Below, one piece after another: positions 1 through 64,000 of a stretch of 64,000 nt of DNA (its first letter is position 1; each line of letters opens with the position of its first letter). The notes below the pieces were generated by a model. That model saw only the letters and a program-made list of their open reading frames with translations, had not been told where the DNA came from and ran no database searches. The stretch lies in contig NZ_LMEF01000007.1 of NCBI RefSeq assembly GCF_001427905.1, positions 23,184 to 87,183 of the forward strand. The letters run 5' to 3'. A program made the translations under genes and the position numbers. Source of the stretch: Flavobacterium sp. Root420. Lineage in GTDB: Bacteria > Bacteroidota > Bacteroidia > Flavobacteriales > Flavobacteriaceae.

Positions 1-2102
1 TTTCCGTCATCGCCGCCAATCGGAATTCGGCGTTGAGCAGTCTGCATACTATTGGCGTACAGATAACTATCTTTTGTTAAATTTACTAAAGTTTCATAAT
101 AGGTGATGCTTTTCTCCAAATGCGGAAGTGCTTTATCCAAATCTGAGATATCATTTGAGTAACTGTATCTTAAAACCAATAAGGCCGCTTTTACCTTTTC
201 TGAAAAGAAATCGGCGAAAGCTTTATAGCAATGCATATCGTTTTTAAGACGTAAAAATTCGTCTTTGTCTTTTGTTACTTTTGATTCTGCTTTGTCAATT
301 GCTTCCACAGCCAGTCTTCCGTGTTCCGTGATTTCGGCAATAATCTGCGTTGGAAGTTCACCCACATGTGGTTCGTGATTCCACTCTTTTTTAGAATATT
401 CCAAAAGCAATTCACCAACCGGACCACAAGATTCATGGAAACCAGGATAAACACGCCATTTTGCCGGATTTACCAACTGACTTTCGAACATTCCCAAAAG
501 TAAAGTCTGACGGTTTCCTTCTGTAATTCCGAAACGTCTTAATGTTTTTGGAGCAATTTCTCCGGATTCATCGTACGCCTTTTGAATATTATTGGCTGCT
601 TCTGTATCTGTTCCGTATTTCGCCGCTAAATCTTTATCCCAAAATTTAATTTCTTCCTTTCGGTCTCTTTTACTGTCCCACGCATATCTTGCCCAGGCTT
701 TGTACCAAATCCAGTCGCGATCCATTTCTAATAATCGTTCTCCCGTTTTTGTTTTATCTGCAGAATACGGCCAATCCCAATACGATGCCTGGGGATATAA
801 ATGCAGCGCATTTGCACCGTGCACGCTGTGCATTGCCTTTACGGTTTTCTGAATAAAATCTGGCGAACCGTATCTGAAAGGTTCCAGATTGGCCAGAATG
901 TGGACATTCTCAATATGAATCGATTTTAAAGCACTTAGCTGTTTGTGCGTTTCTCCCCAAGGTCCGCCTGGAGTGTAAGTAGTCAAGGATTCTCCGGTAT
1001 ATTTACTTTCTGTATATAAGTTTTTGTAAAGTGGAAGCGATTTTTCCATCACCAAAGGTCCATCGGTATCATGCGAACGCAAAATAATTGGCGGTTCGTC
1101 TGTTCTTCCTAATGCTTTCAAACCATCCTGAACACCCGGAATAATCGTTTTGGTAAACCATTCCACATCATCATCCACCGTATTAATGGCTTCTCCCAAG
1201 CAAACCATCAATCCCACATTTGGGTATTTTTCGATAAAAGCCGCAATTGATTTTCTGGTATAATCAGAAAGTAAGGGCGTAATTGGACGTGAACGATCTT
1301 GTGTTTTGATATTATAATGCTCCGCAAAAGGTTTCGAAACGATAATATTGTAGAACATCTGAATGACCCAGATCCCTCTTTTGTTGGCTTCTACAGTAAG
1401 GAATTTATAGACTTCTTCGTTCTTTTTAAAATCTTCGTCGCTTACCTCAACAGCAAAAGGATATTCTTTCAATTTCACCAAGGAAGCGAATGGATGTCCG
1501 TTCCATAAATACAAGGAATTCATTCTGTTATCGACCATCATATCCAGATACTTTATCCAAAGCTTTTTATCATAAAACCACGGAAAAGTTTCAGGCGTAT
1601 ACGGATATTCGTAAACGTCCCTTCCCGGAAGATAAGTCGTCTTTTGCATTCCGATACAGGCTCCTCTCAACACCATTTCAGGACTGTCATTAATATTAAT
1701 TTCTGACGGAAGTTGTCCTGAACTTTTAATACGGTCTGCCAATTCCATTGCGCCGTATAAAGCACCGCTTGCGTCAGTTCCTTCGATATAAATAATATTT
1801 TTTTGCGTACGGATCTGGAACCCTTCTTTCTTAGTTAATTTGCTATCATCGATTTTGGCAGACTTCGAATTTTGATTCCAAAAATCAGTTCCTTTTTCGC
1901 CAATTACAATGACTTTATCTTTTGAGTTTTTAGCTATTTTATCTTCAGCAATTACTTTGAATCCTTTAGCTGATGCGATTTCAGATAATTTTTCAGCTCC
2001 AAACTGAGCTCTTGGCGATTTTGAATCACTAACAATAGTGATATTTTGCGCTGTTGCGAAAGTGGCGTAAAAACATAAAAAAAATAAGGTGATGTATTTC
2101 AT
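1..2102 (-). CDS. GH20/GH67-like secreted glycoside hydrolase, partial (C-terminus outside window)
   Basis: The reading frame opens with ATG at 2102-2100 and stays open for 700 codons to the left edge, so the C-terminus is missing. Residues 1-19 form a signal peptide ending in ATAQ. Residues 20-125 look like the alpha/beta zincin-like N-terminal domain seen in front of GH20, GH67 and GH115 catalytic barrels (pattern of VIVIGEKG, then EGFQI, then a GALYGAMELADRI helix). A TIM-barrel-like part follows, with acidic stretches such as CLGEAINTVDDD and HIENVHILANLEPF. This resembles proteins annotated as alpha-glucuronidase-like or GH20 zincin-like fold hydrolases, so an exo-acting uronidase or hexosaminidase-type role is possible. 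It is the last gene visible in the PUL and lies about 260 bp after the isomerase-like gene. The family level is fairly safe; the substrate is unknown. Confidence 0.7.
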   Translation of the reverse strand, partial: MKYITLFFLCFYATFATAQNITIVSDSKSPRAQFGAEKLSEIASAKGFKVIAEDKIAKNSKDKVIVIGEKGTDFWNQNSKSAKIDDSKLTKKEGFQIRTQKNIIYIEGTDASGALYGAMELADRIKSSGQLPSEININDSPEMVLRGACIGMQKTTYLPGRDVYEYPYTPETFPWFYDKKLWIKYLDMMVDNRMNSLYLWNGHPFASLVKLKEYPFAVEVSDEDFKKNEEVYKFLTVEANKRGIWVIQMFYNIIVSKPFAEHYNIKTQDRSRPITPLLSDYTRKSIAAFIEKYPNVGLMVCLGEAINTVDDDVEWFTKTIIPGVQDGLKALGRTDEPPIILRSHDTDGPLVMEKSLPLYKNLYTESKYTGESLTTYTPGGPWGETHKQLSALKSIHIENVHILANLEPFRYGSPDFIQKTVKAMHSVHGANALHLYPQASYWDWPYSADKTKTGERLLEMDRDWIWYKAWARYAWDSKRDRKEEIKFWDKDLAAKYGTDTEAANNIQKAYDESGEIAPKTLRRFGITEGNRQTLLLGMFESQLVNPAKWRVYPGFHESCGPVGELLLEYSKKEWNHEPHVGELPTQIIAEITEHGRLAVEAIDKAESKVTKDKDEFLRLKNDMHCYKAFADFFSEKVKAALLVLRYSYSNDISDLDKALPHLEKSITYYETLVNLTKDSYLYANSMQTAQRRIPIGGDDG

Positions 2103-2128
2103 TGTATTGTAATTTTATTCAACAAGTA

Positions 2129-2213
2129 TGTCAGTACGAAGGACAAATCAAACTAGAAACTCGCCACTCTTTGTCGAGTTACGATTGGGATCCCTCGTCC
2201 CTCGGGATGACAA
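2129..2213. repeat. Degenerate copy of the TGTCAT...ATGACA inverted-repeat element
   Basis: The right half (TCTTTGTCGAGTTAC core, then CCCTCGGGATGACA) matches the other copies of this family in the window (9410, 26104, 49184, 55833). The left arm is eroded, so it no longer pairs well. Confidence 0.6.
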
Positions 2214-2244
2214 AAAAAGCGATTAAAATCTGCCTAATCCACTC

Positions 2245-2277
2245 AATCTGCGAGAGTTATTTTTTTTCTCGCAGATT
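2245..2277. repeat. Palindrome AATCTGCGAG / CTCGCAGATT
   Basis: Ten-base arms (2245-2254 and 2268-2277) pair perfectly around a T-rich loop. The arm continues into repeated GCAGATTTAGCAGAT units up to about 2298. It belongs to the 'GCAGATTT' palindrome family also seen at 3273 and 21186, and would form a hairpin in the transcript between two PUL genes. Confidence 0.7.
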
Positions 2278-2358
2278 TAGCAGATCTAGCAGATTTTTTT
2301 TAAAGTGTGAACTTGTACTGTTTAACTTTTACATATTCAGCACTTTTATTTGAATTTA

Positions 2359-3255
2359 TTAATTCTGAAAAATCTTTTTTAAGTAGGCTACGTTTGCACC
2401 ATAATTGACTTTTACATTATGCACTTGTGTTACATCTCTGGAGCGCTCCACAATTAGCCAGCCGCTCCATTTCATTTCGTCCAGCGTCTTTTTAATTTCC
2501 GGCATATTGATCATCGTGTCATTTTCCAGCCAAACTTTATCGGTGTTTGAAGCGTGAATTTGTGCCAGATGTTTTTTGCCTAATATTTTTAATTCCGAAA
2601 CTATATCTCTTCCGTTATCTGCGGCATTGGCAAAATTGAAAGAGCTTTTGATATGTTTAGAACCAATTTCTTCTAAAAGTTTTTTCTCTTCAGTAGCATT
2701 CAGTGAAGTTTCAATGGCGATAACTCCGCCAATTTTACCTACTTGTTTTCCTGCCCATTTTAGTCTTTCAATAACAATCGGACGCAATTCCGGATTTTTA
2801 ACCAAATCACTTTCTGTTCCCAACGGAAGATACGCCACTTTTACTTTCATGTCTTTCATTGCTTTTACGCAATCATTAATCATGGGTTCGATGGTTTCTC
2901 TTTTCGCAAAAGACTGTGCATAGAATCCGGACATGGCAATAGAACTGATTCCCACATGCAACTCTTTGGATTTATCCAGGAACTTTTGTCTTTCAACCGG
3001 ATCTCCTAATTTACTATCAAAAGTTGGTCTTTTTCCTAAACCTCCCATGTCCAGTTCTATTCCGTCGGCTTTGATTTCGCTTGCCAAACCAAAAGCACCT
3101 AATTTTTGCCTTTTTAAAATCATCCAGTCACAAACCGCAACTTTATATTGTTGTTTGTTTTTTGATGATTGAGCTGTTGCGCAACTATTGAATGAACAGG
3201 AAAAAACTGCTAAGATTACGATAATAATGCTTTTCTTGAAATGAGCTAAATTCAT
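2359..3255 (-). CDS. Sugar phosphate isomerase/epimerase-like TIM-barrel lipoprotein
   Basis: This 298-aa protein has a lipoprotein signal peptide (hydrophobic run, then SFNSC with Cys at 25). The rest matches the xylose-isomerase-like TIM barrel of the sugar phosphate isomerase/epimerase family: KADGIELDMGG near the first strand, GISSIAMSG, AYLPLG, GGVIAIETSLN, SSFNFANAADNG and a C-terminal GWLIVERSRD strand. Acidic and histidine residues that would bind a metal (ELD, IETS, QIHASN, ERSRD) can be seen. Family members are mostly cytoplasmic. The lipid-anchored location here suggests a periplasmic isomerase or epimerase acting on a released monosaccharide, or a glycosidase-like relative. It lies between the sialidase-like gene and the GH20/GH67-like gene. 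Superfamily confident, reaction unknown. Confidence 0.75.
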   Translation of the reverse strand: MNLAHFKKSIIIVILAVFSCSFNSCATAQSSKNKQQYKVAVCDWMILKRQKLGAFGLASEIKADGIELDMGGLGKRPTFDSKLGDPVERQKFLDKSKELHVGISSIAMSGFYAQSFAKRETIEPMINDCVKAMKDMKVKVAYLPLGTESDLVKNPELRPIVIERLKWAGKQVGKIGGVIAIETSLNATEEKKLLEEIGSKHIKSSFNFANAADNGRDIVSELKILGKKHLAQIHASNTDKVWLENDTMINMPEIKKTLDEMKWSGWLIVERSRDVTQVHNVKVNYGANVAYLKKIFQN

Positions 3256-3272
3256 AGTTATTAAGTTTTTTT

Positions 3273-3410
3273 TGCCACAGATTAAATGATTAAAAAAATC
3301 TGCTAAATCTGCTAAATCTGCGTGAAAAAATTGACTCTCGCAGATTTAGCAGATTTTGGAGATTTAACTAGAATTAAAAAATCATTTTAATCATTTAATC
3401 GGTGGCAAAC
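3273..3410. repeat. Nested palindrome, outer GCCACAGATTAAA type, inner GCAGATTTAGCAGAT type
   Basis: An outer pair (GCCACAGATTAAATGATT near 3273 and AATCATTTAATCGGTGGC near 3406) encloses an inner pair of AAATCTGC and GCAGATTT units. The whole gap between the sialidase-like gene and the isomerase-like gene is occupied by this structure. Confidence 0.75.
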
Positions 3411-3417
3411 TTTTTAT

Positions 3418-4566
3418 TTATTCCTCTTCAGCCTTAACAGCCGTTACGGTTTTGTTTTCGTCTCCAGGCCAGATTCCATTTTTAATTGGGAATGCTTTTA
3501 ATTTACTTGGATCAACCTTTACGTATTTGATTTTTTCTCTTCTCCAGGTATAAACGATATGCACCATTCCATCTGAACTCTGAATCATCGATGGATAGGA
3601 GTATTGACTGATTTTTGAATCTTCTAAAACCAGAGCCGCTTTCCAGTGAATTCCGTCATCAGAAATTGAAACATTTAATGGCGTTCTCGGCCCTTTTGCT
3701 TCCGTTCCCGGAGGCAATACGTGATTGTAAACCAACAAATGTTTTCCATTTTTAAGTGTCACGGCATCGGTTCCTGAATTGTTATTTGGCAAACCGATTA
3801 ACTCGATATCTGACCATGTTTTTCCGTTATCTTTTGAGAATGTGCTAAAGATTGCTCTGTTTCTCGTTCTTCCAATTGCCTGAATACTTCCGTCTTTATG
3901 GAAAAGAATACTTGGCTGAATCGCATTGATTTTGTTTTTTCCTCTTGATAAAGTATCTCCTAAAACCCATGTTTTTCCGAAATCAGGAGAAGTTTCCATT
4001 CGCAATCTCCAACCATCGCCTTCAATACTTGACGGACATAATAAAGTTCCGTTGCTTAATAAAACCGGTTTGTTTTTGATTGGCCCCAAGAAATCTTTAC
4101 TAGGCATATTCTTAGCCTCAGACCATGTTTTTCCATTATCAGATGAAGTTCTGATCACACCCCACCACTCCGATGGTTTTGGTCCGATTTTGTAGAAAAG
4201 CATTAAATCGCCACCCGGAATCTGATATAAAACCGGATTCCATGTTGGTAATCTCGGTCCGTCTTTCATCACACCATCGGCAACATTTATACCTTCAGTC
4301 CATTTGTCGCTTCCTTTTGGTTTTCTGCTTACATAAATACAAACGTCAGGATGTCTTTCTTTTGTTCCTCCAAACCATGAAGCTACTAAATCTCCGTTTG
4401 TAGCCTCCACAATTGTGGCAGCGTGACAAGACGGATAAGGCGCTTTATCATAGATAAATTCATCAACTAAAATTCCTTCTTTCCAGGTCTTTTTTTCTAA
4501 AGCAGATTTACAACTTCCTAAAAGCAATAAACCGAATAAGACAAAAGTTAACTTTATGATCTTCAT
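3418..4566 (-). CDS. Sialidase-like (BNR repeat) exo-glycosidase, lipoprotein
   Basis: This 382-aa protein has a lipoprotein signal (LLLLGSC, Cys19). It is a six-bladed beta-propeller of the sialidase superfamily: Asp-box motifs SSDNGKTW (141-148), SPDFGKTW (193-200) and SKDNGKTW (about 244-251) are clear. Further family marks are an early SCHAATIVEATNGDLVASWFGG segment and a late SYPSMIQSSDGMVHIVYTW segment. It matches the BNR_2 type common in pectin PULs. It need not be a true sialidase, since pectin carries Kdo and Dha, sialic-acid-like keto acids found in RG-II, and this fold could remove one of them; that is inference. It is the first gene of the third block, with a putative operator about 110 bp upstream (4676-4690). 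Confidence 0.75.
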   Translation of the reverse strand: MKIIKLTFVLFGLLLLGSCKSALEKKTWKEGILVDEFIYDKAPYPSCHAATIVEATNGDLVASWFGGTKERHPDVCIYVSRKPKGSDKWTEGINVADGVMKDGPRLPTWNPVLYQIPGGDLMLFYKIGPKPSEWWGVIRTSSDNGKTWSEAKNMPSKDFLGPIKNKPVLLSNGTLLCPSSIEGDGWRLRMETSPDFGKTWVLGDTLSRGKNKINAIQPSILFHKDGSIQAIGRTRNRAIFSTFSKDNGKTWSDIELIGLPNNNSGTDAVTLKNGKHLLVYNHVLPPGTEAKGPRTPLNVSISDDGIHWKAALVLEDSKISQYSYPSMIQSSDGMVHIVYTWRREKIKYVKVDPSKLKAFPIKNGIWPGDENKTVTAVKAEEE

Positions 4567-4626
4567 TCCTAATTTTATTTTGGATTATTTTTTTGAATTT
4601 TTATGCAGTACTCTTAATTTTTCGCA

Positions 4627-4634
4627 CAAAAATA
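4627..4634 (-). promoter_or_regulatory. Putative -7 element TATTTTTG
   Basis: On the minus strand this reads TATTTTTG, a perfect fit to the Bacteroidota -7 consensus TAnnTTTG, about 60 bp upstream of the sialidase-like start. It is farther from the operator than the equivalent box upstream of susC, so the assignment is tentative. Confidence 0.4.
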
Positions 4635-4675
4635 TTTATTAAGTGTAAAAATGACACTAAAAAATTAAAGATGTA

Positions 4676-4690
4676 TCCTGTACTGTCCCG
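4676..4690 (-). promoter_or_regulatory. Putative operator, CAGGA-N5-CAGGA type (copy 3, one arm degenerate)
   Basis: Plus-strand sequence TCCTGTACTGTCCCG, i.e. CGGGA-N5-CAGGA on the coding strand. The two half-sites start 10 bp apart, as in the copies at 36191 and 63613, and the spacer TRC-Y is also shared. It sits between the stop of a GH78 gene (4702) and the start of the sialidase-like gene (4566). Confidence 0.55.
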
Positions 4691-4701
4691 AAATACTAAA
4701 A

Positions 4702-7452
4702 TTAACGCTTTACACTTACATTATAAGCACCTGACGGCAATGTCAAAACAGGTTTAGCTCCTTCGATTTTATAAGTTTCACTAGTTATTTTTTTACCATT
4801 TAAGGCAACATCTGAAATATTGTTTGTTGGCAAATAAACCAAAGCCGAAGTGTTCGCCGGAATAGTGATATTCCATTGCAAATTGTTTTTACTTTTCTTC
4901 CAGTTGCTTTTTATCAGTCCGTGAATGGATTCATAAGACGCGTTTACGTAAGTTAATCCTGCCTCAAAATCAGGTTTCATAATAATTTGTTTGAAACCCG
5001 GAGTTTCAGGATTACTTTTGATTCCGGCCATATTTTCGTAATACCAAATCAATAAATCGCCTAAAAGCATTACGTGATTTTGAGAGTTCATAGTTGGATC
5101 TGCTGTATTTCCGTTCCATAATTCCCAAATCGTAGTCGCTCCGTTTTCTACCATATAACCCCAGCTTGGATAGGTTTTATTGGATGCCAGTTTGTACGCC
5201 AAATCTCCTCTTCCAAAATTGGTCAGCGTTCGCATCAAAAATTGAGTTCCGATTACACCCGTACTGATATGACCGTTTTTCGTTACCTCAACTTCTTGCA
5301 CCATATTCTGAAAAACCTTTTCTTTTAAATTTTCAGGAACTAGTCCGAAAGCCAACGGCAATACATTTGCTGTAACCGTATTATTGGCGTACGTATTCGT
5401 TGCTGCATTTAAATATTTTGCATTGAAAGCTTTACTGATTCTTTCTGATAAATCAGTATAATGTTCGATATCAGTATCCGCATTAGCGATTTTGGCAAAC
5501 TTTTTCATAATTCCCAATAACTGATAATAAAAGGCACTTGAAATCAATCCGCCATCTGTTAAGCGAGCCGGATCTTTCGAACGAATTAATTCTAACGATT
5601 CAGGCGGCACGCACCAATCGCCGTATTTATCCTTATCCATCAAATCGTTTACCAGGTAATTTTCTTCCATATACAGCATCCATTTTTTCATGTTTGGATA
5701 TTGTTTTTTAATCACTTCCTGATCTGCAAATTGTTGGTACAACATATCGGCAACCGTAATATAAGTTCCCGGCCAGGTTACATTATCGCCATAATAACGC
5801 CAAAATGCTGGCGCTACATCTGGTAATCCTCCATCTTGGGTTTGTGCATTTTTTATATCATCCAGCCATTTGGCATACAAAGTCTGATTATCGAATATAA
5901 AACTTTCTCCATAAGCTCCGGTTGTTCGGTCTCCCAACCAAGGCTGACGCTCGTTTCGCTGCGGACAATCAATTGGCATTCCTTTGTAATTTCCTCTGAT
6001 TCCCCAATAGGCATTTTTGAAAATCTGGTTCATTATCGCGTCTGAAGATTCGAAAGTTCCGGTTGTTTTCATGTCATCATAAACCACTTTTCCAACAAAA
6101 TTATCTACAGTTGGTTTTGTTGGAAATCCTGAAATTTCTACAAAACGGAATCCGTGATATACAAATCTCGGTTCCCAAATTTCTTCGCCTTCGCCTTTTA
6201 AAGTATAAACATCCGTAGTTTTTGCATCGCGCAAATTGGCGATATAAAGTGAGCCATCAGCTTGTAAAGATTCTGCAAATTTCATTGTAACCTGATCGCC
6301 ACTTTTTCCTTTAACTCTCAATTGCAGCCAGCCCACCATATTCTGCCCCATATCTAAAATATAGGTACCTTTTGCAGTCTCTTTTATAGAAATAGGTTTT
6401 ACCTCTCCCATTATTTTCATGTTAGGCGTCATTTGCCCTTCATAAAACCCACCAGGTTCTTGCACATATCTGACATTTACCCAATTTTTATCATCAAAAT
6501 TAGTTGTGTTCCAGCCTTTCATCTCCTTGCGGGCATCGTATTCTTCTCCGTCATATTCGTTGTTGGACAAAATGGGTCCGTCCGTCGTAACCTTCCACGT
6601 ATCATCTGTTCTGATAATATCCTGACTTCCATCTGTATATTCAACAAACAACTGCAAAGCCATTTTTGGCAAGCCAAATGATTTTATTTTATACGGTTTG
6701 TAATCTTGTCGCATGGCAAAAAAACGTCCGTTTCCTAAAATGGTTCCCAACATATTTTTGCCTTCTTTCAATTGCGAAGTCACATCAAAAACATTGTATT
6801 TTACGTTTTTAGTATAATCCGTAGGAACGGGTGCCAAAACCTGATCGCCAATTTTATTTCCGTTAATGTATAGCTCGTACAAGCCCATTCCCATGATATA
6901 AACCTTGGCATTTTTAACCTGTTTTTTAAGATTGATTTCTTTCCTTAAATATCTAGCCGATAATCTTGCGTACTGAGAAACACTGTCATCTTTCGATAAT
7001 TTTTCATAACCAATCCAGCGGGTCGATTTCCAGTCGGCATAAGTTAATATCCCAATGCTGAAATGGGCGCTTTCATTTGATTTTATTTCTCCTTTATTGG
7101 TCCAGACAATTACTTTCCAAAACGCGTCTTGCCTGTTTTCGAGTTTTTTTCCTTTGTAAATAATATTGACAGCTTCATTACTTTCAACTTTTCCGCTATC
7201 CCATAAATCGCCATTGTTAGCATTTAAGTTTCCTAAAGTTGAAGCTACTAAAATTTGATACGCCGTTTGTTTTACATCGTTTACATCTGCATTAATTTGC
7301 CAGCTCAGTCTTGGTTTTAAAACATCAATTCCTTCCGGATTGTTCAGCATTTCGCATTGCAAATTGGTAACGCTGATTTTATTTTGGGCTTTCGCCGAAA
7401 AGGAAATCGTTGTTACGATGATGCATGTAATATGTAAAAAAAACTTTTTCAT
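4702..7452 (-). CDS. GH78 alpha-L-rhamnosidase
   Basis: This 916-aa secreted enzyme has a signal peptide (residues 1-23, ending SAKAQ). Order of parts: N-terminal fibronectin-like domain (SVTNLQCEMLNNPEG, LKPRLSWQI), carbohydrate-binding beta-sandwich (AKVYIMGMGLYELYING), a second sandwich, an (alpha/alpha)6 catalytic barrel and a C-terminal beta-sandwich. The catalytic-barrel signature DCPQRNERQPWLGD begins at Asp495, with Glu501 and Asp508 in the usual place of the general acid. Glu777 in GATTIWELWNG fits the general base. Length is typical for the family. It would release terminal alpha-L-rhamnose from pectin side chains or from the rhamnogalacturonan backbone. It ends the second block, with the third-block operator directly after its stop codon. 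Confidence 0.92.
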   Translation of the reverse strand: MKKFFLHITCIIVTTISFSAKAQNKISVTNLQCEMLNNPEGIDVLKPRLSWQINADVNDVKQTAYQILVASTLGNLNANNGDLWDSGKVESNEAVNIIYKGKKLENRQDAFWKVIVWTNKGEIKSNESAHFSIGILTYADWKSTRWIGYEKLSKDDSVSQYARLSARYLRKEINLKKQVKNAKVYIMGMGLYELYINGNKIGDQVLAPVPTDYTKNVKYNVFDVTSQLKEGKNMLGTILGNGRFFAMRQDYKPYKIKSFGLPKMALQLFVEYTDGSQDIIRTDDTWKVTTDGPILSNNEYDGEEYDARKEMKGWNTTNFDDKNWVNVRYVQEPGGFYEGQMTPNMKIMGEVKPISIKETAKGTYILDMGQNMVGWLQLRVKGKSGDQVTMKFAESLQADGSLYIANLRDAKTTDVYTLKGEGEEIWEPRFVYHGFRFVEISGFPTKPTVDNFVGKVVYDDMKTTGTFESSDAIMNQIFKNAYWGIRGNYKGMPIDCPQRNERQPWLGDRTTGAYGESFIFDNQTLYAKWLDDIKNAQTQDGGLPDVAPAFWRYYGDNVTWPGTYITVADMLYQQFADQEVIKKQYPNMKKWMLYMEENYLVNDLMDKDKYGDWCVPPESLELIRSKDPARLTDGGLISSAFYYQLLGIMKKFAKIANADTDIEHYTDLSERISKAFNAKYLNAATNTYANNTVTANVLPLAFGLVPENLKEKVFQNMVQEVEVTKNGHISTGVIGTQFLMRTLTNFGRGDLAYKLASNKTYPSWGYMVENGATTIWELWNGNTADPTMNSQNHVMLLGDLLIWYYENMAGIKSNPETPGFKQIIMKPDFEAGLTYVNASYESIHGLIKSNWKKSKNNLQWNITIPANTSALVYLPTNNISDVALNGKKITSETYKIEGAKPVLTLPSGAYNVSVKR

Positions 7453-7475
7453 AATTTTATTTTAATCAATATAAA

Positions 7476-7573
7476 GTCCCAGAGGGACGATATATTTATA
7501 GATTTTATAATAGTAGGTTCATTAAGCCCCAGCGGGGCGAAATAATTTCCAATATGTGTCGCTCCGCTGGAGC
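7476..7573. repeat. Cluster of three short palindromes (GTCCCAGAGGGAC type)
   Basis: GTCCCAGAGGGAC (7476-7488), GCCCCAGCGGGGC (7526-7538) and GCTCCGCTGGAGC (7561-7573) are three short palindromes; the first two are followed by related A/T-rich tails starting GA. The same family recurs at 45296-45426. Confidence 0.7.
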
Positions 7574-7634
7574 TTTTTAACATTCAGATGTGTATTTGCT
7601 ATAAATATTATGCTTCTCTGAAGCATGCAAAACT

Positions 7635-9197
7635 CTATTCCGAAACCAATCTCTGCAATTTCTCAGAAACCGCAATTTCCTTACCGTTTTTAAAAATTCT
7701 AAATCCTTTTCCTTTATGATATTTTTCACCGGTTTTATCCCAAAGAATCGTAATGATATTGCCGTGATACAAAACGTTATCTAAACAAAACCAATCCCAT
7801 TTTTCCTGTGGAATTAACGGATTCACTTCTATCTTTTCATCCGCTCTCGGACGTAAACCTACCAAACCTGTAATCACTAAATCATTAAAAGTGGAGTGAT
7901 TATAATAACGGCTGCGTTCTCTTTCACCCATTAACCAATATCCTGTGGTTTCATCTAAATATTCGCCCAAATAAGGTCTTCCATGGAAATATTGTGATTC
8001 AACATATAAATTCATTTGTTTGAAATAATCCGGTTTACCCACAAAATTCTGGTCGTAATTATTCAAAACATTTGCTAAAGCAGTTAAGGTTTGTGAGCTC
8101 GCAAAAGGCCAAATCGCACCGTCCCATTCGCAGGTTCCGGTTCCGTGAGTTCTAAAACGCGAACTCCTTCTTTCTGCCGTTGTTAATCCGAATGGCGCTG
8201 AAAATCCTTTTTCATCTTTAATTTGTTCCCAGGCCTTTTCAAAACCTTTGTCTTTTTGCGGCAAATTAAAATACCACGGAATAAATCCGATGGCTTCTCT
8301 CACCTGCGCCAAAGTATCTTTCTCTGTAAACGTTTCAAAGAATTCACTTTTAGGATTCCAAAGTTTTGTTTCTACTAATTTCTGAAGTGTATCGGCTTTA
8401 GCTTCAAAATAACTTTCTTGTTTTTCATCACCTTTTAGCTTCGCTATTTTAGCTAAAGCCGTTGCATTTCCAAACATATAACTGTTGATTGTCGGTCGTG
8501 CATTTCTGAATTTTCTGGCGCCGCTCAACGATTCTTCCATTCCGTCTTTTACATCAAATTGCCAAAACAATCCGTCTTTACGTTTTCTGTCACCTTCCCA
8601 GGCTGCATATTCCGCCACTAAATCGGGATACATGTCTAATAAAAACTTATCGCCTTTATTTACCAAATAGCGATTGTACAAAGCATCCGCCGTCCAACTG
8701 CTAAAAGTACGAAGCTTTTTCATTGGTTTACCGTCATTTCCTCTAAACCATAAATGAACGTCTTCTTCTAAATATTGCGGATTGTGAATCCATCTGAATT
8801 CATTAATGTGATGTCCCAAAGCGCAACTGATCATATTGTATTTATCGGCATACGAACGATCTACCAAAAACTCTGTTATCGCATATCCCTGTGGTGTTTT
8901 TTTGATATGCTTTCTCGCACTCCACCAACGGAAATAATAGATCTCCTCAAAATTTTGCTGTGGACATTCAAACAACGGAATATTTTTCTCCATCCACGCC
9001 CAAGCAGAATCATTTGGAATGGCGAATTTTAAATTCTCATCTTCCATCGTATTGAAATAATCAACATAATGTTTATAATTTTCTTGTTTTAAAATTGCTG
9101 CTGTGCTTTTTGAATGTGGTGATCCTGATTTGCAACTGCTTAAAGTTGCAATCAGGATTATGAAAGCTATTATTTTGTATTTAAGATAATGTAACAT
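7635..9197 (-). CDS. MGH1-like (GH63-related) glycoside hydrolase lipoprotein
   Basis: This 520-aa protein is read from ATG 9197, because the codons upstream cross a repeat-rich gap and would place 43 unlikely residues before a clear lipoprotein signal (IAFIILIATLSSC). The body is an (alpha/alpha)6 barrel of the MGH1/GH63-like kind: FRWWSARKHI, FSSWTADALYNRYL, DGLFWQFDVKDGMEES, TINSYMFGNATALAKIAKL and CEWDGAIWPFASSQTLTALA. Acidic residues in FDVKDGMEES and CEWDGAIW are the likely catalytic pair. The family includes glucosidases and mannosylglycerate hydrolases; in a pectin PUL an exo-acting enzyme on a side chain is likely, but the sugar cannot be read from the sequence. Neighbours are GH78 and GH95. 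Confidence 0.75.
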   Translation of the reverse strand: MLHYLKYKIIAFIILIATLSSCKSGSPHSKSTAAILKQENYKHYVDYFNTMEDENLKFAIPNDSAWAWMEKNIPLFECPQQNFEEIYYFRWWSARKHIKKTPQGYAITEFLVDRSYADKYNMISCALGHHINEFRWIHNPQYLEEDVHLWFRGNDGKPMKKLRTFSSWTADALYNRYLVNKGDKFLLDMYPDLVAEYAAWEGDRKRKDGLFWQFDVKDGMEESLSGARKFRNARPTINSYMFGNATALAKIAKLKGDEKQESYFEAKADTLQKLVETKLWNPKSEFFETFTEKDTLAQVREAIGFIPWYFNLPQKDKGFEKAWEQIKDEKGFSAPFGLTTAERRSSRFRTHGTGTCEWDGAIWPFASSQTLTALANVLNNYDQNFVGKPDYFKQMNLYVESQYFHGRPYLGEYLDETTGYWLMGERERSRYYNHSTFNDLVITGLVGLRPRADEKIEVNPLIPQEKWDWFCLDNVLYHGNIITILWDKTGEKYHKGKGFRIFKNGKEIAVSEKLQRLVSE

Positions 9198-9353
9198 ATT
9201 CAAATTATTATTTTCAAATTCATTGTTTGGGCGTGTTTCGCCGCGGCGAACCGTGCTGTCCGTTCCCGCTTTTTTTTGAAGCTGCAAAATGCTTCCCAAA
9301 AAAAGAGCTCCACTTCCATCACTCACGCAAAAGACGTTTACGATTTCTCACTC

Positions 9354-9377
9354 CTGCAAGGTTTCCAAAACCTTGTA
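9354..9377. repeat. Palindrome CTGCAAGG...CCTTGTAG
   Basis: A short palindrome with the central TTTCCAAAA, a sequence variant of the CCTAACAGG...CCTGTTAGG family found elsewhere in the window. Confidence 0.6.
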
Positions 9378-9409
9378 GTGTTTTAACGGCCAATTTATTC
9401 ACCGTTTTG

Positions 9410-9542
9410 TTTGTCATTCCGAGGAACGAGGAATCTCCGCAAGTAACTCTATAATCAAAATCGCCAATCTTTGTCGATCCAGCAACGGGGATTGCTTCGC
9501 CAGTTCGCTAACGCTCGTGTCCTCGTTCCTCGGAATGACAAA
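9410..9542. repeat. Inverted-repeat element, TGTCATTCCGAGGAACGAGG ends
   Basis: About 130 bp. The left end TTTGTCATTCCGAGGAACGA and the right end TCGTTCCTCGGAATGACAAA are complementary, and the core contains CAATCTTTGTCGA as in the other copies. It lies in the 394-bp gap between GH95 and the MGH1-like gene, which otherwise holds only shorter palindromes. It has no coding potential and looks like a REP- or MITE-like sequence. Confidence 0.75.
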
Positions 9543-9559
9543 CTGGACTTGCTAATTTA

Positions 9560-9584
9560 CTAACAGGTTTTAAAAACCTGTTAG
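9560..9584. repeat. Palindrome CTAACAGG...CCTGTTAG, 7 bp after GH95
   Basis: Perfect palindromic arms around TTTTAAAAA, ending within 10 bp of the GH95 stop codon (9592). In the transcript it would form a hairpin immediately downstream of that gene. Confidence 0.7.
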
Positions 9585-9591
9585 GATAATC

Positions 9592-12057
9592 CTAATTCCC
9601 CTTAAAAGTATAAGTCTGTCCAGCTTTCATCTGAACATCATATTCATTATACTTTGGCAATACTACTTTTTTCAGATTCGCTTTCTCTGAAATAATCGGT
9701 TTCTTCACTTCCACATCATAAAACAATGGATTAGAATTCTTCCCTTTTGCTTTTTTAATAGAAGTTCCTTTTCCGGCAGTTAACGTATTTTCAACTTTCA
9801 ATCGGCAGTTTCCTCCAATTTTAGAATAAATTTTCAATTCAGAGACTTTATTGTTTTTCCACGTCATATCGATTACAAAACCGCCTCGGGATATCAAACC
9901 TTTAATGCTTCCGTCTTTCCAAACTGTTGGCAATGCCGGCAATAAATGGATTGCATCTTCCTGACTTTGCATCAACATTTCGGCAATTCCGGCCGTACAA
10001 CCAAAGTTACCATCAATTTGAAAAGGCTGGTGCGCATCTAACATATTCGGATAGGTCCCTCCGCCTTTTCTTTGTTCAGCAGTAACCAAATGCAATTGGT
10101 CTTGTAATAATTTATAAGCATGATTTCCATCTAATAATCTGGACCACCAGCACACTTTCCATCCCATTGACCAGCCTGTTGATTCGTCACCTCTGTAATT
10201 TAATGAGTTTTTTGCAGCTTCAAATAATTCAGGTGTTTTGGTTGCCGAAATCTGGTTACTCGGAAACAAACCGTACAAATGAGAAACGTGTCTGTGTTTG
10301 TCTTCGGGATTATCCCAATCCGTTTGCCACTCCTGTAACTGACTGTGTTTTCCAATTTTCATTGGCGGCATTTTAGCTAAAGCATCATTTAGCTTTTTAT
10401 TGAAATTTTCATCCGGAGCAACCAATTTTGATGCTTCGATAACATGTGTAAACAAATCAAAAACGAGCTGATTGTCCATAGTCGTTCCTGATGCAATTGT
10501 AGCTTTTCCGGTTCCGCCTGCGTGTGTATTTTCAGGTGAAACTGAAGGAACCACAACCAAATAACCCGTATTTGGATCGATAATCATAAAATCTAAAAAG
10601 AACTCCGCTGCTCCTTTCATGATTGGATAAATTTCTGCCAGATATTTTTTATCTCCGGTATACAAATATCTTTCCCATAAATCCTGAGAAACCCAGGCAC
10701 CACCAGTTGGCCACATTCCTGAAGTAGCATTGTCTACGGGGGCCGTTACACGCCAAATATCGGTGTTATGATGTAAAACCCATCCGTTTGCATTGTACAT
10801 CATTTTTGCTGTTTCATGACCGGTAACACTCAACTCTTTTGCCATTTGAATAAAGGGCTCGTGCATTTCTGAAAGATTGGTGACTTCTGCCGGCCAATAA
10901 TTCATTTCGGCATTTATATTTGTCGTGTATTTACTGTCCCATGGCGGTGTTACCATATCATTCCAAATTCCTTGTAAATTGGCAGGTTGTCCGCCCGGTT
11001 GTGAACTTGAAATTAAAAGATAACGTCCAAACTGAAAATATAGTGAAGCCAGTTGCGGGTCGAATTGTTTTGAGAAATCCCTGATTCGTTCGTTCGTAGG
11101 TTTCTTTGCCGCTTCATTTATTCCTAAATCAAAAGAAACCCTGTTGAAGAATTTTTGATAATAGGCAATATGATCTTTTTTGATGGTTTCGAAATCTTTG
11201 GCTTCGGCTTTCGCCAAAAAGCCTTTGCTTTTCGCAACCTCATCTTCTGAAATATCCTGATAATTTTTGAAATTGGTTGCGATCGAAATATAAAGTGTTA
11301 CCTCATCGGCTTTGTTGATGCTGATGATTCCGTTACTCGAAGAAACTTCTCCTCCTTTATTTTTGGCCGTTAATCTTCCCTGAAATTTAACTTTTCCTTT
11401 TTGATTTTCGAAATTAGTTCCAATTCCTGAAAGCAAAATTTGATCTCCGTCTGAAGCCGAAACCGTTTTATCAATCGGACTGTTCATGAAAACGTTGCAG
11501 GTAATTTGTCCCGGTTTACTGGCAGATAATTTCACGGCAATAACCTGATCTGAAAACGCAGTCAAAATTTCTCTGGTAAATTCTACTCCGTTTACGCTGT
11601 ATTTTACTTGTGCAGTAGCGTTTGAAATATCTAAATCTCTGTAATAGTTTGAATATTTCTGATGTCCAGGAAATGAAATATAAACACTTCCAAAAGTTTG
11701 GTATGGCATTCCGTCATTGGTTTGCGACATAATATCCTGCGTCGCCAATTCCTGAGCTTCATCAAATTTTCCATCAAAAATCAATTGACGAACAATTGGC
11801 AAAGCTTTTATGGATTTGGTGTGCGCATTGCTATTTGGCGACCCCGCCCAAATGGTTTCTTCGTTCAATTGCAAACGTTCCACCGCCGGATCTCCAAAAA
11901 CCATCGCCCCCAAACGACCATTCCCTAAAGGCAAAGCTTCGTTCCAGATGGCAGCGGGTTTATCGTACCAAAGTTTTAATTCGTTATTGGTTTGCGCCGT
12001 TGCTGTAAACGAAAAAATTCCAACACAAATCGCAGTTATTTTTTTTCTTAGGTTCAT
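9592..12057 (-). CDS. GH95 alpha-L-fucosidase / alpha-L-galactosidase
   Basis: The chosen start is ATG 12057 (821 aa), which begins directly at the signal peptide MNLRKKITAICVGIFSFTATAQ-type segment; an upstream ATG at 12087 adds ten residues. Family marks: N-terminal beta-sandwich with WNEALPLGNGRLGAMVFG and LQLNEETIW; (alpha/alpha)6 barrel with ANLQGIWND, then TTNINAEMNYWPAE (the two Asn of the GH95 catalytic centre) near residue 380; GGAWVSQDLWERYLYTGD; and DGNFGCTAGIAEML with Asp682 matching the family's catalytic Asp. Known activities are alpha-1,2-L-fucosidase and, in the B. theta RG-II locus, alpha-L-galactosidase. With GH140 and rhamnosidases nearby, L-Gal or L-Fuc on pectin is a sensible substrate. 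Family assignment is firm. Confidence 0.92.
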   Translation of the reverse strand: MNLRKKITAICVGIFSFTATAQTNNELKLWYDKPAAIWNEALPLGNGRLGAMVFGDPAVERLQLNEETIWAGSPNSNAHTKSIKALPIVRQLIFDGKFDEAQELATQDIMSQTNDGMPYQTFGSVYISFPGHQKYSNYYRDLDISNATAQVKYSVNGVEFTREILTAFSDQVIAVKLSASKPGQITCNVFMNSPIDKTVSASDGDQILLSGIGTNFENQKGKVKFQGRLTAKNKGGEVSSSNGIISINKADEVTLYISIATNFKNYQDISEDEVAKSKGFLAKAEAKDFETIKKDHIAYYQKFFNRVSFDLGINEAAKKPTNERIRDFSKQFDPQLASLYFQFGRYLLISSSQPGGQPANLQGIWNDMVTPPWDSKYTTNINAEMNYWPAEVTNLSEMHEPFIQMAKELSVTGHETAKMMYNANGWVLHHNTDIWRVTAPVDNATSGMWPTGGAWVSQDLWERYLYTGDKKYLAEIYPIMKGAAEFFLDFMIIDPNTGYLVVVPSVSPENTHAGGTGKATIASGTTMDNQLVFDLFTHVIEASKLVAPDENFNKKLNDALAKMPPMKIGKHSQLQEWQTDWDNPEDKHRHVSHLYGLFPSNQISATKTPELFEAAKNSLNYRGDESTGWSMGWKVCWWSRLLDGNHAYKLLQDQLHLVTAEQRKGGGTYPNMLDAHQPFQIDGNFGCTAGIAEMLMQSQEDAIHLLPALPTVWKDGSIKGLISRGGFVIDMTWKNNKVSELKIYSKIGGNCRLKVENTLTAGKGTSIKKAKGKNSNPLFYDVEVKKPIISEKANLKKVVLPKYNEYDVQMKAGQTYTFKGN

Positions 12058-12074
12058 ATAAATATTTTTTTTTC

Positions 12075-12169
12075 GCCACGAATTCACGAATTGACTCTAA
12101 TTATTCTTTGCGTTTAATTTCTCAAATTATTATGGTCGCAGATTAAAAAATAATTCGTGAATTCGTGGC
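12075..12169. repeat. Palindrome GCCACGAATTCACGAATT / AATTCGTGAATTCGTGGC
   Basis: Eighteen-base complementary arms (12075-12092 and 12152-12169) close a loop of about 60 nt between the esterase and GH95 genes. The same arms recur at 22782-22841 and 45598-45656 with unrelated loops. Confidence 0.8.
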
Positions 12170-12184
12170 TATCTTTTTTTTATC

Positions 12185-13600
12185 TTACTTCTTAACCTCA
12201 TAAATCTTGTTATTCTTCTCGCCAAACATTTCATATAATTTGTCGATATCTTTCAGTGCATTTTTAGGTAAATTTTCCGCTTTATTGCCAAAAACATATA
12301 ATTTGTCATACGGTTCAATCACACAAGTCGATTCGTCGATTTCGCCTTTTGCGTTTTTGACTTTGTTCAAATCCAAACCTAAATATTTCGCCATAAACGG
12401 ATACAATGCCATACGTTTTGAAACGCCGAAATCATGTCCTTCTTTGGCAAAATGAGCATTTTCTACTAAATCTTTTTTGCCGTAAAGTTCATAGGTTCTT
12501 TGGATAAAAGGGAATTCCAATTCCGGAACCGCCAATGTCCAGTCTTTTCCATCAGAAACAATCAATTGTGGTTTTGGCGCCATCATCGCTGAGATTTCAG
12601 CATTGTTGGTTCCGTTGCCACAAAGGTGAATTCCGCGACCGCTTTCACATGGACATCCACCGGAAAAATGAGAAGAAACCATTACCACCGGAGCAGAAAC
12701 TGTAATTCTATCATCCAAAGCAGCTAAAAACATGGTGTGCGATCCACCGCCAGAACCTCCTGTTACACCAACACGCGACATATCAACATTTTTTTGAGTG
12801 GACAAATAATCCAATAAACGAATTCCGGTTAAAACCTGTACGGTTGATGCGATACTATTTCTATGTGTTTTTTCTGGAAACTGAAGCAATGATTCTCCCC
12901 AGGCAAACAAATCATAACTTACTACAATCGCACCCATTTTCGCCATAATCGCGCAACGGTATTGTTCGTCTTTCCTGTATCTTCCGTCTCCAAAATGTCC
13001 ATCTGGAGTCAAAATTACCGGAGCTTTTTTATTCAGCGGATAAGGTTTGTAAATCGATCCTGTAGCATAAACCCCTGGAAGAATTTCCAAACCTATATTT
13101 TCGATACTGTAATCTTTATAAATCCTTTTTGGCGTTAAAATTGGTTTTGATTTCGGCATTGGCGGTGCTTTATCCAATCCAAAAGACGTAATCATACAGG
13201 CTTTTATTTCTTTTTTACGTGCTTCCCATTCCGAAACATTCGAATATAAAGTCGTCAGATAATCTAAACGTTCTCTTCCTTTATCAACTGAAACTTTATG
13301 GTTTTCATATTTTCTGATGATGTAAGTTCCGTCCGGCTGTTTGAAGTACATCAATTCAAAAGGAGCTAAAATGTTCGTTAAAGAAATCGCCAGATTGCCC
13401 GGTTCGATTCTCCAATCGGCGTAGTCTAATTCTTTTCCTTTTAATAAACCTCTGTCATCATTGATTGTAACATGAAAAGCTGTTTCAATTTTTTTAAGGG
13501 TTTCTGAAACCGGTTTTCTGAAGTTTTCATCAGAAGTTATTTGCGCATTTGCAAATGTCACGGCAAAGAATAGTAATATGTATATTTTAATTTTCATCAT
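12185..13600 (-). CDS. Secreted alpha/beta-hydrolase esterase with STN-like N-terminus
   Basis: The chosen start is ATG 13600 (471 aa), giving a clean signal peptide ending FANAQ at residue 20; upstream codons run into a palindrome. Residues about 30-96 resemble a short STN (secretin/TonB N-terminal) module: a helix, then ADWRIEPGNLAISLTNILAPFEL-like and DGTYIIRK strands. An alpha/beta-hydrolase follows with nucleophile elbow GGSGGG (Ser283), preceded by PVILTPDGH and VVSYDLFAWGES, and a late GHDFGVSKR segment with His389. A Cys-rich insert (CPCESGRG, LCGNG) lies between. The family includes acetyl-xylan-esterase-like and pectin esterases such as CE19. De-O-acetylation or de-methylation of pectin fits the context; the exact ester is unknown. 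Confidence 0.75.
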   Translation of the reverse strand: MMKIKIYILLFFAVTFANAQITSDENFRKPVSETLKKIETAFHVTINDDRGLLKGKELDYADWRIEPGNLAISLTNILAPFELMYFKQPDGTYIIRKYENHKVSVDKGRERLDYLTTLYSNVSEWEARKKEIKACMITSFGLDKAPPMPKSKPILTPKRIYKDYSIENIGLEILPGVYATGSIYKPYPLNKKAPVILTPDGHFGDGRYRKDEQYRCAIMAKMGAIVVSYDLFAWGESLLQFPEKTHRNSIASTVQVLTGIRLLDYLSTQKNVDMSRVGVTGGSGGGSHTMFLAALDDRITVSAPVVMVSSHFSGGCPCESGRGIHLCGNGTNNAEISAMMAPKPQLIVSDGKDWTLAVPELEFPFIQRTYELYGKKDLVENAHFAKEGHDFGVSKRMALYPFMAKYLGLDLNKVKNAKGEIDESTCVIEPYDKLYVFGNKAENLPKNALKDIDKLYEMFGEKNNKIYEVKK

Positions 13601-13628
13601 TTTATTGTGTATTGACAGGCTTAGATTG

Positions 13629-13764
13629 AACGCGGATGACACGGATTTACTTTGTAAAAACGCGGATAAAAACGGATTTTTTCAATTTTAACTTTGACAA
13701 AACGAATAAAAAATCCGTTTTTATCCGCGTCTTCGCTTTAGCGAATCCGTGTCATCAGCGTTCT
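13629..13764. repeat. Long palindrome AACGCGGATGACACGGATT type, overlapping the GH78 stop
   Basis: Outer arms ACGCGGATGACACGGATT and AATCCGTGTCATCAGCGT pair with a second inner pair (CGCGGATAAAAACGGATTTT and its complement). The far end reaches the stop codon of the GH78 gene (13763-13765), so the hairpin starts at the end of that gene. Related copies lie at 16531, 38662 and 53936. Confidence 0.8.
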
Positions 13765-16510
13765 ATATTTCACATTCAATAGTATATTTCCCAGAACCTA
13801 ATTCTAAATTTCTAGCTATTTTCCCGTTGATTTTTATTTCGGTATTTTTCGGAACAGGCAATTTTATGGTTGCTGAAGTATTCACCGGAATCTCGACTTT
13901 CAATATCAATTTCCCCTCTTTCTTTTCCCAGGCCGATGCTATATCTCCGTAAATCGACTTGTAGGTTGCTTTCACAAAAGTCATATCGCCCAACACTTCC
14001 GGCTGAATAAAGAAATGTTTGAAACCCGGCTTTTTATTATCCGGAACAATTCCGGCTAAACTTTGGTAAAACCATTCTTCAATTTGCCCCATCATAAAAT
14101 GATTCCACGAATTTCCTTTTCGCGGATCCCATTGTTCCGTCAAAGTCGTTAATCCGAATTTAATCTGAAAACCATAACCCGGCGCATCATAATGATTGTT
14201 CATTTTGTACATCGTTTCGTTCTCGCCATTTTGAGCTAAGGCCTGAAACAAATAGCGATTTCCAACATCACCTGTGGTTAATCTGTCGCCTTTCGCTTTT
14301 ATATCTGCTAGTAAATTCTGCATTACTGCCGCTTTGTATTGCGGTTCTACAATATCCATATAAACCGGAACGGCATTACTAAACTGGCTGTTTGTGCCAT
14401 AACTCTTAGTTTGCGGATTGAAGAATTCCTTGTTGAAGGCCGTTTTTATATCAGCAGTCAAAGTTTCATATTTCTGAATATCTTCTGTTTTATTCAACAG
14501 CTTTGCTGCTTTCGCTACCAAACTCGCTCCATAAAAATAATGTGAAGTTGCCGAAAGTGCAATCGGACTGTTTTTTGAATATCCCGCAGCGTGTGTTCCG
14601 TAATCGTACCAATCGCCCAAGCCGTGCGATACAATATGATTGGTAGCTTTTGTTCCTAAATAATCCACGTACTTTTTCATTACCGGATAATATTTTTCCA
14701 ATAAAGAAGCATCTCCATAATATTCATAATACATCCAGGGTAGAATTACTCCGGTTACACCCCATTCCGGTGAATCGGTAAAATCACCTCCAAAAACTAC
14801 GTATTCCGGAACTATGGTCGGAATCAAACCGTTTTCTCTTTGTCCGTCTGCGATGTTTTGCATTGTGGCCGGAATATAACTTTCCAGATTATAATTGAAC
14901 ATTAGACCAGGTCCATTTAAGTGAATTTCTTCCAGCCAACCCAACTTTTCACGCTGCGGGCAATCGGTAAAAACACTCTGAAAATTACTTTTTATGGAAT
15001 TATTAATCAGCTCATGTGTTTTATTAAAAATGGTATTGGATGATTCAAAAGTACCTGCTTCTCCAGCCGAATTATAAATAAAATTTGATTTTAAATCGAC
15101 CAGTGTTGGTAAGTTTTTATCTTTCTTTTTTTTGTAATTGATATTCTCAATCTGAACATATTGAAAACCATAATAACTGAATTTCGGCTGCCATTCTTCA
15201 ACACGATCTCCTTTTAAAGTATAGTCGTAATAGTAGGGTTTCCCGGATCTTCCCTGACCAATTGTTCCATCTTCATTTAATCCTTCACCGACCCAAACAC
15301 GAACGGTTTGTCCCTTTTTCCCTTTTACTTTTATGGTTGGAAATCCCGAAAGGTTTTGTCCCATATTAAAAACATAAAAGTTGGGTTTCAACTCTTTTAC
15401 TTCTTTTACATCATAGCGTTTCTGAATCGTAATTGGCGGTGCCGTTTGGGCTCTCAAAACTCCTTTTGGTGCTTCCTGAACCACAATTGATTTCCAGTTT
15501 GAGTCATTAAATCCTTTCGAATTCCACCTTTTTTGCTCTAAGTTGGCGTTGTAATCCTCACCTCCAAAAATGCTGTTGTACGTGATTGGACTTTTACTGT
15601 ATTTCCAGCTTTGATCTGATTTTATGATTTCTTCGGAACCGTCTTTATAAACCACTTTCATTTTGAAGAACAAAGTCGGAGGTCCAAAACTTACAAAAAA
15701 CTTGGTATATCTTTCAGCCAGCGTATTGTACATTCCGTTTCCTAAAAGAACGCCAATTACATTTTCGCCGTTTTGTAGTTCATCTGCCGATAATTCATAA
15801 GTATTATAATTTACGGTTTTATCGTAATCTGTCCATAAAGGTGCAAACTCGCTATTGCCAATTTTCTTTCCGTTGAGTGTCAATTCATAATGTCCTAATC
15901 CGGAAATATAAACTACGGCTTCTTTGATTTCTTTAGAAATAGTAAATGATTTTCGAAGCATAATACTTCTACGTGACAATGAATCCGAAGCATTGATTAT
16001 CGCTTGCTTTTTCTCTCTATTGTAAGTTGCAGAATGGTAACTTCTACCTTCCGGCAAATAACTATCGGCTTTTGTAATTGCTCCGATCCAAATTGGATTT
16101 AAGTCGGATTCGTCCGGAGCAATTCTGAAGGAAGCAGTTTTGCTCCATTTAGAAATTTTGCCTTTTTGATTCCATACTTTAACTTTCCAGAAATATTTGG
16201 TTTCGGGTTTTAAAGGACTTCCTCCATACAAAATATGGAGATTTTTACTGGAATTTACTCTTCCGCTGTTCCACATATTACCATCGTCATTTTTCAGTTT
16301 TTCTTCTGAGGAAGCCACCAAAATCTGATACCCGATTTGTGATGTATTAAATTCTTTCGAAACCAATTGCCAGCTTAATCTTGGTTGTTTTTGTACCGCC
16401 AATGGGTTCTCTGTCATCTCACAAGTCAAATGCTCAGCAGCAATCTGCCCATTTGAAATGAAAGTTGTCAGAAGACAAAAGAGGAATAATATGTTTTTTA
16501 AATTCTTCAT
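13763..16510 (-). CDS. GH78 alpha-L-rhamnosidase (second copy)
   Basis: This 915-aa secreted enzyme has a signal peptide ending ISNGQ. The domain order is as in the other GH78: N-terminal fibronectin-like part (ENPLAVQKQPRLSWQL), sugar-binding sandwich (AVVYISGLGHYELTLNGKKIG), another sandwich, catalytic (alpha/alpha)6 barrel and C-terminal sandwich. The signature TDCPQREKLGWLEE has Asp516, and Glu792 in TTLTEQWDP fits the general base. The motif LGWLEE rather than RQPWLGD places it in a different GH78 subgroup from the 4702-7452 protein, which suggests a different linkage. It lies between the esterase and the 621-aa propeller protein and is flanked on both sides by palindromes of the same family. 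Confidence 0.92.
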   Translation of the reverse strand: MKNLKNILFLFCLLTTFISNGQIAAEHLTCEMTENPLAVQKQPRLSWQLVSKEFNTSQIGYQILVASSEEKLKNDDGNMWNSGRVNSSKNLHILYGGSPLKPETKYFWKVKVWNQKGKISKWSKTASFRIAPDESDLNPIWIGAITKADSYLPEGRSYHSATYNREKKQAIINASDSLSRRSIMLRKSFTISKEIKEAVVYISGLGHYELTLNGKKIGNSEFAPLWTDYDKTVNYNTYELSADELQNGENVIGVLLGNGMYNTLAERYTKFFVSFGPPTLFFKMKVVYKDGSEEIIKSDQSWKYSKSPITYNSIFGGEDYNANLEQKRWNSKGFNDSNWKSIVVQEAPKGVLRAQTAPPITIQKRYDVKEVKELKPNFYVFNMGQNLSGFPTIKVKGKKGQTVRVWVGEGLNEDGTIGQGRSGKPYYYDYTLKGDRVEEWQPKFSYYGFQYVQIENINYKKKKDKNLPTLVDLKSNFIYNSAGEAGTFESSNTIFNKTHELINNSIKSNFQSVFTDCPQREKLGWLEEIHLNGPGLMFNYNLESYIPATMQNIADGQRENGLIPTIVPEYVVFGGDFTDSPEWGVTGVILPWMYYEYYGDASLLEKYYPVMKKYVDYLGTKATNHIVSHGLGDWYDYGTHAAGYSKNSPIALSATSHYFYGASLVAKAAKLLNKTEDIQKYETLTADIKTAFNKEFFNPQTKSYGTNSQFSNAVPVYMDIVEPQYKAAVMQNLLADIKAKGDRLTTGDVGNRYLFQALAQNGENETMYKMNNHYDAPGYGFQIKFGLTTLTEQWDPRKGNSWNHFMMGQIEEWFYQSLAGIVPDNKKPGFKHFFIQPEVLGDMTFVKATYKSIYGDIASAWEKKEGKLILKVEIPVNTSATIKLPVPKNTEIKINGKIARNLELGSGKYTIECEI

Positions 16511-16530
16511 TTCTTATTGTTGAGAATTAG

Positions 16531-16666
16531 AACGCGGATGAAACGGATTTACTTCGTAAAAACGCGGATAAAAACGGATTTTTTAAATATTTAATTTTAG
16601 CAAAGTGAATAAAAAATCCGCGTTAATCTGCGTCTTCGCGAAAGCGAATCCGTGTCATCCGTGTTC
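16531..16666. repeat. Long palindrome AACGCGGATGAAACGGATT type
   Basis: Outer arms AACGCGGATGAAACGGATT and AATCCGTGTCATCCGTGTT, inner arms around CGCGGATAAAAACGGATT. It is the same family as 13629-13764 and fills the gap before the GH78 gene. Confidence 0.8.
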
Positions 16667-16672
16667 TATTTT

Positions 16673-18538
16673 TTATAACTTTTTCGTCACCAATGATTTA
16701 ATATTAAATACCGCCTCCGGAATTAGTTTACCTGTATCCGGCAAATCTGTAAAATCTGGTGTGTCTGGTTCTGTATCTGCATTTGGTGTGTAACGCTGAT
16801 CGCCGGTGCGGAACATAATGCGTGAAATACCATCAACCGGAGCGTAGAATATTTTATTGGTTTCTTTTCCGTCATTTACTTTCACCGTATACGAACGGGA
16901 AGTAACATCTAATTTAACTGTTATCGTATATTCTTTTCCGGCTTCGTATTTTGTAAGTCCGCCAAAACGCGCACCGTTTTTCGCTTTCAATTCTCCATCC
17001 GAATCAAATACCAATCGGATAGCAGGAAGCCCTTGTTTGTTTTGGAATTCAACTTGCAATAAACCATGATTATTTTGTTCTGGTTTAACCGTAAAAGTCG
17101 CTTCCATTTTTTGTGCAAACGGAATTACACGTTCGGCACGAGAATAATCAAAATAATCCTGATCTCTTAAAGTTAACCATTTTACGCCATCGGCTTTCTT
17201 TTCTATTTTCGTAGATGCCCATGATAAATCGTAGGTATTCCATAATTTTAATTCATCGCCATTTGGCAAATCATTAAAAACATCTTTTACATCTTCTTTC
17301 ACTTCGCTGGTTACCGGAACCGGAACCGAAGCCACCCAAATATCTTCTTTATTGACACTGTAACTTACCCAAAGTTTTCCGTCAGGCGGAGTTCCGTCTG
17401 TTTCGAGAATACCGCGAACGTATTGCGGTCCTGCAGATTTGTAATTTCCACCGTAACGCATTGGTGTGATTTCGCCATGAACCAACAATAAATCTTTGTA
17501 ATTTAGTCCGTCATCACTGGTTGAAATTGCTAACGGCCAACGGTATTCTGATGGATTATAAACGGTCGCATAACGATTATCAGACGTTTTTTGTCCCCAG
17601 ATTTTAGCATTGCTATTTACAAAACCCGGTGCTCTTGTTGGTGTATACTGCCATGTTTTTCCATCATCTTTACTGATCGAAGTCAGCGCAAATTTCCATA
17701 AACCTACTACGTTTCCATTTGGTAAATGGTAATAATTGAACGCTTTATATTGTTTTTTCAACGGAATCAACGCGTCATCTCTGTCTGCTTCTTCCACCCA
17801 TTGCTGCATTAATAAAGGTTTAGACATCATTTCATCACAAGCTTTGATAAATTTCTTGTCTTTGCTTTTCGTGTAAAATGGAAATGTTGTTGGTACTGGA
17901 TTTCCGTTTTTATTATAACGAACAAAATAAACCGGACCATAACTTCCATCTTTGTAAATTTCTCTTACTACACGACCAATTCCTTTTCCGTCATTTGGAT
18001 CGTCTTTTTTGTCTAATACCACTCCGTAATAACCTACCGCAAGCAATCGATTATCTAATGAAACATAAAAGCCCATTCGTTGGTGCATAACGGCATCTAA
18101 GTTTTTAGCCACACCTTCAACACTTTCTTTTTTAAATCCGTCAGGAACATGGTAAATTGGAAAAAGCACCTGAGGTTTTGTCCACGTCACTCCGTCTTGT
18201 GAAGTCATCATAAAGGTCTGTCCCGGTGGAATATGTTCTCCTGACGGATCGCTTAAATAATGTAAATAGAACGTATTATTCCAATACGCCATCATCGGTT
18301 GGTGGTTATATGTCCAGCCAAAACCATCTGCTTTTTCAGGATGTTCCCTGCTCGCACGCATAATCTGCGTGGCATGAACACCCACCGCCGGACTTAATTG
18401 CCCGTGATGATAATCAACATTTGAAAGTGTTTTGCCAACATAACGCACCGTGTCGTTTTGGGCATTTACAGCTGCACAACTCAATAGAATTGCGGCTGTA
18501 GTTATGATGTTGGTTTTTATGTTTTGGAAAGTAATCAT
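16673..18538 (-). CDS. Beta-propeller hydrolase or lyase with C-terminal beta-sandwich (GH145/PL27-like?)
   Basis: This 621-aa secreted protein has a signal peptide ending AAVNAQ near residue 27. Residues about 40-420 form a beta-propeller with sialidase-like Asp-box repeats (TSQDGVTW, SKDDGKTW, STSDDGLNY). Near the N-terminus is YHHGQLSPAVGVHATQ, with His44 and His45. Residues about 430-600 form a beta-sandwich (ATFTVKPEQNNHGLLQVEF, AIRLVFDSDG). The early HHGQL motif recalls the rhamnose-active seven-bladed propellers of GH145 and PL27, whose key histidine also lies near residue 48 (from memory, not searched). Removing terminal rhamnose from glucuronate would fit this locus. It may also be an unclassified sialidase-like enzyme. 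The fold is fairly sure; the reaction is open. Confidence 0.6.
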   Translation of the reverse strand: MITFQNIKTNIITTAAILLSCAAVNAQNDTVRYVGKTLSNVDYHHGQLSPAVGVHATQIMRASREHPEKADGFGWTYNHQPMMAYWNNTFYLHYLSDPSGEHIPPGQTFMMTSQDGVTWTKPQVLFPIYHVPDGFKKESVEGVAKNLDAVMHQRMGFYVSLDNRLLAVGYYGVVLDKKDDPNDGKGIGRVVREIYKDGSYGPVYFVRYNKNGNPVPTTFPFYTKSKDKKFIKACDEMMSKPLLMQQWVEEADRDDALIPLKKQYKAFNYYHLPNGNVVGLWKFALTSISKDDGKTWQYTPTRAPGFVNSNAKIWGQKTSDNRYATVYNPSEYRWPLAISTSDDGLNYKDLLLVHGEITPMRYGGNYKSAGPQYVRGILETDGTPPDGKLWVSYSVNKEDIWVASVPVPVTSEVKEDVKDVFNDLPNGDELKLWNTYDLSWASTKIEKKADGVKWLTLRDQDYFDYSRAERVIPFAQKMEATFTVKPEQNNHGLLQVEFQNKQGLPAIRLVFDSDGELKAKNGARFGGLTKYEAGKEYTITVKLDVTSRSYTVKVNDGKETNKIFYAPVDGISRIMFRTGDQRYTPNADTEPDTPDFTDLPDTGKLIPEAVFNIKSLVTKKL

Positions 18539-18564
18539 TATTATTTTGTTTTTGATTCTGATCA

Positions 18565-18597
18565 GACCTAACAGGTTTTAAAAACCTGTTAGGTCTC
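18565..18597. repeat. Palindrome AGACCTAACAGG...CCTGTTAGGTCT
   Basis: A perfect palindrome between the GH43 and the 621-aa propeller gene, ending 8 bp before the GH43 stop codon (18606). Belongs to the CCTAACAGG family. Confidence 0.8.
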
Positions 18598-18605
18598 GTC
18601 GAGAA

Positions 18606-19523
18606 TTATTTCTTCTCAATTAATCCTTTTAAAACTGCTGCAGAAATTGTCGTTATCGTTCCGTGTTTATGTCCTTCCGGAAGGCTTATTTTTGAAGAGA
18701 CATCTTCAAAATGAACAAAATCTTTTGTGCTTGAAGCTTTATAGTTTTTCTCGCCATAATTATCATAATAAATTAGCCATTCTTTGCCGACTTTTACAAC
18801 CGTTGGTCCTTCTGATAAATGCGCTGTAAAAGGCTCAGAACTTTTTCCGAAAGGCCCTAAAGGCGATTTTCCGAAAGCTACCTTTATATTACGCATGGGT
18901 CTGGTGTTGTCTTTCAAAACCAAAACATACTCTTTCTTGGCTTTTTTTACAATCACACAATCAATCACGCTAAAGCCCGGTTCGTAATATAATTTCGTAT
19001 CAGAGAACGTTTTAAAATCTTTCGTTGTTACGTAATACATACGATGATTGTTCTTTTCTTCTTCAATTCCTTTTTCAAATCGAAACGGAATTGTCGATGC
19101 CCAAACAATGATATATTCTTTTTTGACATCATCATAAAAAATTTCCGGAGCCCAAACGTTTACCACTTCCGGTTCGTTTTTCATTACCGGAATGTATTCT
19201 TGTTTTGACCAATGAATCAAATCTTTAGAACTGGCATATCCAAAACCATTTCCGCCTTTCCAGTCGGTTGTCCAAACCAAATGATAGGTGCCGTCAGCCC
19301 CTTTGGTAATCGAAGGATCACGCATAATTTTGCTGGCACCGATTTCAGGTTTTAAGAACGAACCTTCCAAACCTTTCCAGTTGTAGCCGTCTTCACTGTA
19401 GGCTAAATACAAACCTTCAGTCGCCGGTTCCCGAAACGACGTAAAAAGATAAATTTCTTTCTTTTTCTGCGAATAGCTTATCGTAGAAAGGAAAAGGATT
19501 ATTATGATGAATATTTTCTTCAT
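18606..19523 (-). CDS. GH43-type five-bladed propeller glycosidase
   Basis: The chosen start is ATG 19523 (305 aa), which begins at the signal peptide MKKIFIIIILFLSTISYSQ; an ATG at 19550 adds nine residues that overlap a palindrome. The three catalytic acids of GH43 appear in the expected order: Asp69 in MRDPSITK, Asp188 in VIDCVIVK and Glu238 in SEGPTVV, with VWAPEIFYDD between. Length is that of a single-domain member. Family activities include alpha-L-arabinofuranosidase, beta-xylosidase and exo-galactanase, so the target here could be arabinose, xylose or galactose on pectin side chains. It is followed by the propeller protein and preceded by GH28. Confidence 0.85.
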   Translation of the reverse strand: MKKIFIIIILFLSTISYSQKKKEIYLFTSFREPATEGLYLAYSEDGYNWKGLEGSFLKPEIGASKIMRDPSITKGADGTYHLVWTTDWKGGNGFGYASSKDLIHWSKQEYIPVMKNEPEVVNVWAPEIFYDDVKKEYIIVWASTIPFRFEKGIEEEKNNHRMYYVTTKDFKTFSDTKLYYEPGFSVIDCVIVKKAKKEYVLVLKDNTRPMRNIKVAFGKSPLGPFGKSSEPFTAHLSEGPTVVKVGKEWLIYYDNYGEKNYKASSTKDFVHFEDVSSKISLPEGHKHGTITTISAAVLKGLIEKK

Positions 19524-19536
19524 GCTTTTGAAATTA

Positions 19537-19595
19537 AACACTAATTTCACTAATTAACACAAATTGAATTGGTGTAAATCTGTGAAATTAGTGTT
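19537..19595. repeat. Palindrome AACACTAATTTCAC / GTGAAATTAGTGTT
   Basis: Fourteen-base perfect arms (19537-19550 and 19582-19595) occupy the gap between GH28 and GH43. Confidence 0.8.
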
Positions 19596-19606
19596 CTATT
19601 ATTGTG

Positions 19607-21181
19607 CTATTCTGTAATTGCTTTTTTATCCAGGTCTTTTCCTTTTTTTACGACCGTATTTACATTATGGAATACATTGTTTTTTAGGAAAATATTTTTT
19701 GTTTCTTTTCCATCAGCTTCGATGAAAACATCTGTCGCATTAAATGGAAAATTATTGTTGATCATGATATTCGACGCATTTTCAATTTTAATCACCGGGA
19801 CTCCTTTGATTGGTGTCGATGAACCCGCATTGTCTAAAATAAGGTTTTTAGCATCTGATATTTTGAAAGAAGAACCAACTGTTGCATTTACTTTTACATC
19901 GTGAAATTCAATATCTGATGCTGTAATTACCGTAAAACCTTCTTTGCCATCCATATTAATATTCGAGAAAGAAATGTTCTGAATTGGCATTTCGGAAATT
20001 CCACGAACAAATCCCGCTTTATTTACATTTCCACCCGTAACATTACTGATGTGAATGTTTCTGAAAGTTGGCGTACGTTCTGTAACCGGTTCTGCCGCAT
20101 TATCTTTATCATAAAACAAATCCAAAATAATAGCTTCTTCCTTGATGTTTTTCATCACAATATTATCTACACGAATATCTTCTACAACTCCTCCACGACC
20201 ACGAGCAGATTTAATACGGATTCCACGATCCGTTCCGTCAAAAACACAATTTGAAATCGTGACTTTTTTGATTCCCCCCGACATTTCACTTCCAATAACA
20301 ACACCGCCATGACCGCTTAACATCGTGCAATTGGTGATGGTTACGTTTTCAGTTGCTTTTCCGTATTTACGGCCATCGGCATCTCTGCCCGATTTAATGG
20401 TAATACAATCATCTCCAACACTGATATGGCAATTCGAAATATGAACGTTTGTACAGGAAGAAGGATTAATTCCGTCTGTATTGGGTGAATGCGGATTAAA
20501 AATTGAAATTCCGGTAACCGTTACGTTATCACAAAATTCAGGATTGATCGTCCAGAAAGGAGAATTCTGAAAAGTAACACCTTCAATCAAAATGTTTTTA
20601 CAGCCATACGCCTGAAAGAAAGAAGGTCGGAAAAAGTGTTTGTCAATCGTTCTTTTATAGTAAGGCTCATACACAATTCCTTTGTTTTGCTCGGTCCACA
20701 TTTTTTGGTATTTGGTTTCGGGAATTGGGCCTTTGGCAGTTTCGATTCGGTACACTTCATTCCACCACGCTTTTCCCTGACCGTCGATTACACCTCTTCC
20801 TTTGATGGTGATATTTTCGGCATCTTTGGCATAAAATAATGGCGAGAAAGATTTCATTACCAATCCTTCATAACGCATTTCGACATACGGTAAATAATCA
20901 TCAAAATTGTCTGAAAACTTCAAAAGCGCACCCGAATCCAAATGAATCGTGATGTTACTTTTTAATTTTAAAGCCCCCGTTAAATATTCCCCGGCAGGGA
21001 AAAAAATGGTTCCGCCACCATTCTTTGAAGCTTTTTCAATAGCATTCTGAATGGCTTCGGTGCATTTTATTCCTTTGTTATTTCCGCCTTCATTCAGGAT
21101 ATTCAGCCAGCCATCGTTAGCGAAAGCGGTGTTGAATCCTGTGATGAAGAATAATACTATTATAATGTTTTTGATTTTCAT
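19607..21181 (-). CDS. GH28 polygalacturonase-type hydrolase
   Basis: This 524-aa secreted protein has a signal peptide ending NTAFA. It is a right-handed beta-helix with the full GH28 set: NTDG (Asp236), GDDC (Asp257, Asp258), GHGG (His291) and RIK (about 320-322). Asp236 and the Asp pair are the catalytic acids, and the RIK arginine and lysine bind substrate carboxylate. The N-terminal extension to residue 230 contains a Gly-Gly-GTIFFPAGEYL pectate-lyase-type start. GH28 enzymes act on polygalacturonate or rhamnogalacturonan, as endo- or exo-hydrolases; the sequence alone does not settle which. It sits next to GH43 and GH140 genes. Confidence 0.92.
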   Translation of the reverse strand: MKIKNIIIVLFFITGFNTAFANDGWLNILNEGGNNKGIKCTEAIQNAIEKASKNGGGTIFFPAGEYLTGALKLKSNITIHLDSGALLKFSDNFDDYLPYVEMRYEGLVMKSFSPLFYAKDAENITIKGRGVIDGQGKAWWNEVYRIETAKGPIPETKYQKMWTEQNKGIVYEPYYKRTIDKHFFRPSFFQAYGCKNILIEGVTFQNSPFWTINPEFCDNVTVTGISIFNPHSPNTDGINPSSCTNVHISNCHISVGDDCITIKSGRDADGRKYGKATENVTITNCTMLSGHGGVVIGSEMSGGIKKVTISNCVFDGTDRGIRIKSARGRGGVVEDIRVDNIVMKNIKEEAIILDLFYDKDNAAEPVTERTPTFRNIHISNVTGGNVNKAGFVRGISEMPIQNISFSNINMDGKEGFTVITASDIEFHDVKVNATVGSSFKISDAKNLILDNAGSSTPIKGVPVIKIENASNIMINNNFPFNATDVFIEADGKETKNIFLKNNVFHNVNTVVKKGKDLDKKAITE

Positions 21182-21185
21182 AATG

Positions 21186-21327
21186 TTTTTGGTTTCTCGC
21201 AGATCTTGCAGATTTTGGCAGATCAGCGCAGATTTATTGTTAAAAAAATCTGCAGAATCTGCTTAGATCCTTTTTAAATCTGCGTGAAATTTTTGCTCGC
21301 AGATTTAGCAGATTGCGCGGATTTTTT
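21186..21327. repeat. GCAGATTT-type palindrome cluster
   Basis: Several CTCGCAGAT, AAATCTGC and GCAGATTTAGCAGATT units in both orientations form a multi-arm hairpin region between the GH140 and GH28 genes. Confidence 0.65.
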
Positions 21328-21342
21328 CTAATATTATTGCGT

Positions 21343-22743
21343 TTAATTAGATCTCAAAATCAAAACCCAGTCATTACCATCTTTTTTAATTCCCAAAGGC
21401 TGGAACTCTTTGGTTCCTGTATTATTAATACTTCCAATTTTGATTTCTTTTCCGTTTCTTGGATTGTACCAGCTTGCTTTTACTTTATCACCAGCAATTT
21501 TTCCCATATTCACTTCCATTCTTTTCCCGTTGTAAGTGTAAATCAAAGCATAGTTTTGTCCTCTTATTGCTGCCAGATAATCATATCGTGATCCTTGGTT
21601 TGCGATTAAAGTTTCATCTGGAACTCCTTCTAAAAACGGAAATTGCAACATCAGCTTTTTAATGTAAATCATTTGTTTAGCGCCCGGGGCATTAATAGCT
21701 GAAGTCCATAATTCTTTGTTTCCGTAAGCTGGTTTATCACCTTTTCGGAACATTTGCATTACCGCATTATGTCCGTATGTATAACCTGCAGCGCCTGATA
21801 AAACCGACCAATATCCATAACGGCGAACGTCACTTGCTGTCCATTTTGGCTGTAAAGTATCGTGTAAACCATGCGGAATTCCTTCATAAGACGGCTCCCC
21901 GTCCAGCGTAGGTTTTGTTGGTTTTAATTCGAAATCTCTTAAAACGAATTTATAATTGTCTTCTTTGAAATTTGTTTTCACTGAATCCTGGTCGTATCTT
22001 CTGTGACCCGATTGAAACATATTGAAATCTAACCATTTTGCGTTATGATAATTTTCAGAAGAATCGGTTCTTCCAAAAGGATGAAAAGTCACTAACTGAT
22101 CTGGATTGCTGGTTTTCAACGTACTTCCAATCGCATTCCAGATATCCATAAATTCGTTTCCGTGTGTATCACCTCCATTTAACCAAATCACGTTGGTTTT
22201 GTTTTTATAACGATTGGCCAAAAACGTTGCATATTCAATTGCTTGTTCTTTGCTAACTTTATTTCCTTTTGAAACATTGGTTCCCCAAACAGGAACCATC
22301 GCAAGGTAAATTCCGTTCTTGCGAGCTACTTCTAAAGTATAATCTACGTGGTCCCAATAGTCGTATTCTTTTTTGCTATTGAAATTATTTCCAGCCGTAA
22401 TGAAAGGTTTAGAAACATCCTCGTTAATCAAAGCGGCACTTCCATAAATATTTACAGCGTTGATGTTATGCAAAACCATCACCTGAACAACATTAAATCC
22501 TTTTGCTTTTCGGTCCTTAAAATATTTATCTACTCCTGCTCTGTCCAGTTTTCCGAATGTCAGCCAACCGGTATCGCCTAACCAGAAAAACGGTTTCTCG
22601 TCTTCGGTTACAAAATAATGCTGGTTTTTTGAAACCTTAATTTTTGGCAAAGCGCCTTTTTCTGCAGATTGAGAATATCCGCTTTGTGCAGTTAGCAGAA
22701 AGCTTAGACCGAGGGCGTATAGATATTTAATTTTCAGATTCAT
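21343..22743 (-). CDS. GH140-type (DUF4038) apiosidase-like hydrolase
   Basis: The chosen start is ATG 22743 (466 aa), the first residue of a clear signal peptide ending SGYSQ at residue 25; an ATG at 22794 adds 17 residues read from a palindrome. The catalytic TIM barrel begins with PFFWLGDTGW (about residues 51-60) and continues with RKAKGFNVVQVMVLH, YLAMVPVWGTN, NVIWLNGGDTHG and LDGEPSYEGIPHG, all typical of DUF4038. The C-terminal 90 residues (YNGKRMEVNMGKI, VKASWYNPRNG, DWVLIL) are the small beta-sandwich paired with DUF4038 in GH140. The founding member, BT1012 of B. theta, removes apiose from RG-II side chains. This is one of the best indicators of RG-II as the substrate of the locus. 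Confidence 0.85.
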   Translation of the reverse strand: MNLKIKYLYALGLSFLLTAQSGYSQSAEKGALPKIKVSKNQHYFVTEDEKPFFWLGDTGWLTFGKLDRAGVDKYFKDRKAKGFNVVQVMVLHNINAVNIYGSAALINEDVSKPFITAGNNFNSKKEYDYWDHVDYTLEVARKNGIYLAMVPVWGTNVSKGNKVSKEQAIEYATFLANRYKNKTNVIWLNGGDTHGNEFMDIWNAIGSTLKTSNPDQLVTFHPFGRTDSSENYHNAKWLDFNMFQSGHRRYDQDSVKTNFKEDNYKFVLRDFELKPTKPTLDGEPSYEGIPHGLHDTLQPKWTASDVRRYGYWSVLSGAAGYTYGHNAVMQMFRKGDKPAYGNKELWTSAINAPGAKQMIYIKKLMLQFPFLEGVPDETLIANQGSRYDYLAAIRGQNYALIYTYNGKRMEVNMGKIAGDKVKASWYNPRNGKEIKIGSINNTGTKEFQPLGIKKDGNDWVLILRSN

Positions 22744-22781
22744 TTTGGTTTTATTTTGAATTATTTTTTTTGCGTTTATTA

Positions 22782-22841
22782 GCCACGAATTCACGAATTT
22801 TTTAATTTCAGCACAATTAGAATAATTCGTGAATTCGTGGC
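22782..22841. repeat. Palindrome GCCACGAATTCACGAATT / AATTCGTGAATTCGTGGC
   Basis: Same arms as 12075-12169 with a shorter loop. It lies between the 1052-aa gene and the GH140 gene. Confidence 0.8.
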
Positions 22842-22852
22842 TAACTACTATT

Positions 22853-25800
22853 TTATTTTTTTACTACAAAAAGTACTTTTTCTTTTATTTCAGAAGCCGG
22901 AATGGTAGCATTTTTCCCGCCTTTGATGTTTGCTTTTTTAGTGAAATTTCCGGTTGCAGCGTTTATGGCGTAAACTTCGAAATCTCCTTTATAAGCTGAA
23001 AGATCAAGGGTTACTTCTTTTTCATTTTTAATATAAAAAAGATAACTGTTTCCTTTATTTTCTAATTTCCAGATGTTGTCTGAAAACGTATTTCCTTCAA
23101 CTAATTTCATTTGGCTTAAAGCCGAATAAAATTCCGGAAGCGCGATTTTTGGAATATTAGGTAATGACGCTCCTGCCATTAATGCTGGCCATCCAAATCT
23201 TGAAGATCCGTCAGTTGAATATAAAATTACTTTATCCCGATATTTTTCGCGGTATTCACGAACGGCGCGATACACCTGATCGTCTGTTTCTTTTCCGGTT
23301 TTTAGTTTTCTCGCATGTTGTCTTGGTGCTAAATTTAAACCGCCTTGTGGCGCATACGCTGAGCCGTCTTCTTTGTAATACCAGTAACGAATATCAATTG
23401 CGTCTACTGTTTTGGTTCTTTGAGCATCATTCAAAATGGCGTCCTGAACATCTTTGGTAGCACTTAAACCAATAATTCCTTTTTTGCCGGTTTCGTCTTT
23501 CCACTTCTGAACTTCATCAATCCAAAATTGCATAAAGTGAAGCGGTCCAGTATATTCGGCACTTGTCAACTGAATTACGTTGCTGTTGTCCTGAAAGTTT
23601 TCCAATGATTTACGAATAAATCCCTGATGTAATTTTCTTCTCGCAGGACTGTTAACATCATAAAACTGTTCGGCCATAAAAATACGTTTATCACCTGCAT
23701 AAGGCGGCGGCTCCGGAAAACCTGTACTATTAATATTATTTGCCGAACGCCATGGAGAGCTTGCCCAATGCGCACCAGCCTCTATAATATTATGCTGAAA
23801 ATATTGCTGATTGACTAATAATTGTCCTTTGGTTTCTGCCAAATCAGCAAAAAGTGATAGACGATCCCAATACCAGTCATTGAATTTTGTCAAATCATAT
23901 TTACTCAATTGATCCCAAGCCAAATCTTGGCCGCTTCTTGCAAATGGCTGCTCATAAAACGGAGGCCAGACATCAGCATCAAAGCGGCGAACTCTTTCGT
24001 GATCGTCCATTCTGCGCTCGTACCATAAACCGTAGTTATGTTCTAAAGCAACCATATTATTGGTACTTAAATAATCTGTTACTTCACTGATGTTATCCGT
24101 AAGTCCGGTTCCTGTTCTTCCGGGAACAAATCTCGTAACATGAGGCAATGACTTTGATAAATCAGTATCTCTCAAACTTCCTCTCCACCAAGGCACACTT
24201 AATCTATTTCCGGCAATTACTTTTCCGTCATAAGTCAACCAGCCGTTTTGAGTCACTACTTTAGTATTGGAACTATTATTTTGTGTGGAATTTATTTTTA
24301 AATCATTCGCATTTTTTAAACCTGAAGCATTTGTATCGATTGGATTCGCTTTCGAAACTTCGGCAATCCATTCTAATAAACTCTCTTTTGGAGCCACAGA
24401 ATTTTTAGTTAATTCCTGTGCTACTTCGACAGCCGGACTTGATGACGGTTCAGAACCTAAATCATAAATAAATGCTTTCACAGGAAGTTGTCCCAAGCGA
24501 CTTTCTAATTGTGCGTAAAACAAACTTCTCGGGCTGATATGACCGTTTACCTCTTTCCAGTGACCATCGCCTGCCATAATTCCGCCCCAAACCCCAAAAG
24601 CCCAGTTTTGTGCTGTTGGTGGACTATACAATTCTATTTTAGATGCCGACGTTTCCCAGATCACACTATTCGCTGCTGTCCATCCTGCGCCTCTGCCGTT
24701 TTGTTCTCTATTATTATAACTTAAAGCATGTCCGTCTATATAAGTAACATCAAACAATACTCCGGTTGCCCAGCTTCCAATCGCGCCACTATTATTGAAA
24801 GGCAAGTAGGATTCGCATTGTATAAACACATTTGGCCCTGTAGTTCCAAATCCACCTACTGCAAAATCGTGGTACCCATATTCTGAATAACAACGTTGAA
24901 ATAAGGTTTGTTGCCCTTCTGTATAAAAAGTATGACGTCTAAAACCACCGATTTCCGAAACGGGTTCGGTTGCGATACAATCTTCAACGGTAATTTGTTG
25001 AGCCGATTTTAATAACGCTACGGCACCACCAGAAAAATGCTTGAAATTCACTTGTTTCACCCAGGCATTCTTCGTGTTTTCGATGCTAATTCCTAACCAT
25101 CTGTGTTCTTCGTCTTTTGGTTTTGACTGATCATAAGTTGATTTCATCAGAATATTTTCGATTCCGATTTCCTCAATTCTTCCTGGCCATGAATAAACTG
25201 TTGCTTTTGACGGTCCGTAAACCTCATCCAAAGTCATAGTCAACGGCGCGTTTAATGTCACTTCATTACCATTGATTTTGGTAACCACTCTGTTCCAGCT
25301 AATATCCCAATCATTTTTTTTCCATCCAACCCAACCGGTTTCGGCTCCAAAATCATCCATTTTTAACTCTTTAATCCAATTATCAGTTAAAGGTTTGGTG
25401 ATGATAATTTCATCAGATGATTTTAATTTAGCAGTATTTTTTAATTGAATTTTTGTTGTTCCAAGTGGTGTATAACTTGTATTGAATTCAACGGTTTCAC
25501 CCAGTTTTTTATCATCAACGCCTAAAATTCTAATGACAGCCTCTCTTTTTAATCCGGTTCCCAAAAGAATGGTTCCGTCTTCACTGTTTCCGCTTCCGCG
25601 TAAAACCACTCCCGATTTTCTGATGAATAAAGTTCCGCCGATTTTAAATGTTCCTTTGTCTAAAAGAACAGCACCGCGAAAACCTGATTTATTGGGTTTC
25701 AAATTACTCACATAATCAATTGCAGCCTGAATTCGTTGGGTTGCATCTTCTTCTTGTTTCGGAACAAAAATTTTATTCTCCACATTTGGAATTGCTTTTT

Positions 25801-26011
25801 CAGAAGTCCTATATCCTGCATACGAAAAATCAGGAATTTGATTTTCTTTAGCATCCATAGTAAAAGAAAGTTTTCCTTCTTTTGTTTTTACGATATCAGG
25901 GAAAGTGTTTTGGGCTGTTCCGATGTTTGCATTTAAAAACAAAGCGAAACAAAACACAAACAGTTTGTTTTTTTGAAGAGGGATTATATTTTTTAGATAA
26001 GTAAAATTCAC
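22853..26011 (-). CDS. Two-part protein: pectate-lyase-like beta-helix plus DUF6298-type TIM-barrel region
   Basis: This 1052-aa secreted protein starts at GTG 26011; there is no later Met before the signal peptide end (NIGTAQ). Residues about 75-520 form a right-handed beta-helix (FRGAVLLDKGTFKIGGTLFI at its start, ITVEDCIATEP, HTFYTEGQQTLFQRCYSEYG). From about residue 590 (NGWLTYDGKVIAGNR, VPWWRGSLRD) a second globular region follows, with LEHNYGLWYERRMDDHERVR, QLTSAEYTGPLHFMQFWIDEV, IDIRYWYYKEDG and RDKVILYSTDGSSRFG, in the alternation of a TIM-barrel glycosidase, and a small C-terminal beta-sandwich. This arrangement fits proteins named DUF6298. Enzymatic function is not established; a pectin-cutting or exo-glycosidase role is inferred from context. 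Confidence 0.65.
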   Translation of the reverse strand: MNFTYLKNIIPLQKNKLFVFCFALFLNANIGTAQNTFPDIVKTKEGKLSFTMDAKENQIPDFSYAGYRTSEKAIPNVENKIFVPKQEEDATQRIQAAIDYVSNLKPNKSGFRGAVLLDKGTFKIGGTLFIRKSGVVLRGSGNSEDGTILLGTGLKREAVIRILGVDDKKLGETVEFNTSYTPLGTTKIQLKNTAKLKSSDEIIITKPLTDNWIKELKMDDFGAETGWVGWKKNDWDISWNRVVTKINGNEVTLNAPLTMTLDEVYGPSKATVYSWPGRIEEIGIENILMKSTYDQSKPKDEEHRWLGISIENTKNAWVKQVNFKHFSGGAVALLKSAQQITVEDCIATEPVSEIGGFRRHTFYTEGQQTLFQRCYSEYGYHDFAVGGFGTTGPNVFIQCESYLPFNNSGAIGSWATGVLFDVTYIDGHALSYNNREQNGRGAGWTAANSVIWETSASKIELYSPPTAQNWAFGVWGGIMAGDGHWKEVNGHISPRSLFYAQLESRLGQLPVKAFIYDLGSEPSSSPAVEVAQELTKNSVAPKESLLEWIAEVSKANPIDTNASGLKNANDLKINSTQNNSSNTKVVTQNGWLTYDGKVIAGNRLSVPWWRGSLRDTDLSKSLPHVTRFVPGRTGTGLTDNISEVTDYLSTNNMVALEHNYGLWYERRMDDHERVRRFDADVWPPFYEQPFARSGQDLAWDQLSKYDLTKFNDWYWDRLSLFADLAETKGQLLVNQQYFQHNIIEAGAHWASSPWRSANNINSTGFPEPPPYAGDKRIFMAEQFYDVNSPARRKLHQGFIRKSLENFQDNSNVIQLTSAEYTGPLHFMQFWIDEVQKWKDETGKKGIIGLSATKDVQDAILNDAQRTKTVDAIDIRYWYYKEDGSAYAPQGGLNLAPRQHARKLKTGKETDDQVYRAVREYREKYRDKVILYSTDGSSRFGWPALMAGASLPNIPKIALPEFYSALSQMKLVEGNTFSDNIWKLENKGNSYLFYIKNEKEVTLDLSAYKGDFEVYAINAATGNFTKKANIKGGKNATIPASEIKEKVLFVVKK

Positions 26012-26324
26012 CTTAATTTTATTTTAGATTTCTGAGTTTAGATTTTAGATTTAAAATTAGCCATTTAAGGACTAATAAATCTCTAAAATCCTACTTCGCC
26101 ATCTTGTCAATTTCGACCAAGGAGAAATCACACTAGAAATTCCGCTTTGCAAATCGCCAATCTTTGTCGAGTTACGCGTGTGATTTCTCCTTCGTCGAAA
26201 TGACAAACTTTGAACTTATTTTAATTTTAAATTTTCGAGTTTAGATTATTTTGAAAGTAGTTTCTCATTTGAGAATCTTGTCTCTTTGCTCTTTATTCTA
26301 TTCTCTATATTCCATCTTCTAAAT
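26012..26324. other. 313-bp gap with one inverted-repeat element
   Basis: Between the second PL1 gene and the 1052-aa gene. It holds the element at 26104-26206 and A/T-rich flanks with TTTAGATTT repeats. No coding frame of note. Confidence 0.6.
26104..26206. repeat. Inverted-repeat element TTGTCAATTTCGACC / GTCGAAATGACAA
   Basis: About 100 bp with arms of about 30 bp (GGAGAAATCACAC and GTGTGATTTCTCC pair exactly) and the shared core CAATCTTTGTCGAGTTACG. Second full copy of the family seen at 9410, 49184 and 55833. Confidence 0.8.
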
Positions 26325-28025
26325 TTACTGCAATAACACTTTCGACAATGTATCCGTATTATTTTCAAATTTGGTCCAGTCTACTTTTTTAGTCGGATCG
26401 ATTCCGTTAAAGTATTTTTCAAGATTGGTATAACCATCTCCATTTGAATCTTTATTAGCATCAGAAGCGTCATTTGGATTCAAACCAAATTTCTTTTCCC
26501 ATGCATCCGGAATTCCGTCGTTATCAGAATCTTTATAAGCTTTTCCTTTGTATTCCGGATATCCGCCAACCTGATTTGGATTGGTAATAATTCCTTTTTT
26601 ATACGAATCAGCTGGTAATCTTCTTTTGATAAATGCCGCACCAATTGCATTTTCTAAACCGTCTTTCGCTTCAATTTTCCCTGTCCGAACTTGTTTAATT
26701 ACGCGTTCATCAACGGCATCTCTTTTTGGTAAAGTTGCTCCAACATTTTTCAATACAAATTCATATGCTTCTTCTGCCTTCATGATTGTAATATTTGGCA
26801 TTGAGAATGCTTTTGGTTGTTTAATACTTTCTAAATAACCTTTGGTTTCTTCAGCTGAAAGATCTTCTAATTGTATGCCGCCGTTCCAGTTATCTGCTGT
26901 AACTTCCGGAGATCCGTCAATATAATTTCCGGCAACATATGCTCTTCCGTATGTTTTAGGTTTCATATATCCAGATTCCGGTTTTAGAATTCTGTAACGA
27001 ATTGGCTGATCTGTTGGTGTTATGGGTCCCGGTTTAAAATAATTATTGATGATGTTGAACATCGAACGATAATCACCTCCGTCCAAAGAACGATTCCACC
27101 AGTTGAAAATCACATTATTTACAAAATTAAAATCACCATACATTCCGATAGAAGCATTTCTTGAAATGTTATCGGCCCATAAGTTACGCATAAATGTGCT
27201 ATTTAAACCACCAATTGTACTTCCAAATGCATGATTGTAAGTATCTAAGCCTTCAGAAGAGATTGTATTTTGAATGGTAATATTACAGGCAGGCAATTTT
27301 TCCAGTTTTGATTTGTCATTTGCCTGAAACTGGTGTCGGTATAAGGAGATGTTTTCATCTAATCCCCAGCTTACAGAACAGTGATCTACAATAATGTTCC
27401 CAATAGGATTTCCGCCCAGCGCATCATCTCTACGGGTAACTTCAGTTTCACCTCTGCGGAAACGCATATGTCTGATAATTACGTCGTGTGTATCAATTTC
27501 CAATGTTTCTCCGGCAATACAAATTCCATCGCCAGGAGCAGTTTGTCCGGCAATGGTAACATACGGCGCGCGCATGCTGATGCGTTTTTTTAATTTGATG
27601 ATTCCTGAAACGTTGAATACGATTGTTCTCGCTCCAACAGCTTCACAAGCTTCCCTGAAAGTTCCTTTTCCGCTGTCTTCCAAACTGGTTACAACAAATA
27701 TTTTTCCGCCTCTTCCGCCTGGTGTAAAAGCACCACCGCCTTCAGCTCCCGGGAAAGCAGGAATATCGGAATGAACAAAATCTTTAGGATAAGAAGCCCA
27801 AGGCAAATACGGGCGGCCTAATTTGGCTTCCGCCTGAATCGTACTATAATTAGCTGTCCAGATTTCGGCCAGTCTTTTTTCTTCATCGGCTAAAATCGCA
27901 TCAGTTTTATCCTGAAGCGGTTTTGGGATTTCTGGGTATTGTGCATACGCTGTAGAGAAGAAAGAACAAAATGACAGGATCATCATTGTTCTTTTCAGGG
28001 TGGTCTTTTGGAAATTGTTTTTCAT
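26325..28025 (-). CDS. PL1 pectate lyase-type protein with C-terminal Ca-binding repeats
   Basis: This 566-aa secreted protein has a signal peptide ending STAYAQ (residue 29). After a helical spacer, the lyase domain begins with IPAFPGAEGGG (about 88-98) and GGRGG (103-107), followed by VTIAGQTAPGDGICI (about 156-170), IIRHMRFRRGE and VDHCSVSWGLDE (213-224), the PL1 core with the Asp/His and Ca-binding positions. Residues 495-544 (DSDNDGIPDAWE, DSNGDGYTNLE) are thrombospondin type 3/EF-hand-like calcium loops that may end with a docking or structural role. It would cleave homogalacturonan by beta-elimination. It is a paralogue of the 28884-30587 protein, with a DUF3826 gene between them. Confidence 0.85.
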   Translation of the reverse strand: MKNNFQKTTLKRTMMILSFCSFFSTAYAQYPEIPKPLQDKTDAILADEEKRLAEIWTANYSTIQAEAKLGRPYLPWASYPKDFVHSDIPAFPGAEGGGAFTPGGRGGKIFVVTSLEDSGKGTFREACEAVGARTIVFNVSGIIKLKKRISMRAPYVTIAGQTAPGDGICIAGETLEIDTHDVIIRHMRFRRGETEVTRRDDALGGNPIGNIIVDHCSVSWGLDENISLYRHQFQANDKSKLEKLPACNITIQNTISSEGLDTYNHAFGSTIGGLNSTFMRNLWADNISRNASIGMYGDFNFVNNVIFNWWNRSLDGGDYRSMFNIINNYFKPGPITPTDQPIRYRILKPESGYMKPKTYGRAYVAGNYIDGSPEVTADNWNGGIQLEDLSAEETKGYLESIKQPKAFSMPNITIMKAEEAYEFVLKNVGATLPKRDAVDERVIKQVRTGKIEAKDGLENAIGAAFIKRRLPADSYKKGIITNPNQVGGYPEYKGKAYKDSDNDGIPDAWEKKFGLNPNDASDANKDSNGDGYTNLEKYFNGIDPTKKVDWTKFENNTDTLSKVLLQ

Positions 28026-28126
28026 GAGAGTTAGTCTGAAGTTTATAGGTTAGAACAGTTTGACACTATAATTTATAAAAGGTTTAATTTAAAAATGTTA
28101 AATTAACACTTATTAAAAATTAGCCT

Positions 28127-28801
28127 CTATTCCTTCTTTTTATTCTTTTCTCTTTCTTCAACACGTTTGTGCCAATCAGCACTTTCCTTGTTTAAATCGT
28201 AACCTTGTTTTGACAAATAGTTATTGATTCTTCCTTTGTATTTACCAAACCAGGCATGTTTTTCTTTAGAGGAACCACCATCCATTGCATGTTCTCTGGC
28301 TTCTACTAAAGCTTTATAAATGTAATCTTTTTGTTCTGCCGTTAAATTAGGCAACATATCCTGATATCCCGCATAAGTAATAGGCAAAACACCATACGTC
28401 ATTCCGTCTTTTACTGCTGTAATTTTATCTTCTGATAATTGAGCTCCTAATTTTTTCAGATAAGCTTTGTGCAGTTTATCAATAGCTGTATCTGCTTTTG
28501 ATTTTAACTTATCAATTTTCTCGTTTTGTTTCTCTTTTGCTAAACTGGTGTCTTCTTTAATTTTTTTGATTTCAGCATCTCTTTCATCCTGAATTTTACT
28601 TAAATCTCTAAATTGTTGTGCAATAATATCGGTTACTGCTTTTTCTTTTGCAGGATTTGCCAACTCGAGTTTTGCAACAATTTTAGAAGCTCTTTCGTTG
28701 GTTACTTTGATGTATTCCGGATCTAAATGTTGTTGTGCGATTCCATTAAAGAATACCAATAGCAACATTAAAACACTTATATTTAATTTACTTTTTGACA
28801 T
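28127..28801 (-). CDS. DUF3826 secreted protein
   Basis: This 224-aa protein has a signal peptide ending NGIAQ. The rest is mainly helical and strongly charged, with a probable coiled coil at about 75-120 (RDAEIKKIKEDTSLAKEKQNE region) and a later PITYAGYQDMLPNLTAEQKDYIYKALVEAREHAMDGG stretch typical of DUF3826. Such proteins are usually found beside PL1 lyases and SusC/SusD pairs in Bacteroidota. No catalytic motif is visible. A binding or accessory role on pectin in the periplasm or outer membrane is a guess. It lies between the two PL1 genes, downstream of a strong terminator-like hairpin. Confidence 0.75.
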   Translation of the reverse strand: MSKSKLNISVLMLLLVFFNGIAQQHLDPEYIKVTNERASKIVAKLELANPAKEKAVTDIIAQQFRDLSKIQDERDAEIKKIKEDTSLAKEKQNEKIDKLKSKADTAIDKLHKAYLKKLGAQLSEDKITAVKDGMTYGVLPITYAGYQDMLPNLTAEQKDYIYKALVEAREHAMDGGSSKEKHAWFGKYKGRINNYLSKQGYDLNKESADWHKRVEEREKNKKKE

Positions 28802-28828
28802 GATTTTTAATTTTGAAATTTCTGCTTG

Positions 28829-28874
28829 AAAAAAACATTCTTATTTCACGGTTTTCATCATGAAATAAGAATGT
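28829..28874 (-). terminator. Terminator-like hairpin between PL1 and DUF3826
   Basis: Arms 28835-28848 and 28861-28874 (ACATTCTTATTTCA / TGAAATAAGAATGT) pair perfectly for 14 bp with a 12-nt loop. On the minus strand the stem is followed directly by a run of T (28835-28829), as in a Rho-independent terminator. It starts about 10 bp after the stop of the susD-proximal PL1 gene, so it could limit read-through to the rest of the block. Confidence 0.75.
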
Positions 28875-28883
28875 CATTTAAAA

Positions 28884-30587
28884 CTATTCTTGTAAAGGTT
28901 TTGTTAAAGTCTCCTGGTTATTACTTAAATCTTTCCAGTCTACTTTTTTAGTCGGATCAATACCGTTGATGTAATCTTCGATGTTGGCGTAACCGTCATT
29001 GTTTGAATCTAATTTAGCATCAGCCGGATCATTAGGATTTAAACCATGTTTTTTCTCCCATTTGTCCGGAATACCGTCTTTGTCTGTATCTACATAAGGT
29101 TTTCCTTTGTATTCAGGATATCCACCCACTTGAGAGATATCAGTGATAATACCTTTTTTATAAGAATCCATTGGTAAACGTCTGTGCTCAAACTGATAGA
29201 ATTCTTTTTTCTCTAGTCCTTTTGCATATTCAGGAACTCCGGTTTTAACCGTTCTTACGATTCTTTCGTCTACTTTATCTCTTAATGGTAAAGTTGCTCC
29301 AACATTTTTCAACACATATTCATAAGCTTCATCCGCTTTCATGAATGGATGAAACCATGGCATTGGGAAAGGTTTGTCAGCTTTCATTTTGTCGAAATAA
29401 ACTTTCGCTTCATCATAAGCCATTAACTCTCCTTTTTTATTCTCCAGCTGAATACCGCCATCCCAGTTATCTTTGGTCACTTTATCATTATTAGCAACAA
29501 TATTTCCATTAACAAAAGCTCTGCCAAAAACCATATAAGGCAATTTACTTCTTCCTGATTCCGGTTTTAAGATTCTGTAGCTAATTGGCTGAGTCAGATC
29601 CGTTACAGGTCCTGGTTTGTAATAGTTGTTCATGATGTTGTAGTTCGCTGTATAATCACCACCATCTGTTGATCTGTTATACCAGTTGAAAACTACGTTG
29701 TTTGCAAAATTGAAAATACCGTTCCATCCAATTGAAGGATTTCTTCCAGCATTATTTGCCCACATATTTCTGATAAAAGCACAATTTTCTCCACCTAAAG
29801 TGCTTCCGAAAGCATGATTGTAAGTATCTAAAGCTTCTCCAAATAAACTATTTTGGATTGTAATATTTACGGTTCCTACTTTAATATCCGGATAACCTGC
29901 ACCCGGACTGTACATATGTCTGTACATAGACATGTTTTCATCTAATCCCCAAGTCGCAGAAACGTGGTCGATCATAATATTTCCAACCGGATTTCCTCCA
30001 ATAGCATCGTCACGACGGCCTACGAAAGTTTCTCCTCTACGAAAACGCATATGCCTGATTACAACATCATGTGTATTAATCCAAACCGATTCTCCAGCCA
30101 CACAAATACCATCTCCGGGAGCAGTTTGTCCTGCAATGGTGATGTAAGGTGCACGGATAATCAATGGACTTTTGATTCTGATAATTCCGGAAACATTGAA
30201 AACAATAATTCTGGCTCCACCTTTTTCGCACGCTTCACGTAAAGTTCCAGGTCCGCTGTCTTCTAGACTTGTAACGGTGTAAATATTTCCTCCACGTCCA
30301 CCAAAAGTGTACATTCCTCCTCCTTCAGCACCAGGAAAAGCAGGAATTTCTGCCTGTGGTAAATCATTTGGTCTTGATGCCCACGGAATAAATGGCTTGC
30401 CATGTTTGGCTTCTTCTTCAATAATTACAAGTGCTTTTTCCCAGGCTTCGTCAGAACGTTTTTGAGCCTCATCCATAATAACTTTGGACTGTGCCTGAAC
30501 TTCCGGAGTGATTTTAGGATACTGGGCAAAACATTGGAAACTTCCCAAAAACAATAGGAAAGCAGCCGATAAAGTGAAATTTTTCAT
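28884..30587 (-). CDS. PL1 pectate lyase-type protein, first gene after susD
   Basis: This 567-aa secreted protein has a signal peptide ending QCFAQ (residue 22). The lyase domain starts with IPAFPGAEGGG (81-91) and GGRGG (96-100); VTIAGQTAPGDG-like, VIRHMRFRRGE and MIDHVSATWGLDEN (about 203-216) follow, giving the PL1 beta-helix core. The C-terminus has DTDKDGIPDKWE and DSNNDGYANIE calcium-loop repeats. It is very similar to the 26325-28025 protein over its whole length and probably arose by duplication. Being directly after susD, it may be the lyase that acts first on the homogalacturonan or backbone chain; that is inference. Confidence 0.85.
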   Translation of the reverse strand: MKNFTLSAAFLLFLGSFQCFAQYPKITPEVQAQSKVIMDEAQKRSDEAWEKALVIIEEEAKHGKPFIPWASRPNDLPQAEIPAFPGAEGGGMYTFGGRGGNIYTVTSLEDSGPGTLREACEKGGARIIVFNVSGIIRIKSPLIIRAPYITIAGQTAPGDGICVAGESVWINTHDVVIRHMRFRRGETFVGRRDDAIGGNPVGNIMIDHVSATWGLDENMSMYRHMYSPGAGYPDIKVGTVNITIQNSLFGEALDTYNHAFGSTLGGENCAFIRNMWANNAGRNPSIGWNGIFNFANNVVFNWYNRSTDGGDYTANYNIMNNYYKPGPVTDLTQPISYRILKPESGRSKLPYMVFGRAFVNGNIVANNDKVTKDNWDGGIQLENKKGELMAYDEAKVYFDKMKADKPFPMPWFHPFMKADEAYEYVLKNVGATLPLRDKVDERIVRTVKTGVPEYAKGLEKKEFYQFEHRRLPMDSYKKGIITDISQVGGYPEYKGKPYVDTDKDGIPDKWEKKHGLNPNDPADAKLDSNNDGYANIEDYINGIDPTKKVDWKDLSNNQETLTKPLQE

Positions 30588-30623
30588 ACTAATTTTTTAT
30601 TATGGTAATCTTTTTAAACAAAT

Positions 30624-30649
30624 CACCTGTATTTTTTAGAATACAGGTG
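30624..30649 (-). terminator. Hairpin between susD and PL1 (attenuator-like)
   Basis: CACCTGTATT (30624-30633) and AATACAGGTG (30640-30649) pair perfectly around a 6-nt loop, without a strong T-run after it. Hairpins after susD that reduce downstream transcription or stabilise the upstream mRNA are a reasonable reading. Confidence 0.6.
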
Positions 30650-30689
30650 AGTGTTTTTATGTTTTAAATAACTTTTTTTGGGGCAAAAA

Positions 30690-32687
30690 TTATTCTTGGT
30701 AATTGTAAGTTCCTGCAGCTCCATTTGCATCTTTCCATCCAACAGTTTGTTTTAACCATGGATTTTGAGCTAACACGGCCTGATTAAGACCCTGAATGTA
30801 ATAATTTTGCCTCCAGTTTATAGGAGTCGCTACACCACCAATATTATCCATAGGTGTTGGAGGAGCACGGAATTCGAAATTAGCAGTATAAAAAGCAGCT
30901 AAAGCAGTAATCTGTGCTTGAAAATTCGCTGCATCAGGGTCTACTGAAATAGAAGCACGAGCAGCTGCTAACGGATCTGTACCAGCAGGACTAATACCAT
31001 TTTTGTAATGTAAATAGTTTCCAACACGTTGTGTACCATTGATCGGTTCGACACCTAACTTAGCACAAGTTCCTGACTCAGCACCATATAACATCCATCT
31101 TTGAATATCCCAAAAACGTTTTCCTTCATAAGCTAGCTCTACTCTACGCTCATATAAACAAGCTTCAAAAGCCTCATATTTAGTCGATAATGTACCAATA
31201 CCATAATTATTGGCAGAAGGAATTCCTACGCGATTTCTTATTTTTCCTAAATAATTTAAGGTATTTGCAATATCTCCTTTTCCTGCATAACATTCTGCAA
31301 TGTTAAGTAATAACTCAGCAAAGCGGTAATCAATAATATCCGTACCTGAATACTGAAAATTGGTAGCATTACTTACAGTCGGGCTTGACATTTTACGAAC
31401 AAAAGCAGGGCTTGCAACATCATTACCCATACTAAAAGCAACACCAGTTGTTGCATTTGTTGACCAACGATATGCCCATACAGTAGGCTGAGCTGCTGTA
31501 GTAAGACTATTGTTATATGTCCAGTTACTTCCGGAAAATGCAAAAGTTCTGTAAAAACGTGGGTCACGATCTTTAAAGAATAAAAAATCATTATATCCAT
31601 TTGCAGTGGTAGGACGTCTACCGTCTTTCATAGGAAACAAATCGATCATTCTTTTTGGTGCTTTAACACCATTTCCTGCTACTCCACCCTGACTAGCAAG
31701 TCGAATTGATCTTTCCCAGGAATTATTTGAATTTATTGATGTTGTCCCAGACCCTAAAAGGCGAACTGTAATTGCTTCAGGATTTGCAATATTGTCATTA
31801 ACATAAAACATTTTTGCCCAATCACTCGCAGAAGCACCATATAAATTATTACCTGAAGCCAATAGTTGTGTTTCAGCTTCTAAACTTGCTTTTAAAGCTA
31901 CATCCCAACGTTCTGAAGATTCCCAGTTTTTATTAAACAAAGGGCTGGCATAAGTTAATAAAACTCTTGATTTTTGAGCCATAGCAGCGCCTTTAGTATA
32001 GCGGCCATAATCAGCAGCACCCCATCCAGATGTTGTAGGTAGTAAACTAGCAGCTAAATCTAAATCACTTACAATTTGAGTAACTAGTTCAGCAACTGTT
32101 GCTCTTGGAAGCTGTGTCATTGGGTTATCAGAAACTGCATCTTCAACCGTAGTTACAATTGGAACACCTCCAAAAGTACGCATTAAATCAAAATATTGAA
32201 TAGCACGTAAATAGTACATTTGTCCTTTTATACGATCACGAAAAACTTGCGATAAATTAGCTCCTTTCGTATCAATACTTGACAACATAATATTACAATC
32301 TCTAATTCTATTGTAAGATTCGTTTTTGATAGCATCTGCCAGAGGAGTTCCATAATAAGTTGAAGCATCGGCAGCGTTTTCCCAAGTATAATTAGGATTG
32401 ATTAAACTTTTGTCGGCGATATTATTTGAAATTCCTCCTACTTCTTCTGTATAAGTAGATTGTGTCGTACTAAATGATCCTACCACAGTGGCCATAGGCG
32501 ATTTGTAGGCATCAAAAAAGTCATAATACACATTATTTACGTACCAATTTACACGTTCTTCACTTTTAAAAAATTCATCATCAAAGAAACCGTACTGTTT
32601 CTTTTCTTCCAGAAAATTATCACTGCACGAAGCGCCCAAGACAACTAAAAGTGCCAGTGTTATATATTTATTAATCTTTGCTTTCAT
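30690..32687 (-). CDS. SusD/RagB-like glycan-binding lipoprotein
   Basis: This 665-aa protein has a lipoprotein signal with Cys21 (VLGASCSDN). Acidic residues shortly after the Cys (CSDNFLEE) suit a surface lipoprotein export signal, unlike the other lipoproteins of this locus. The SusD pattern is clear: NFLEEKKQYGF start, RVNWYVNNVYYDFFDAY, QMYYLRAIQYFDLMRTFGGVPIV helices with TPR-like repeats, and a late FAELLLNIAECYAGKG, YERRVELAYEGKRFWDIQRW segment. It lies 17 bp after susC and would cap the SusC transporter and bind pectic oligosaccharides at the cell surface. Confidence 0.95.
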   Translation of the reverse strand: MKAKINKYITLALLVVLGASCSDNFLEEKKQYGFFDDEFFKSEERVNWYVNNVYYDFFDAYKSPMATVVGSFSTTQSTYTEEVGGISNNIADKSLINPNYTWENAADASTYYGTPLADAIKNESYNRIRDCNIMLSSIDTKGANLSQVFRDRIKGQMYYLRAIQYFDLMRTFGGVPIVTTVEDAVSDNPMTQLPRATVAELVTQIVSDLDLAASLLPTTSGWGAADYGRYTKGAAMAQKSRVLLTYASPLFNKNWESSERWDVALKASLEAETQLLASGNNLYGASASDWAKMFYVNDNIANPEAITVRLLGSGTTSINSNNSWERSIRLASQGGVAGNGVKAPKRMIDLFPMKDGRRPTTANGYNDFLFFKDRDPRFYRTFAFSGSNWTYNNSLTTAAQPTVWAYRWSTNATTGVAFSMGNDVASPAFVRKMSSPTVSNATNFQYSGTDIIDYRFAELLLNIAECYAGKGDIANTLNYLGKIRNRVGIPSANNYGIGTLSTKYEAFEACLYERRVELAYEGKRFWDIQRWMLYGAESGTCAKLGVEPINGTQRVGNYLHYKNGISPAGTDPLAAARASISVDPDAANFQAQITALAAFYTANFEFRAPPTPMDNIGGVATPINWRQNYYIQGLNQAVLAQNPWLKQTVGWKDANGAAGTYNYQE

Positions 32688-32704
32688 AATAATTAAATTT
32701 AAAT

Positions 32705-35700
32705 TTAGAATGTTACATTCAAATTAACTGACCATGTTCTAAGTGTAGGATATCTTGATATAGAATTATCATACATATTACGATAGTGATCAGGATATGG
32801 GTTATATAAATCCCAAAGATTGTTTCCTGTAACACCTAAAGTTACTCTTTGAATACCAATTGTTTTAAGAGGTTCTTTTGGAACTTCAAATCCTACTGTA
32901 AGGTTTCTAACTGTACATCTAAAATTACTAAGTTCCCAGAAATCTGATGGTGCAAAAGCAGTTCCCTGCTGACCCATATTAGGATATTTACCATTAGGAT
33001 TTGTAGTAGCATCATACATATCATTCCAAAAAGTTTCGTGTCCCCAATCATTTTGAGTTGAACCAGAACTTTGTTGTACTAAATCAATAGAGTTATAACC
33101 TCCCCAAGAAGTAGCAATTTGAGTTTTAAAATAAAATGATTTATAATTCAATCCTAAATTTGAAGTAAAACCATATACTCTATTATTTTTAGCTAATTTA
33201 ATATAATCTAATTGTTTCGCAATCTGACCATCAGCTGGAGCCTGAGTTTTACTTGTAGCATCATATGCACCACCTACATCCTCATAAGCCAACATCCCTT
33301 TTCTCATTAATGTCACATTATTTATTCCTAAATAATTTGGCACTCCACCAACTGCTGTTGCATTGGCTGTCAAATAATTCCAGTAATTAGTAACATCTGC
33401 ATCTGTACGTAAAATACCGTCACCTGTAGAAGTCCCTTTCCATGTTCTGAATCCCCATACAGGATTGTAACTAGAATACCCCTCCTGAACTGTATTGTAT
33501 GATGGATGCTGTACTGGTGCCGTAGGATATTTTTTATATTCATTATCAGAATAACTAAAATTCATTCCTATATTATAACTCAAATTTCTGTTAACTTTAT
33601 CTTTCCAATTCAAGCTAATCTCTGTACCCCAAGCATTTACATCTGCATAGTTTTGTTCAGCAAAAGCACCTCCTGTAGAAATTGGAGTTCCTGCTTCTCC
33701 TGCCAGAGAAATTAGCATATCAGTAGATTTGTCGTAGTAAAAATCAGTAGTAACCTGAAGTTTACTTTGAAAAAGACCCAAATCAATACCCAAGTTATGC
33801 TTAATAGTTGAATCCCATCTCACGTCTTCATTTGGTGTTGGTCTTGGTGATATACCACCACCTAATGTTCCTCCTCCTAAACCAAACTGGTTTCCTTTAT
33901 CTGGAATAACATCATAAAGAGTAAGCCAACGCCATGGTTTAATATTATCTTTTCCTGTTTTACCTATAGAATAACGCAATTTCAGGTTACTAATAACAGG
34001 AACTGCATCTTTAAACCAACCTTCATTTGAAACTACCCATCCTACCTGAGCTGATGGGAAAAATCCCCAATAATTTTGTGGTGCAAATTTTGTAGAAGCA
34101 TCACTTCTAAAAAGTACCTGAAACAGATACTTGTCTTTAAAGCTATAGTTCACACGACCTAAATAAGACAAAGTTCCTGATTCTCCTTTAAGTGCTTGTG
34201 AATTAGTACTAATTACACCAGCTGTTGTATTAGTACCCAAATAATCTTTTGATGTACCTTCATAAGCTAATCTAACATTATTGAAGTTTGATTCTGATTT
34301 CTCTATACCAAATAATGCATCAACACTATGGTCTCCAAAAGTTCTTGCATAAGTAGTAAAAAAGTTTGACTGAATAATTTTATCTGTATCTGTATTATAG
34401 TAAACTCTTGAATTACGTACGTTCGTTTCATAAACATACGTAGAATTTGGGTTTACAAGATGATTATCTGCTCTTTCGTAATTTGTAATACGAGCTAAGT
34501 CATAAGGTAATTGCACTTGTTCTGAATTTGCACTAGACTGGCTTCTTGCGTAGCTTCCTTTAAGAGCTAATCCTTTAACAAATGGAACTTTATAATTTAG
34601 TGACAAATTCACATTATAAGAAAACTCCTGGTCGATTTGTACGCCACTATTTAAACTTGCGAAGTAGTTCCAACCAGCTATTGTATTATTTGCATTTGCA
34701 CTTCCTAAGTTACGATCTGTACGAGCGATTGGAGATAACCAATATTCTTTGTCATTTTGAGTTACCGACCAAGGAATATATTTTGGCATGTGCAATAAAT
34801 AGGCGTAATCTGCTTGCTCTCCTCCTCCAGCTGAACCAACACCAGAATCATTTATGTTTGCAGAAGCTTTAGAAAATGATTTTTGAGTATCTACAGTATT
34901 TGCAGAAATAGTAGCTGCGAAGTCAAAATCTTTAGACAATTTAGCTGTCATACCTACACGGAAATTCCATTTTTTGTAATCCTGATCTCCAAGATTGGCA
35001 CCCTGATCAAAATAGGTTATACCTGCAAAATAGGTTGCTTTCTCATTTCCACCGCTGGCAGTCAATGAATGTCTTTGTTGTGTAGCAGGTTTCCATGCCT
35101 TCTTTAACCAATCATAATCTAAACCTTTCATTTGCTCTAACTCTGCATTTGAAAAATATTTAGTCTGGTCAGCTTCAAGATTAGAACTTAAAAATCTATT
35201 TTTCCAAACACCATGATCATAAGCGTTCATTGTTTTACTATGACTTACGGCATCATTGAATGCAGACTGGCTATAATATGAAAATTTTAATTTACCATCC
35301 TGGCCTCTTTTCGTTTTTACAACAATAGCTCCTTGAGAAGCACGAGAACCATAAATCGCAGCAGAACCATCTTTTAAAACAGTAATACTTTCAATTTCAG
35401 AAGGATCTAATCTGTTAAAAGTTTCTAGTGTAGCTAATCCGGTTGCTGGATCTATCTGCACCATGTCATCAATTACAATTAAAGGATTAGTTGAATTTCC
35501 ATCTTTTGAAAAACCAAAGGTTTGACGGATTTGAACACTAGCAGCATCGCCAGGACGACCTGAGCCACCAGAGACATTAAGTCCAGGAGTTTGGCCTCTC
35601 AAAGATTCAGATAAATTTGAGACAGGTAAATCCTGAATATCATCTGGCTTTATTGTAACTAATGCACCGGTAATTTTTTGCTTTTTCTGCGTACCATAGG

Positions 35701-36037
35701 CTACTACAACAATATCATTCAATTCATTAGAATCTGATTGCATTTTATAATCAAGCTTTGTACGTCCTGCCAAAGGAATTTCGGCTTTTCTCATACCAAT
35801 GTAAGAGAAAACTAATGTTGCATTAGCTTTCACTTTAATTTTATACTGTCCATCAAATCCTGTCGTAACAGTATTTTTTGATGATTTTTCAGTTACGTTA
35901 ACTCCAGGAAGCAGGCCTCCTAAATCATCCGTAATAGTTCCTGTAATTGTTACATCACTTGAGCTTTGAGCTGAAGCCAAAATACTCATCAGCATAAACA
36001 AAAGAAAACTACATCTCTTTATAAGTGTTTGTTTCAT
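32705..36037 (-). CDS. SusC/RagA-like TonB-dependent outer-membrane transporter
   Basis: The chosen start is ATG 36037 (1110 aa), directly before the signal peptide ending LASAQ at residue 24; an ATG at 36061 adds eight residues. Residues about 29-102 are a carboxypeptidase-regulatory-like domain (ITGTITDDLGGLLPGVNV, then FSYIGMRKAEI). Next come a TonB-box-like segment (IVVVAYGTQKKQ, about 110-121), the plug (LRGQTPGLNVSGGSGRPGD, SITVLKDGSAAIYGSRASQG) and a long outer-membrane beta-barrel ending in a strand with terminal aromatic (VNLNVTF). It imports oligosaccharides together with the SusD lipoprotein. The operator at 36191 and a -7 box at 36161 lie upstream, so it probably begins the second transcription unit. 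Confidence 0.95.
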   Translation of the reverse strand: MKQTLIKRCSFLLFMLMSILASAQSSSDVTITGTITDDLGGLLPGVNVTEKSSKNTVTTGFDGQYKIKVKANATLVFSYIGMRKAEIPLAGRTKLDYKMQSDSNELNDIVVVAYGTQKKQKITGALVTIKPDDIQDLPVSNLSESLRGQTPGLNVSGGSGRPGDAASVQIRQTFGFSKDGNSTNPLIVIDDMVQIDPATGLATLETFNRLDPSEIESITVLKDGSAAIYGSRASQGAIVVKTKRGQDGKLKFSYYSQSAFNDAVSHSKTMNAYDHGVWKNRFLSSNLEADQTKYFSNAELEQMKGLDYDWLKKAWKPATQQRHSLTASGGNEKATYFAGITYFDQGANLGDQDYKKWNFRVGMTAKLSKDFDFAATISANTVDTQKSFSKASANINDSGVGSAGGGEQADYAYLLHMPKYIPWSVTQNDKEYWLSPIARTDRNLGSANANNTIAGWNYFASLNSGVQIDQEFSYNVNLSLNYKVPFVKGLALKGSYARSQSSANSEQVQLPYDLARITNYERADNHLVNPNSTYVYETNVRNSRVYYNTDTDKIIQSNFFTTYARTFGDHSVDALFGIEKSESNFNNVRLAYEGTSKDYLGTNTTAGVISTNSQALKGESGTLSYLGRVNYSFKDKYLFQVLFRSDASTKFAPQNYWGFFPSAQVGWVVSNEGWFKDAVPVISNLKLRYSIGKTGKDNIKPWRWLTLYDVIPDKGNQFGLGGGTLGGGISPRPTPNEDVRWDSTIKHNLGIDLGLFQSKLQVTTDFYYDKSTDMLISLAGEAGTPISTGGAFAEQNYADVNAWGTEISLNWKDKVNRNLSYNIGMNFSYSDNEYKKYPTAPVQHPSYNTVQEGYSSYNPVWGFRTWKGTSTGDGILRTDADVTNYWNYLTANATAVGGVPNYLGINNVTLMRKGMLAYEDVGGAYDATSKTQAPADGQIAKQLDYIKLAKNNRVYGFTSNLGLNYKSFYFKTQIATSWGGYNSIDLVQQSSGSTQNDWGHETFWNDMYDATTNPNGKYPNMGQQGTAFAPSDFWELSNFRCTVRNLTVGFEVPKEPLKTIGIQRVTLGVTGNNLWDLYNPYPDHYRNMYDNSISRYPTLRTWSVNLNVTF

Positions 36038-36160
36038 AAATGTTTTGTTTTGGTTAGTCATTATTAGTTAGTTAGTTTTTGTTTTATAAAAAAATGCATT
36101 CTAAATTTAAATTAACATCTCATATGTTTAAATGTTAAAATCACATTTATTTATTTGCCT

Positions 36161-36168
36161 CAAAAATA
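36161..36168 (-). promoter_or_regulatory. Promoter of susC: -7 TATTTTTG
   Basis: Reads TATTTTTG on the minus strand, a perfect TAnnTTTG. A TTG at 36185-36187 lies 16 bp upstream as a possible -33 element. The operator repeat follows directly upstream. The start codon is about 120 bp downstream, so the leader is moderately long. Confidence 0.6.
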
Positions 36169-36190
36169 TAACGATTGCGAAGTTCAACCG

Positions 36191-36205
36191 TCCTGTGCTA
36201 TCCTG
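36191..36205 (-). promoter_or_regulatory. Putative operator, CAGGA-N5-CAGGA, upstream of susC
   Basis: Plus strand TCCTGTGCTATCCTG; on the coding strand two CAGGA half-sites start 10 bp apart (one helical turn), directly upstream of the putative -33 position. Two other copies (4676 and 63613) share half-sites and part of the spacer. An activator such as an AraC-type or hybrid two-component regulator would suit this position; no regulator gene lies in the window. Confidence 0.65.
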
Positions 36206-36617
36206 CTTTAATTTTATTATTCCAAAAAAAGCTTTTAAAAAAAACCATATCTATAAAAAAATGAAGGAAAAAATATACAGAAACCAAAAATTAAGGAAAA
36301 GGTTTGAATATTCAGGAATATCTAAACCGATTTTAATGGAAAATCAGAAAATTATCTAATAAAAACTTTTATAACGTGATTAATTCGCAAAATGAATTCT
36401 AAGTTAGATCTGTCATTGAAGTAATTAGCCTTCTTTTTTACAAATATAATTCTTGTAAAAATTATAAAACCTCATTTATCCGAATAAAAAACTTACAGAA
36501 TAAAATTGAATATTTTTTCTGGATACCTGTTAAATTTGCTTAAAAATTTAACATTTTTTCTGATTAATAAAAGTTAAATCCTACAAAATTAATATCCAGT
36601 CAAGACTTAAAAGAAGT
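36206..36617. other. Gap between susC promoter and the GH127 stop
   Basis: A/T-rich sequence with no convincing gene, terminator hairpin or repeat. A plus-strand frame at 36132-36359 is too A/T-biased and overlaps the promoter. Confidence 0.5.
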
Positions 36618-38636
36618 TTAATGCGGCATCCAAACCGTCATTTCTGCTGCACCCTTGTTTCCCCAGGCAAAATAGGGGATTAATTTTAACTTATATGCTG
36701 CACTTTTCTTAGCAGACACAGGCTGATAAAGCTTTTTATCCCATGAACTATCCTGATCAATTAGAGAAGTTGTATTTATAGTTAGTAATTGTCTGTTATT
36801 TACTTCAATAAAATTGGTTGTAAATACTGAATTCGCATTCAAAACAACTTCATTAATACTAGTATTTGCAGGAAGCTGATCAGATTCTAAACAATAAACA
36901 ATAGGCCCTCTTTTTACGGCAACCTGATTTTTAATTTCTTCTACCAATGGATTGGCTTGCATTAATTCAACCGGCATCGGAATATTTAATTCAATAACGT
37001 CGCCTTTTTTCCATTTCTGATTTACTTTTGAATAGGTTCCTGAAGTAACCTCACCCTCTACTTTTTTTCCATTAATCGAAATTACAGCATCCTGACTCCA
37101 TCCCGGAATTCGTAACAGGAAAGATTGTGCTTCTTTTGGCGCTTTTACAATTTTCAGTGTAATTATTCCATCCCAAGGATAATTGGTTTGTTGCTCAATT
37201 TCGATTTTCTCGCCGTTCGGTAATGTAGTTTTTAAGGTATTGCTTCCGTATAAATTGACATATAGACCCTCTTTTGAAATACTATAGGCATAATTGTTAA
37301 CCTCAGCAATAGTTCTCGTAACATTTGGAGCACAACAATTCGACAAAGCAATGTAACCTTCACGCTGTTTGCTCCATCTTTGCTTAAAAGGTAAATCTTT
37401 AGAAACATTTAGCGGATTATTATAACAGAATTTTGTTCCTTCCAAACTCATTCCTGACAAAACACTATTATAAAGTGCTAACTCCACAATATCAGCATAT
37501 TTGGCGTCGCCGGTAATTTGCAGCATTCTCCAGTTCCATAATACGTTTCCTATATTCGCACAGGTTTCGGTGTGAGCCGTTGCATTCGGTAACTGAAAAG
37601 GTCTTCCGTAAGCCTGATGAATTTTCTGTACATCGGTTGGATTATAAGAAGTTCCGTCTGGAGAAACTCCGTCATATAAAGAACCGCAAGCTCCCGTAAT
37701 GTACATTTTTCGGTAGGTAACATCATCCCAAATCGATTCGAGATTGTCTAACAATTTCTTTTCTCCGGTTTCTGCATATAAATCGGCGACACCGGCATAC
37801 AGATAATTCGCTCTTACCGCATGCCCCATTGCTGTGGTTTGCTGTCTAAACGGAATTCTATCCTGATTATCATCTGTTCCGTCATTTGTGGTTCCTCTGA
37901 TATCAATTAAATTATTAGCCAATTCTAAATATTTCGGATTTTTTGTCGTGCGATACATTTCGACAATTCCCATATAATGCGAAGGGCAAATTGCATTTCG
38001 GGCCAATTCCGGCGATGCCTTTTTGTAAAAATCATATAGATAATCGGCTACACCTTTTGCAATATCCAGAAAATTGGTTTTTCCGGTAGCACGGTAATGT
38101 ATACAAGCGGCCGTCATCAAATGCCCCATGTTGTATTTCTCAAAACCCAACTGTTTTTTTACTTCTTCGGGTCCTAAAGTTCCCCAGCGTTCATCAATTA
38201 AAACCGGGGTATGAATATAACCGTCTTTACGCTGCACTTTTGCAAATAACGCAATGGCTTTATCCATTTCGGCATCTAACTTTTTATCTTTTGTAACGGC
38301 ATAAGTAGCCGCCATTCCCTCAAAAATTTTATAAAAATCGCCATCATGAAACGAAGGTCCTTTGAAAGTTCCTTTACTTTCGCCGGCTGCAATTTCAAAA
38401 TTTTTATAAGCGTGCGAAATCGAATCGTTATGATACAAATCCCACATATAGGGTAATGTACTTTTGGTTTCAACATCAAATTGCTCCTTCCAAAAACCAT
38501 TTGTCCATTTGACATCTTCTAAACTCACACTTTGTAATTTAGAATAGGGGCTGTTTGAATTTGCCACTAAACCTTTATTCTGAGCAAAAAATGAAGTTGA
38601 AATTAAAAACGTTGATATGATGATACTCTTTTTCAT
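36618..38636 (-). CDS. GH127 (DUF1680) glycoside hydrolase
   Basis: This 672-aa secreted protein has a signal peptide ending TSFFAQ. The (alpha/alpha)6 barrel of GH127 is clear from VSLEDVKWTNGFWKEQ, GPSFHDGDFYKIFEG, RKDGYIHTPV and the metal and catalytic set: TETCANIG (Glu357, Cys359) and SNCCAPNVTR (Cys434, Cys435), which match the Glu and three Cys that hold zinc in the family's beta-L-arabinofuranosidase, one Cys being the nucleophile. A C-terminal beta-sandwich follows. Members act on beta-L-arabinofuranose, and in the B. theta RG-II locus (BT1003) on aceric acid. Either fits pectin. It is the last gene of the first block, directly upstream of the susC promoter region. Confidence 0.88.
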   Translation of the reverse strand: MKKSIIISTFLISTSFFAQNKGLVANSNSPYSKLQSVSLEDVKWTNGFWKEQFDVETKSTLPYMWDLYHNDSISHAYKNFEIAAGESKGTFKGPSFHDGDFYKIFEGMAATYAVTKDKKLDAEMDKAIALFAKVQRKDGYIHTPVLIDERWGTLGPEEVKKQLGFEKYNMGHLMTAACIHYRATGKTNFLDIAKGVADYLYDFYKKASPELARNAICPSHYMGIVEMYRTTKNPKYLELANNLIDIRGTTNDGTDDNQDRIPFRQQTTAMGHAVRANYLYAGVADLYAETGEKKLLDNLESIWDDVTYRKMYITGACGSLYDGVSPDGTSYNPTDVQKIHQAYGRPFQLPNATAHTETCANIGNVLWNWRMLQITGDAKYADIVELALYNSVLSGMSLEGTKFCYNNPLNVSKDLPFKQRWSKQREGYIALSNCCAPNVTRTIAEVNNYAYSISKEGLYVNLYGSNTLKTTLPNGEKIEIEQQTNYPWDGIITLKIVKAPKEAQSFLLRIPGWSQDAVISINGKKVEGEVTSGTYSKVNQKWKKGDVIELNIPMPVELMQANPLVEEIKNQVAVKRGPIVYCLESDQLPANTSINEVVLNANSVFTTNFIEVNNRQLLTINTTSLIDQDSSWDKKLYQPVSAKKSAAYKLKLIPYFAWGNKGAAEMTVWMPH

Positions 38637-38661
38637 TTGATTTGGTATTGTGATGATTTGG

Positions 38662-38830
38662 AACGCGGATGACGCGGATTGCTAAAGCAAACACAGATTA
38701 TCGCGGATTTTTTTTATCTGCAAAATCTGCGTGCGAATTATTTTTTCACGCAGATTTAAAAAGATTTAAGTAGATTTTATTTTTGAAAAAAATCCGTGGC
38801 AATCCATTTAAATCCGCGTCATCCGCGTTC
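38662..38830. repeat. Long nested palindrome AACGCGGATGACGCGGATT type
   Basis: Outer arms AACGCGGATGACGCGGATT and AAATCCGCGTCATCCGCGTT pair. Inside lie AAATCTGCGTG and CACGCAGATTT arms from the GCAGATTT family, so two repeat families are nested here. Fills the gap between the 819-aa lyase and GH127. Confidence 0.75.
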
Positions 38831-38837
38831 CTTTTTT

Positions 38838-41297
38838 TTATTTTACAAAGAAATTAATAGTACGGCTCATAGAATCTCCGTCAGCATCTTTAACAGTGAT
38901 TACTACTGACGCAAAGCCGTTTTCAATTGCCGTAAACTGAATGTCTTTTCCATTTAAAATTACTTTTCCATTTTTAAGATCTGAGAAAGTATATACCGGC
39001 GTTTTCTCGTATCCTTTAAAATAATCAGCCGCTGAAAGTTCTTTAGTTCCACCTGAAGTGATAAAAAAATGAGGTTGTGCCATCCAGTCTAAATACTCGT
39101 CCAATTGTGTGAAACCATCTTTATCGGCATCTAAATTCGTATCAGCAAAATCGCCAGCTTTCGAATTTTCATTCAATCCTTTTGCTGTTTCCCACCAATT
39201 CGGCAATCCGTCATGATCGGTATCCCAATCTGCTGCACGTTTTTCGGTCGCATATTCACCTAAATCGCCTAAATCTTTTTCAGAATCGATCATTCCGCCT
39301 AAACCGCTTTTGCTTCCTTTATAAGTAAAAGTGCCTTTTAAGGTTTCATCTATAATTCGGTTATCGTGTTTGTCGAAAAACGGTTCGCTCGCTCCAACAT
39401 CCGAAAGGACATTTTTATAAGCACCTGTCGCACTTTCTGTTTTTACATATGATTCGAAGAATGGTTTATCAACAAAAGTTTCATACTTCACAATTTCATT
39501 ATGCGAAATGGTAGAGGTTCTTCCTTTTTCCTGACTTTTCTCATCAAAATAACCCTGCATGATATTTCCATCAAAATAATAACGCTGCATTCCTTTTCCA
39601 ACGCCTTCATGTTGTGCATTCAACGCAAAGAAATACTTAGTTGAAGCTCCCGGTTTGTAGTAATTATTTACAAAATTAACTTCATTTGCACCTCCGTCAG
39701 TTGTTCTTTGTCCCCAGTTGTAAACGACATTATTTCTAATGTCCAGTCTTCCTGTGTAATATCCGTCGCCATTCAAACCTCCGCCAATACTCCAGTTTCT
39801 ACCGTAGTTATGTGCCAATAAATTATGATGAAAACTCCCCACATCACCACCAATGGTAGCAGCAAATCCGTGCATTTTTCCTTCTGGATATTTATCATGT
39901 CCTGCCACATTCAATGCTTCAGAAATCAAAGTACGTTGCAAAGTAATGTTGTGTGCACTACGTGAACTGAAAGATTCATCAATTGTCCAGCTAATAGAAC
40001 AGTGGTCAATAATACTATGATTGGCACCAGTAAGTCCCATTCCGTCATAGGTTTTTCCGCTTCCAATTCTAACTTTCAAAAATCGGATTATACCATCGTT
40101 TCCGGTTAATCCAACCGGTGCTTTACTAATCGTAATTCCTTCACCCGGAGCCGTTTGCCCTGCAATGGTAATGTTTGGATTGTTTACCACCAATCGATCT
40201 GTTAATTTTATATTTCCTGAAACATTAAAAACAATAGTTTTAGGACCAATTCCTTCGTTTACAGCAGCGCGAAAACTTCCCGGACCGCTATCATCCAAAT
40301 TCGTAACCTCAACAACTCTTCCGCCTCTGCCACCTACAGCAAAACGTCCGGAACCTTCAGCGCCCGGAAAAGCCAATTGTGCCGGTTTAAATGACCAAAC
40401 TGTTCCTAAAGTTGTATTTCCTTTTGCATCCACTTCGTCAACACGCCAGTAATAGGTTGTCATACTATATAAATCAGCAACTGCAAATTTTGTATCGGTT
40501 TGTTTTCCTTTAAACTCCGGTGATTTATCCGTAGCGTCTGTAACTCCTTTCAAATTTGTTCCGAAGTACAATTTATGAGCCACAGCCTCTTTTGAAGCTT
40601 GCCAGTTCAACATGAATTTTTCACCCAAAACAACATGTGCATCTGCATCTTCCGGTTTTGGAGTATGTGCTTGTTTTTTAAGATTTGGTGTATCAATTTC
40701 AAATCCGTTAATGACCAATTGCTGAATTAAACTAGCATCTTTAGAATCTAATTCAAAACGAATCACTACATTTTTACCGGTCTGAGCATTAAACACAATG
40801 TAAGCAGTTGCCGCCTCAATAGTTGAAGTTGCTCTGTTACTAGAAATTACAGTTTCTACTAATTTATTGTTTACAAATATTTTAATTGGAGCAAATGACT
40901 TTCCTTCAATCTTGTCAAAAGTATTGTGGAAAGTAAGCAATGAATGTTGTCCAGTTTTTAATCCACTAATGGTAAGTTCTAAGTTTTTATCGCTTACCAA
41001 ACCGTCACTTGTTAATCGGCCGTAAAATGGTGCGTTCATTCCGACTTTAAACCATTTCGATGAAAAATTTCCTTTTAATTTGAATTTTACGTTATTAAAA
41101 GATTTCTCTGCTTCTGTTTGTTCCGTGATTGGCCATGAATTGTAATTTGGGTCACTTACTTCTTCCGCTCTTCTTCCCGAAAAATCGAAATCGACCTTGA
41201 CGATTTGTTTTTCAGCTGTTTTTCCAGCCGATTGCGCCTGTCCGTTTGTTGTCAACAGCATTGACAAAACAACAGCGCTTAATAATTTCTTTATCAT
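38838..41297 (-). CDS. Modular PL1-like pectate lyase with N-terminal accessory domains
   Basis: This 819-aa secreted protein has a signal peptide ending NGQAQ. Order of parts: a beta-sandwich module at about 30-205 (KVDFDFSGRRAEEV, GLKTGQHSLLTFHNTF, QQLVINGFEI); a fibronectin-like module at about 210-305 (NWQASKEAVAHKLYFG, TYYWRVDEVD); the PL1-type beta-helix from LAFPGAEGSGRFAVGGRGG with VTIAGQTAPGEG-like and IIDHCSISWTIDES segments; DTDHDGLPNWWE and DADKDGFTQLDE calcium-loop repeats; and a final Ig-like part. It differs from the two susD-linked PL1 proteins by its extra modules. Likely a surface or periplasmic homogalacturonan lyase. Overlaps no neighbour; 19 bp from the DUF5703-type gene. 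Confidence 0.82.
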   Translation of the reverse strand: MIKKLLSAVVLSMLLTTNGQAQSAGKTAEKQIVKVDFDFSGRRAEEVSDPNYNSWPITEQTEAEKSFNNVKFKLKGNFSSKWFKVGMNAPFYGRLTSDGLVSDKNLELTISGLKTGQHSLLTFHNTFDKIEGKSFAPIKIFVNNKLVETVISSNRATSTIEAATAYIVFNAQTGKNVVIRFELDSKDASLIQQLVINGFEIDTPNLKKQAHTPKPEDADAHVVLGEKFMLNWQASKEAVAHKLYFGTNLKGVTDATDKSPEFKGKQTDTKFAVADLYSMTTYYWRVDEVDAKGNTTLGTVWSFKPAQLAFPGAEGSGRFAVGGRGGRVVEVTNLDDSGPGSFRAAVNEGIGPKTIVFNVSGNIKLTDRLVVNNPNITIAGQTAPGEGITISKAPVGLTGNDGIIRFLKVRIGSGKTYDGMGLTGANHSIIDHCSISWTIDESFSSRSAHNITLQRTLISEALNVAGHDKYPEGKMHGFAATIGGDVGSFHHNLLAHNYGRNWSIGGGLNGDGYYTGRLDIRNNVVYNWGQRTTDGGANEVNFVNNYYKPGASTKYFFALNAQHEGVGKGMQRYYFDGNIMQGYFDEKSQEKGRTSTISHNEIVKYETFVDKPFFESYVKTESATGAYKNVLSDVGASEPFFDKHDNRIIDETLKGTFTYKGSKSGLGGMIDSEKDLGDLGEYATEKRAADWDTDHDGLPNWWETAKGLNENSKAGDFADTNLDADKDGFTQLDEYLDWMAQPHFFITSGGTKELSAADYFKGYEKTPVYTFSDLKNGKVILNGKDIQFTAIENGFASVVITVKDADGDSMSRTINFFVK

Positions 41298-41316
41298 TGT
41301 AATTGGTAATAGTTAG

Positions 41317-43650
41317 TTAGTCTAATTTTTTCTTTTCTTCTATTGAAATCCCTAACAGATTTATAATGTCTTTTTCTCTTTCCTGAGGAATTACTTTAAT
41401 AATTTTCGTAATTCCGTTTTGAAGCTCGGCTTCTATCATAGTGTTTTGAGAAGCATGTAATTTAAAATGAACATTCCAGTCTTTTGGCCAGGTCGGAAAA
41501 AGATATATTTTTCCATTGGCTTCCTGCAGCAGCATTTCCTGCATGCCAATCATGCCGGCACCACCCCAGTTATGATCCGGAACCCAGTCAAAACCAGGAC
41601 CCCAAAATGCCGAAAATCGTCGCTCGGAATCACTCATTTTTAAGAGATTATATTTTGCAGCTTCTTCGGTTAAACCTAATCTCGCAGCAAAAATATTATC
41701 TTGTTTCCAACCAATATGGCTTCTGAATTTAATCGCATCAGCATCGTATTTCCAGGTATTCAAAGCCGTTTCTAAATCTGGTTTTCCTACTCCGTAAATT
41801 CCCCACGGATAAACCGGATACAATTGCGGTACTTCAGAATTATTCACTCTTTCCCACGATTTTGCAGGAACTAATACTTTATGATTTTCTATTATTCCAA
41901 AATTTAAAGGCGGAATTCGGGTTTGAAAGCCTTTTAAATAATCAACATTTTCTTTCGATAATTGTTCCGAAGAAAGATTTAAAAGCTTTTCTGTAATCAC
42001 CTGCAAAGCTGCAATGGTACTATTAGAATTATTAGCCATTTTATAGGTTTCGGCACCTGAACCCGGAAATAAAATTAATTTTCCGTTTCCATCCAACGCT
42101 TTTCTGCCTCTCTGTTTGGCCAGATATTGATAGTGTTCATCAAAAAATCGAAGACAGCTTATGATGAACGAATTGTATTTCTGAATATCTTCTTTTCCAA
42201 ATTCCTTTTGCTGCAACATCATTTGACAGAATTCAAAAACAGTATCCCATTCATATTCCAGCCAGGCGTTATATTCCATTCCCGGATCATAATCTGCAGG
42301 GCGTTTCCATTCGTATTCTGCCGGATTTGGCAAACCAAAGTTTTCCAATTGTTCTGTGAACGCTGCTCCGTTATGATTCCAATACACCTTGCTTCTTAAT
42401 TCGGCATTCTTCTGAAGGCTCAGATAATAATCCAATTGTGATTTCATCATATCGAAATCGCCGCTTTTTAGCATCGGAAAATAAACTAATCTTTGATTTT
42501 GAGCCGTCATGGTTCCTCCACCCCAATTTCTGAAATCGGGTGTGAAATTTAAATCCGCATTGGTAAAAACCGGATCAACGGTAAATAATCCGCCGTTGAA
42601 TTTTGTTGGATATTTTCCGTAAGCGTTACATCCCAGCATGTACCGGAACAACTGATAATTTTTTCCTATTTGATAAACTGAATCTTTTTCAGCAACATTA
42701 TTTTTTTGGGTATAAATAAAACTGCGGTTCCAGAAATTATTCCACCAGGCGATGGTATTTTTCTCCGCTTTTTTGGAGTTGATTTTATAGTCCGAAATTT
42801 GATTCTTCAAACCATTTTCCCAAGAAGATTGTTGGGGAGATTGATTGGTATATAAATGAATTTGAAGTTCCTGCTTTTTGGATGGTTTTATACTTGAAAG
42901 CGAATAACCTTTAAAATCGGTATCCTGATATTTTCCTAAGTAAGTTCCATCTGATTTTAAATTGGTTCCTGACATGAATCCGCCAAAAATCAAATTCGCC
43001 AAAGGATTCATCATCTGATCTTTTACCGATTCCATTTTTTGTTGTTTTACAGCAACATCAAAAACGGTTTGTTCTCTATTTCTATGATAAAATTGGATAC
43101 CATTATTTCCAACCGAAACCGAATCTTTAAAGGTGAAAATTTCTCCCTGTGGAGCCCATTTATAAGAATTGGCATTATTTGCTTTTCCTTTTGATGGACG
43201 ATTGAAATGGCGCCAGGTTTCATAAGAAGCCGTCATTCTCAACGCAGTTTTACTTTCTAAATCCAGATGAATTACCGGTTTAAAAACATCAACCCAAAGT
43301 TTGATTTTAGTATTATTTTGCGCAATTGAAATATAGCCATCTTTCAGAACCAGTTCCTGATGAAAATCGTCATTATCCTTAAATGGGTTTGGTGTTAAAG
43401 TGACTTTTACACGACCTAATTTTAATAAGGTATTATGCTCGTCGAAAGTGCCGCTACGCGAAAAATAAAAATATAAATCGCCTTTTTCGACCCAAACATT
43501 CAAACCAATATCGCCGCCGCCTAAAGGCATGGATTCTGATGAATTAGTACTTTGTGTATGCCAAACGGGATTGTAATTTTCAAGCACAGGAGTTTGCGCC
43601 TTTATGAAAAGCGTTGTGAAAAGAAAAAATAATATTATTGTATTTTTCAC
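41317..43650 (-). CDS. DUF5703-type six-hairpin glycosidase-like protein
   Basis: This 777-aa secreted protein starts at GTG 43650 and has a signal peptide ending LFIKAQ. The N-terminal third (YNPVWHTQSTNSSESMPLGGGDIGLNVWVEKGDLYFYFSRSG-type region) is the DUF5703 beta-sandwich, related to the N-terminal domain of GH95. The rest is an (alpha/alpha)6 barrel with FRYMLGCNAYGKYPTKFNGGLF, GGGTMTAQNQRLVYFPMLKSGDFD, KVYWNHNGAAFTEQ, and late FPGSGAETYKMANNS and IGMQEMLLQEANGKIYLFP (the GH95-like end). Activity is not known. An exo-glycosidase of pectin side chains is likely. The short palindrome AAAGTAG-TGCG-CTACTTT at 43680-43697 lies in its upstream gap. Confidence 0.7.
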   Translation of the reverse strand: MKNTIILFFLFTTLFIKAQTPVLENYNPVWHTQSTNSSESMPLGGGDIGLNVWVEKGDLYFYFSRSGTFDEHNTLLKLGRVKVTLTPNPFKDNDDFHQELVLKDGYISIAQNNTKIKLWVDVFKPVIHLDLESKTALRMTASYETWRHFNRPSKGKANNANSYKWAPQGEIFTFKDSVSVGNNGIQFYHRNREQTVFDVAVKQQKMESVKDQMMNPLANLIFGGFMSGTNLKSDGTYLGKYQDTDFKGYSLSSIKPSKKQELQIHLYTNQSPQQSSWENGLKNQISDYKINSKKAEKNTIAWWNNFWNRSFIYTQKNNVAEKDSVYQIGKNYQLFRYMLGCNAYGKYPTKFNGGLFTVDPVFTNADLNFTPDFRNWGGGTMTAQNQRLVYFPMLKSGDFDMMKSQLDYYLSLQKNAELRSKVYWNHNGAAFTEQLENFGLPNPAEYEWKRPADYDPGMEYNAWLEYEWDTVFEFCQMMLQQKEFGKEDIQKYNSFIISCLRFFDEHYQYLAKQRGRKALDGNGKLILFPGSGAETYKMANNSNSTIAALQVITEKLLNLSSEQLSKENVDYLKGFQTRIPPLNFGIIENHKVLVPAKSWERVNNSEVPQLYPVYPWGIYGVGKPDLETALNTWKYDADAIKFRSHIGWKQDNIFAARLGLTEEAAKYNLLKMSDSERRFSAFWGPGFDWVPDHNWGGAGMIGMQEMLLQEANGKIYLFPTWPKDWNVHFKLHASQNTMIEAELQNGITKIIKVIPQEREKDIINLLGISIEEKKKLD

Positions 43651-43717
43651 ACTTATTTGTTTAGACGTAAATATTCTTAAAAGTAGTGCGCTACTTTATA
43701 TTTCATTTTTCAAGACA

Positions 43718-43750
43718 AACCTAACAGGTTTTTAAAACCTGTTAGGTTTA
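43718..43750. repeat. Palindrome AAACCTAACAGG...CCTGTTAGGTTT
   Basis: Near-perfect palindrome in the gap between the SGNH esterase and the DUF5703-type gene, same family as 18565 and 49316. Confidence 0.8.
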
Positions 43751-43825
43751 AAAAATCATTAACTAATTAAGTATATAACTTAAATGAATTAGTTAGACCC
43801 ACTATATTATAAAAGGTTTAATCGA

Positions 43826-45259
43826 CTACCACTCATCTGTTCGAAAAGACGAAACAGGTAAACCTCCTGCACTAAATAATTCTGCTTTTGCAAAGTCTTT
43901 AAACAGGTAACGAACCGCAACTGGTTTAGCAACTTTGTCTGAAGTCAAAACCACTGATTTTCTGCGAACTACCGTTTTTGCAGGGTAAAAAACTTTGTCT
44001 TCTCCTGCCAATTCAAAACCTGTAACTTCTTTATCATAAGAGGTTATTCCATTCGCAACATCATCAAAAGAAACGATTACCGAGTTCTCTTTTATTTCCA
44101 TTGATTTGTATTTTGGGCTCTCAAATTCGAAACCTTCAATACCATAAGTTCTCGCCAAAGCCTGATACGCCAAACGACTTCCGCCTTTTTCCTTATCCAT
44201 TGGATGGATGCTATTTTCTTCTCCAATATCCATTAAAACTGCCATTGCCGAATTCGGAATTTCCTTTGTAGCTTTTAATTGCGCTTCTCTCAAATAAGCC
44301 GAATTGTATTTATCCAAGTAATCTTTCGGATGAAATGACGCATAATTAAAAGGTGCAATTTGAGCGTAATAAAAAGGAAAGTCACCTTGTTTCCACAAAG
44401 CTCTCCAGCTGCTTACCATTTTTTTCATCAACTCTTTGTACTCAGAAGCTCTCTCGTAATTTGATTCACCCTGATACCAAATACAACCTTTGATTCCGTA
44501 ACCAATAACCGGCGACAACATTCCGTTAAATAAAGTCGTAGGAACACGATTTGGATCTTTTGCCAATTCTTCTTTTGTGGTTGGAATTTTAGCGCTTGCA
44601 AAATCTTTCAGCATTTCCTGATTCATCCAGGCTTCCATGCTTGAACCTCCGTACGAAACATGAATCAATCCCACCGGAACATCTAAAACTTCCTGTAAAA
44701 GTGAACCAAAATACCAGGCCGTCGCACTAAAATTTGATGTCGTTTTTGGAGAAGCTACTTCCCATTTTCCTTCAAAATCAGTTAAAGGTTCTAAAACAGT
44801 AGCACGCGGAATTGTTATTAACCGAATATTTTTATTGGTTGATCTCACAATAATATCATTACCATTTGTTACAGGTTGTCCCTGAAAACCTTTCAAAGGC
44901 ATTTCCATATTCGATTGTCCTGAACACAACCAAACTTCACCGATCAAAACATTTTTCACAATTACTTTTTCAGTTCCTTCTGTAACTTCAATGGTGAACG
45001 GTCCTCCGGCAACCGGCGTTTGCAATGCTGTTTTCCATTTTCCCTGATTGTCGGCTTTTGCTTTGTAGATTTTAGAATTCCACGACGTTTTTATCGTGAT
45101 ATTCCCGTTTTTCTCTGCCCAGCCCCACATTGGTGCGTTGGCTTTTTGCTGCAGTATCATGTTGTCTGAAAACAATGCCGGCAATTTGATTTTTGCGTTG
45201 ATTTGAAGGCATGCCAAAAGCGTAATCAGTGCAATAAAAATGTGTTTAAAATCTTTCAT
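43826..45259 (-). CDS. Sialate O-acetylesterase-type SGNH acetylesterase
   Basis: This 477-aa secreted protein has a signal peptide ending LQINAK. After an N-terminal beta-rich part (LFSDNMILQQKANAPMWGWA), the SGNH core has block I GEVWLCSGQSNMEM with the nucleophile Ser, the middle IWYQGESNYERASEY block with conserved Gln-Gly-Glu-Ser-Asn, and a late SIHPMDKEKGG block with the catalytic His. This is the SASA/CE20-like family. It would remove acetyl groups from pectic sugars so that the glycosidases can act. It lies upstream of the DUF5703-type gene and downstream of GH106, separated from the latter by a repeat cluster. Confidence 0.88.
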   Translation of the reverse strand: MKDFKHIFIALITLLACLQINAKIKLPALFSDNMILQQKANAPMWGWAEKNGNITIKTSWNSKIYKAKADNQGKWKTALQTPVAGGPFTIEVTEGTEKVIVKNVLIGEVWLCSGQSNMEMPLKGFQGQPVTNGNDIIVRSTNKNIRLITIPRATVLEPLTDFEGKWEVASPKTTSNFSATAWYFGSLLQEVLDVPVGLIHVSYGGSSMEAWMNQEMLKDFASAKIPTTKEELAKDPNRVPTTLFNGMLSPVIGYGIKGCIWYQGESNYERASEYKELMKKMVSSWRALWKQGDFPFYYAQIAPFNYASFHPKDYLDKYNSAYLREAQLKATKEIPNSAMAVLMDIGEENSIHPMDKEKGGSRLAYQALARTYGIEGFEFESPKYKSMEIKENSVIVSFDDVANGITSYDKEVTGFELAGEDKVFYPAKTVVRRKSVVLTSDKVAKPVAVRYLFKDFAKAELFSAGGLPVSSFRTDEW

Positions 45260-45295
45260 TTAATTTTATTCTTTAAATTATCTTAGAGAGATGTC

Positions 45296-45426
45296 GCTCC
45301 TCTGGAGCTAAACTAATCTCAACATTCTTTTTCTATAAACATTTCACTCCTATGGAGCTTAGTCCCATCGGGACGAAATATTTATAGAAAGAAATAATAG
45401 CTCCGAAAAAATAGCTCCGTAGGAGC
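45296..45426. repeat. Cluster of GCTCC...GGAGC and GTCCC...GGGAC palindromes
   Basis: GCTCCTCTGGAGC (45296-45308), GTCCCATCGGGAC (45362-45374) and GCTCCGTAGGAGC (45414-45426), the last two followed by GA-(A/T)-rich tails. Same family as 7476-7573. Confidence 0.7.
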
Positions 45427-45465
45427 GATATATTCCTACTTAATCTTTTATTCTTTTGAATTGCC

Positions 45466-45582
45466 TCCAGCTTTAGCTGGGGGAATAAAATTGATCTGGC
45501 ATTGGCTTTAGCCTAATCTGTGCATTTTGGCTAAAGCCCCCCACTTGCTCTTCATTATTTACATCCCGCTAAAGCAGGACGC
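45466..45582. repeat. CTTTAGC / GCTAAAG palindrome cluster
   Basis: CCAGCTTTAGCTGG, TTGGCTTTAGCC, GGCTAAAGCC and CCCGCTAAAGCAGG units in both orientations within about 115 bp; not seen elsewhere in the window. Confidence 0.65.
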
Positions 45583-45597
45583 TACTCATTTTTTTCC

Positions 45598-45656
45598 GCC
45601 ACGAATTCACGAATTTATTCTAAATCTTTATCCACAATCATTCGTGAATTTGTGGC
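45598..45656. repeat. Palindrome GCCACGAATTCACGAATT / ATTCGTGAATTTGTGGC
   Basis: Third copy of the family at 12075 and 22782, one mismatch in the right arm. Confidence 0.8.
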
Positions 45657-45701
45657 TATTTTATACACAGAATTAATCCTTTTAATCTGTGAAATCTGTG
45701 G

Positions 45702-48700
45702 CTATTTTTTCTTTTTTTCTTTTACAATCGTAACCGGCCCTAACAATCCCGCTTTCAATAATATTCCTTCCTGTAATCTAAACGGCGCTGTTGTCCAGGT
45801 TAATCTCTCTTCTTTTGGTAATTTTTCATCACCAATTAATCGGTTTGCCCAAGTATTTGTGATTTTAATTTCAATCGTGTTTTTTCCTTTTTTCAAAGCT
45901 TCAGAAATATCTGTTTTGTATGGAAAAGTCCAGATTGTTCCGCAGTTGATTCCGTTTATAGTTACCTCAGCAATATTGGCAATTGTTCCTAAATCAAGCC
46001 AGAATTTTTCTTTATTGTTTCCTTTCCAGACGAAATCTTTTTTGTAAACTGCTGTTCCTGAATAATATTTAATCCGATCATTTGCTGAAGTACTCCAATC
46101 AAACAATTTGTTTGTTTGTACCACTTCATTTGGTCCGTGAAATTCAGGATCAAATTGTAATTCCCAATTTTCATCTAAAGTTTGAACTGACTCTAACTCA
46201 GCATAATTCTGCTTTTTATTCGAAACTGATTCTTTTGTATTTTCTTTAAAGATGATAAAACAAGATTCATTTGCATCTAATACAATTGGAATAATCGTTC
46301 TTCCGTTTTCTACTTTCCAATCAGACAAAAAAGTTTTTTTATCTGTTACCGGATTATATAATTCGGGAATTTTTCCGCTTACGCGAAAGGAAGCTTCAAA
46401 ATTTCTCTTTTCTACTTTCTGATTCGAAAGAAAATAGATTTCTTCTTCATTCGATTTTCTGTGTGTCCAGGCAATTGTTTCTGAATCGGCTCTGTTTAAT
46501 TTAGGAAAATAAATATCCTGCTGAATTCCGATTGAAGCAAAATCATTTCCTAAATACGGCAATTTAATAAGCATTCCTTTTCCGATTTTCCAGGTTGATG
46601 CATTAGAAGTATTAGTCCAAATTTCATCAACAACATTTTGCCATTTTTTATGATCTGCTTCTGATTGCATTCCCGGCTGTAAATTCGGTTTTTCATCAAC
46701 AAAAATAGTTGCACCCTCTTTTACTAACTGCAGTATTTTTTCGGCTACAGCCAAAGAAATCATTTTATTCGGCGCCATTTTATGACTTCCCGGAAACAAT
46801 AACGCACCGTATTCAATTCCGGCTCCAAAAGAGATTTTTCCGTTTACAACTTTGGCATTGTTAATTAAAACATCGGCATTAAAGGAATCGTATTGATATC
46901 CATTTAAAGGATTTATCCATTGCGACAAATCAGTATTGTTTTTAGAATAGGTAACTTCTTTGGGCATTTTAGTTGTTGGCTGTCCCTCATTTTCCAAACG
47001 TATTTTTTCACTTTCCAGTCTTTCCTTTCCAAATACATTCGGAATAAAAGGCACTAAACGATCCGGAACAAAAGAGCGTGACGGAAAATCTTCGCCAATA
47101 AAAACCGCTAAATCAATCACCGGTTTTCCTTTTTGCAATTGTAACTGTACTCTTTGGCAATAGTCAAACCATGCTTTTCCAGGTTTCCACCAGGTCTGGT
47201 CCCTTTGGAAAAAACTTCCGATATCATCCAAAGTCATTCCCGGTTTTCTATCCGTCCACGGGTTATGTACAAAAACGTGGTAAAACAATCGGTTAATTCC
47301 TAAAGCGTAATTACGATCTGCGGTTGTTTTCAAATTCCCCGGATGTTCGTCCCAATCCATTCGTAACGCCGTGAAAGATTCTGCCTGAATAATATCTTTT
47401 CCGTAAATATGTCCGCCAGAAATGGCATCCATCATATCAAAAGGTTTATCGTGCGTTGGGCTTTTTAGCCAAAATTCGCCACTCGGATAATCGACATATT
47501 TAAAATGTAATAATGCATCGCTGGTTACAACAGGCGCTACATTTTCTGAACTTAATTTTACATTATTTTCTTTGGCGATTTGAGCGACAGTTCCGTAGAA
47601 ATTATCGGCAACCAATTCGGCAATTGTTTTTCGAACATCGTATAAAACTTTCTCTGAAACAGCGGCACTTTCTATTGGAATTCCAGCCATTACAGGCAAA
47701 TAATCTACCAAATTATAACCGCGTCTTTTTTGAAATTCAGCCTGAAAAACGGACGACCAGTTTTGGCTTCCGCATTCCCAACTATCAAAATGCAAAATTT
47801 CTAAAGTTTTAGCAGCCAGATCAGGTCCAATCGTGCGAATCATTTCGCCAAACCAATGATCGAGTTGAAAACGAATTAACTCCGGATTAAATTTGTCTAC
47901 TTCTAAACCTTTCCCTGCTCCACCCGTCGCATTTTCATGTCCGGTCGAAGTATGCCCCATTCGGATAATTTTCCATTTTCCTTTTGGCGCTTTCCAATTT
48001 AAATTTCCATTTGCATCAATTAAATTTGAGATATTAAGGATTTCCGATTTTTTGAAAGATTCTGTATCCGAAATTTGTTTTGCAGAAGTTTCAGGACTCA
48101 AACGCCAAACAGCTCCTGATTTTCCTTCGTAATTATCTATCAACGCCTGATTTGAAAGTGTAATTTTACTGACTTTTAAATTCTGTTTCCATTTCGCAAA
48201 ATCTAAATCTTCTGCTCCTGGTTCAGTTCCAACAGGATCGTAAACAAATCTGAAATATTTTGCCGTAACTGGTGTAATTGTATGTGTATGCGCATAATCC
48301 ATATCCTGCCAGCCGTGACGTGGCGCAACCATTCTTTTGTGGAATTTAAAATTAATCCCATCATCGCTTACTTCAACGATTAAGCGCTGCGCCTGAAAAT
48401 CTCTTCCTTTGGTTTCAATCACAATGGATTTGCAGGTAAAAGGTTTTTCAAATTCATATTGAATCCATCCTTTTTCAGCAAATTTGAAATTCTCATCTTT
48501 TTTAGGATCAGTCAAAAAGGAAGCATCCGTGTTATTTGAAGTGGTAACTTTTGGTAATTGAATTTGCGAATTAGTTTGAAATTCTTTTATCGGAATAGCA
48601 AAAGTCGCAATGTCTTTATAATACTCTTTGTAATGTTCTGGAACGGGTAATTTTGAAGTAATCGTTTTTCCTCCGGCAATTTCAGTTGTTGACCAAACGA

Positions 48701-49160
48701 TTTTTTGCATTGACATTTCCGGCGTGATCCATGGGCCACCGGCAACGGCAAAACCATCAGCCCCGTGAAAAGCCATTTTTAATCCTAATCGGTTTGCTTC
48801 TTTAAATGCCCAATGAATCATATCCCAAAATTCAGGTGTCAATTGCAAAACGGGCGGATCAATTAATGGCGGATTTGCCGGACCTTTGATTGTCATTAAA
48901 TAGGCACCTGCGATTCCGGCTTGTTTCATGGCTTCTAAATCGGCTGTGATCCCTGCTTTAGAATAGGCTGATTTCATCCAATACCAATACACCCAAGGTT
49001 TTGAGGATTTGATGGTGGGCTGGAATTCCGTTGTTTCTTTTTTATGAAGTTCCTGTGCGGAAACGAATCCTGCAAAGAGTAACAAAAAGACAGTCGAAAG
49101 TCCGAAAGTCGAAAGTCGAAAGTCCCTTTTAAAAAGAAGAAATTGTTTTTTTTGAAACAT
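45702..49160 (-). CDS. GH106 alpha-L-rhamnosidase
   Basis: This 1152-aa secreted enzyme has the N-terminal GH106 signature KPWVYWYWMKSAYSKAGI and LEAMKQAGIAGAYLM (about 51-86), then WAFKEANRLGLKMAFHGADG. The TIM barrel continues with EILHFDSWECGSQNWSS and FQKRRGYNLVDYLPVMAG, where the Glu is conserved in the family. The C-terminus is a galactose-binding-like sandwich (WLDLGTIANIAEVTING, TIEIKITNTWANRL). B. theta BT0986, the structural reference, removes L-rhamnose from RG-II. The signal peptide is unusual: residues 13-23 are encoded by a GTCGAAA tandem repeat (49091-49126), and no later Met allows a shorter start. It lies between the esterase and GH2. Confidence 0.9.
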   Translation of the reverse strand: MFQKKQFLLFKRDFRLSTFGLSTVFLLLFAGFVSAQELHKKETTEFQPTIKSSKPWVYWYWMKSAYSKAGITADLEAMKQAGIAGAYLMTIKGPANPPLIDPPVLQLTPEFWDMIHWAFKEANRLGLKMAFHGADGFAVAGGPWITPEMSMQKIVWSTTEIAGGKTITSKLPVPEHYKEYYKDIATFAIPIKEFQTNSQIQLPKVTTSNNTDASFLTDPKKDENFKFAEKGWIQYEFEKPFTCKSIVIETKGRDFQAQRLIVEVSDDGINFKFHKRMVAPRHGWQDMDYAHTHTITPVTAKYFRFVYDPVGTEPGAEDLDFAKWKQNLKVSKITLSNQALIDNYEGKSGAVWRLSPETSAKQISDTESFKKSEILNISNLIDANGNLNWKAPKGKWKIIRMGHTSTGHENATGGAGKGLEVDKFNPELIRFQLDHWFGEMIRTIGPDLAAKTLEILHFDSWECGSQNWSSVFQAEFQKRRGYNLVDYLPVMAGIPIESAAVSEKVLYDVRKTIAELVADNFYGTVAQIAKENNVKLSSENVAPVVTSDALLHFKYVDYPSGEFWLKSPTHDKPFDMMDAISGGHIYGKDIIQAESFTALRMDWDEHPGNLKTTADRNYALGINRLFYHVFVHNPWTDRKPGMTLDDIGSFFQRDQTWWKPGKAWFDYCQRVQLQLQKGKPVIDLAVFIGEDFPSRSFVPDRLVPFIPNVFGKERLESEKIRLENEGQPTTKMPKEVTYSKNNTDLSQWINPLNGYQYDSFNADVLINNAKVVNGKISFGAGIEYGALLFPGSHKMAPNKMISLAVAEKILQLVKEGATIFVDEKPNLQPGMQSEADHKKWQNVVDEIWTNTSNASTWKIGKGMLIKLPYLGNDFASIGIQQDIYFPKLNRADSETIAWTHRKSNEEEIYFLSNQKVEKRNFEASFRVSGKIPELYNPVTDKKTFLSDWKVENGRTIIPIVLDANESCFIIFKENTKESVSNKKQNYAELESVQTLDENWELQFDPEFHGPNEVVQTNKLFDWSTSANDRIKYYSGTAVYKKDFVWKGNNKEKFWLDLGTIANIAEVTINGINCGTIWTFPYKTDISEALKKGKNTIEIKITNTWANRLIGDEKLPKEERLTWTTAPFRLQEGILLKAGLLGPVTIVKEKKKK
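49091..49126. repeat. Tandem GTCGAAA repeat inside the GH106 signal peptide
   Basis: About four units of (GT)CGAAAGTC encode DFRLSTFGLST on the minus strand. A similar unit occurs in the GH2 signal region at 52627-52651 and in the gap at 52755-52788. Confidence 0.8.
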
Positions 49161-49183
49161 TATTACTGTTTTTGTTCGGTTGT

Positions 49184-49287
49184 TTTGTCATTCTGACGGA
49201 GGAGGAATCCCCGCAAGTAACTCCTCAACGAAAATCCAATCTTTGTCGAGCTTCTCGCGGGGATTCCTCCTCCGTCGGAATGACAAA
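49184..49287. repeat. Inverted-repeat element TTTGTCATTCTGACGGAGG / CCTCCGTCGGAATGACAAA
   Basis: About 100 bp with arms of about 30 bp including GGAGGAATCCCCGC and GCGGGGATTCCTCC, and the shared core CCAATCTTTGTCGAG. Lies between GH106 and GH2. A short frame on the minus strand across it is not a gene. Confidence 0.8.
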
Positions 49288-49315
49288 CTATAACTTTAAT
49301 CTTTAAACGAAAATA

Positions 49316-49342
49316 CCTAACAGGTTTTGGAAACCTGTTAGG
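49316..49342. repeat. Palindrome CCTAACAGG...CCTGTTAGG, 12 bp after GH2
   Basis: Perfect outer arms around TTTTGGAAA, just downstream of the GH2 stop codon (49355). Confidence 0.8.
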
Positions 49343-49354
49343 ATACATCATAAA

Positions 49355-52786
<3,432 letters not shown>

Positions 52787-52788
<2 letters not shown>

Positions 52789-53908
52789 ATTTCTTCTTCT
52801 CTGGCGGTGCCACAAAATTCATTTCGCTTTTTCCTAAATCCTTAGAAGTTGCAATGGCAATTCCTCTTTGTTCTGCTTTATTTACCGCACAATAAAAGTG
52901 ATACACTACTCCATCGTGTTTTACTACGAATGATTTGTGTGCAAACATATCGTCATAAGGTTCAGATGATTTGATTAAATCTTCGCCTTTCCAGTCGATC
53001 CAGTTTACTAAATCATTCGAAACTGCAAAACGGTTAAATGCACCTTGATTCCAGCCCGTCCAAAAAGCTCCAAAATAGAACATCACCCAAGTATCATTAA
53101 TACGCTGAATATAGGCATCTCCAGAGATTCCTTTATGATGATTGATTAAAGGTTTATTGCCATAACGCTTCCATTGTTTCATATCATTCGATACTGCCAT
53201 AGCAATACGCTCTGCGCCTTTAGCAGGATTTAAACTATCACCACGGGCATTGTAATACATGATAAAATTGTATCCTGTCAATTTATCCTTATCGCGAATA
53301 ACACTATTTTTATACATCGTACTATTATCCCACCATCTGGCGTCTTTGTCTTTTGGAGTTAAAACTGGTTTTTCCAAACGTTCAAATTCGTGTGGTTTTG
53401 TAGGTGCTTCTTTTGTATACGCCATTCCGATTGACAAAACTCCCGCTTCGTACCCTTTACTGTCTCCACCAAAATAACTCATCCAATATTTGTCATCGTA
53501 TTTTTCCCATTTATAGCTTCCGCCCCAGGTTGGATCCTGCAATGAAATATATCCTGCTTTTTGGTTGACATCCCACTGTTGTTCGTTTTCGGAGAATGAC
53601 ATTACTTTTCCTAAATGTTTCCAATGCAATAAATCATCACTTTCAGCCAGCCAGGTTTCATAACCTCTTCCACCATAAATCAAATAGGTCATGAACCATT
53701 TTCCGTCTTTTCTAAACACACTCGGACAATCCATTTTATAAGAGTTGTCTGTTGGCACCATCACCAAACCGTATTTATAGGGCGTTTTGATTTCGTTGTA
53801 TATCTCCTGCATTACAGTTTCGTTGATTTCTCTCTTCTTATATTTTTGAGTAGCGCAGCTATTGATGAAAAATGCTGTAATGACAATGATTAAATATTTA
53901 ATTTTCAT
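52787..53908 (-). CDS. Five-bladed propeller glycosidase-like lipoprotein (GH43/GH130-like)
   Basis: This 373-aa protein has a lipoprotein signal (FFINSC, Cys18). The beta-propeller blades are seen in CPSVFRKDGKWFMTYLIYGG, ETWLAESDDLLHWKHLG, DDKYWMSYFGGD, DARWWDNSTMYKNSVI, YNFIMYYNARG, MAVSNDMKQWKRYG and DAYIQRINDTWVMFYFG. The first blade CPS and later acids suggest the GH43/GH117/GH130 superfamily, but I could not assign the family or a full catalytic triad. Placed between the 558-aa protein and GH2. A five-bladed exo-glycosidase is likely. Confidence 0.7.
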
Positions 53909-53935
53909 TCTTTATGTATTATAGTACGTTTTTTG

Positions 53936-54105
53936 AACGCGGATGACACGGATTTACTTCGTAAAGACGCGGATAAAAACGGATTTTTTTTTCTTCGGCA
54001 TCTTTGTCAAAGTTTTGAACTTTGACAAAGATTACACGCATTAAACAATTAAGAAATCAGCGAAAATCCGCGTCTTTACGAAGTAAATCCGCGTCATCTG
54101 CGTTC
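53936..54105. repeat. Long palindrome AACGCGGATGACACGGATT type
   Basis: Outer arms ACGCGGATGACACGGATTTACTTCG and its complement near 54080-54103 pair, with inner CGCGGATAAAAACGGATT and TTTGACAAAG...CTTTGTCAAA arms. Fills the gap before the GH43-like gene. Confidence 0.8.
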
Positions 54106-54109
54106 TTCC

Positions 54110-55786
54110 TTATTTCAGTTCTAATAATCGAGATTCCATTACGTCTTTGTTCAGTTTTACTTTTACCATTCCTGTCGGGTGAAATCTTCTTTTCAGATCG
54201 ATGGCGTTGTATACGATTGTATAAACGTCGTTTCCTTCAGGGATTAGACAAAGCGGTGTTCTCATGATATCCCACCATTTATTGACTTTTGTTTCTATGG
54301 GAAGGTATCTTGCTTCTGACCAGTTTTTTCCGTCTTTTGATAAGGAATACGCCATCATATTGGGTAAATGATGTCCCCAACCGTCTGGGCCTCCATCAAA
54401 AACGGCGATATATAAACCGTTTGGCAACTGACTCACAATTGGATTTTCTACAAAAAAAGGATGCATCGATTTGATCGGATTACTTCCGTCTTTTATTCTT
54501 GACCACGGGCCTTCTAAACTTTTAGATTCGGCCAAAGCCACAAACCAGCCTTTTGAGGTTTTCTTCGGATAATCTGCCCATGAATTAAATGGGTAAGCTC
54601 CGCTATAAAAACCAAAATAGTTGTCGCCAACTTTATACGGAAAAAATGAAGCCACACCCTGACGTCCTTCCCATGGCTCCGAGTCTAAGCCCGGTTCCAT
54701 AATGATTCCCATATCTTTATATGGACCGCCAATTCCGTCAATTCCATCTACTGTTGATTCGCAACGCCAGATTCTTCCGAAAGAATGATTCGGTTCTATT
54801 GTTTTACTAACTGTATACGCTAAATAATAGCCGTACCATTTGTTTGCCTTTTCGTTAAAAACCGGCATATACGACCAAATTGCGGCACGGCGATCATTCA
54901 TTGGGTTGTCGTCTTCAGTTATAGCGTAAGTTCCGCTTGCCTGAAATATTGTCGATTCTCTTTTCCAGTGAATGGCGTCTTTACTGGTCCAGTGACCGAT
55001 TCGGGTTTTTACGCGATCGTAATAATAATCTACTCCTTTTTCTCCGGCTCTTTCTGTTGGAAACATGTGATACGTATCGCCAACTTTTACAACGCGACCT
55101 CCTTCAAAACCGCCTTGAATTCCTTCCGTTCCTGGCATTCCTTCATCTATAACAGCTTTATTTTCTCCTCCAATAATTTCGAAAAGTGGCTTTTCATCTG
55201 AAAATCCTTCAACGATAAAAGTGGGGTTCCAAAGTTTTCCGTCTGGCAATTCTGCATTTCTAAAAGTTAATTGCTGATTAGCTTTTACAACTCCTAAAAC
55301 GGTAAATAAACCCTTGTATTTAAGGAAATAAGTTCCTTTTGGAAAAGACACTGAGTACACGTTTACTGGTGGCAATCCAGTTATGGTTACTCCATTTTCC
55401 AGAACCAATTTAATATTAGGATCATTATTTAATTGAAAATATTCGTCATTATCTTTTTCCTGAAAGATTCCAATAAGGATTTTTACAGACTCTTTAAATT
55501 TTAATTTTAAAGGTGCATTTATTCTAATTTTATGATTTTCAAAAGGAAGTTCAAGTCCTGTTAATCCTTCCAGTTCAGGAGCAAGTCTGATTATATTATG
55601 TTTACTTCCAGAAAAAACATGAGCATATTGGGTTGTTTTGAAGGTTTTGTATTCCGAATTTAATACTTCAAAAGAGGCTGCTTTCCATGTTGAATTTTGA
55701 GCTTTTACTGAAAATTGAAAAGCAGAAAACAACAGTAGAAAAACTGTTTTTACTTTGAAATTGTATTTTGTATTTTTTGAAAACAT
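54110..55786 (-). CDS. Secreted propeller-type glycosidase-like protein, family not recognised
   Basis: This 558-aa protein has a signal peptide ending SVKAQ. Residues about 30-190 form an all-beta region (HNIIRLAPELEGLTGLELPF, KESVKILIGIFQEKDNDEYF, YSVSFPKGTYFLKYKGLF), and about 200-550 a beta-propeller with GGFEGGRVVKVGDTYHMFPTE, RIGHWTSKDAIHWKRES, RRAAIWSYMPVFNEKANKWYGYYLAY, GVASFFPYKVGDNYFGFYSG and VENPIVSQLPNGLYIAVFDGG. It looks like GH43/GH32-type propellers but no known family motif set was recognised. Its site in the middle of the pectin genes makes an exo-glycosidase plausible. Palindromes lie on both sides. Confidence 0.65.
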   Translation of the reverse strand: MFSKNTKYNFKVKTVFLLLFSAFQFSVKAQNSTWKAASFEVLNSEYKTFKTTQYAHVFSGSKHNIIRLAPELEGLTGLELPFENHKIRINAPLKLKFKESVKILIGIFQEKDNDEYFQLNNDPNIKLVLENGVTITGLPPVNVYSVSFPKGTYFLKYKGLFTVLGVVKANQQLTFRNAELPDGKLWNPTFIVEGFSDEKPLFEIIGGENKAVIDEGMPGTEGIQGGFEGGRVVKVGDTYHMFPTERAGEKGVDYYYDRVKTRIGHWTSKDAIHWKRESTIFQASGTYAITEDDNPMNDRRAAIWSYMPVFNEKANKWYGYYLAYTVSKTIEPNHSFGRIWRCESTVDGIDGIGGPYKDMGIIMEPGLDSEPWEGRQGVASFFPYKVGDNYFGFYSGAYPFNSWADYPKKTSKGWFVALAESKSLEGPWSRIKDGSNPIKSMHPFFVENPIVSQLPNGLYIAVFDGGPDGWGHHLPNMMAYSLSKDGKNWSEARYLPIETKVNKWWDIMRTPLCLIPEGNDVYTIVYNAIDLKRRFHPTGMVKVKLNKDVMESRLLELK

Positions 55787-55832
55787 TGTTTTTTATATTT
55801 AAAACTTAAGTTCAATGAAATTACACTCAATC

Positions 55833-55921
55833 TTGTCATTTCGAGGAACGAGAAATCACATAACGTAACCACACAGTGCGTCGCTCTCTGGATGTGATTT
55901 CTCGTTCCTCGAAATGACAAA
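55833..55921. repeat. Inverted-repeat element TTGTCATTTCGAGGAACGAG / CTCGTTCCTCGAAATGACAA
   Basis: About 90 bp; arms of about 30 bp (GAACGAGAAATCACAT and ATGTGATTTCTCGTTC) pair exactly. The central core differs from the other copies, and lacks CTTTGTCGAG. Lies between the GH78-type gene and the 558-aa gene. Confidence 0.8.
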
Positions 55922-55964
55922 CTGGACGTTACAAACTAAGAACTAAGGACTAATCACTAAGAAC

Positions 55965-58145
55965 TTAAATCGCCTTATAACTCACTTTATACTCAACATT
56001 CGGCTTCACAATTAATTGATATTTATTTTTAGCCAAAGTCGTAATCGTTCCTGAATTCGTTTTCGGTTTGCCTGAACTTTCGAAAATCAATTTTCCTTCG
56101 CCTTCCCCTGCTTTTACTTTGATTTCTTTGGTGCTGCAGTATAATTCTACTTCACCATTTGGTGTTGGCACTTTTCCTTCCATCCATTGTAAACCGCCTA
56201 AATTGGGTTTGATTTCATATTCTGCATAACCCGGAGCAGTTGGTTTTACACCCAAATAATATTTCCCTAATAGATAAATCGGACTAGAACCCCACGCATG
56301 GCAAAGACTTTTTCCATAAGGGCGTCCATACATCGCTAGATGTTCTGTTCCTTTTTTGATTGGATTGTATTCTTCCCAAAAAGAAGTTGCGCCTTCTTTT
56401 AACATTCCGCCCCAATACTCTTTCATTTCCTTCAACACATAATCCTGTTCGCCCATTGCACACAAGGCTTCCAACTCGTAGAAACGCATGTAGGGTGTTG
56501 TGATTTTAAGAACATTATCATTCAGCAACACCTTCTTTTTTATGCTCTGTTTTTGTTCTTCATTAAAATAATTGAAAAAAATACCGAACATATTAGCGTA
56601 TCTGGTTACGATATCCTGCATTTTACCGTCTATACGCTGGTGCTTCATCACGTTTTCTTTTTTATCCCAAAAGACATCAAATAATTTTGTTTTTAAATCA
56701 TCAGCTAATGTTTCATATTGTTTTTGGTCATCCTTTTCACCTGCAATTTTAGCACTAACTGCCATGGCTTCTAAACTTCTGGCTAAAAGCATTTGCTCAA
56801 AACTGACCTCTCCGGTTTTTGGTAATCCGTCTGCCCAATCAATAAAAACCCAATCGCCTTCTAATGGTTCCAGGAATCCGTTTGTGTTTCTTCTTTTTAA
56901 GCAGAATTCCATCAGTGATTTCATTCGTGGATAAAAAGCTTTGATAAATTTCGTATCGCCTGTGTGTAAATAATAATCGTAAACACCTACAAACCAATAC
57001 AGTGAATAATCCATTATGATATTAATATGAGCCGTCACAGGTTCTTTACCACGAAGTGCCAACAGCGTTCTTTCTACCGAAGCCGAATCAAAGAATAAAT
57101 AATAATTCATTAAATAACTTTGATAAGCATCACCAGACCAAACCCAACGATCGCGTTTAATCCCGTCTATAAAAAATTCGCGAGTTGTTAGATGCATCGT
57201 GTAAGCTGACACATCCCAAATTTGATTCAATTGTTCATCCGAAGATTTGAATGCTCCGCGATAATCTAATGGCAAATATTCATAAAGCATCGATATAGAA
57301 TCATATTTTACCGTTGCATCTGCTTGTACCTGAACATATCGGAATGCTTTCGATCCATCATGTGTGTAAGTTTCAGGCTGGTTTCCATCAAAAGATAAAT
57401 GGTCTAGTGTTTCACATTTGGCAGAATCCAGCGCTTCCTCACGAGATTCGCCATAATAAAGTGCTACTTTACCTTTTCCTTTTAAACCGTGAATTTTAAT
57501 ATAACCAAAAGTTTCTTTACCAAAATCTACCAACTCACCAGCTCCTGTTTTTTCTGTTTTTTTTGCGTTCAAAGGTTTGGTTGTTAGTTTAAATCCGGAA
57601 GGCTTATTCTCTGGTGAATAAAAATTCCAGGAACCAACAGGTACCCATGGTGTGCCTGACTGTTGTGCTTTTCCAGCTTCGTCAATCCAAAGCTTATCTT
57701 CATTGGTCACCTTCCACGATGGATCTGATTTAACATACTTACCGGCAATATAAATGGCTGGCAACACTTCCTGATTGTATACTTTAAAGGAAATTTTATG
57801 TTTCCCGGCAGGAATTTTTATTGATTTTGGTTGCCCGTAAACCTGAACACCATCTAAAAGTAACTGAAAAGAGCCTTCCGAGTAGATTTTTACCTCGTCT
57901 GGTTGTGGAATATCTACTTCTGTTTGAAAAGTTACCAGGGCATAAGGACTGTAATATTGCCAAAGCGGTGGAAATACTGCTTCGCGTTCTGTACGTCTTA
58001 CCTGCATTTTATTGCTTAACCAAACTTCGAAATCTCCGGGATACCAGATCCAGGTTTGCGCCGAAGCAGCTTCCGATAAAAAGAATAACGCACCAAGACA
58101 AACAACAGTTTTTAAACTTTGGTGTAAAGAAGATAATCTTTTCAT
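55965..58145 (-). CDS. GH78-type alpha-L-rhamnosidase (third copy, short form)
   Basis: This 726-aa secreted protein has a signal peptide ending AASAQ. It is shorter than the two 915-aa GH78 proteins and lacks the N-terminal fibronectin-like repeat. Residues about 30-300 hold beta-sandwich parts (VKIYSEGSFQLLLDGVQVYG, GELVDFGKETFGYIKIHG). The barrel carries FIDGIKRDRWVWSGD with Asp327, the counterpart of DCPQR-E, and SFWEEYNP with Glu591 as likely base. The FFIDGIKRDRWVW type is a recognised GH78 subgroup. Its start codon is 1 bp downstream of the symporter stop codon, so the two are translationally linked. Probably removes rhamnose or a related deoxysugar. Confidence 0.85.
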   Translation of the reverse strand: MKRLSSLHQSLKTVVCLGALFFLSEAASAQTWIWYPGDFEVWLSNKMQVRRTEREAVFPPLWQYYSPYALVTFQTEVDIPQPDEVKIYSEGSFQLLLDGVQVYGQPKSIKIPAGKHKISFKVYNQEVLPAIYIAGKYVKSDPSWKVTNEDKLWIDEAGKAQQSGTPWVPVGSWNFYSPENKPSGFKLTTKPLNAKKTEKTGAGELVDFGKETFGYIKIHGLKGKGKVALYYGESREEALDSAKCETLDHLSFDGNQPETYTHDGSKAFRYVQVQADATVKYDSISMLYEYLPLDYRGAFKSSDEQLNQIWDVSAYTMHLTTREFFIDGIKRDRWVWSGDAYQSYLMNYYLFFDSASVERTLLALRGKEPVTAHINIIMDYSLYWFVGVYDYYLHTGDTKFIKAFYPRMKSLMEFCLKRRNTNGFLEPLEGDWVFIDWADGLPKTGEVSFEQMLLARSLEAMAVSAKIAGEKDDQKQYETLADDLKTKLFDVFWDKKENVMKHQRIDGKMQDIVTRYANMFGIFFNYFNEEQKQSIKKKVLLNDNVLKITTPYMRFYELEALCAMGEQDYVLKEMKEYWGGMLKEGATSFWEEYNPIKKGTEHLAMYGRPYGKSLCHAWGSSPIYLLGKYYLGVKPTAPGYAEYEIKPNLGGLQWMEGKVPTPNGEVELYCSTKEIKVKAGEGEGKLIFESSGKPKTNSGTITTLAKNKYQLIVKPNVEYKVSYKAI

Positions 58146-58146
58146 A

Positions 58147-59727
58147 TTAATTAAAATTAAAAATGAGGTATAAACTCAAAATGACGATTCCTAAGATAGC
58201 AAATAATAATTTGACCTTTTTACTGGTTTTCGGAACATCAGTTTCACTCACAAAATTAGTTTCCGGACTTTTATCTAACAACGAAATAACAATTGCCGAT
58301 ACTAATAAAGTCGCAAAAATGTAAAATGAGATCAATAAAAAGTGAGGCCAAACTGGATATTTATCTGCAGGGAAAATCCATAAATATAAAACCCCAACAA
58401 ATAAACTAAAGGCTGAACCCCAGGATAATGTTGCGTTTACTGCTTTCTTTGTGGTACGTTTCCAAAAAATACTTAACAGAAAAACAACAGATAATGAAGG
58501 CGCCAAAAATCCTAAAACGGCCTGAAAAATATTAAATAAATTTTGTCCTTTTATATTGTCAATCGCAACAGCAATCAAAATGGCGAATAAACATCCGCCT
58601 GCAATTGTGATACGGCCAATTTTAATTTGTTCTTTGATACTCGCTGTCGGATTGATTTTCTTCACATAAATATCATTAGTAAAAACGGTACTTAAGGCGT
58701 TTAAGGATGAACCAATTGTCCCCACCAAAACCGCAATCATAACACAAATCACCAAACCGTTCATTCCACTTGGGAATAAATTAGTCACCATGGTCATATA
58801 TGCGAGATCAGAATTAGTGCCTAATTCCGGATATAAAACGTAACACAGAATTCCAGGTAAAATAAATAAAGGCAATGCCATCACTTTTAACCAGCCAATG
58901 AAATTAACTCCCAATTGTCCGTGCTCTAAATTCTTCGCTCCCAAAACACTCTGTACCATTGATTGATCAGTACAGAAAAAAGCAACCGCCGCAACCGGGT
59001 ATCCCAACAAAATAGCAGGCCACGGATAATGTGCGTCGCTTGCAGGCTGCACTAAATTCCAAAAGTTAGAAGGTGTTTTGGCAATTAAGGCGCTGATACC
59101 TCCCACTTTTTGCAATCCTAAATAGGATAATGTCAATGAAACAACGATCAATAAAATCATCTGGAAAACATTCACTTTTGCAATGGCTTTCAAACCTCCT
59201 GCGAAAGTAAAAATTCCGGAAAAAATGACTAAAACAGTAACACTTTGCCACATCGGAATTCCGAGAATCTGGCGTACCAAAATTCCTCCGCTAAATAATC
59301 CTAACGATAACCAACTTACCAAAATTTTCACCAAAGCATACCAGGCCAAAATATTTTGTGTGCTGTCGCCATAACGTTTTCCCATATATTCCGGCATGGT
59401 GCTGACTTTGCTCGCAATATAACGCGGCGCAAAAACCATAGCCAAAAGCAGTAAGAAAACAAAGGCGTACCACTCAAAATTTCCGGCTACAATTCCGGTT
59501 GCGTAACCAATACTTGCAAACGCCAATAATGAGGATGGACCAACATTGGTTCCCCACATATTAAACCCAATGCTGTACCATTTTAGCGAATTCCCAGCCA
59601 GAAAAAGTGTTTCGTTTTTCTTGCTTTGCTTGACACTTACTACGTAACCAATAATTAATAAGGCCACTAAATAAACGGCGACAATAATAAAATCAAAGGT
59701 GGTTAACTTATCGTAGATACTGTTCAT
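58147..59727 (-). CDS. Sodium:solute symporter (SSS family)
   Basis: This 526-aa inner-membrane protein has 13-14 hydrophobic segments, starting FIIVAVYLVALLIIGYVVSV. SSS marks include ETLFLAGNSLKWYSIGFNMW and TNVGPSSLLAFASIGY in the first helices, MPEYMGKRYG after helix 3, and DQSMVQSVLGAK in the middle, with the NxxSxxxS-like SSLNALSTVFTNDIY. Such PUL symporters move released monosaccharides or uronates into the cytoplasm using sodium. Its ATG overlaps the stop codon of the oxidoreductase gene by 4 bp, and its stop is 1 bp from the GH78 start. The substrate (rhamnose, galacturonate, apiose or other) is unknown. Confidence 0.9.
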   Translation of the reverse strand: MNSIYDKLTTFDFIIVAVYLVALLIIGYVVSVKQSKKNETLFLAGNSLKWYSIGFNMWGTNVGPSSLLAFASIGYATGIVAGNFEWYAFVFLLLLAMVFAPRYIASKVSTMPEYMGKRYGDSTQNILAWYALVKILVSWLSLGLFSGGILVRQILGIPMWQSVTVLVIFSGIFTFAGGLKAIAKVNVFQMILLIVVSLTLSYLGLQKVGGISALIAKTPSNFWNLVQPASDAHYPWPAILLGYPVAAVAFFCTDQSMVQSVLGAKNLEHGQLGVNFIGWLKVMALPLFILPGILCYVLYPELGTNSDLAYMTMVTNLFPSGMNGLVICVMIAVLVGTIGSSLNALSTVFTNDIYVKKINPTASIKEQIKIGRITIAGGCLFAILIAVAIDNIKGQNLFNIFQAVLGFLAPSLSVVFLLSIFWKRTTKKAVNATLSWGSAFSLFVGVLYLWIFPADKYPVWPHFLLISFYIFATLLVSAIVISLLDKSPETNFVSETDVPKTSKKVKLLFAILGIVILSLYLIFNFN

Positions 59728-60788
59728 AGCTTATATTCTTTTAAAACATCAGCTATTTTAACTGGCATTCCGGTTTGTAAAGATTTGTCCATCGCCTGTA
59801 ATAAAGCCACAGTTCCGATACCTTCTTTCATATCCGGATAGGCTGTGAAATTTTGTTCAATACTGTCTACAAAATATTCCAGATAATTTTGATATTCTCC
59901 TGCATGGTGGCTTTGACCTTCAAAACGGAAATAATGTTTTAAGGTTGCATCGCCCCAGGTTATTACTTTTTCTTCTCCATCTTTTGTCGTTACGGCATAA
60001 CGCAATTCATGATAATCAGCCTGGCTTGCGCCTTCAGTCGCTCTTAGAATTGTGCTCATTCCGCTGTCTCTTTGAGCTGGTTGTGTTGGAGAGGTATAAA
60101 CCCCGCTAACTCTGGCGATTCTTCCGTCGGTTGCCTTGAAGATGAAATGCATTGTGTCCTCATTTTTTAGTCCAGCGACACTTCCGTTACTGCTGATCAT
60201 GCCATAACCCATCACTTCTTCAATGTTTGGCAAATACCATCTGATGAAATCTACAGGGTGACTTAAACCTCCGTAAAGCCATTTAAACGATTGTAACAAC
60301 GACCATTCTTTTTCTAAAAACCATCTGTGATCAGCGTGATAATGCGCTTCGATTGTAATTAAATCGCCAATTAATCCTGCTTCAAAATCATTTCTTTGTC
60401 TTTTTGCAGGTTCAAAAAATCTTGAACTTTGACCGATGAAAACTTTCTTTCCCGTTTTTTCGCTCAGGGCTAATAACGCTGCTGCATCAGCCAAATTATC
60501 GATAAAAGGTTTGGTACACACTACATGTTTTCCATGAAGTAAAGCTTGTTTCACATGATCAGCATGAAGATGATCCGGTGTATAAATAGCAATAATATCA
60601 ATTTCGGAATCATTTAATAAATCATCGTAATTGGTGGTATATGAATGAAAATCAAATTCCTTTGCTCTTTGTTTACACAAATCTTCATTTCTGTCACATA
60701 CTTTTACGAGCTCCAATTTCGCGCTTTTTAAAGCTGCCGACATGGTACTGCGACCTTCTCCAAGTCCTAAAATGGCAATTTTTAACAT
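59724..60788 (-). CDS. Gfo/Idh/MocA family oxidoreductase
   Basis: This 354-aa protein has no signal peptide, so it is cytoplasmic. The N-terminal Rossmann fold has the nucleotide-binding stretch IAILGLGEGRS (about 4-14), a CDRNEDLCKQRAKEF strand, DIIAIYTPDHLHADHVKQAL, and KHVVCTKPF (the EKP-like catalytic-Lys motif, here TKP). The C-terminal part has the HRWFLEKEW, GGLSHPVDFIRWYLPNIEEV (His near the substrate) and NYLEYFVDSIEQN blocks. It would oxidise or reduce a sugar or its derivative with NAD(P), probably the sugar imported by the overlapping symporter. Direction and substrate are unknown. Two CCTAACAGG palindromes fill the gap upstream. Confidence 0.88.
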   Translation of the reverse strand: MLKIAILGLGEGRSTMSAALKSAKLELVKVCDRNEDLCKQRAKEFDFHSYTTNYDDLLNDSEIDIIAIYTPDHLHADHVKQALLHGKHVVCTKPFIDNLADAAALLALSEKTGKKVFIGQSSRFFEPAKRQRNDFEAGLIGDLITIEAHYHADHRWFLEKEWSLLQSFKWLYGGLSHPVDFIRWYLPNIEEVMGYGMISSNGSVAGLKNEDTMHFIFKATDGRIARVSGVYTSPTQPAQRDSGMSTILRATEGASQADYHELRYAVTTKDGEEKVITWGDATLKHYFRFEGQSHHAGEYQNYLEYFVDSIEQNFTAYPDMKEGIGTVALLQAMDKSLQTGMPVKIADVLKEYKL

Positions 60789-60813
60789 CTCTATTTAGAA
60801 TTTTGATAGTTAT

Positions 60814-60840
60814 CCTAACAGGTTTCCAAAACCTGTTAGG
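60814..60840. repeat. Palindrome CCTAACAGG...CCTGTTAGG
   Basis: Perfect outer arms around TTTCCAAAA, 26 bp before the oxidoreductase start codon; with the copy at 60942 it brackets the palindrome at 60853. Confidence 0.8.
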
Positions 60841-60852
60841 TATTATTCTTTT

Positions 60853-60912
60853 GCCACAGATTAAACGATTTTATAGATTTTTTTTATCTGTGTTAATCCT
60901 TTAATCTGTGGC
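60853..60912. repeat. Palindrome GCCACAGATTAAA / TTTAATCTGTGGC
   Basis: Complementary arms around ATAGATTTTTTTTATCTGTG; sits exactly between the two CCTAACAGG copies. Confidence 0.75.
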
Positions 60913-60941
60913 TAAATATTTCTTTTTGGTTTCAAAAGATA

Positions 60942-60968
60942 CCTAACAGGTTTTGGAAACCTGTTAGG
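60942..60968. repeat. Palindrome CCTAACAGG...CCTGTTAGG, 5 bp after the beta-helix gene
   Basis: Arms around TTTTGGAAA end 4 bp before the stop codon of the 833-aa gene (60973). Likely a transcript-end hairpin. Confidence 0.8.
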
Positions 60969-60972
60969 AGAC

Positions 60973-63474
60973 TTATATTTTATTTAAGAAAATCCAGGTT
61001 TCATCAGGTTTTGCTCCTTCTATTCCGGTTTGGTATTTTTTCATTAGGGCATTCCAATCGTCTACACGTGGATTATTTTCTGTTGTTTTTGGATTCAGTT
61101 TGTCCAGATTTTCTCCTTTCGGAATACTGATTACCAACATTAATTGTCTTCCGTTTTTGAAAACCTGTAATTGTTGAAAATCGGCGTTGCAGAAACCTTT
61201 TGCGATTTCAGGCCATTTTTCAAATTGAGTAGTATGATAATCTACATACTCTTTTTGCAATTTTTCGTCATTTACCAAATTGACGGTTAAAACAATATTT
61301 TCCCATTCAGATGCCGGTTTAGAATCTTTACATCTTTCAAAATTTTGAAAATCGTAAATCGGTTTTTCGTAAATTTTTATTTCTGCCGATGGATAAGCGA
61401 GCGCCAACTTCTTTTTCGTTCTTTCCGGCTGATTCATTTTTCCGTAAATCACCAAATGATTTTTCCACTGATAAATGGATTCACCTACAATTCGGAAACC
61501 TTTGATAGTTGATTTTACTTTCTCAATATCAAAATCAGAACCGATCATTTCGATGACTACCGATTTAGGTAATTCCTGTAAACCCCAGGCTTCATCAACA
61601 ATTGCCTCTTTTGTTAAAGCTGCATATGGTGCTCTAATTCCCGCCGCCTCTTTAATTTTTGTGCTGACATACGGATTATTATTCTCCCAAATATTTCCTT
61701 CCGGACCGTTATTATTTTTTAGGATTTTCTCTGTTGCAATCCAGTTATTTTTGATGGTAAAACCCTGACTCCCTTCATCTGTATACAAATACAACCATAA
61801 AAACGGATCGTGTGCATAGGGACTGTTGTACACTTTATCAATATAATTTCCTTCTATTCGGCTGTTTGGCTGAGAAGAAAGCGTGTAAATTCCGGAAACA
61901 TCATGAAGATGTTTGGCATAATGATGAATTTTATTGGATAGAATTTTGTTGTTTTCCATCACATTTTTGGTGTGCGTCCAACCCCATCCCATTGAAATTC
62001 CGCTATACGCCACATCCGAAATTTCGTTGTGTTCAATAGTAAGGTTTTTTATAAAACCGGCTGCAATTCCTAAACATCCCCAATCTTCGTTCGCGACATT
62101 GGTAATTAAATTGTCCGCAATTACTTCATCGGAACAAATTTCTCTTTCATCTTTTATAACTAAAGGTAAATGGGCCTCAAAAGCTTCTTCAGAAAAAACA
62201 CCAATACTTATAGCATTTCCGCCAATATCTTTAAATAAATTTCCTTTGATTATATTATGATTGCTACCTTTATTCAAATCTAATCCGGTCGAAGACAAAT
62301 GTTCAAAATGACAAGATTCAAATTGATTATGATTAGCATAATTAACTTCAACAGCTGCTCTTGGTCTCCCAACCCAACCCTGATTTTCCAGATTGGCCTG
62401 ATTTGGAGTTCCGGGAACTTTCAATTTATAAGCATCCAGTAAATACATTCCGGCCTGCAACGGAACGTGACCTTGTTGCGAAGGACGAAGCCAGTTACTG
62501 TATTGAAATGAAATTCCTTTGAAATTAAAATGATGAACCGGAGAATCAATTGTTCCTTTCATCTCCACTAAATTTTCCAGAACGGGAACGATAACTTTTG
62601 CAGAAGTCAGATCTTCACCATCTCTCGGAATATAATAGATTTTGGCATTTTTTTTATCTAAAAACCATTCTCCGGGTTCGTTCAACATGGAGACTCCGTT
62701 GTTTAGAAAGAAAGCTGAATTTCCGTTGTTTTTTGAAATCCATGGCGCTGGCCACGGATGTTCGCTTTGAATGCGGCTTTCCGGTTGTTCAAAAGAAAGT
62801 CGGGCGCTGTCTTTTTGAACTTCGATATTTTTGATACGAAGATTGGCCGTTGACCACCATTGAATGATAAACATTTCCATTCCGGGTTCGTACTTTATGG
62901 ATTTATCTTTAAAAGGAATCCAGCAAGTTTCTGTTGCCGCATCCCAGGAAAGAATTCTATCCATTTGGTCTCCAGCAGTACTTTTGGCTCGCACGGCTTT
63001 TTTTCCGTTGACCCATAATTGTCGGTAATTTATAATTTCACCCGCTTTTTGAGGCACATCAGCTACCCAGACATTTCCTTTTTTTTGTCCTTTAATTATG
63101 GTTGTAGATTTTTTCCAATTTTTTATTTCTAATCCGCCGCTGATTATTGGCATTGCACTTACATCAGCTTCAATTGTGGTTGGACTTTCCGGAGTTCCTG
63201 AATCTTCAGGTCTTACGAATAAAGGTTCGTTTAGATAATACGTTCCGTCTGTTACAATAATATAAATACCGTCTTTTATTGATGGATCTTTTAAGCGACG
63301 TAATTCTCTGGCTTTTCTTATGGCCATGTTTACAGTTGCTAACGGACTTGCTTTTGTTCCGGGATTGGTATCTTTTCCATTGGTCGAAACCCAAATCTCG
63401 GCTGCTGTTGCTGAAAAGACAGAACAGATGATCAAAAAAAGGATAAGTACTTTATTATGAATGAGTAAACGCAT
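60973..63474 (-). CDS. Secreted beta-helix (GH141-like) protein with C-terminal L-rhamnose mutarotase-like domain
   Basis: This 833-aa protein has a signal peptide ending FSATAAE. Residues about 25-640 form a right-handed beta-helix starting IWVSTNGKDTNPGTKASPLATVN, with PEDSGTPESPTTIEA and HFNFKGISFQYSN, as in the GH141 (BT1002) fold. From about residue 650 two ferredoxin-like halves follow. The second matches RhaM: LQKEYVDYH (Tyr743, His747, the Tyr-x3-His of the mutarotase active site), FEKWPEI, FKNGRQLMLVISIPKG and DDWNALM (Trp807, Met811). The first half (GFRIVGESIYQWKNHLVIYGKM) may be a decayed copy. In other systems RhaM is a separate cytoplasmic protein. It is the first gene of the locus after a shared operator, so its product is probably central. 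Confidence 0.75.
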   Translation of the reverse strand: MRLLIHNKVLILFLIICSVFSATAAEIWVSTNGKDTNPGTKASPLATVNMAIRKARELRRLKDPSIKDGIYIIVTDGTYYLNEPLFVRPEDSGTPESPTTIEADVSAMPIISGGLEIKNWKKSTTIIKGQKKGNVWVADVPQKAGEIINYRQLWVNGKKAVRAKSTAGDQMDRILSWDAATETCWIPFKDKSIKYEPGMEMFIIQWWSTANLRIKNIEVQKDSARLSFEQPESRIQSEHPWPAPWISKNNGNSAFFLNNGVSMLNEPGEWFLDKKNAKIYYIPRDGEDLTSAKVIVPVLENLVEMKGTIDSPVHHFNFKGISFQYSNWLRPSQQGHVPLQAGMYLLDAYKLKVPGTPNQANLENQGWVGRPRAAVEVNYANHNQFESCHFEHLSSTGLDLNKGSNHNIIKGNLFKDIGGNAISIGVFSEEAFEAHLPLVIKDEREICSDEVIADNLITNVANEDWGCLGIAAGFIKNLTIEHNEISDVAYSGISMGWGWTHTKNVMENNKILSNKIHHYAKHLHDVSGIYTLSSQPNSRIEGNYIDKVYNSPYAHDPFLWLYLYTDEGSQGFTIKNNWIATEKILKNNNGPEGNIWENNNPYVSTKIKEAAGIRAPYAALTKEAIVDEAWGLQELPKSVVIEMIGSDFDIEKVKSTIKGFRIVGESIYQWKNHLVIYGKMNQPERTKKKLALAYPSAEIKIYEKPIYDFQNFERCKDSKPASEWENIVLTVNLVNDEKLQKEYVDYHTTQFEKWPEIAKGFCNADFQQLQVFKNGRQLMLVISIPKGENLDKLNPKTTENNPRVDDWNALMKKYQTGIEGAKPDETWIFLNKI

Positions 63475-63582
63475 TTTATATTTTTACTTTTAATAATGCT
63501 TAAATATAATTCAGAATGTAAATTTTCTTAGTAAAAAACTTATATTCTAAAGAATTTTAACATTTTATACAATAATTAGGCA

Positions 63583-63590
63583 CCAATTTA
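63583..63590 (-). promoter_or_regulatory. Putative -7 element TAAATTGG upstream of the 833-aa gene
   Basis: One mismatch to TAnnTTTG, placed 30 bp from the operator at 63613, the same offset as the box upstream of susC. No clear -33 TTG was found. Confidence 0.4.
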
Positions 63591-63612
63591 AAGTAACCTT
63601 AAAATATAAGCA

Positions 63613-63627
63613 TCCTGTACCCTCCTG
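63613..63627 (-). promoter_or_regulatory. Putative operator, CAGGA-N5-CAGGA, upstream of the first gene
   Basis: Plus strand TCCTGTACCCTCCTG: two CAGGA half-sites on the coding strand, 10 bp apart, matching the copies at 36191 and 4676. About 140 bp upstream of the 833-aa gene's start. A further single half-site in the opposite orientation (GGCAGGATC, near 63694) lies upstream. Confidence 0.6.
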
Positions 63628-63744
63628 CTCTCTGTTAAAATAAGTGTGTTTTTCACACATTATTAGTTTTTCCAACAAAAACAAATAATGGGAGGCAGGA
63701 TCAATTCTTAAAACTTGTGGAAATCTGAATCAGGGATGATTTTT

Positions 63745-63886
63745 TTACCACAGAGAACACAAAGATTTTTATCTAGGAATACTTGTAAAAACACAAAGTT
63801 CACAAAGCTATGTTTAATTTAGCCTTGTGAACTTTGTGTTTTTTTTAAAGTTAAGAAGAAAAAAATCTTTGTGTTCTCTGTGGTAA
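63745..63886. repeat. Nested palindrome, outer TTACCACAGAGAACACAAAG type
   Basis: Outer arms TTACCACAGAGAACACAAAG and its complement at 63867-63886, inner arms AAAACACAAAGTTCACAA and TTGTGAACTTTGTGTTTT. About 140 bp in the gap upstream of the locus. Confidence 0.8.
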
Positions 63887-63894
63887 ATAATTAC

Positions 63895-63926
63895 AAAAAA
63901 ATAACGCCCGAGGGCTGTCGGACGTT
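63895..63926 (-). terminator. Intrinsic terminator for a gene entering from the right edge
   Basis: On the minus strand, arms AACGTCCGA and TCGGGCGTT (63926-63903, nine pairs with one G-U) enclose a 6-nt loop CAGCCC, followed by ATTTTTTTG. This is a textbook Rho-independent terminator and should close the transcript of an upstream gene before the PUL begins. Confidence 0.8.
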
Positions 63927-63976
63927 AAATTCACAAAAAACCACTTTTGCTTAAACAAACTTAAAAAAAACTATTT

Positions 63977-64000
63977 TTATCTATAGAAGCCCATTGCTAC
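63977..64000 (-). CDS. Possible C-terminal end of an upstream gene, partial
   Basis: In one minus-strand frame the edge reads VAMGFYR then TAA (63977-63979), 50 bp before the terminator at 63926. Another frame (SNGLL then TAG) is also possible, so the identity and even the frame are uncertain. The position just before a strong terminator is the only support. Confidence 0.25.
   Translation of the reverse strand, partial: VAMGFYR

Follow-up and report, generated by a model that had tools for sequence, protein, structure and literature searches.

A predicted contiguous RG-II utilisation locus in Flavobacterium, with a DUF6298 protein as a likely additional enzyme

Rhamnogalacturonan II (RG-II), a pectin of plant cell walls, is regarded as one of the most complex glycans that plants make, and work on its enzymes, in the portions of the literature available to us, has dealt mainly with gut Bacteroides. 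A long run of pectin-type genes in Flavobacterium sp. Root420 raises the question of whether a bacterium of this genus holds an RG-II system of its own, and how such a system is laid out. The window, a stretch of 64,000 nucleotides (contig NZ_LMEF01000007.1, positions 23,184 to 87,183), had been described in an earlier note as an RG-II or complex rhamnogalacturonan locus in which GH137, GH138, GH139, GH142 and GH143 went unrecognised. The matches described below point, with a probability that we put at roughly 90%, to a single contiguous Flavobacterium RG-II utilisation locus, predicted from its sequence to bind, import and dismantle RG-II chain by chain and to include a DUF6298 protein as a likely additional enzyme. 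The full set of families founded on RG-II (GH137 to GH143) is matched here, in one block of single-activity genes.

Extent and gene content of the block

All 30 gene-sized open reading frames of the window lie on the minus strand (Table 1; genes are named by their lowest coordinate), which bears out the earlier claim of a single-strand locus, and the seven plus-strand frames of at least 100 amino acids (100-131) all overlap minus-strand genes. The locus extends beyond the window start, where the GH138 gene is truncated; its two pieces tile the NF049878 model, the window part covering positions 5-692 with 1283 bits (against a cut-off of 1300 that is set for the whole protein) and the flank part positions 694-901 with 248 bits. 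Past it lie two further same-strand GH2 genes and then divergent ABC/MacB genes; NCBIfam was run there on two genes in full and on the flank portion of GH138. Because GH138 is cut at the window start and these two GH2 genes follow, the block is put at about 70 kb and 32 genes. An aldolase-dehydrogenase gene in the upper flank is broken at an ambiguous base and is therefore not called a frameshift. Scans of the 30 genes of the window and of 13 flank genes turned up no HTCS regulator; the relative G238 has one, and its presence was not treated as a defining criterion for an RG-II locus.

Table 1. Genes of the window, with coordinates, strand and main matches
Feature	Position	Strand	Evidence or remark
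GH138 (alpha-D-galacturonidase, BT0997 type)	1..2102	-	3' end outside window; 910 aa in total
Xylose-isomerase-like TIM barrel protein	2359..3255	-	PF01261
Sialidase-fold lipoprotein, likely GH33-type Kdo hydrolase of chain C	3418..4566	-	PF13088 (BNR_2) 295 bits
GH78 alpha-L-rhamnosidase (GH78a), partner of 3418	4702..7452	-	Pfam GH78 modules
GH142 (= C-terminal half of BT1020)	7635..9197	-	5mqr residues 604-1104, 757 bits
GH95	9592..12087	-	PF22124 615 bits
BT1017-type pectin methylesterase without DUF3826 module	12185..13642	-	6goc residues 26-460, 415 bits
GH78 alpha-L-rhamnosidase (GH78b)	13763..16510	-	Pfam GH78 modules
GH143 (= N-terminal half of BT1020; Dha hydrolase family)	16673..18538	-	PF24067 408 bits; 5mqr 24-609, 739 bits
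GH43-type propeller	18606..19550	-	PF04616, PF22847
GH28	19607..21181	-	PF00295; NCBIfam GH28-type matches under cut-off
GH140 apiosidase family	21343..22794	-	PF13204 369 bits, PF12904
DUF6298 protein, proposed RG-II enzyme	22853..26011	-	PF19815 788 bits
PL1-type pectate lyase, TSP3-like tail	26325..28025	-	NF041900 and MtsD matches under cut-off
Stand-alone DUF3826 protein (module = C-terminus of BT1017)	28127..28801	-	PF12875
PL1-type pectate lyase, TSP3-like tail	28884..30587	-	NF041900, PF18884, both under cut-off
SusD-like lipoprotein	30690..32687	-	PF07980, PF14322
SusC-like TonB-dependent transporter	32705..36061	-	TIGR04056 738 bits, above cut-off
GH127 aceric acid hydrolase	36618..38636	-	NF049879 1127.8 bits, cut-off 950
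PL1-type protein, extra N-terminal part	38838..41297	-	9buj pectate lyase 151 bits
GH139 (2-O-methyl-alpha-L-fucosidase family, BT0984)	41317..43650	-	9hyq 928 bits
SASA-type esterase, likely chain-B acetylesterase	43826..45259	-	PF03629; adjoins GH139
GH106 alpha-L-rhamnosidase	45702..49160	-	PF17132 573 bits
GH2, LacZ type	49355..52747	-	PF02836, PF02929; NF052611 954.9 bits, cut-off 999
GH137 (= N-terminal half of BT0996)	52787..53908	-	5mt2 425 bits; NF049877 positions 4-365
GH138-like beta domain + five-bladed-type propeller	54110..55786	-	NF049878 positions 724-889; model; fold searches
GH78-type alpha-L-rhamnosidase (Bac_rhamnosid-like_N)	55965..58145	-	PF21209, PF17389
Sodium:solute symporter	58147..59727	-	PF00474, TIGR00813
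GFO/IDH/MocA oxidoreductase	59724..60788	-	PF01408
GH141 (BT1002 type) + C-terminal rhaM mutarotase domain	60973..63474	-	5mqp 658 bits over 23-621; PF05336 at 730-832

The repertoire recognised by the earlier note (one SusC/SusD pair, GH28, GH106, GH95, GH127, GH140, GH43 and GH2, with three GH78-type, three PL1-type and two esterase-type proteins) is confirmed by Pfam, NCBIfam and PDB sequence matches; the SusC/SusD pair is accompanied by pectin-cleaving enzymes, the three PL1-type genes. GH140 and GH95, whose family placement was a check set beforehand, both match the Pfam catalytic models strongly, and the GH141-like protein is GH141, with a rhaM domain in addition. The five families that had gone unrecognised are all present by profile or PDB matches, which rules out empty GH137-GH139 and GH142-GH143 roles and brings the RG-II-founded families matched in the block to seven of seven. 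The suggestion that unassigned proteins fill those roles held for 16673 (GH143), 41317 (GH139) and 52787 (GH137), while GH138 and GH142 proved to be genes outside that list; the label of propeller suits 16673, 52787 and 54110, and also 3418, by homology or model, but neither the GH139 protein nor 22853, modelled as a beta-helix with a barrel. With these seven families, and GH127 above its curated cut-off for aceric acid hydrolase (NF049879), the proposal of an RG-II locus is supported more strongly than the earlier note could show. The assignment to the host genus agrees with the nearest GH143 relatives: at least 562 loci matched, and 37 of the top 80 are titled Flavobacterium or Flavobacteriaceae bacterium.

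Individual assignments can be sharpened further. The GH142 frame opens at 9326 and, from inspection of the N-terminus, the likely ATG lies at 9197. Aligned with 9HYQ, a GH139 entry, with an offset of one, the GH139 protein has W403, Q411, N412, E472, W490, E561, N639, E641, W683 and D723 identical, ten of the catalytic or substrate-binding residues of BT0984 (PMC12282258), and solved members of that family have an (alpha/alpha)6 core (PMC12282258). Protein 54110 is left unclassified: the best refined fold match of its modelled propeller is GH137 (BT0996-N), but by sequence it did not match the GH137 family and matched only the C-terminal domain of GH138.

DUF6298 and its distribution

Protein 22853 comprises, by model and fold searches, a signal peptide, a beta-helix (residues about 76-480), a GH140-like barrel (about 580-955) and a C-terminal beta domain, in a model of moderate confidence with a mean pLDDT of 68.3 and a barrel partly below 50. 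Its distribution was surveyed in 296 Bacteroidota genomes, 17 of which have a strong PF24067 match, weak sub-cut-off matches in G118, G134 and G214 being left out of the count. GH143 alone was rejected as a marker of RG-II degraders, as two of the 17 (G031, G190) hold a copy of 36-40% identity whose 40-kb neighbourhood shows no RG-II genes, and a second GH143 copy in G238 is likewise without RG-II neighbours. Full-length DUF6298 occurs in 15 of the 296 genomes (an additional short match in G286 and the partial or weak ones in G089, G119, G158, G171 and G203 are not counted), precisely the 15 judged to carry RG-II-type GH143, a judgement of our own that rests on neighbourhoods read in G000, G033, G080, G150, G166, G238, G269 and G286 and, for G021, G025, G138, G170, G202, G206 and G222, on GH143, DUF6298, GH137 and a 3418 homologue lying on one contig. 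Among these 15 genomes, which were the scope of the GH137 and 3418-homologue searches, only G286 has no GH137; it is the weakest RG-II-type call, GH139 being absent as well and GH138 and GH141 not seen in 80 kb, and in G269 GH141 was not seen in 80 kb. The GH139 count leaves out G014 (E 9e-63), G126, G034 and G013. All seven families were also matched in G033, G080, G150, G166 and G238, five genomes from four other Bacteroidota families.

The same association is seen at the level of loci. Of the 80 top-ranked GH143 loci, out of at least 562, 79 have DUF6298 at the locus or elsewhere in the genome (L053, a 3.3-kb contig, falls outside the count), with whole genomes checked for eight of the 80, L069, L077, L090 and L102, which have no local copy, and L067, L081, L099 and L101, which have one. 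In 75 of these best 80 it lies no more than 10 kb from GH143, and among the 75 the next matched gene upstream is PL1 in 62 and the next downstream is GH140 in 68, with gaps below 500 bp. Because of this genomic co-occurrence DUF6298 is placed in the RG-II system, as what is likely a further exported RG-II-acting enzyme. Its tracking of RG-II-type GH143 without exception among the 296 genomes points to a component of the system that looks new: a search on DUF6298 and its likely B. theta locus tags found no treatment in the parts of the literature available, and the 2017 Nature study of B. theta may describe it. On synteny with G238 alone, DUF6298 of B. theta would adjoin the HTCS gene BT0981.

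In Foldseek the top barrel-type matches of the 22853 model are GH140 apiosidases (BT1012, 5msy; 8t9w), with E of 2e-9 to 6e-9, a target TM of about 0.5 and about 10% identity, and the GH5-labelled 4qfu and 3kzs follow close behind; VIA-align covered mainly the beta-helix (residues 76-683), so that the missing GH140 in its list is uninformative. In a profile comparison of DUF6298 with 13 families GH140 alone gave a signal, with a probability of 45.5% (18.4% with smaller alignments) against 2.7% for the next best, although nine of the 12 control families had only 4-11 sequences and the strong part of the match is the C-terminal beta domain, not the barrel. By sequence 22853 does not match the GH140 family, with no Apiosidase Pfam match, and it differs from these apiosidases in its additional N-terminal beta-helix.

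Whether the protein is catalytic at all deserves scrutiny. In such barrels the acid/base and the nucleophile sit at strands 4 and 7, and in an alignment of 23 DUF6298 sequences (from 22 of the 80 loci and the window) we recognised no acidic residue that is conserved at the end of the strand expected to hold a GH140-type nucleophile. This suits a non-catalytic accessory protein for surface glycan binding or assembly, as does the precedent of DUF3826, likewise a recurrent partner, which displayed neither RG-II binding nor esterase activity in the available part of the report (PMC7939467). Yet the model gives each module a fold of enzyme type. Of the alignment columns filled in at least 18 of the 23 sequences, 69 out of 405 in the helix and 101 out of 375 in the barrel are invariant, among them D300, E301, H303, D344, E353, E744, H748, E819, D854 and D857, a pattern compatible with active sites; we regard an accessory role as a serious possibility but a rather doubtful one, and an enzyme as the likelier. 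A bolder joint reading, which we hold tentatively and at somewhat below an even chance, would make DUF6298 a missing core RG-II enzyme: an exported, two-module founder (beta-helix and GH140-like barrel) of a new CAZyme family, universal in Bacteroidota RG-II degraders, that may cut a side chain at its apiose-anchored base or another linkage with no enzyme on record (at its boldest, the 2-O-methyl-xylose linkage left uncut by B. theta), with 54110 as a GH137-fold arabinosidase able to replace GH137, as in G286. Gut Bacteroides offer a direct way to test the role of DUF6298; one of them, B. ovatus, has a DUF6298 protein and, according to a source available in part, can use RG-II for growth.

Proposed breakdown of RG-II

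Digestion of RG-II is predicted because relatives of all seven RG-II-founded families sit in one block, and an order of action may be drawn up by analogy with the characterised B. theta homologues. PL1 lyases, likely located at the surface, would open the pectin, SusC/SusD would take in the fragment, and the BT1017-type and SASA esterases would strip methyl and likely acetyl groups; the SASA esterase adjoins GH139 also in G150 and G238. GH95, as an alpha-L-galactosidase, would serve on chain A with a BT0996-type GH2, GH138, GH141 and GH78/GH106, and chain B would fall to GH137, GH106, GH139, GH2 and the GH127 aceric acid hydrolase. The founding activity of GH142 is a beta-L-arabinofuranosidase and that of GH143 a Dha hydrolase, and on chain D the two would release Araf-Dha. 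GH43 would take off Araf, GH140 would cleave apiose from the backbone, and GH28 would complete backbone breakdown. RG-II breakdown calls for beta-galacturonidase, beta-galactosidase and arabinopyranosidase activities of GH2 type, which the data do not allow us to assign to particular GH2 genes; the LacZ-type GH2 of the window is just 35% identical to its G238 counterpart, and the closest match here to the 964-aa GH2 of G238 reaches only 27%. RuBisCO-like proteins are linked to apiose catabolism. Among the 43 loci that fall outside the Flavobacterium set, 12 have a counterpart of the xylose-isomerase-like 2359 close to GH143.

The modules that B. theta fuses in BT1020, BT0996 and BT1017 are encoded separately in this locus. 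The 1400-position BT0996 model is covered in full by GH137 (4-365) together with the 1168-aa GH2 of the flank (360-1400, 1564 bits). The Bacteroidales-type G238 carries fusions: GH143-GH142 (1116 aa), GH137-GH2 (1429 aa, a match to the GH2 in the flank), PME-DUF3826 (660 aa) and GH78-BNR2 (1264 aa). Flavobacterium thus has single genes for the putative chain C pair, the chain D pair and the modules of BT0996 and BT1017, as against fusions in Bacteroides-type genomes. The occurrence of split and fused forms provides an independent argument for enzymes acting in sequence, GH142 with GH143 and GH78 with the sialidase-like protein.

On chain C, GH78a and the sialidase-like 3418 are, from fold, fusion and co-occurrence, the likely pair that would release Rha-Kdo. 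That 3418 instead removes another acidic sugar, or is inactive, would accord with its weak matches to PDB sialidases (best E 1.2e-06) and its having no NCBIfam match, but is unlikely: its homologue is fused to GH78a in three of the 80 GH143 loci (L087, L094, L096) and in genomes G150 and G238, which parallels GH142-GH143 on chain D and suits Rha-Kdo, it was matched in all 15 RG-II-type genomes, the only ones searched, and the part of PMC11214529 available lists a GH33 Kdo hydrolase among RG-II enzymes. As for the locus as a whole, an aim at RG-I or mixed rhamnogalacturonan, with the RG-II families serving other substrates, is highly improbable, for although pectin loci in general share PL1, GH28, GH78, GH106, GH2 and GH43, and GH141 has a second activity as endo-fucanase (PMC12786026, available in part), seven RG-II-founded families are co-located with a match to the aceric acid hydrolase model over its cut-off, Kdo and Dha are within plants exclusive to RG-II (PMC12168206), 2-O-methyl-fucose is absent from every other plant wall glycan (PMC12282258), and Pfam and NCBIfam scans found nothing above cut-off for PL9, PL11, GH105 or GH88 in the 30 genes of the window, the one sub-cut-off PF07470 match lying inside the GH127 gene.

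Comparison with known systems

RG-II sets in Flavobacterium have previously been inferred in print. Genome statistics, in the part of the study available, show that GH137, GH138, GH139, GH141, GH142 and GH143 tend to occur together, for the most part in Bacteroidetes, and name Flavobacterium johnsoniae as a pectin degrader within the co-occurrence group (PMC7922503); that work dealt with CAZy families, and DUF6298, the BNR_2 gene, the esterases and gene order were not found in the same part of it.

The closest characterised counterpart is the B. theta RG-II locus BT0977-BT1030, induced by RG-II according to the available parts of two reports (PMC3243724, PMC3878776), which has in common with the Flavobacterium block the seven RG-II-founded GH families, GH127, GH95, GH28, GH43, a BT1017-type esterase, PL1 and SusC/SusD. 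The two differ in layout, with one single-strand block of about 70 kb and one SusC/SusD pair in Flavobacterium against three loci in B. theta (PMC12282258), and in regulation, where B. theta has the HTCS BT0981 (PMC3878776, in part) and none was seen in the scanned Flavobacterium genes. They differ also in the make-up of their proteins: in Flavobacterium the modules of BT1020, BT0996 and BT1017 are split, GH141 carries a rhaM domain, and 54110 is an extra protein.

Enzyme families and target of the locus

Sequence matches place all the families founded on rhamnogalacturonan II (RG-II), GH137 to GH143, in the locus (see table), including the five (GH137, GH138, GH139, GH142 and GH143) that the earlier note had not recognised. 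Its suggestion that unassigned genes fill these roles held for 16673 (GH143), 41317 (GH139) and 52787 (GH137; genes are named by lower window coordinate), while GH142 proved to be 7635 and GH138 the gene at the window start; GH95, GH28, GH43, GH106, a LacZ-type GH2, three GH78-type and three PL1-type proteins, SusC and SusD were confirmed. Catalytic and substrate-binding residues of GH139, for which structure entries 9HYQ and 9HMB are given, include W403, Q411, N412, E472, W490, E561, N639, E641, W683 and D723 (PMC12282258), and these are identical in 41317 (9hyq alignment, offset of one, W162 left out). A SASA esterase adjoins GH139 here and in genomes G150 and G238, and may deacetylate chain B.

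Features of the locus, its flanks and a related region
Feature	Location	Strand	Match or content
GH143	16673	minus	one half of B. theta protein in 5mqr, 739 bits
GH142	7635	minus	other half of B. theta protein in 5mqr, 757 bits
GH137	52787	minus	BT0996-N (5mt2), 425 bits; positions 4-365 of BT0996 model NF049877
GH138	cut by window start		NF049878 5-692 in window (1283 bits), 694-901 in flank (248 bits)
GH139	41317	minus	9hyq, 928 bits
GH140	21343	minus	Pfam Apiosidase
GH141	60973-63474	minus	5mqp, 658 bits; C-terminal rhaM mutarotase domain at 730-832
GH127	36618	minus	above curated aceric acid hydrolase cut-off
BT1017-type esterase	12185	minus	6goc, 415 bits
GH2 with malectin domain, 1168 aa	lower flank beyond GH138	same as block	
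GH2, 810 aa	lower flank, after 1168-aa GH2	same as block	
Sugar-catabolism cassette	above 63474 (flank L002, above 63816)		class II aldolase, SDR genes, amidohydrolase, zinc ADH, FAA hydrolase
Flavo-1 RNA	9245-9333	minus	RF01705, 47 bits; sole Rfam match in window
RuBisCO-large-chain-like and SBD_N/NBD_C kinase-type genes	L158:12543-15220, inside RG-II region of genome G286		

In plants, Kdo and Dha are described as exclusive to RG-II (PMC12168206), and 2-O-methyl-fucose as absent from every other plant wall glycan (PMC12282258). B. theta is reported to break all RG-II linkages but one, with genes in three loci (PMC12282258); named linkages are assigned to BT1017, BT1018, BT1021, BT1012, BT1001, BT0996, BT0992, BT0997 and BT1002, and 2-O-Me-Xyl-alpha1,3-Fuc is given as uncut (PMC7939467). 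Because in plants these three sugars are confined to RG-II and the BT enzymes are tied to its linkages, the locus is read as an RG-II locus, as the earlier note had proposed.

GH143, DUF6298 and the sialidase-like gene across genomes

Of 296 Bacteroidota genomes, 17 give a strong match to GH143 (PF24067); the window's genus, represented by 18 genomes, contributes 7 of these, the window's own included. In two of the 17 (G031, G190) the copy is distant, at 36-40% identity, and the 40 kb read in each shows no RG-II neighbours; the remaining 15, of which G286 is the weakest, were judged RG-II-type by reading neighbourhoods or from GH143, DUF6298, GH137 and a homologue of gene 3418 on one contig. 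The divergent group at 36-40% identity without RG-II neighbours (L023, L018 and L019, in G238, G190 and G031) may act on a substrate other than the Araf-Dha of RG-II. RuBisCO-like proteins are linked to apiose catabolism, and the RuBisCO-like and kinase-type genes of G286 may serve to break down an unusual sugar, apiose for instance.

Full-length DUF6298 (PF19815; 22853 in the window) occurs in 15 of the 296 genomes, exactly the 15 RG-II-type ones, in whose judgement it had a part; set against the full 17 genomes with GH143, the association has a Fisher's exact p of 2e-23, or 1.6e-11 by genus, with no other correction for relatedness. For comparison, GH139 is strongly matched (E < 1e-100) in 15 genomes, namely 14 of the 15 RG-II-type, G286 lacking it, and G182. 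A scan of named genomes yielded at least 562 GH143 relatives, and in the best 80, which were kept, DUF6298 lies within 10 kb of GH143 at 75 loci (36 of the 37 Flavobacterium-type loci and 39 of the other 43), the top count of the window and flank proteins compared, GH143 aside (GH43 74, GH140 70). The next matched gene is a PL1 upstream in 62 of the 75 and GH140 downstream in 68, with gaps within 500 bp. As to the five loci without a local copy, all four genomes tested carry DUF6298 elsewhere, and the fifth locus is a 3.3-kb contig. Two tandem full-length copies stand at G303:C2:53475-57922 (Bacteroidales, roe deer rectum; genome of named locus L101). Co-occurrence of RG-II families was reported earlier, with Flavobacterium johnsoniae named (PMC7922503); a literature search whose scope lay outside the 2017 founding paper found no DUF6298-RG-II association in print.

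GH78a (4702) and the sialidase-like gene 3418 are adjacent in the window, and their homologues are fused in L087, L094 and L096 and in G150 and G238; a GH78 fused to a sialidase-fold protein would suit chain C (Rha-Kdo) just as GH142-GH143 suits chain D (Araf-Dha). Sequence similarity of 3418 to sialidases is weak, but all 17 sequences compared keep Asp-box-like motifs and several arginines unchanged, and a homologue was matched in 15 of 15 RG-II-type genomes, itself one of their marks. A GH33 Kdo hydrolase is listed among RG-II enzymes (PMC11214529), and such an activity is also listed for family GH33 (PMC9120202); 3418 would likely be a Kdo hydrolase.

Extent of the block

ORF calling gave 30 gene-sized ORFs in the window, every one on the minus strand, in keeping with the earlier note, and 7 plus-strand ORFs of 100-131 aa that overlap them; ARAGORN found no tRNA there. 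Since the GH138 gene, truncated by the window start, continues into the lower flank and is followed by two same-strand GH2 genes, the polysaccharide block spans about 70 kb and 32 genes, divergent ABC/MacB genes lying beyond. The cassette above the locus is likely for fucose or rhamnose; some of its genes have ambiguous bases near reading-frame breaks. Neither the window nor the 13 flank genes scanned showed an HTCS regulator. The Flavo-1 RNA sits inside the operon-like block, with GH95 on one side and the likely start of GH142 on the other; it recurs at the matching place in the nearest relative, L024, with no match over the gathering score in five other loci scanned (L026, L033, L043, L048, L061).

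Comparison with B. theta

Gut Bacteroides also carry DUF6298 (control genome B. ihuae; a B. ovatus cluster of 20,179 sequences). In G238, whose DUF6298 has relatives named Bacteroides and Phocaeicola, the gene adjoins a PL1 and an HTCS regulator, and because BT0981 is the sole HTCS of the B. theta RG-II locus (PMC3878776), synteny makes it likely that B. theta has a copy beside BT0981.

The two modules that B. theta joins in each of BT1020, BT0996 and BT1017 are encoded by separate genes here: GH143 and GH142 lie 7.5 kb apart, the BT1017-type esterase and DUF3826 are distinct, and GH137 lies inside the window with its GH2 partner, the 1168-aa gene, in the flank. This GH2 covers positions 360-1400 of NF049877 (1564 bits) and GH137 positions 4-365, and the two therefore tile the fused BT0996. 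G238, by contrast, encodes the fusions as single ORFs of 1116, 1429 and 660 aa, and among the 80 named loci (best 80 of at least 562) a GH143-GH142 fusion occurs in L099 (Dysgonomonas); that of GH43 with GH143 in Sinomicrobium pectinilyticum (L064:5596-8424) is of a different type. The GH141-rhaM fusion, by which the sugar released may be mutarotated at once, is shared with G033, G080 and G150, whereas G166 and G238 lack it. The window locus is a further example of an already known RG-II locus type.
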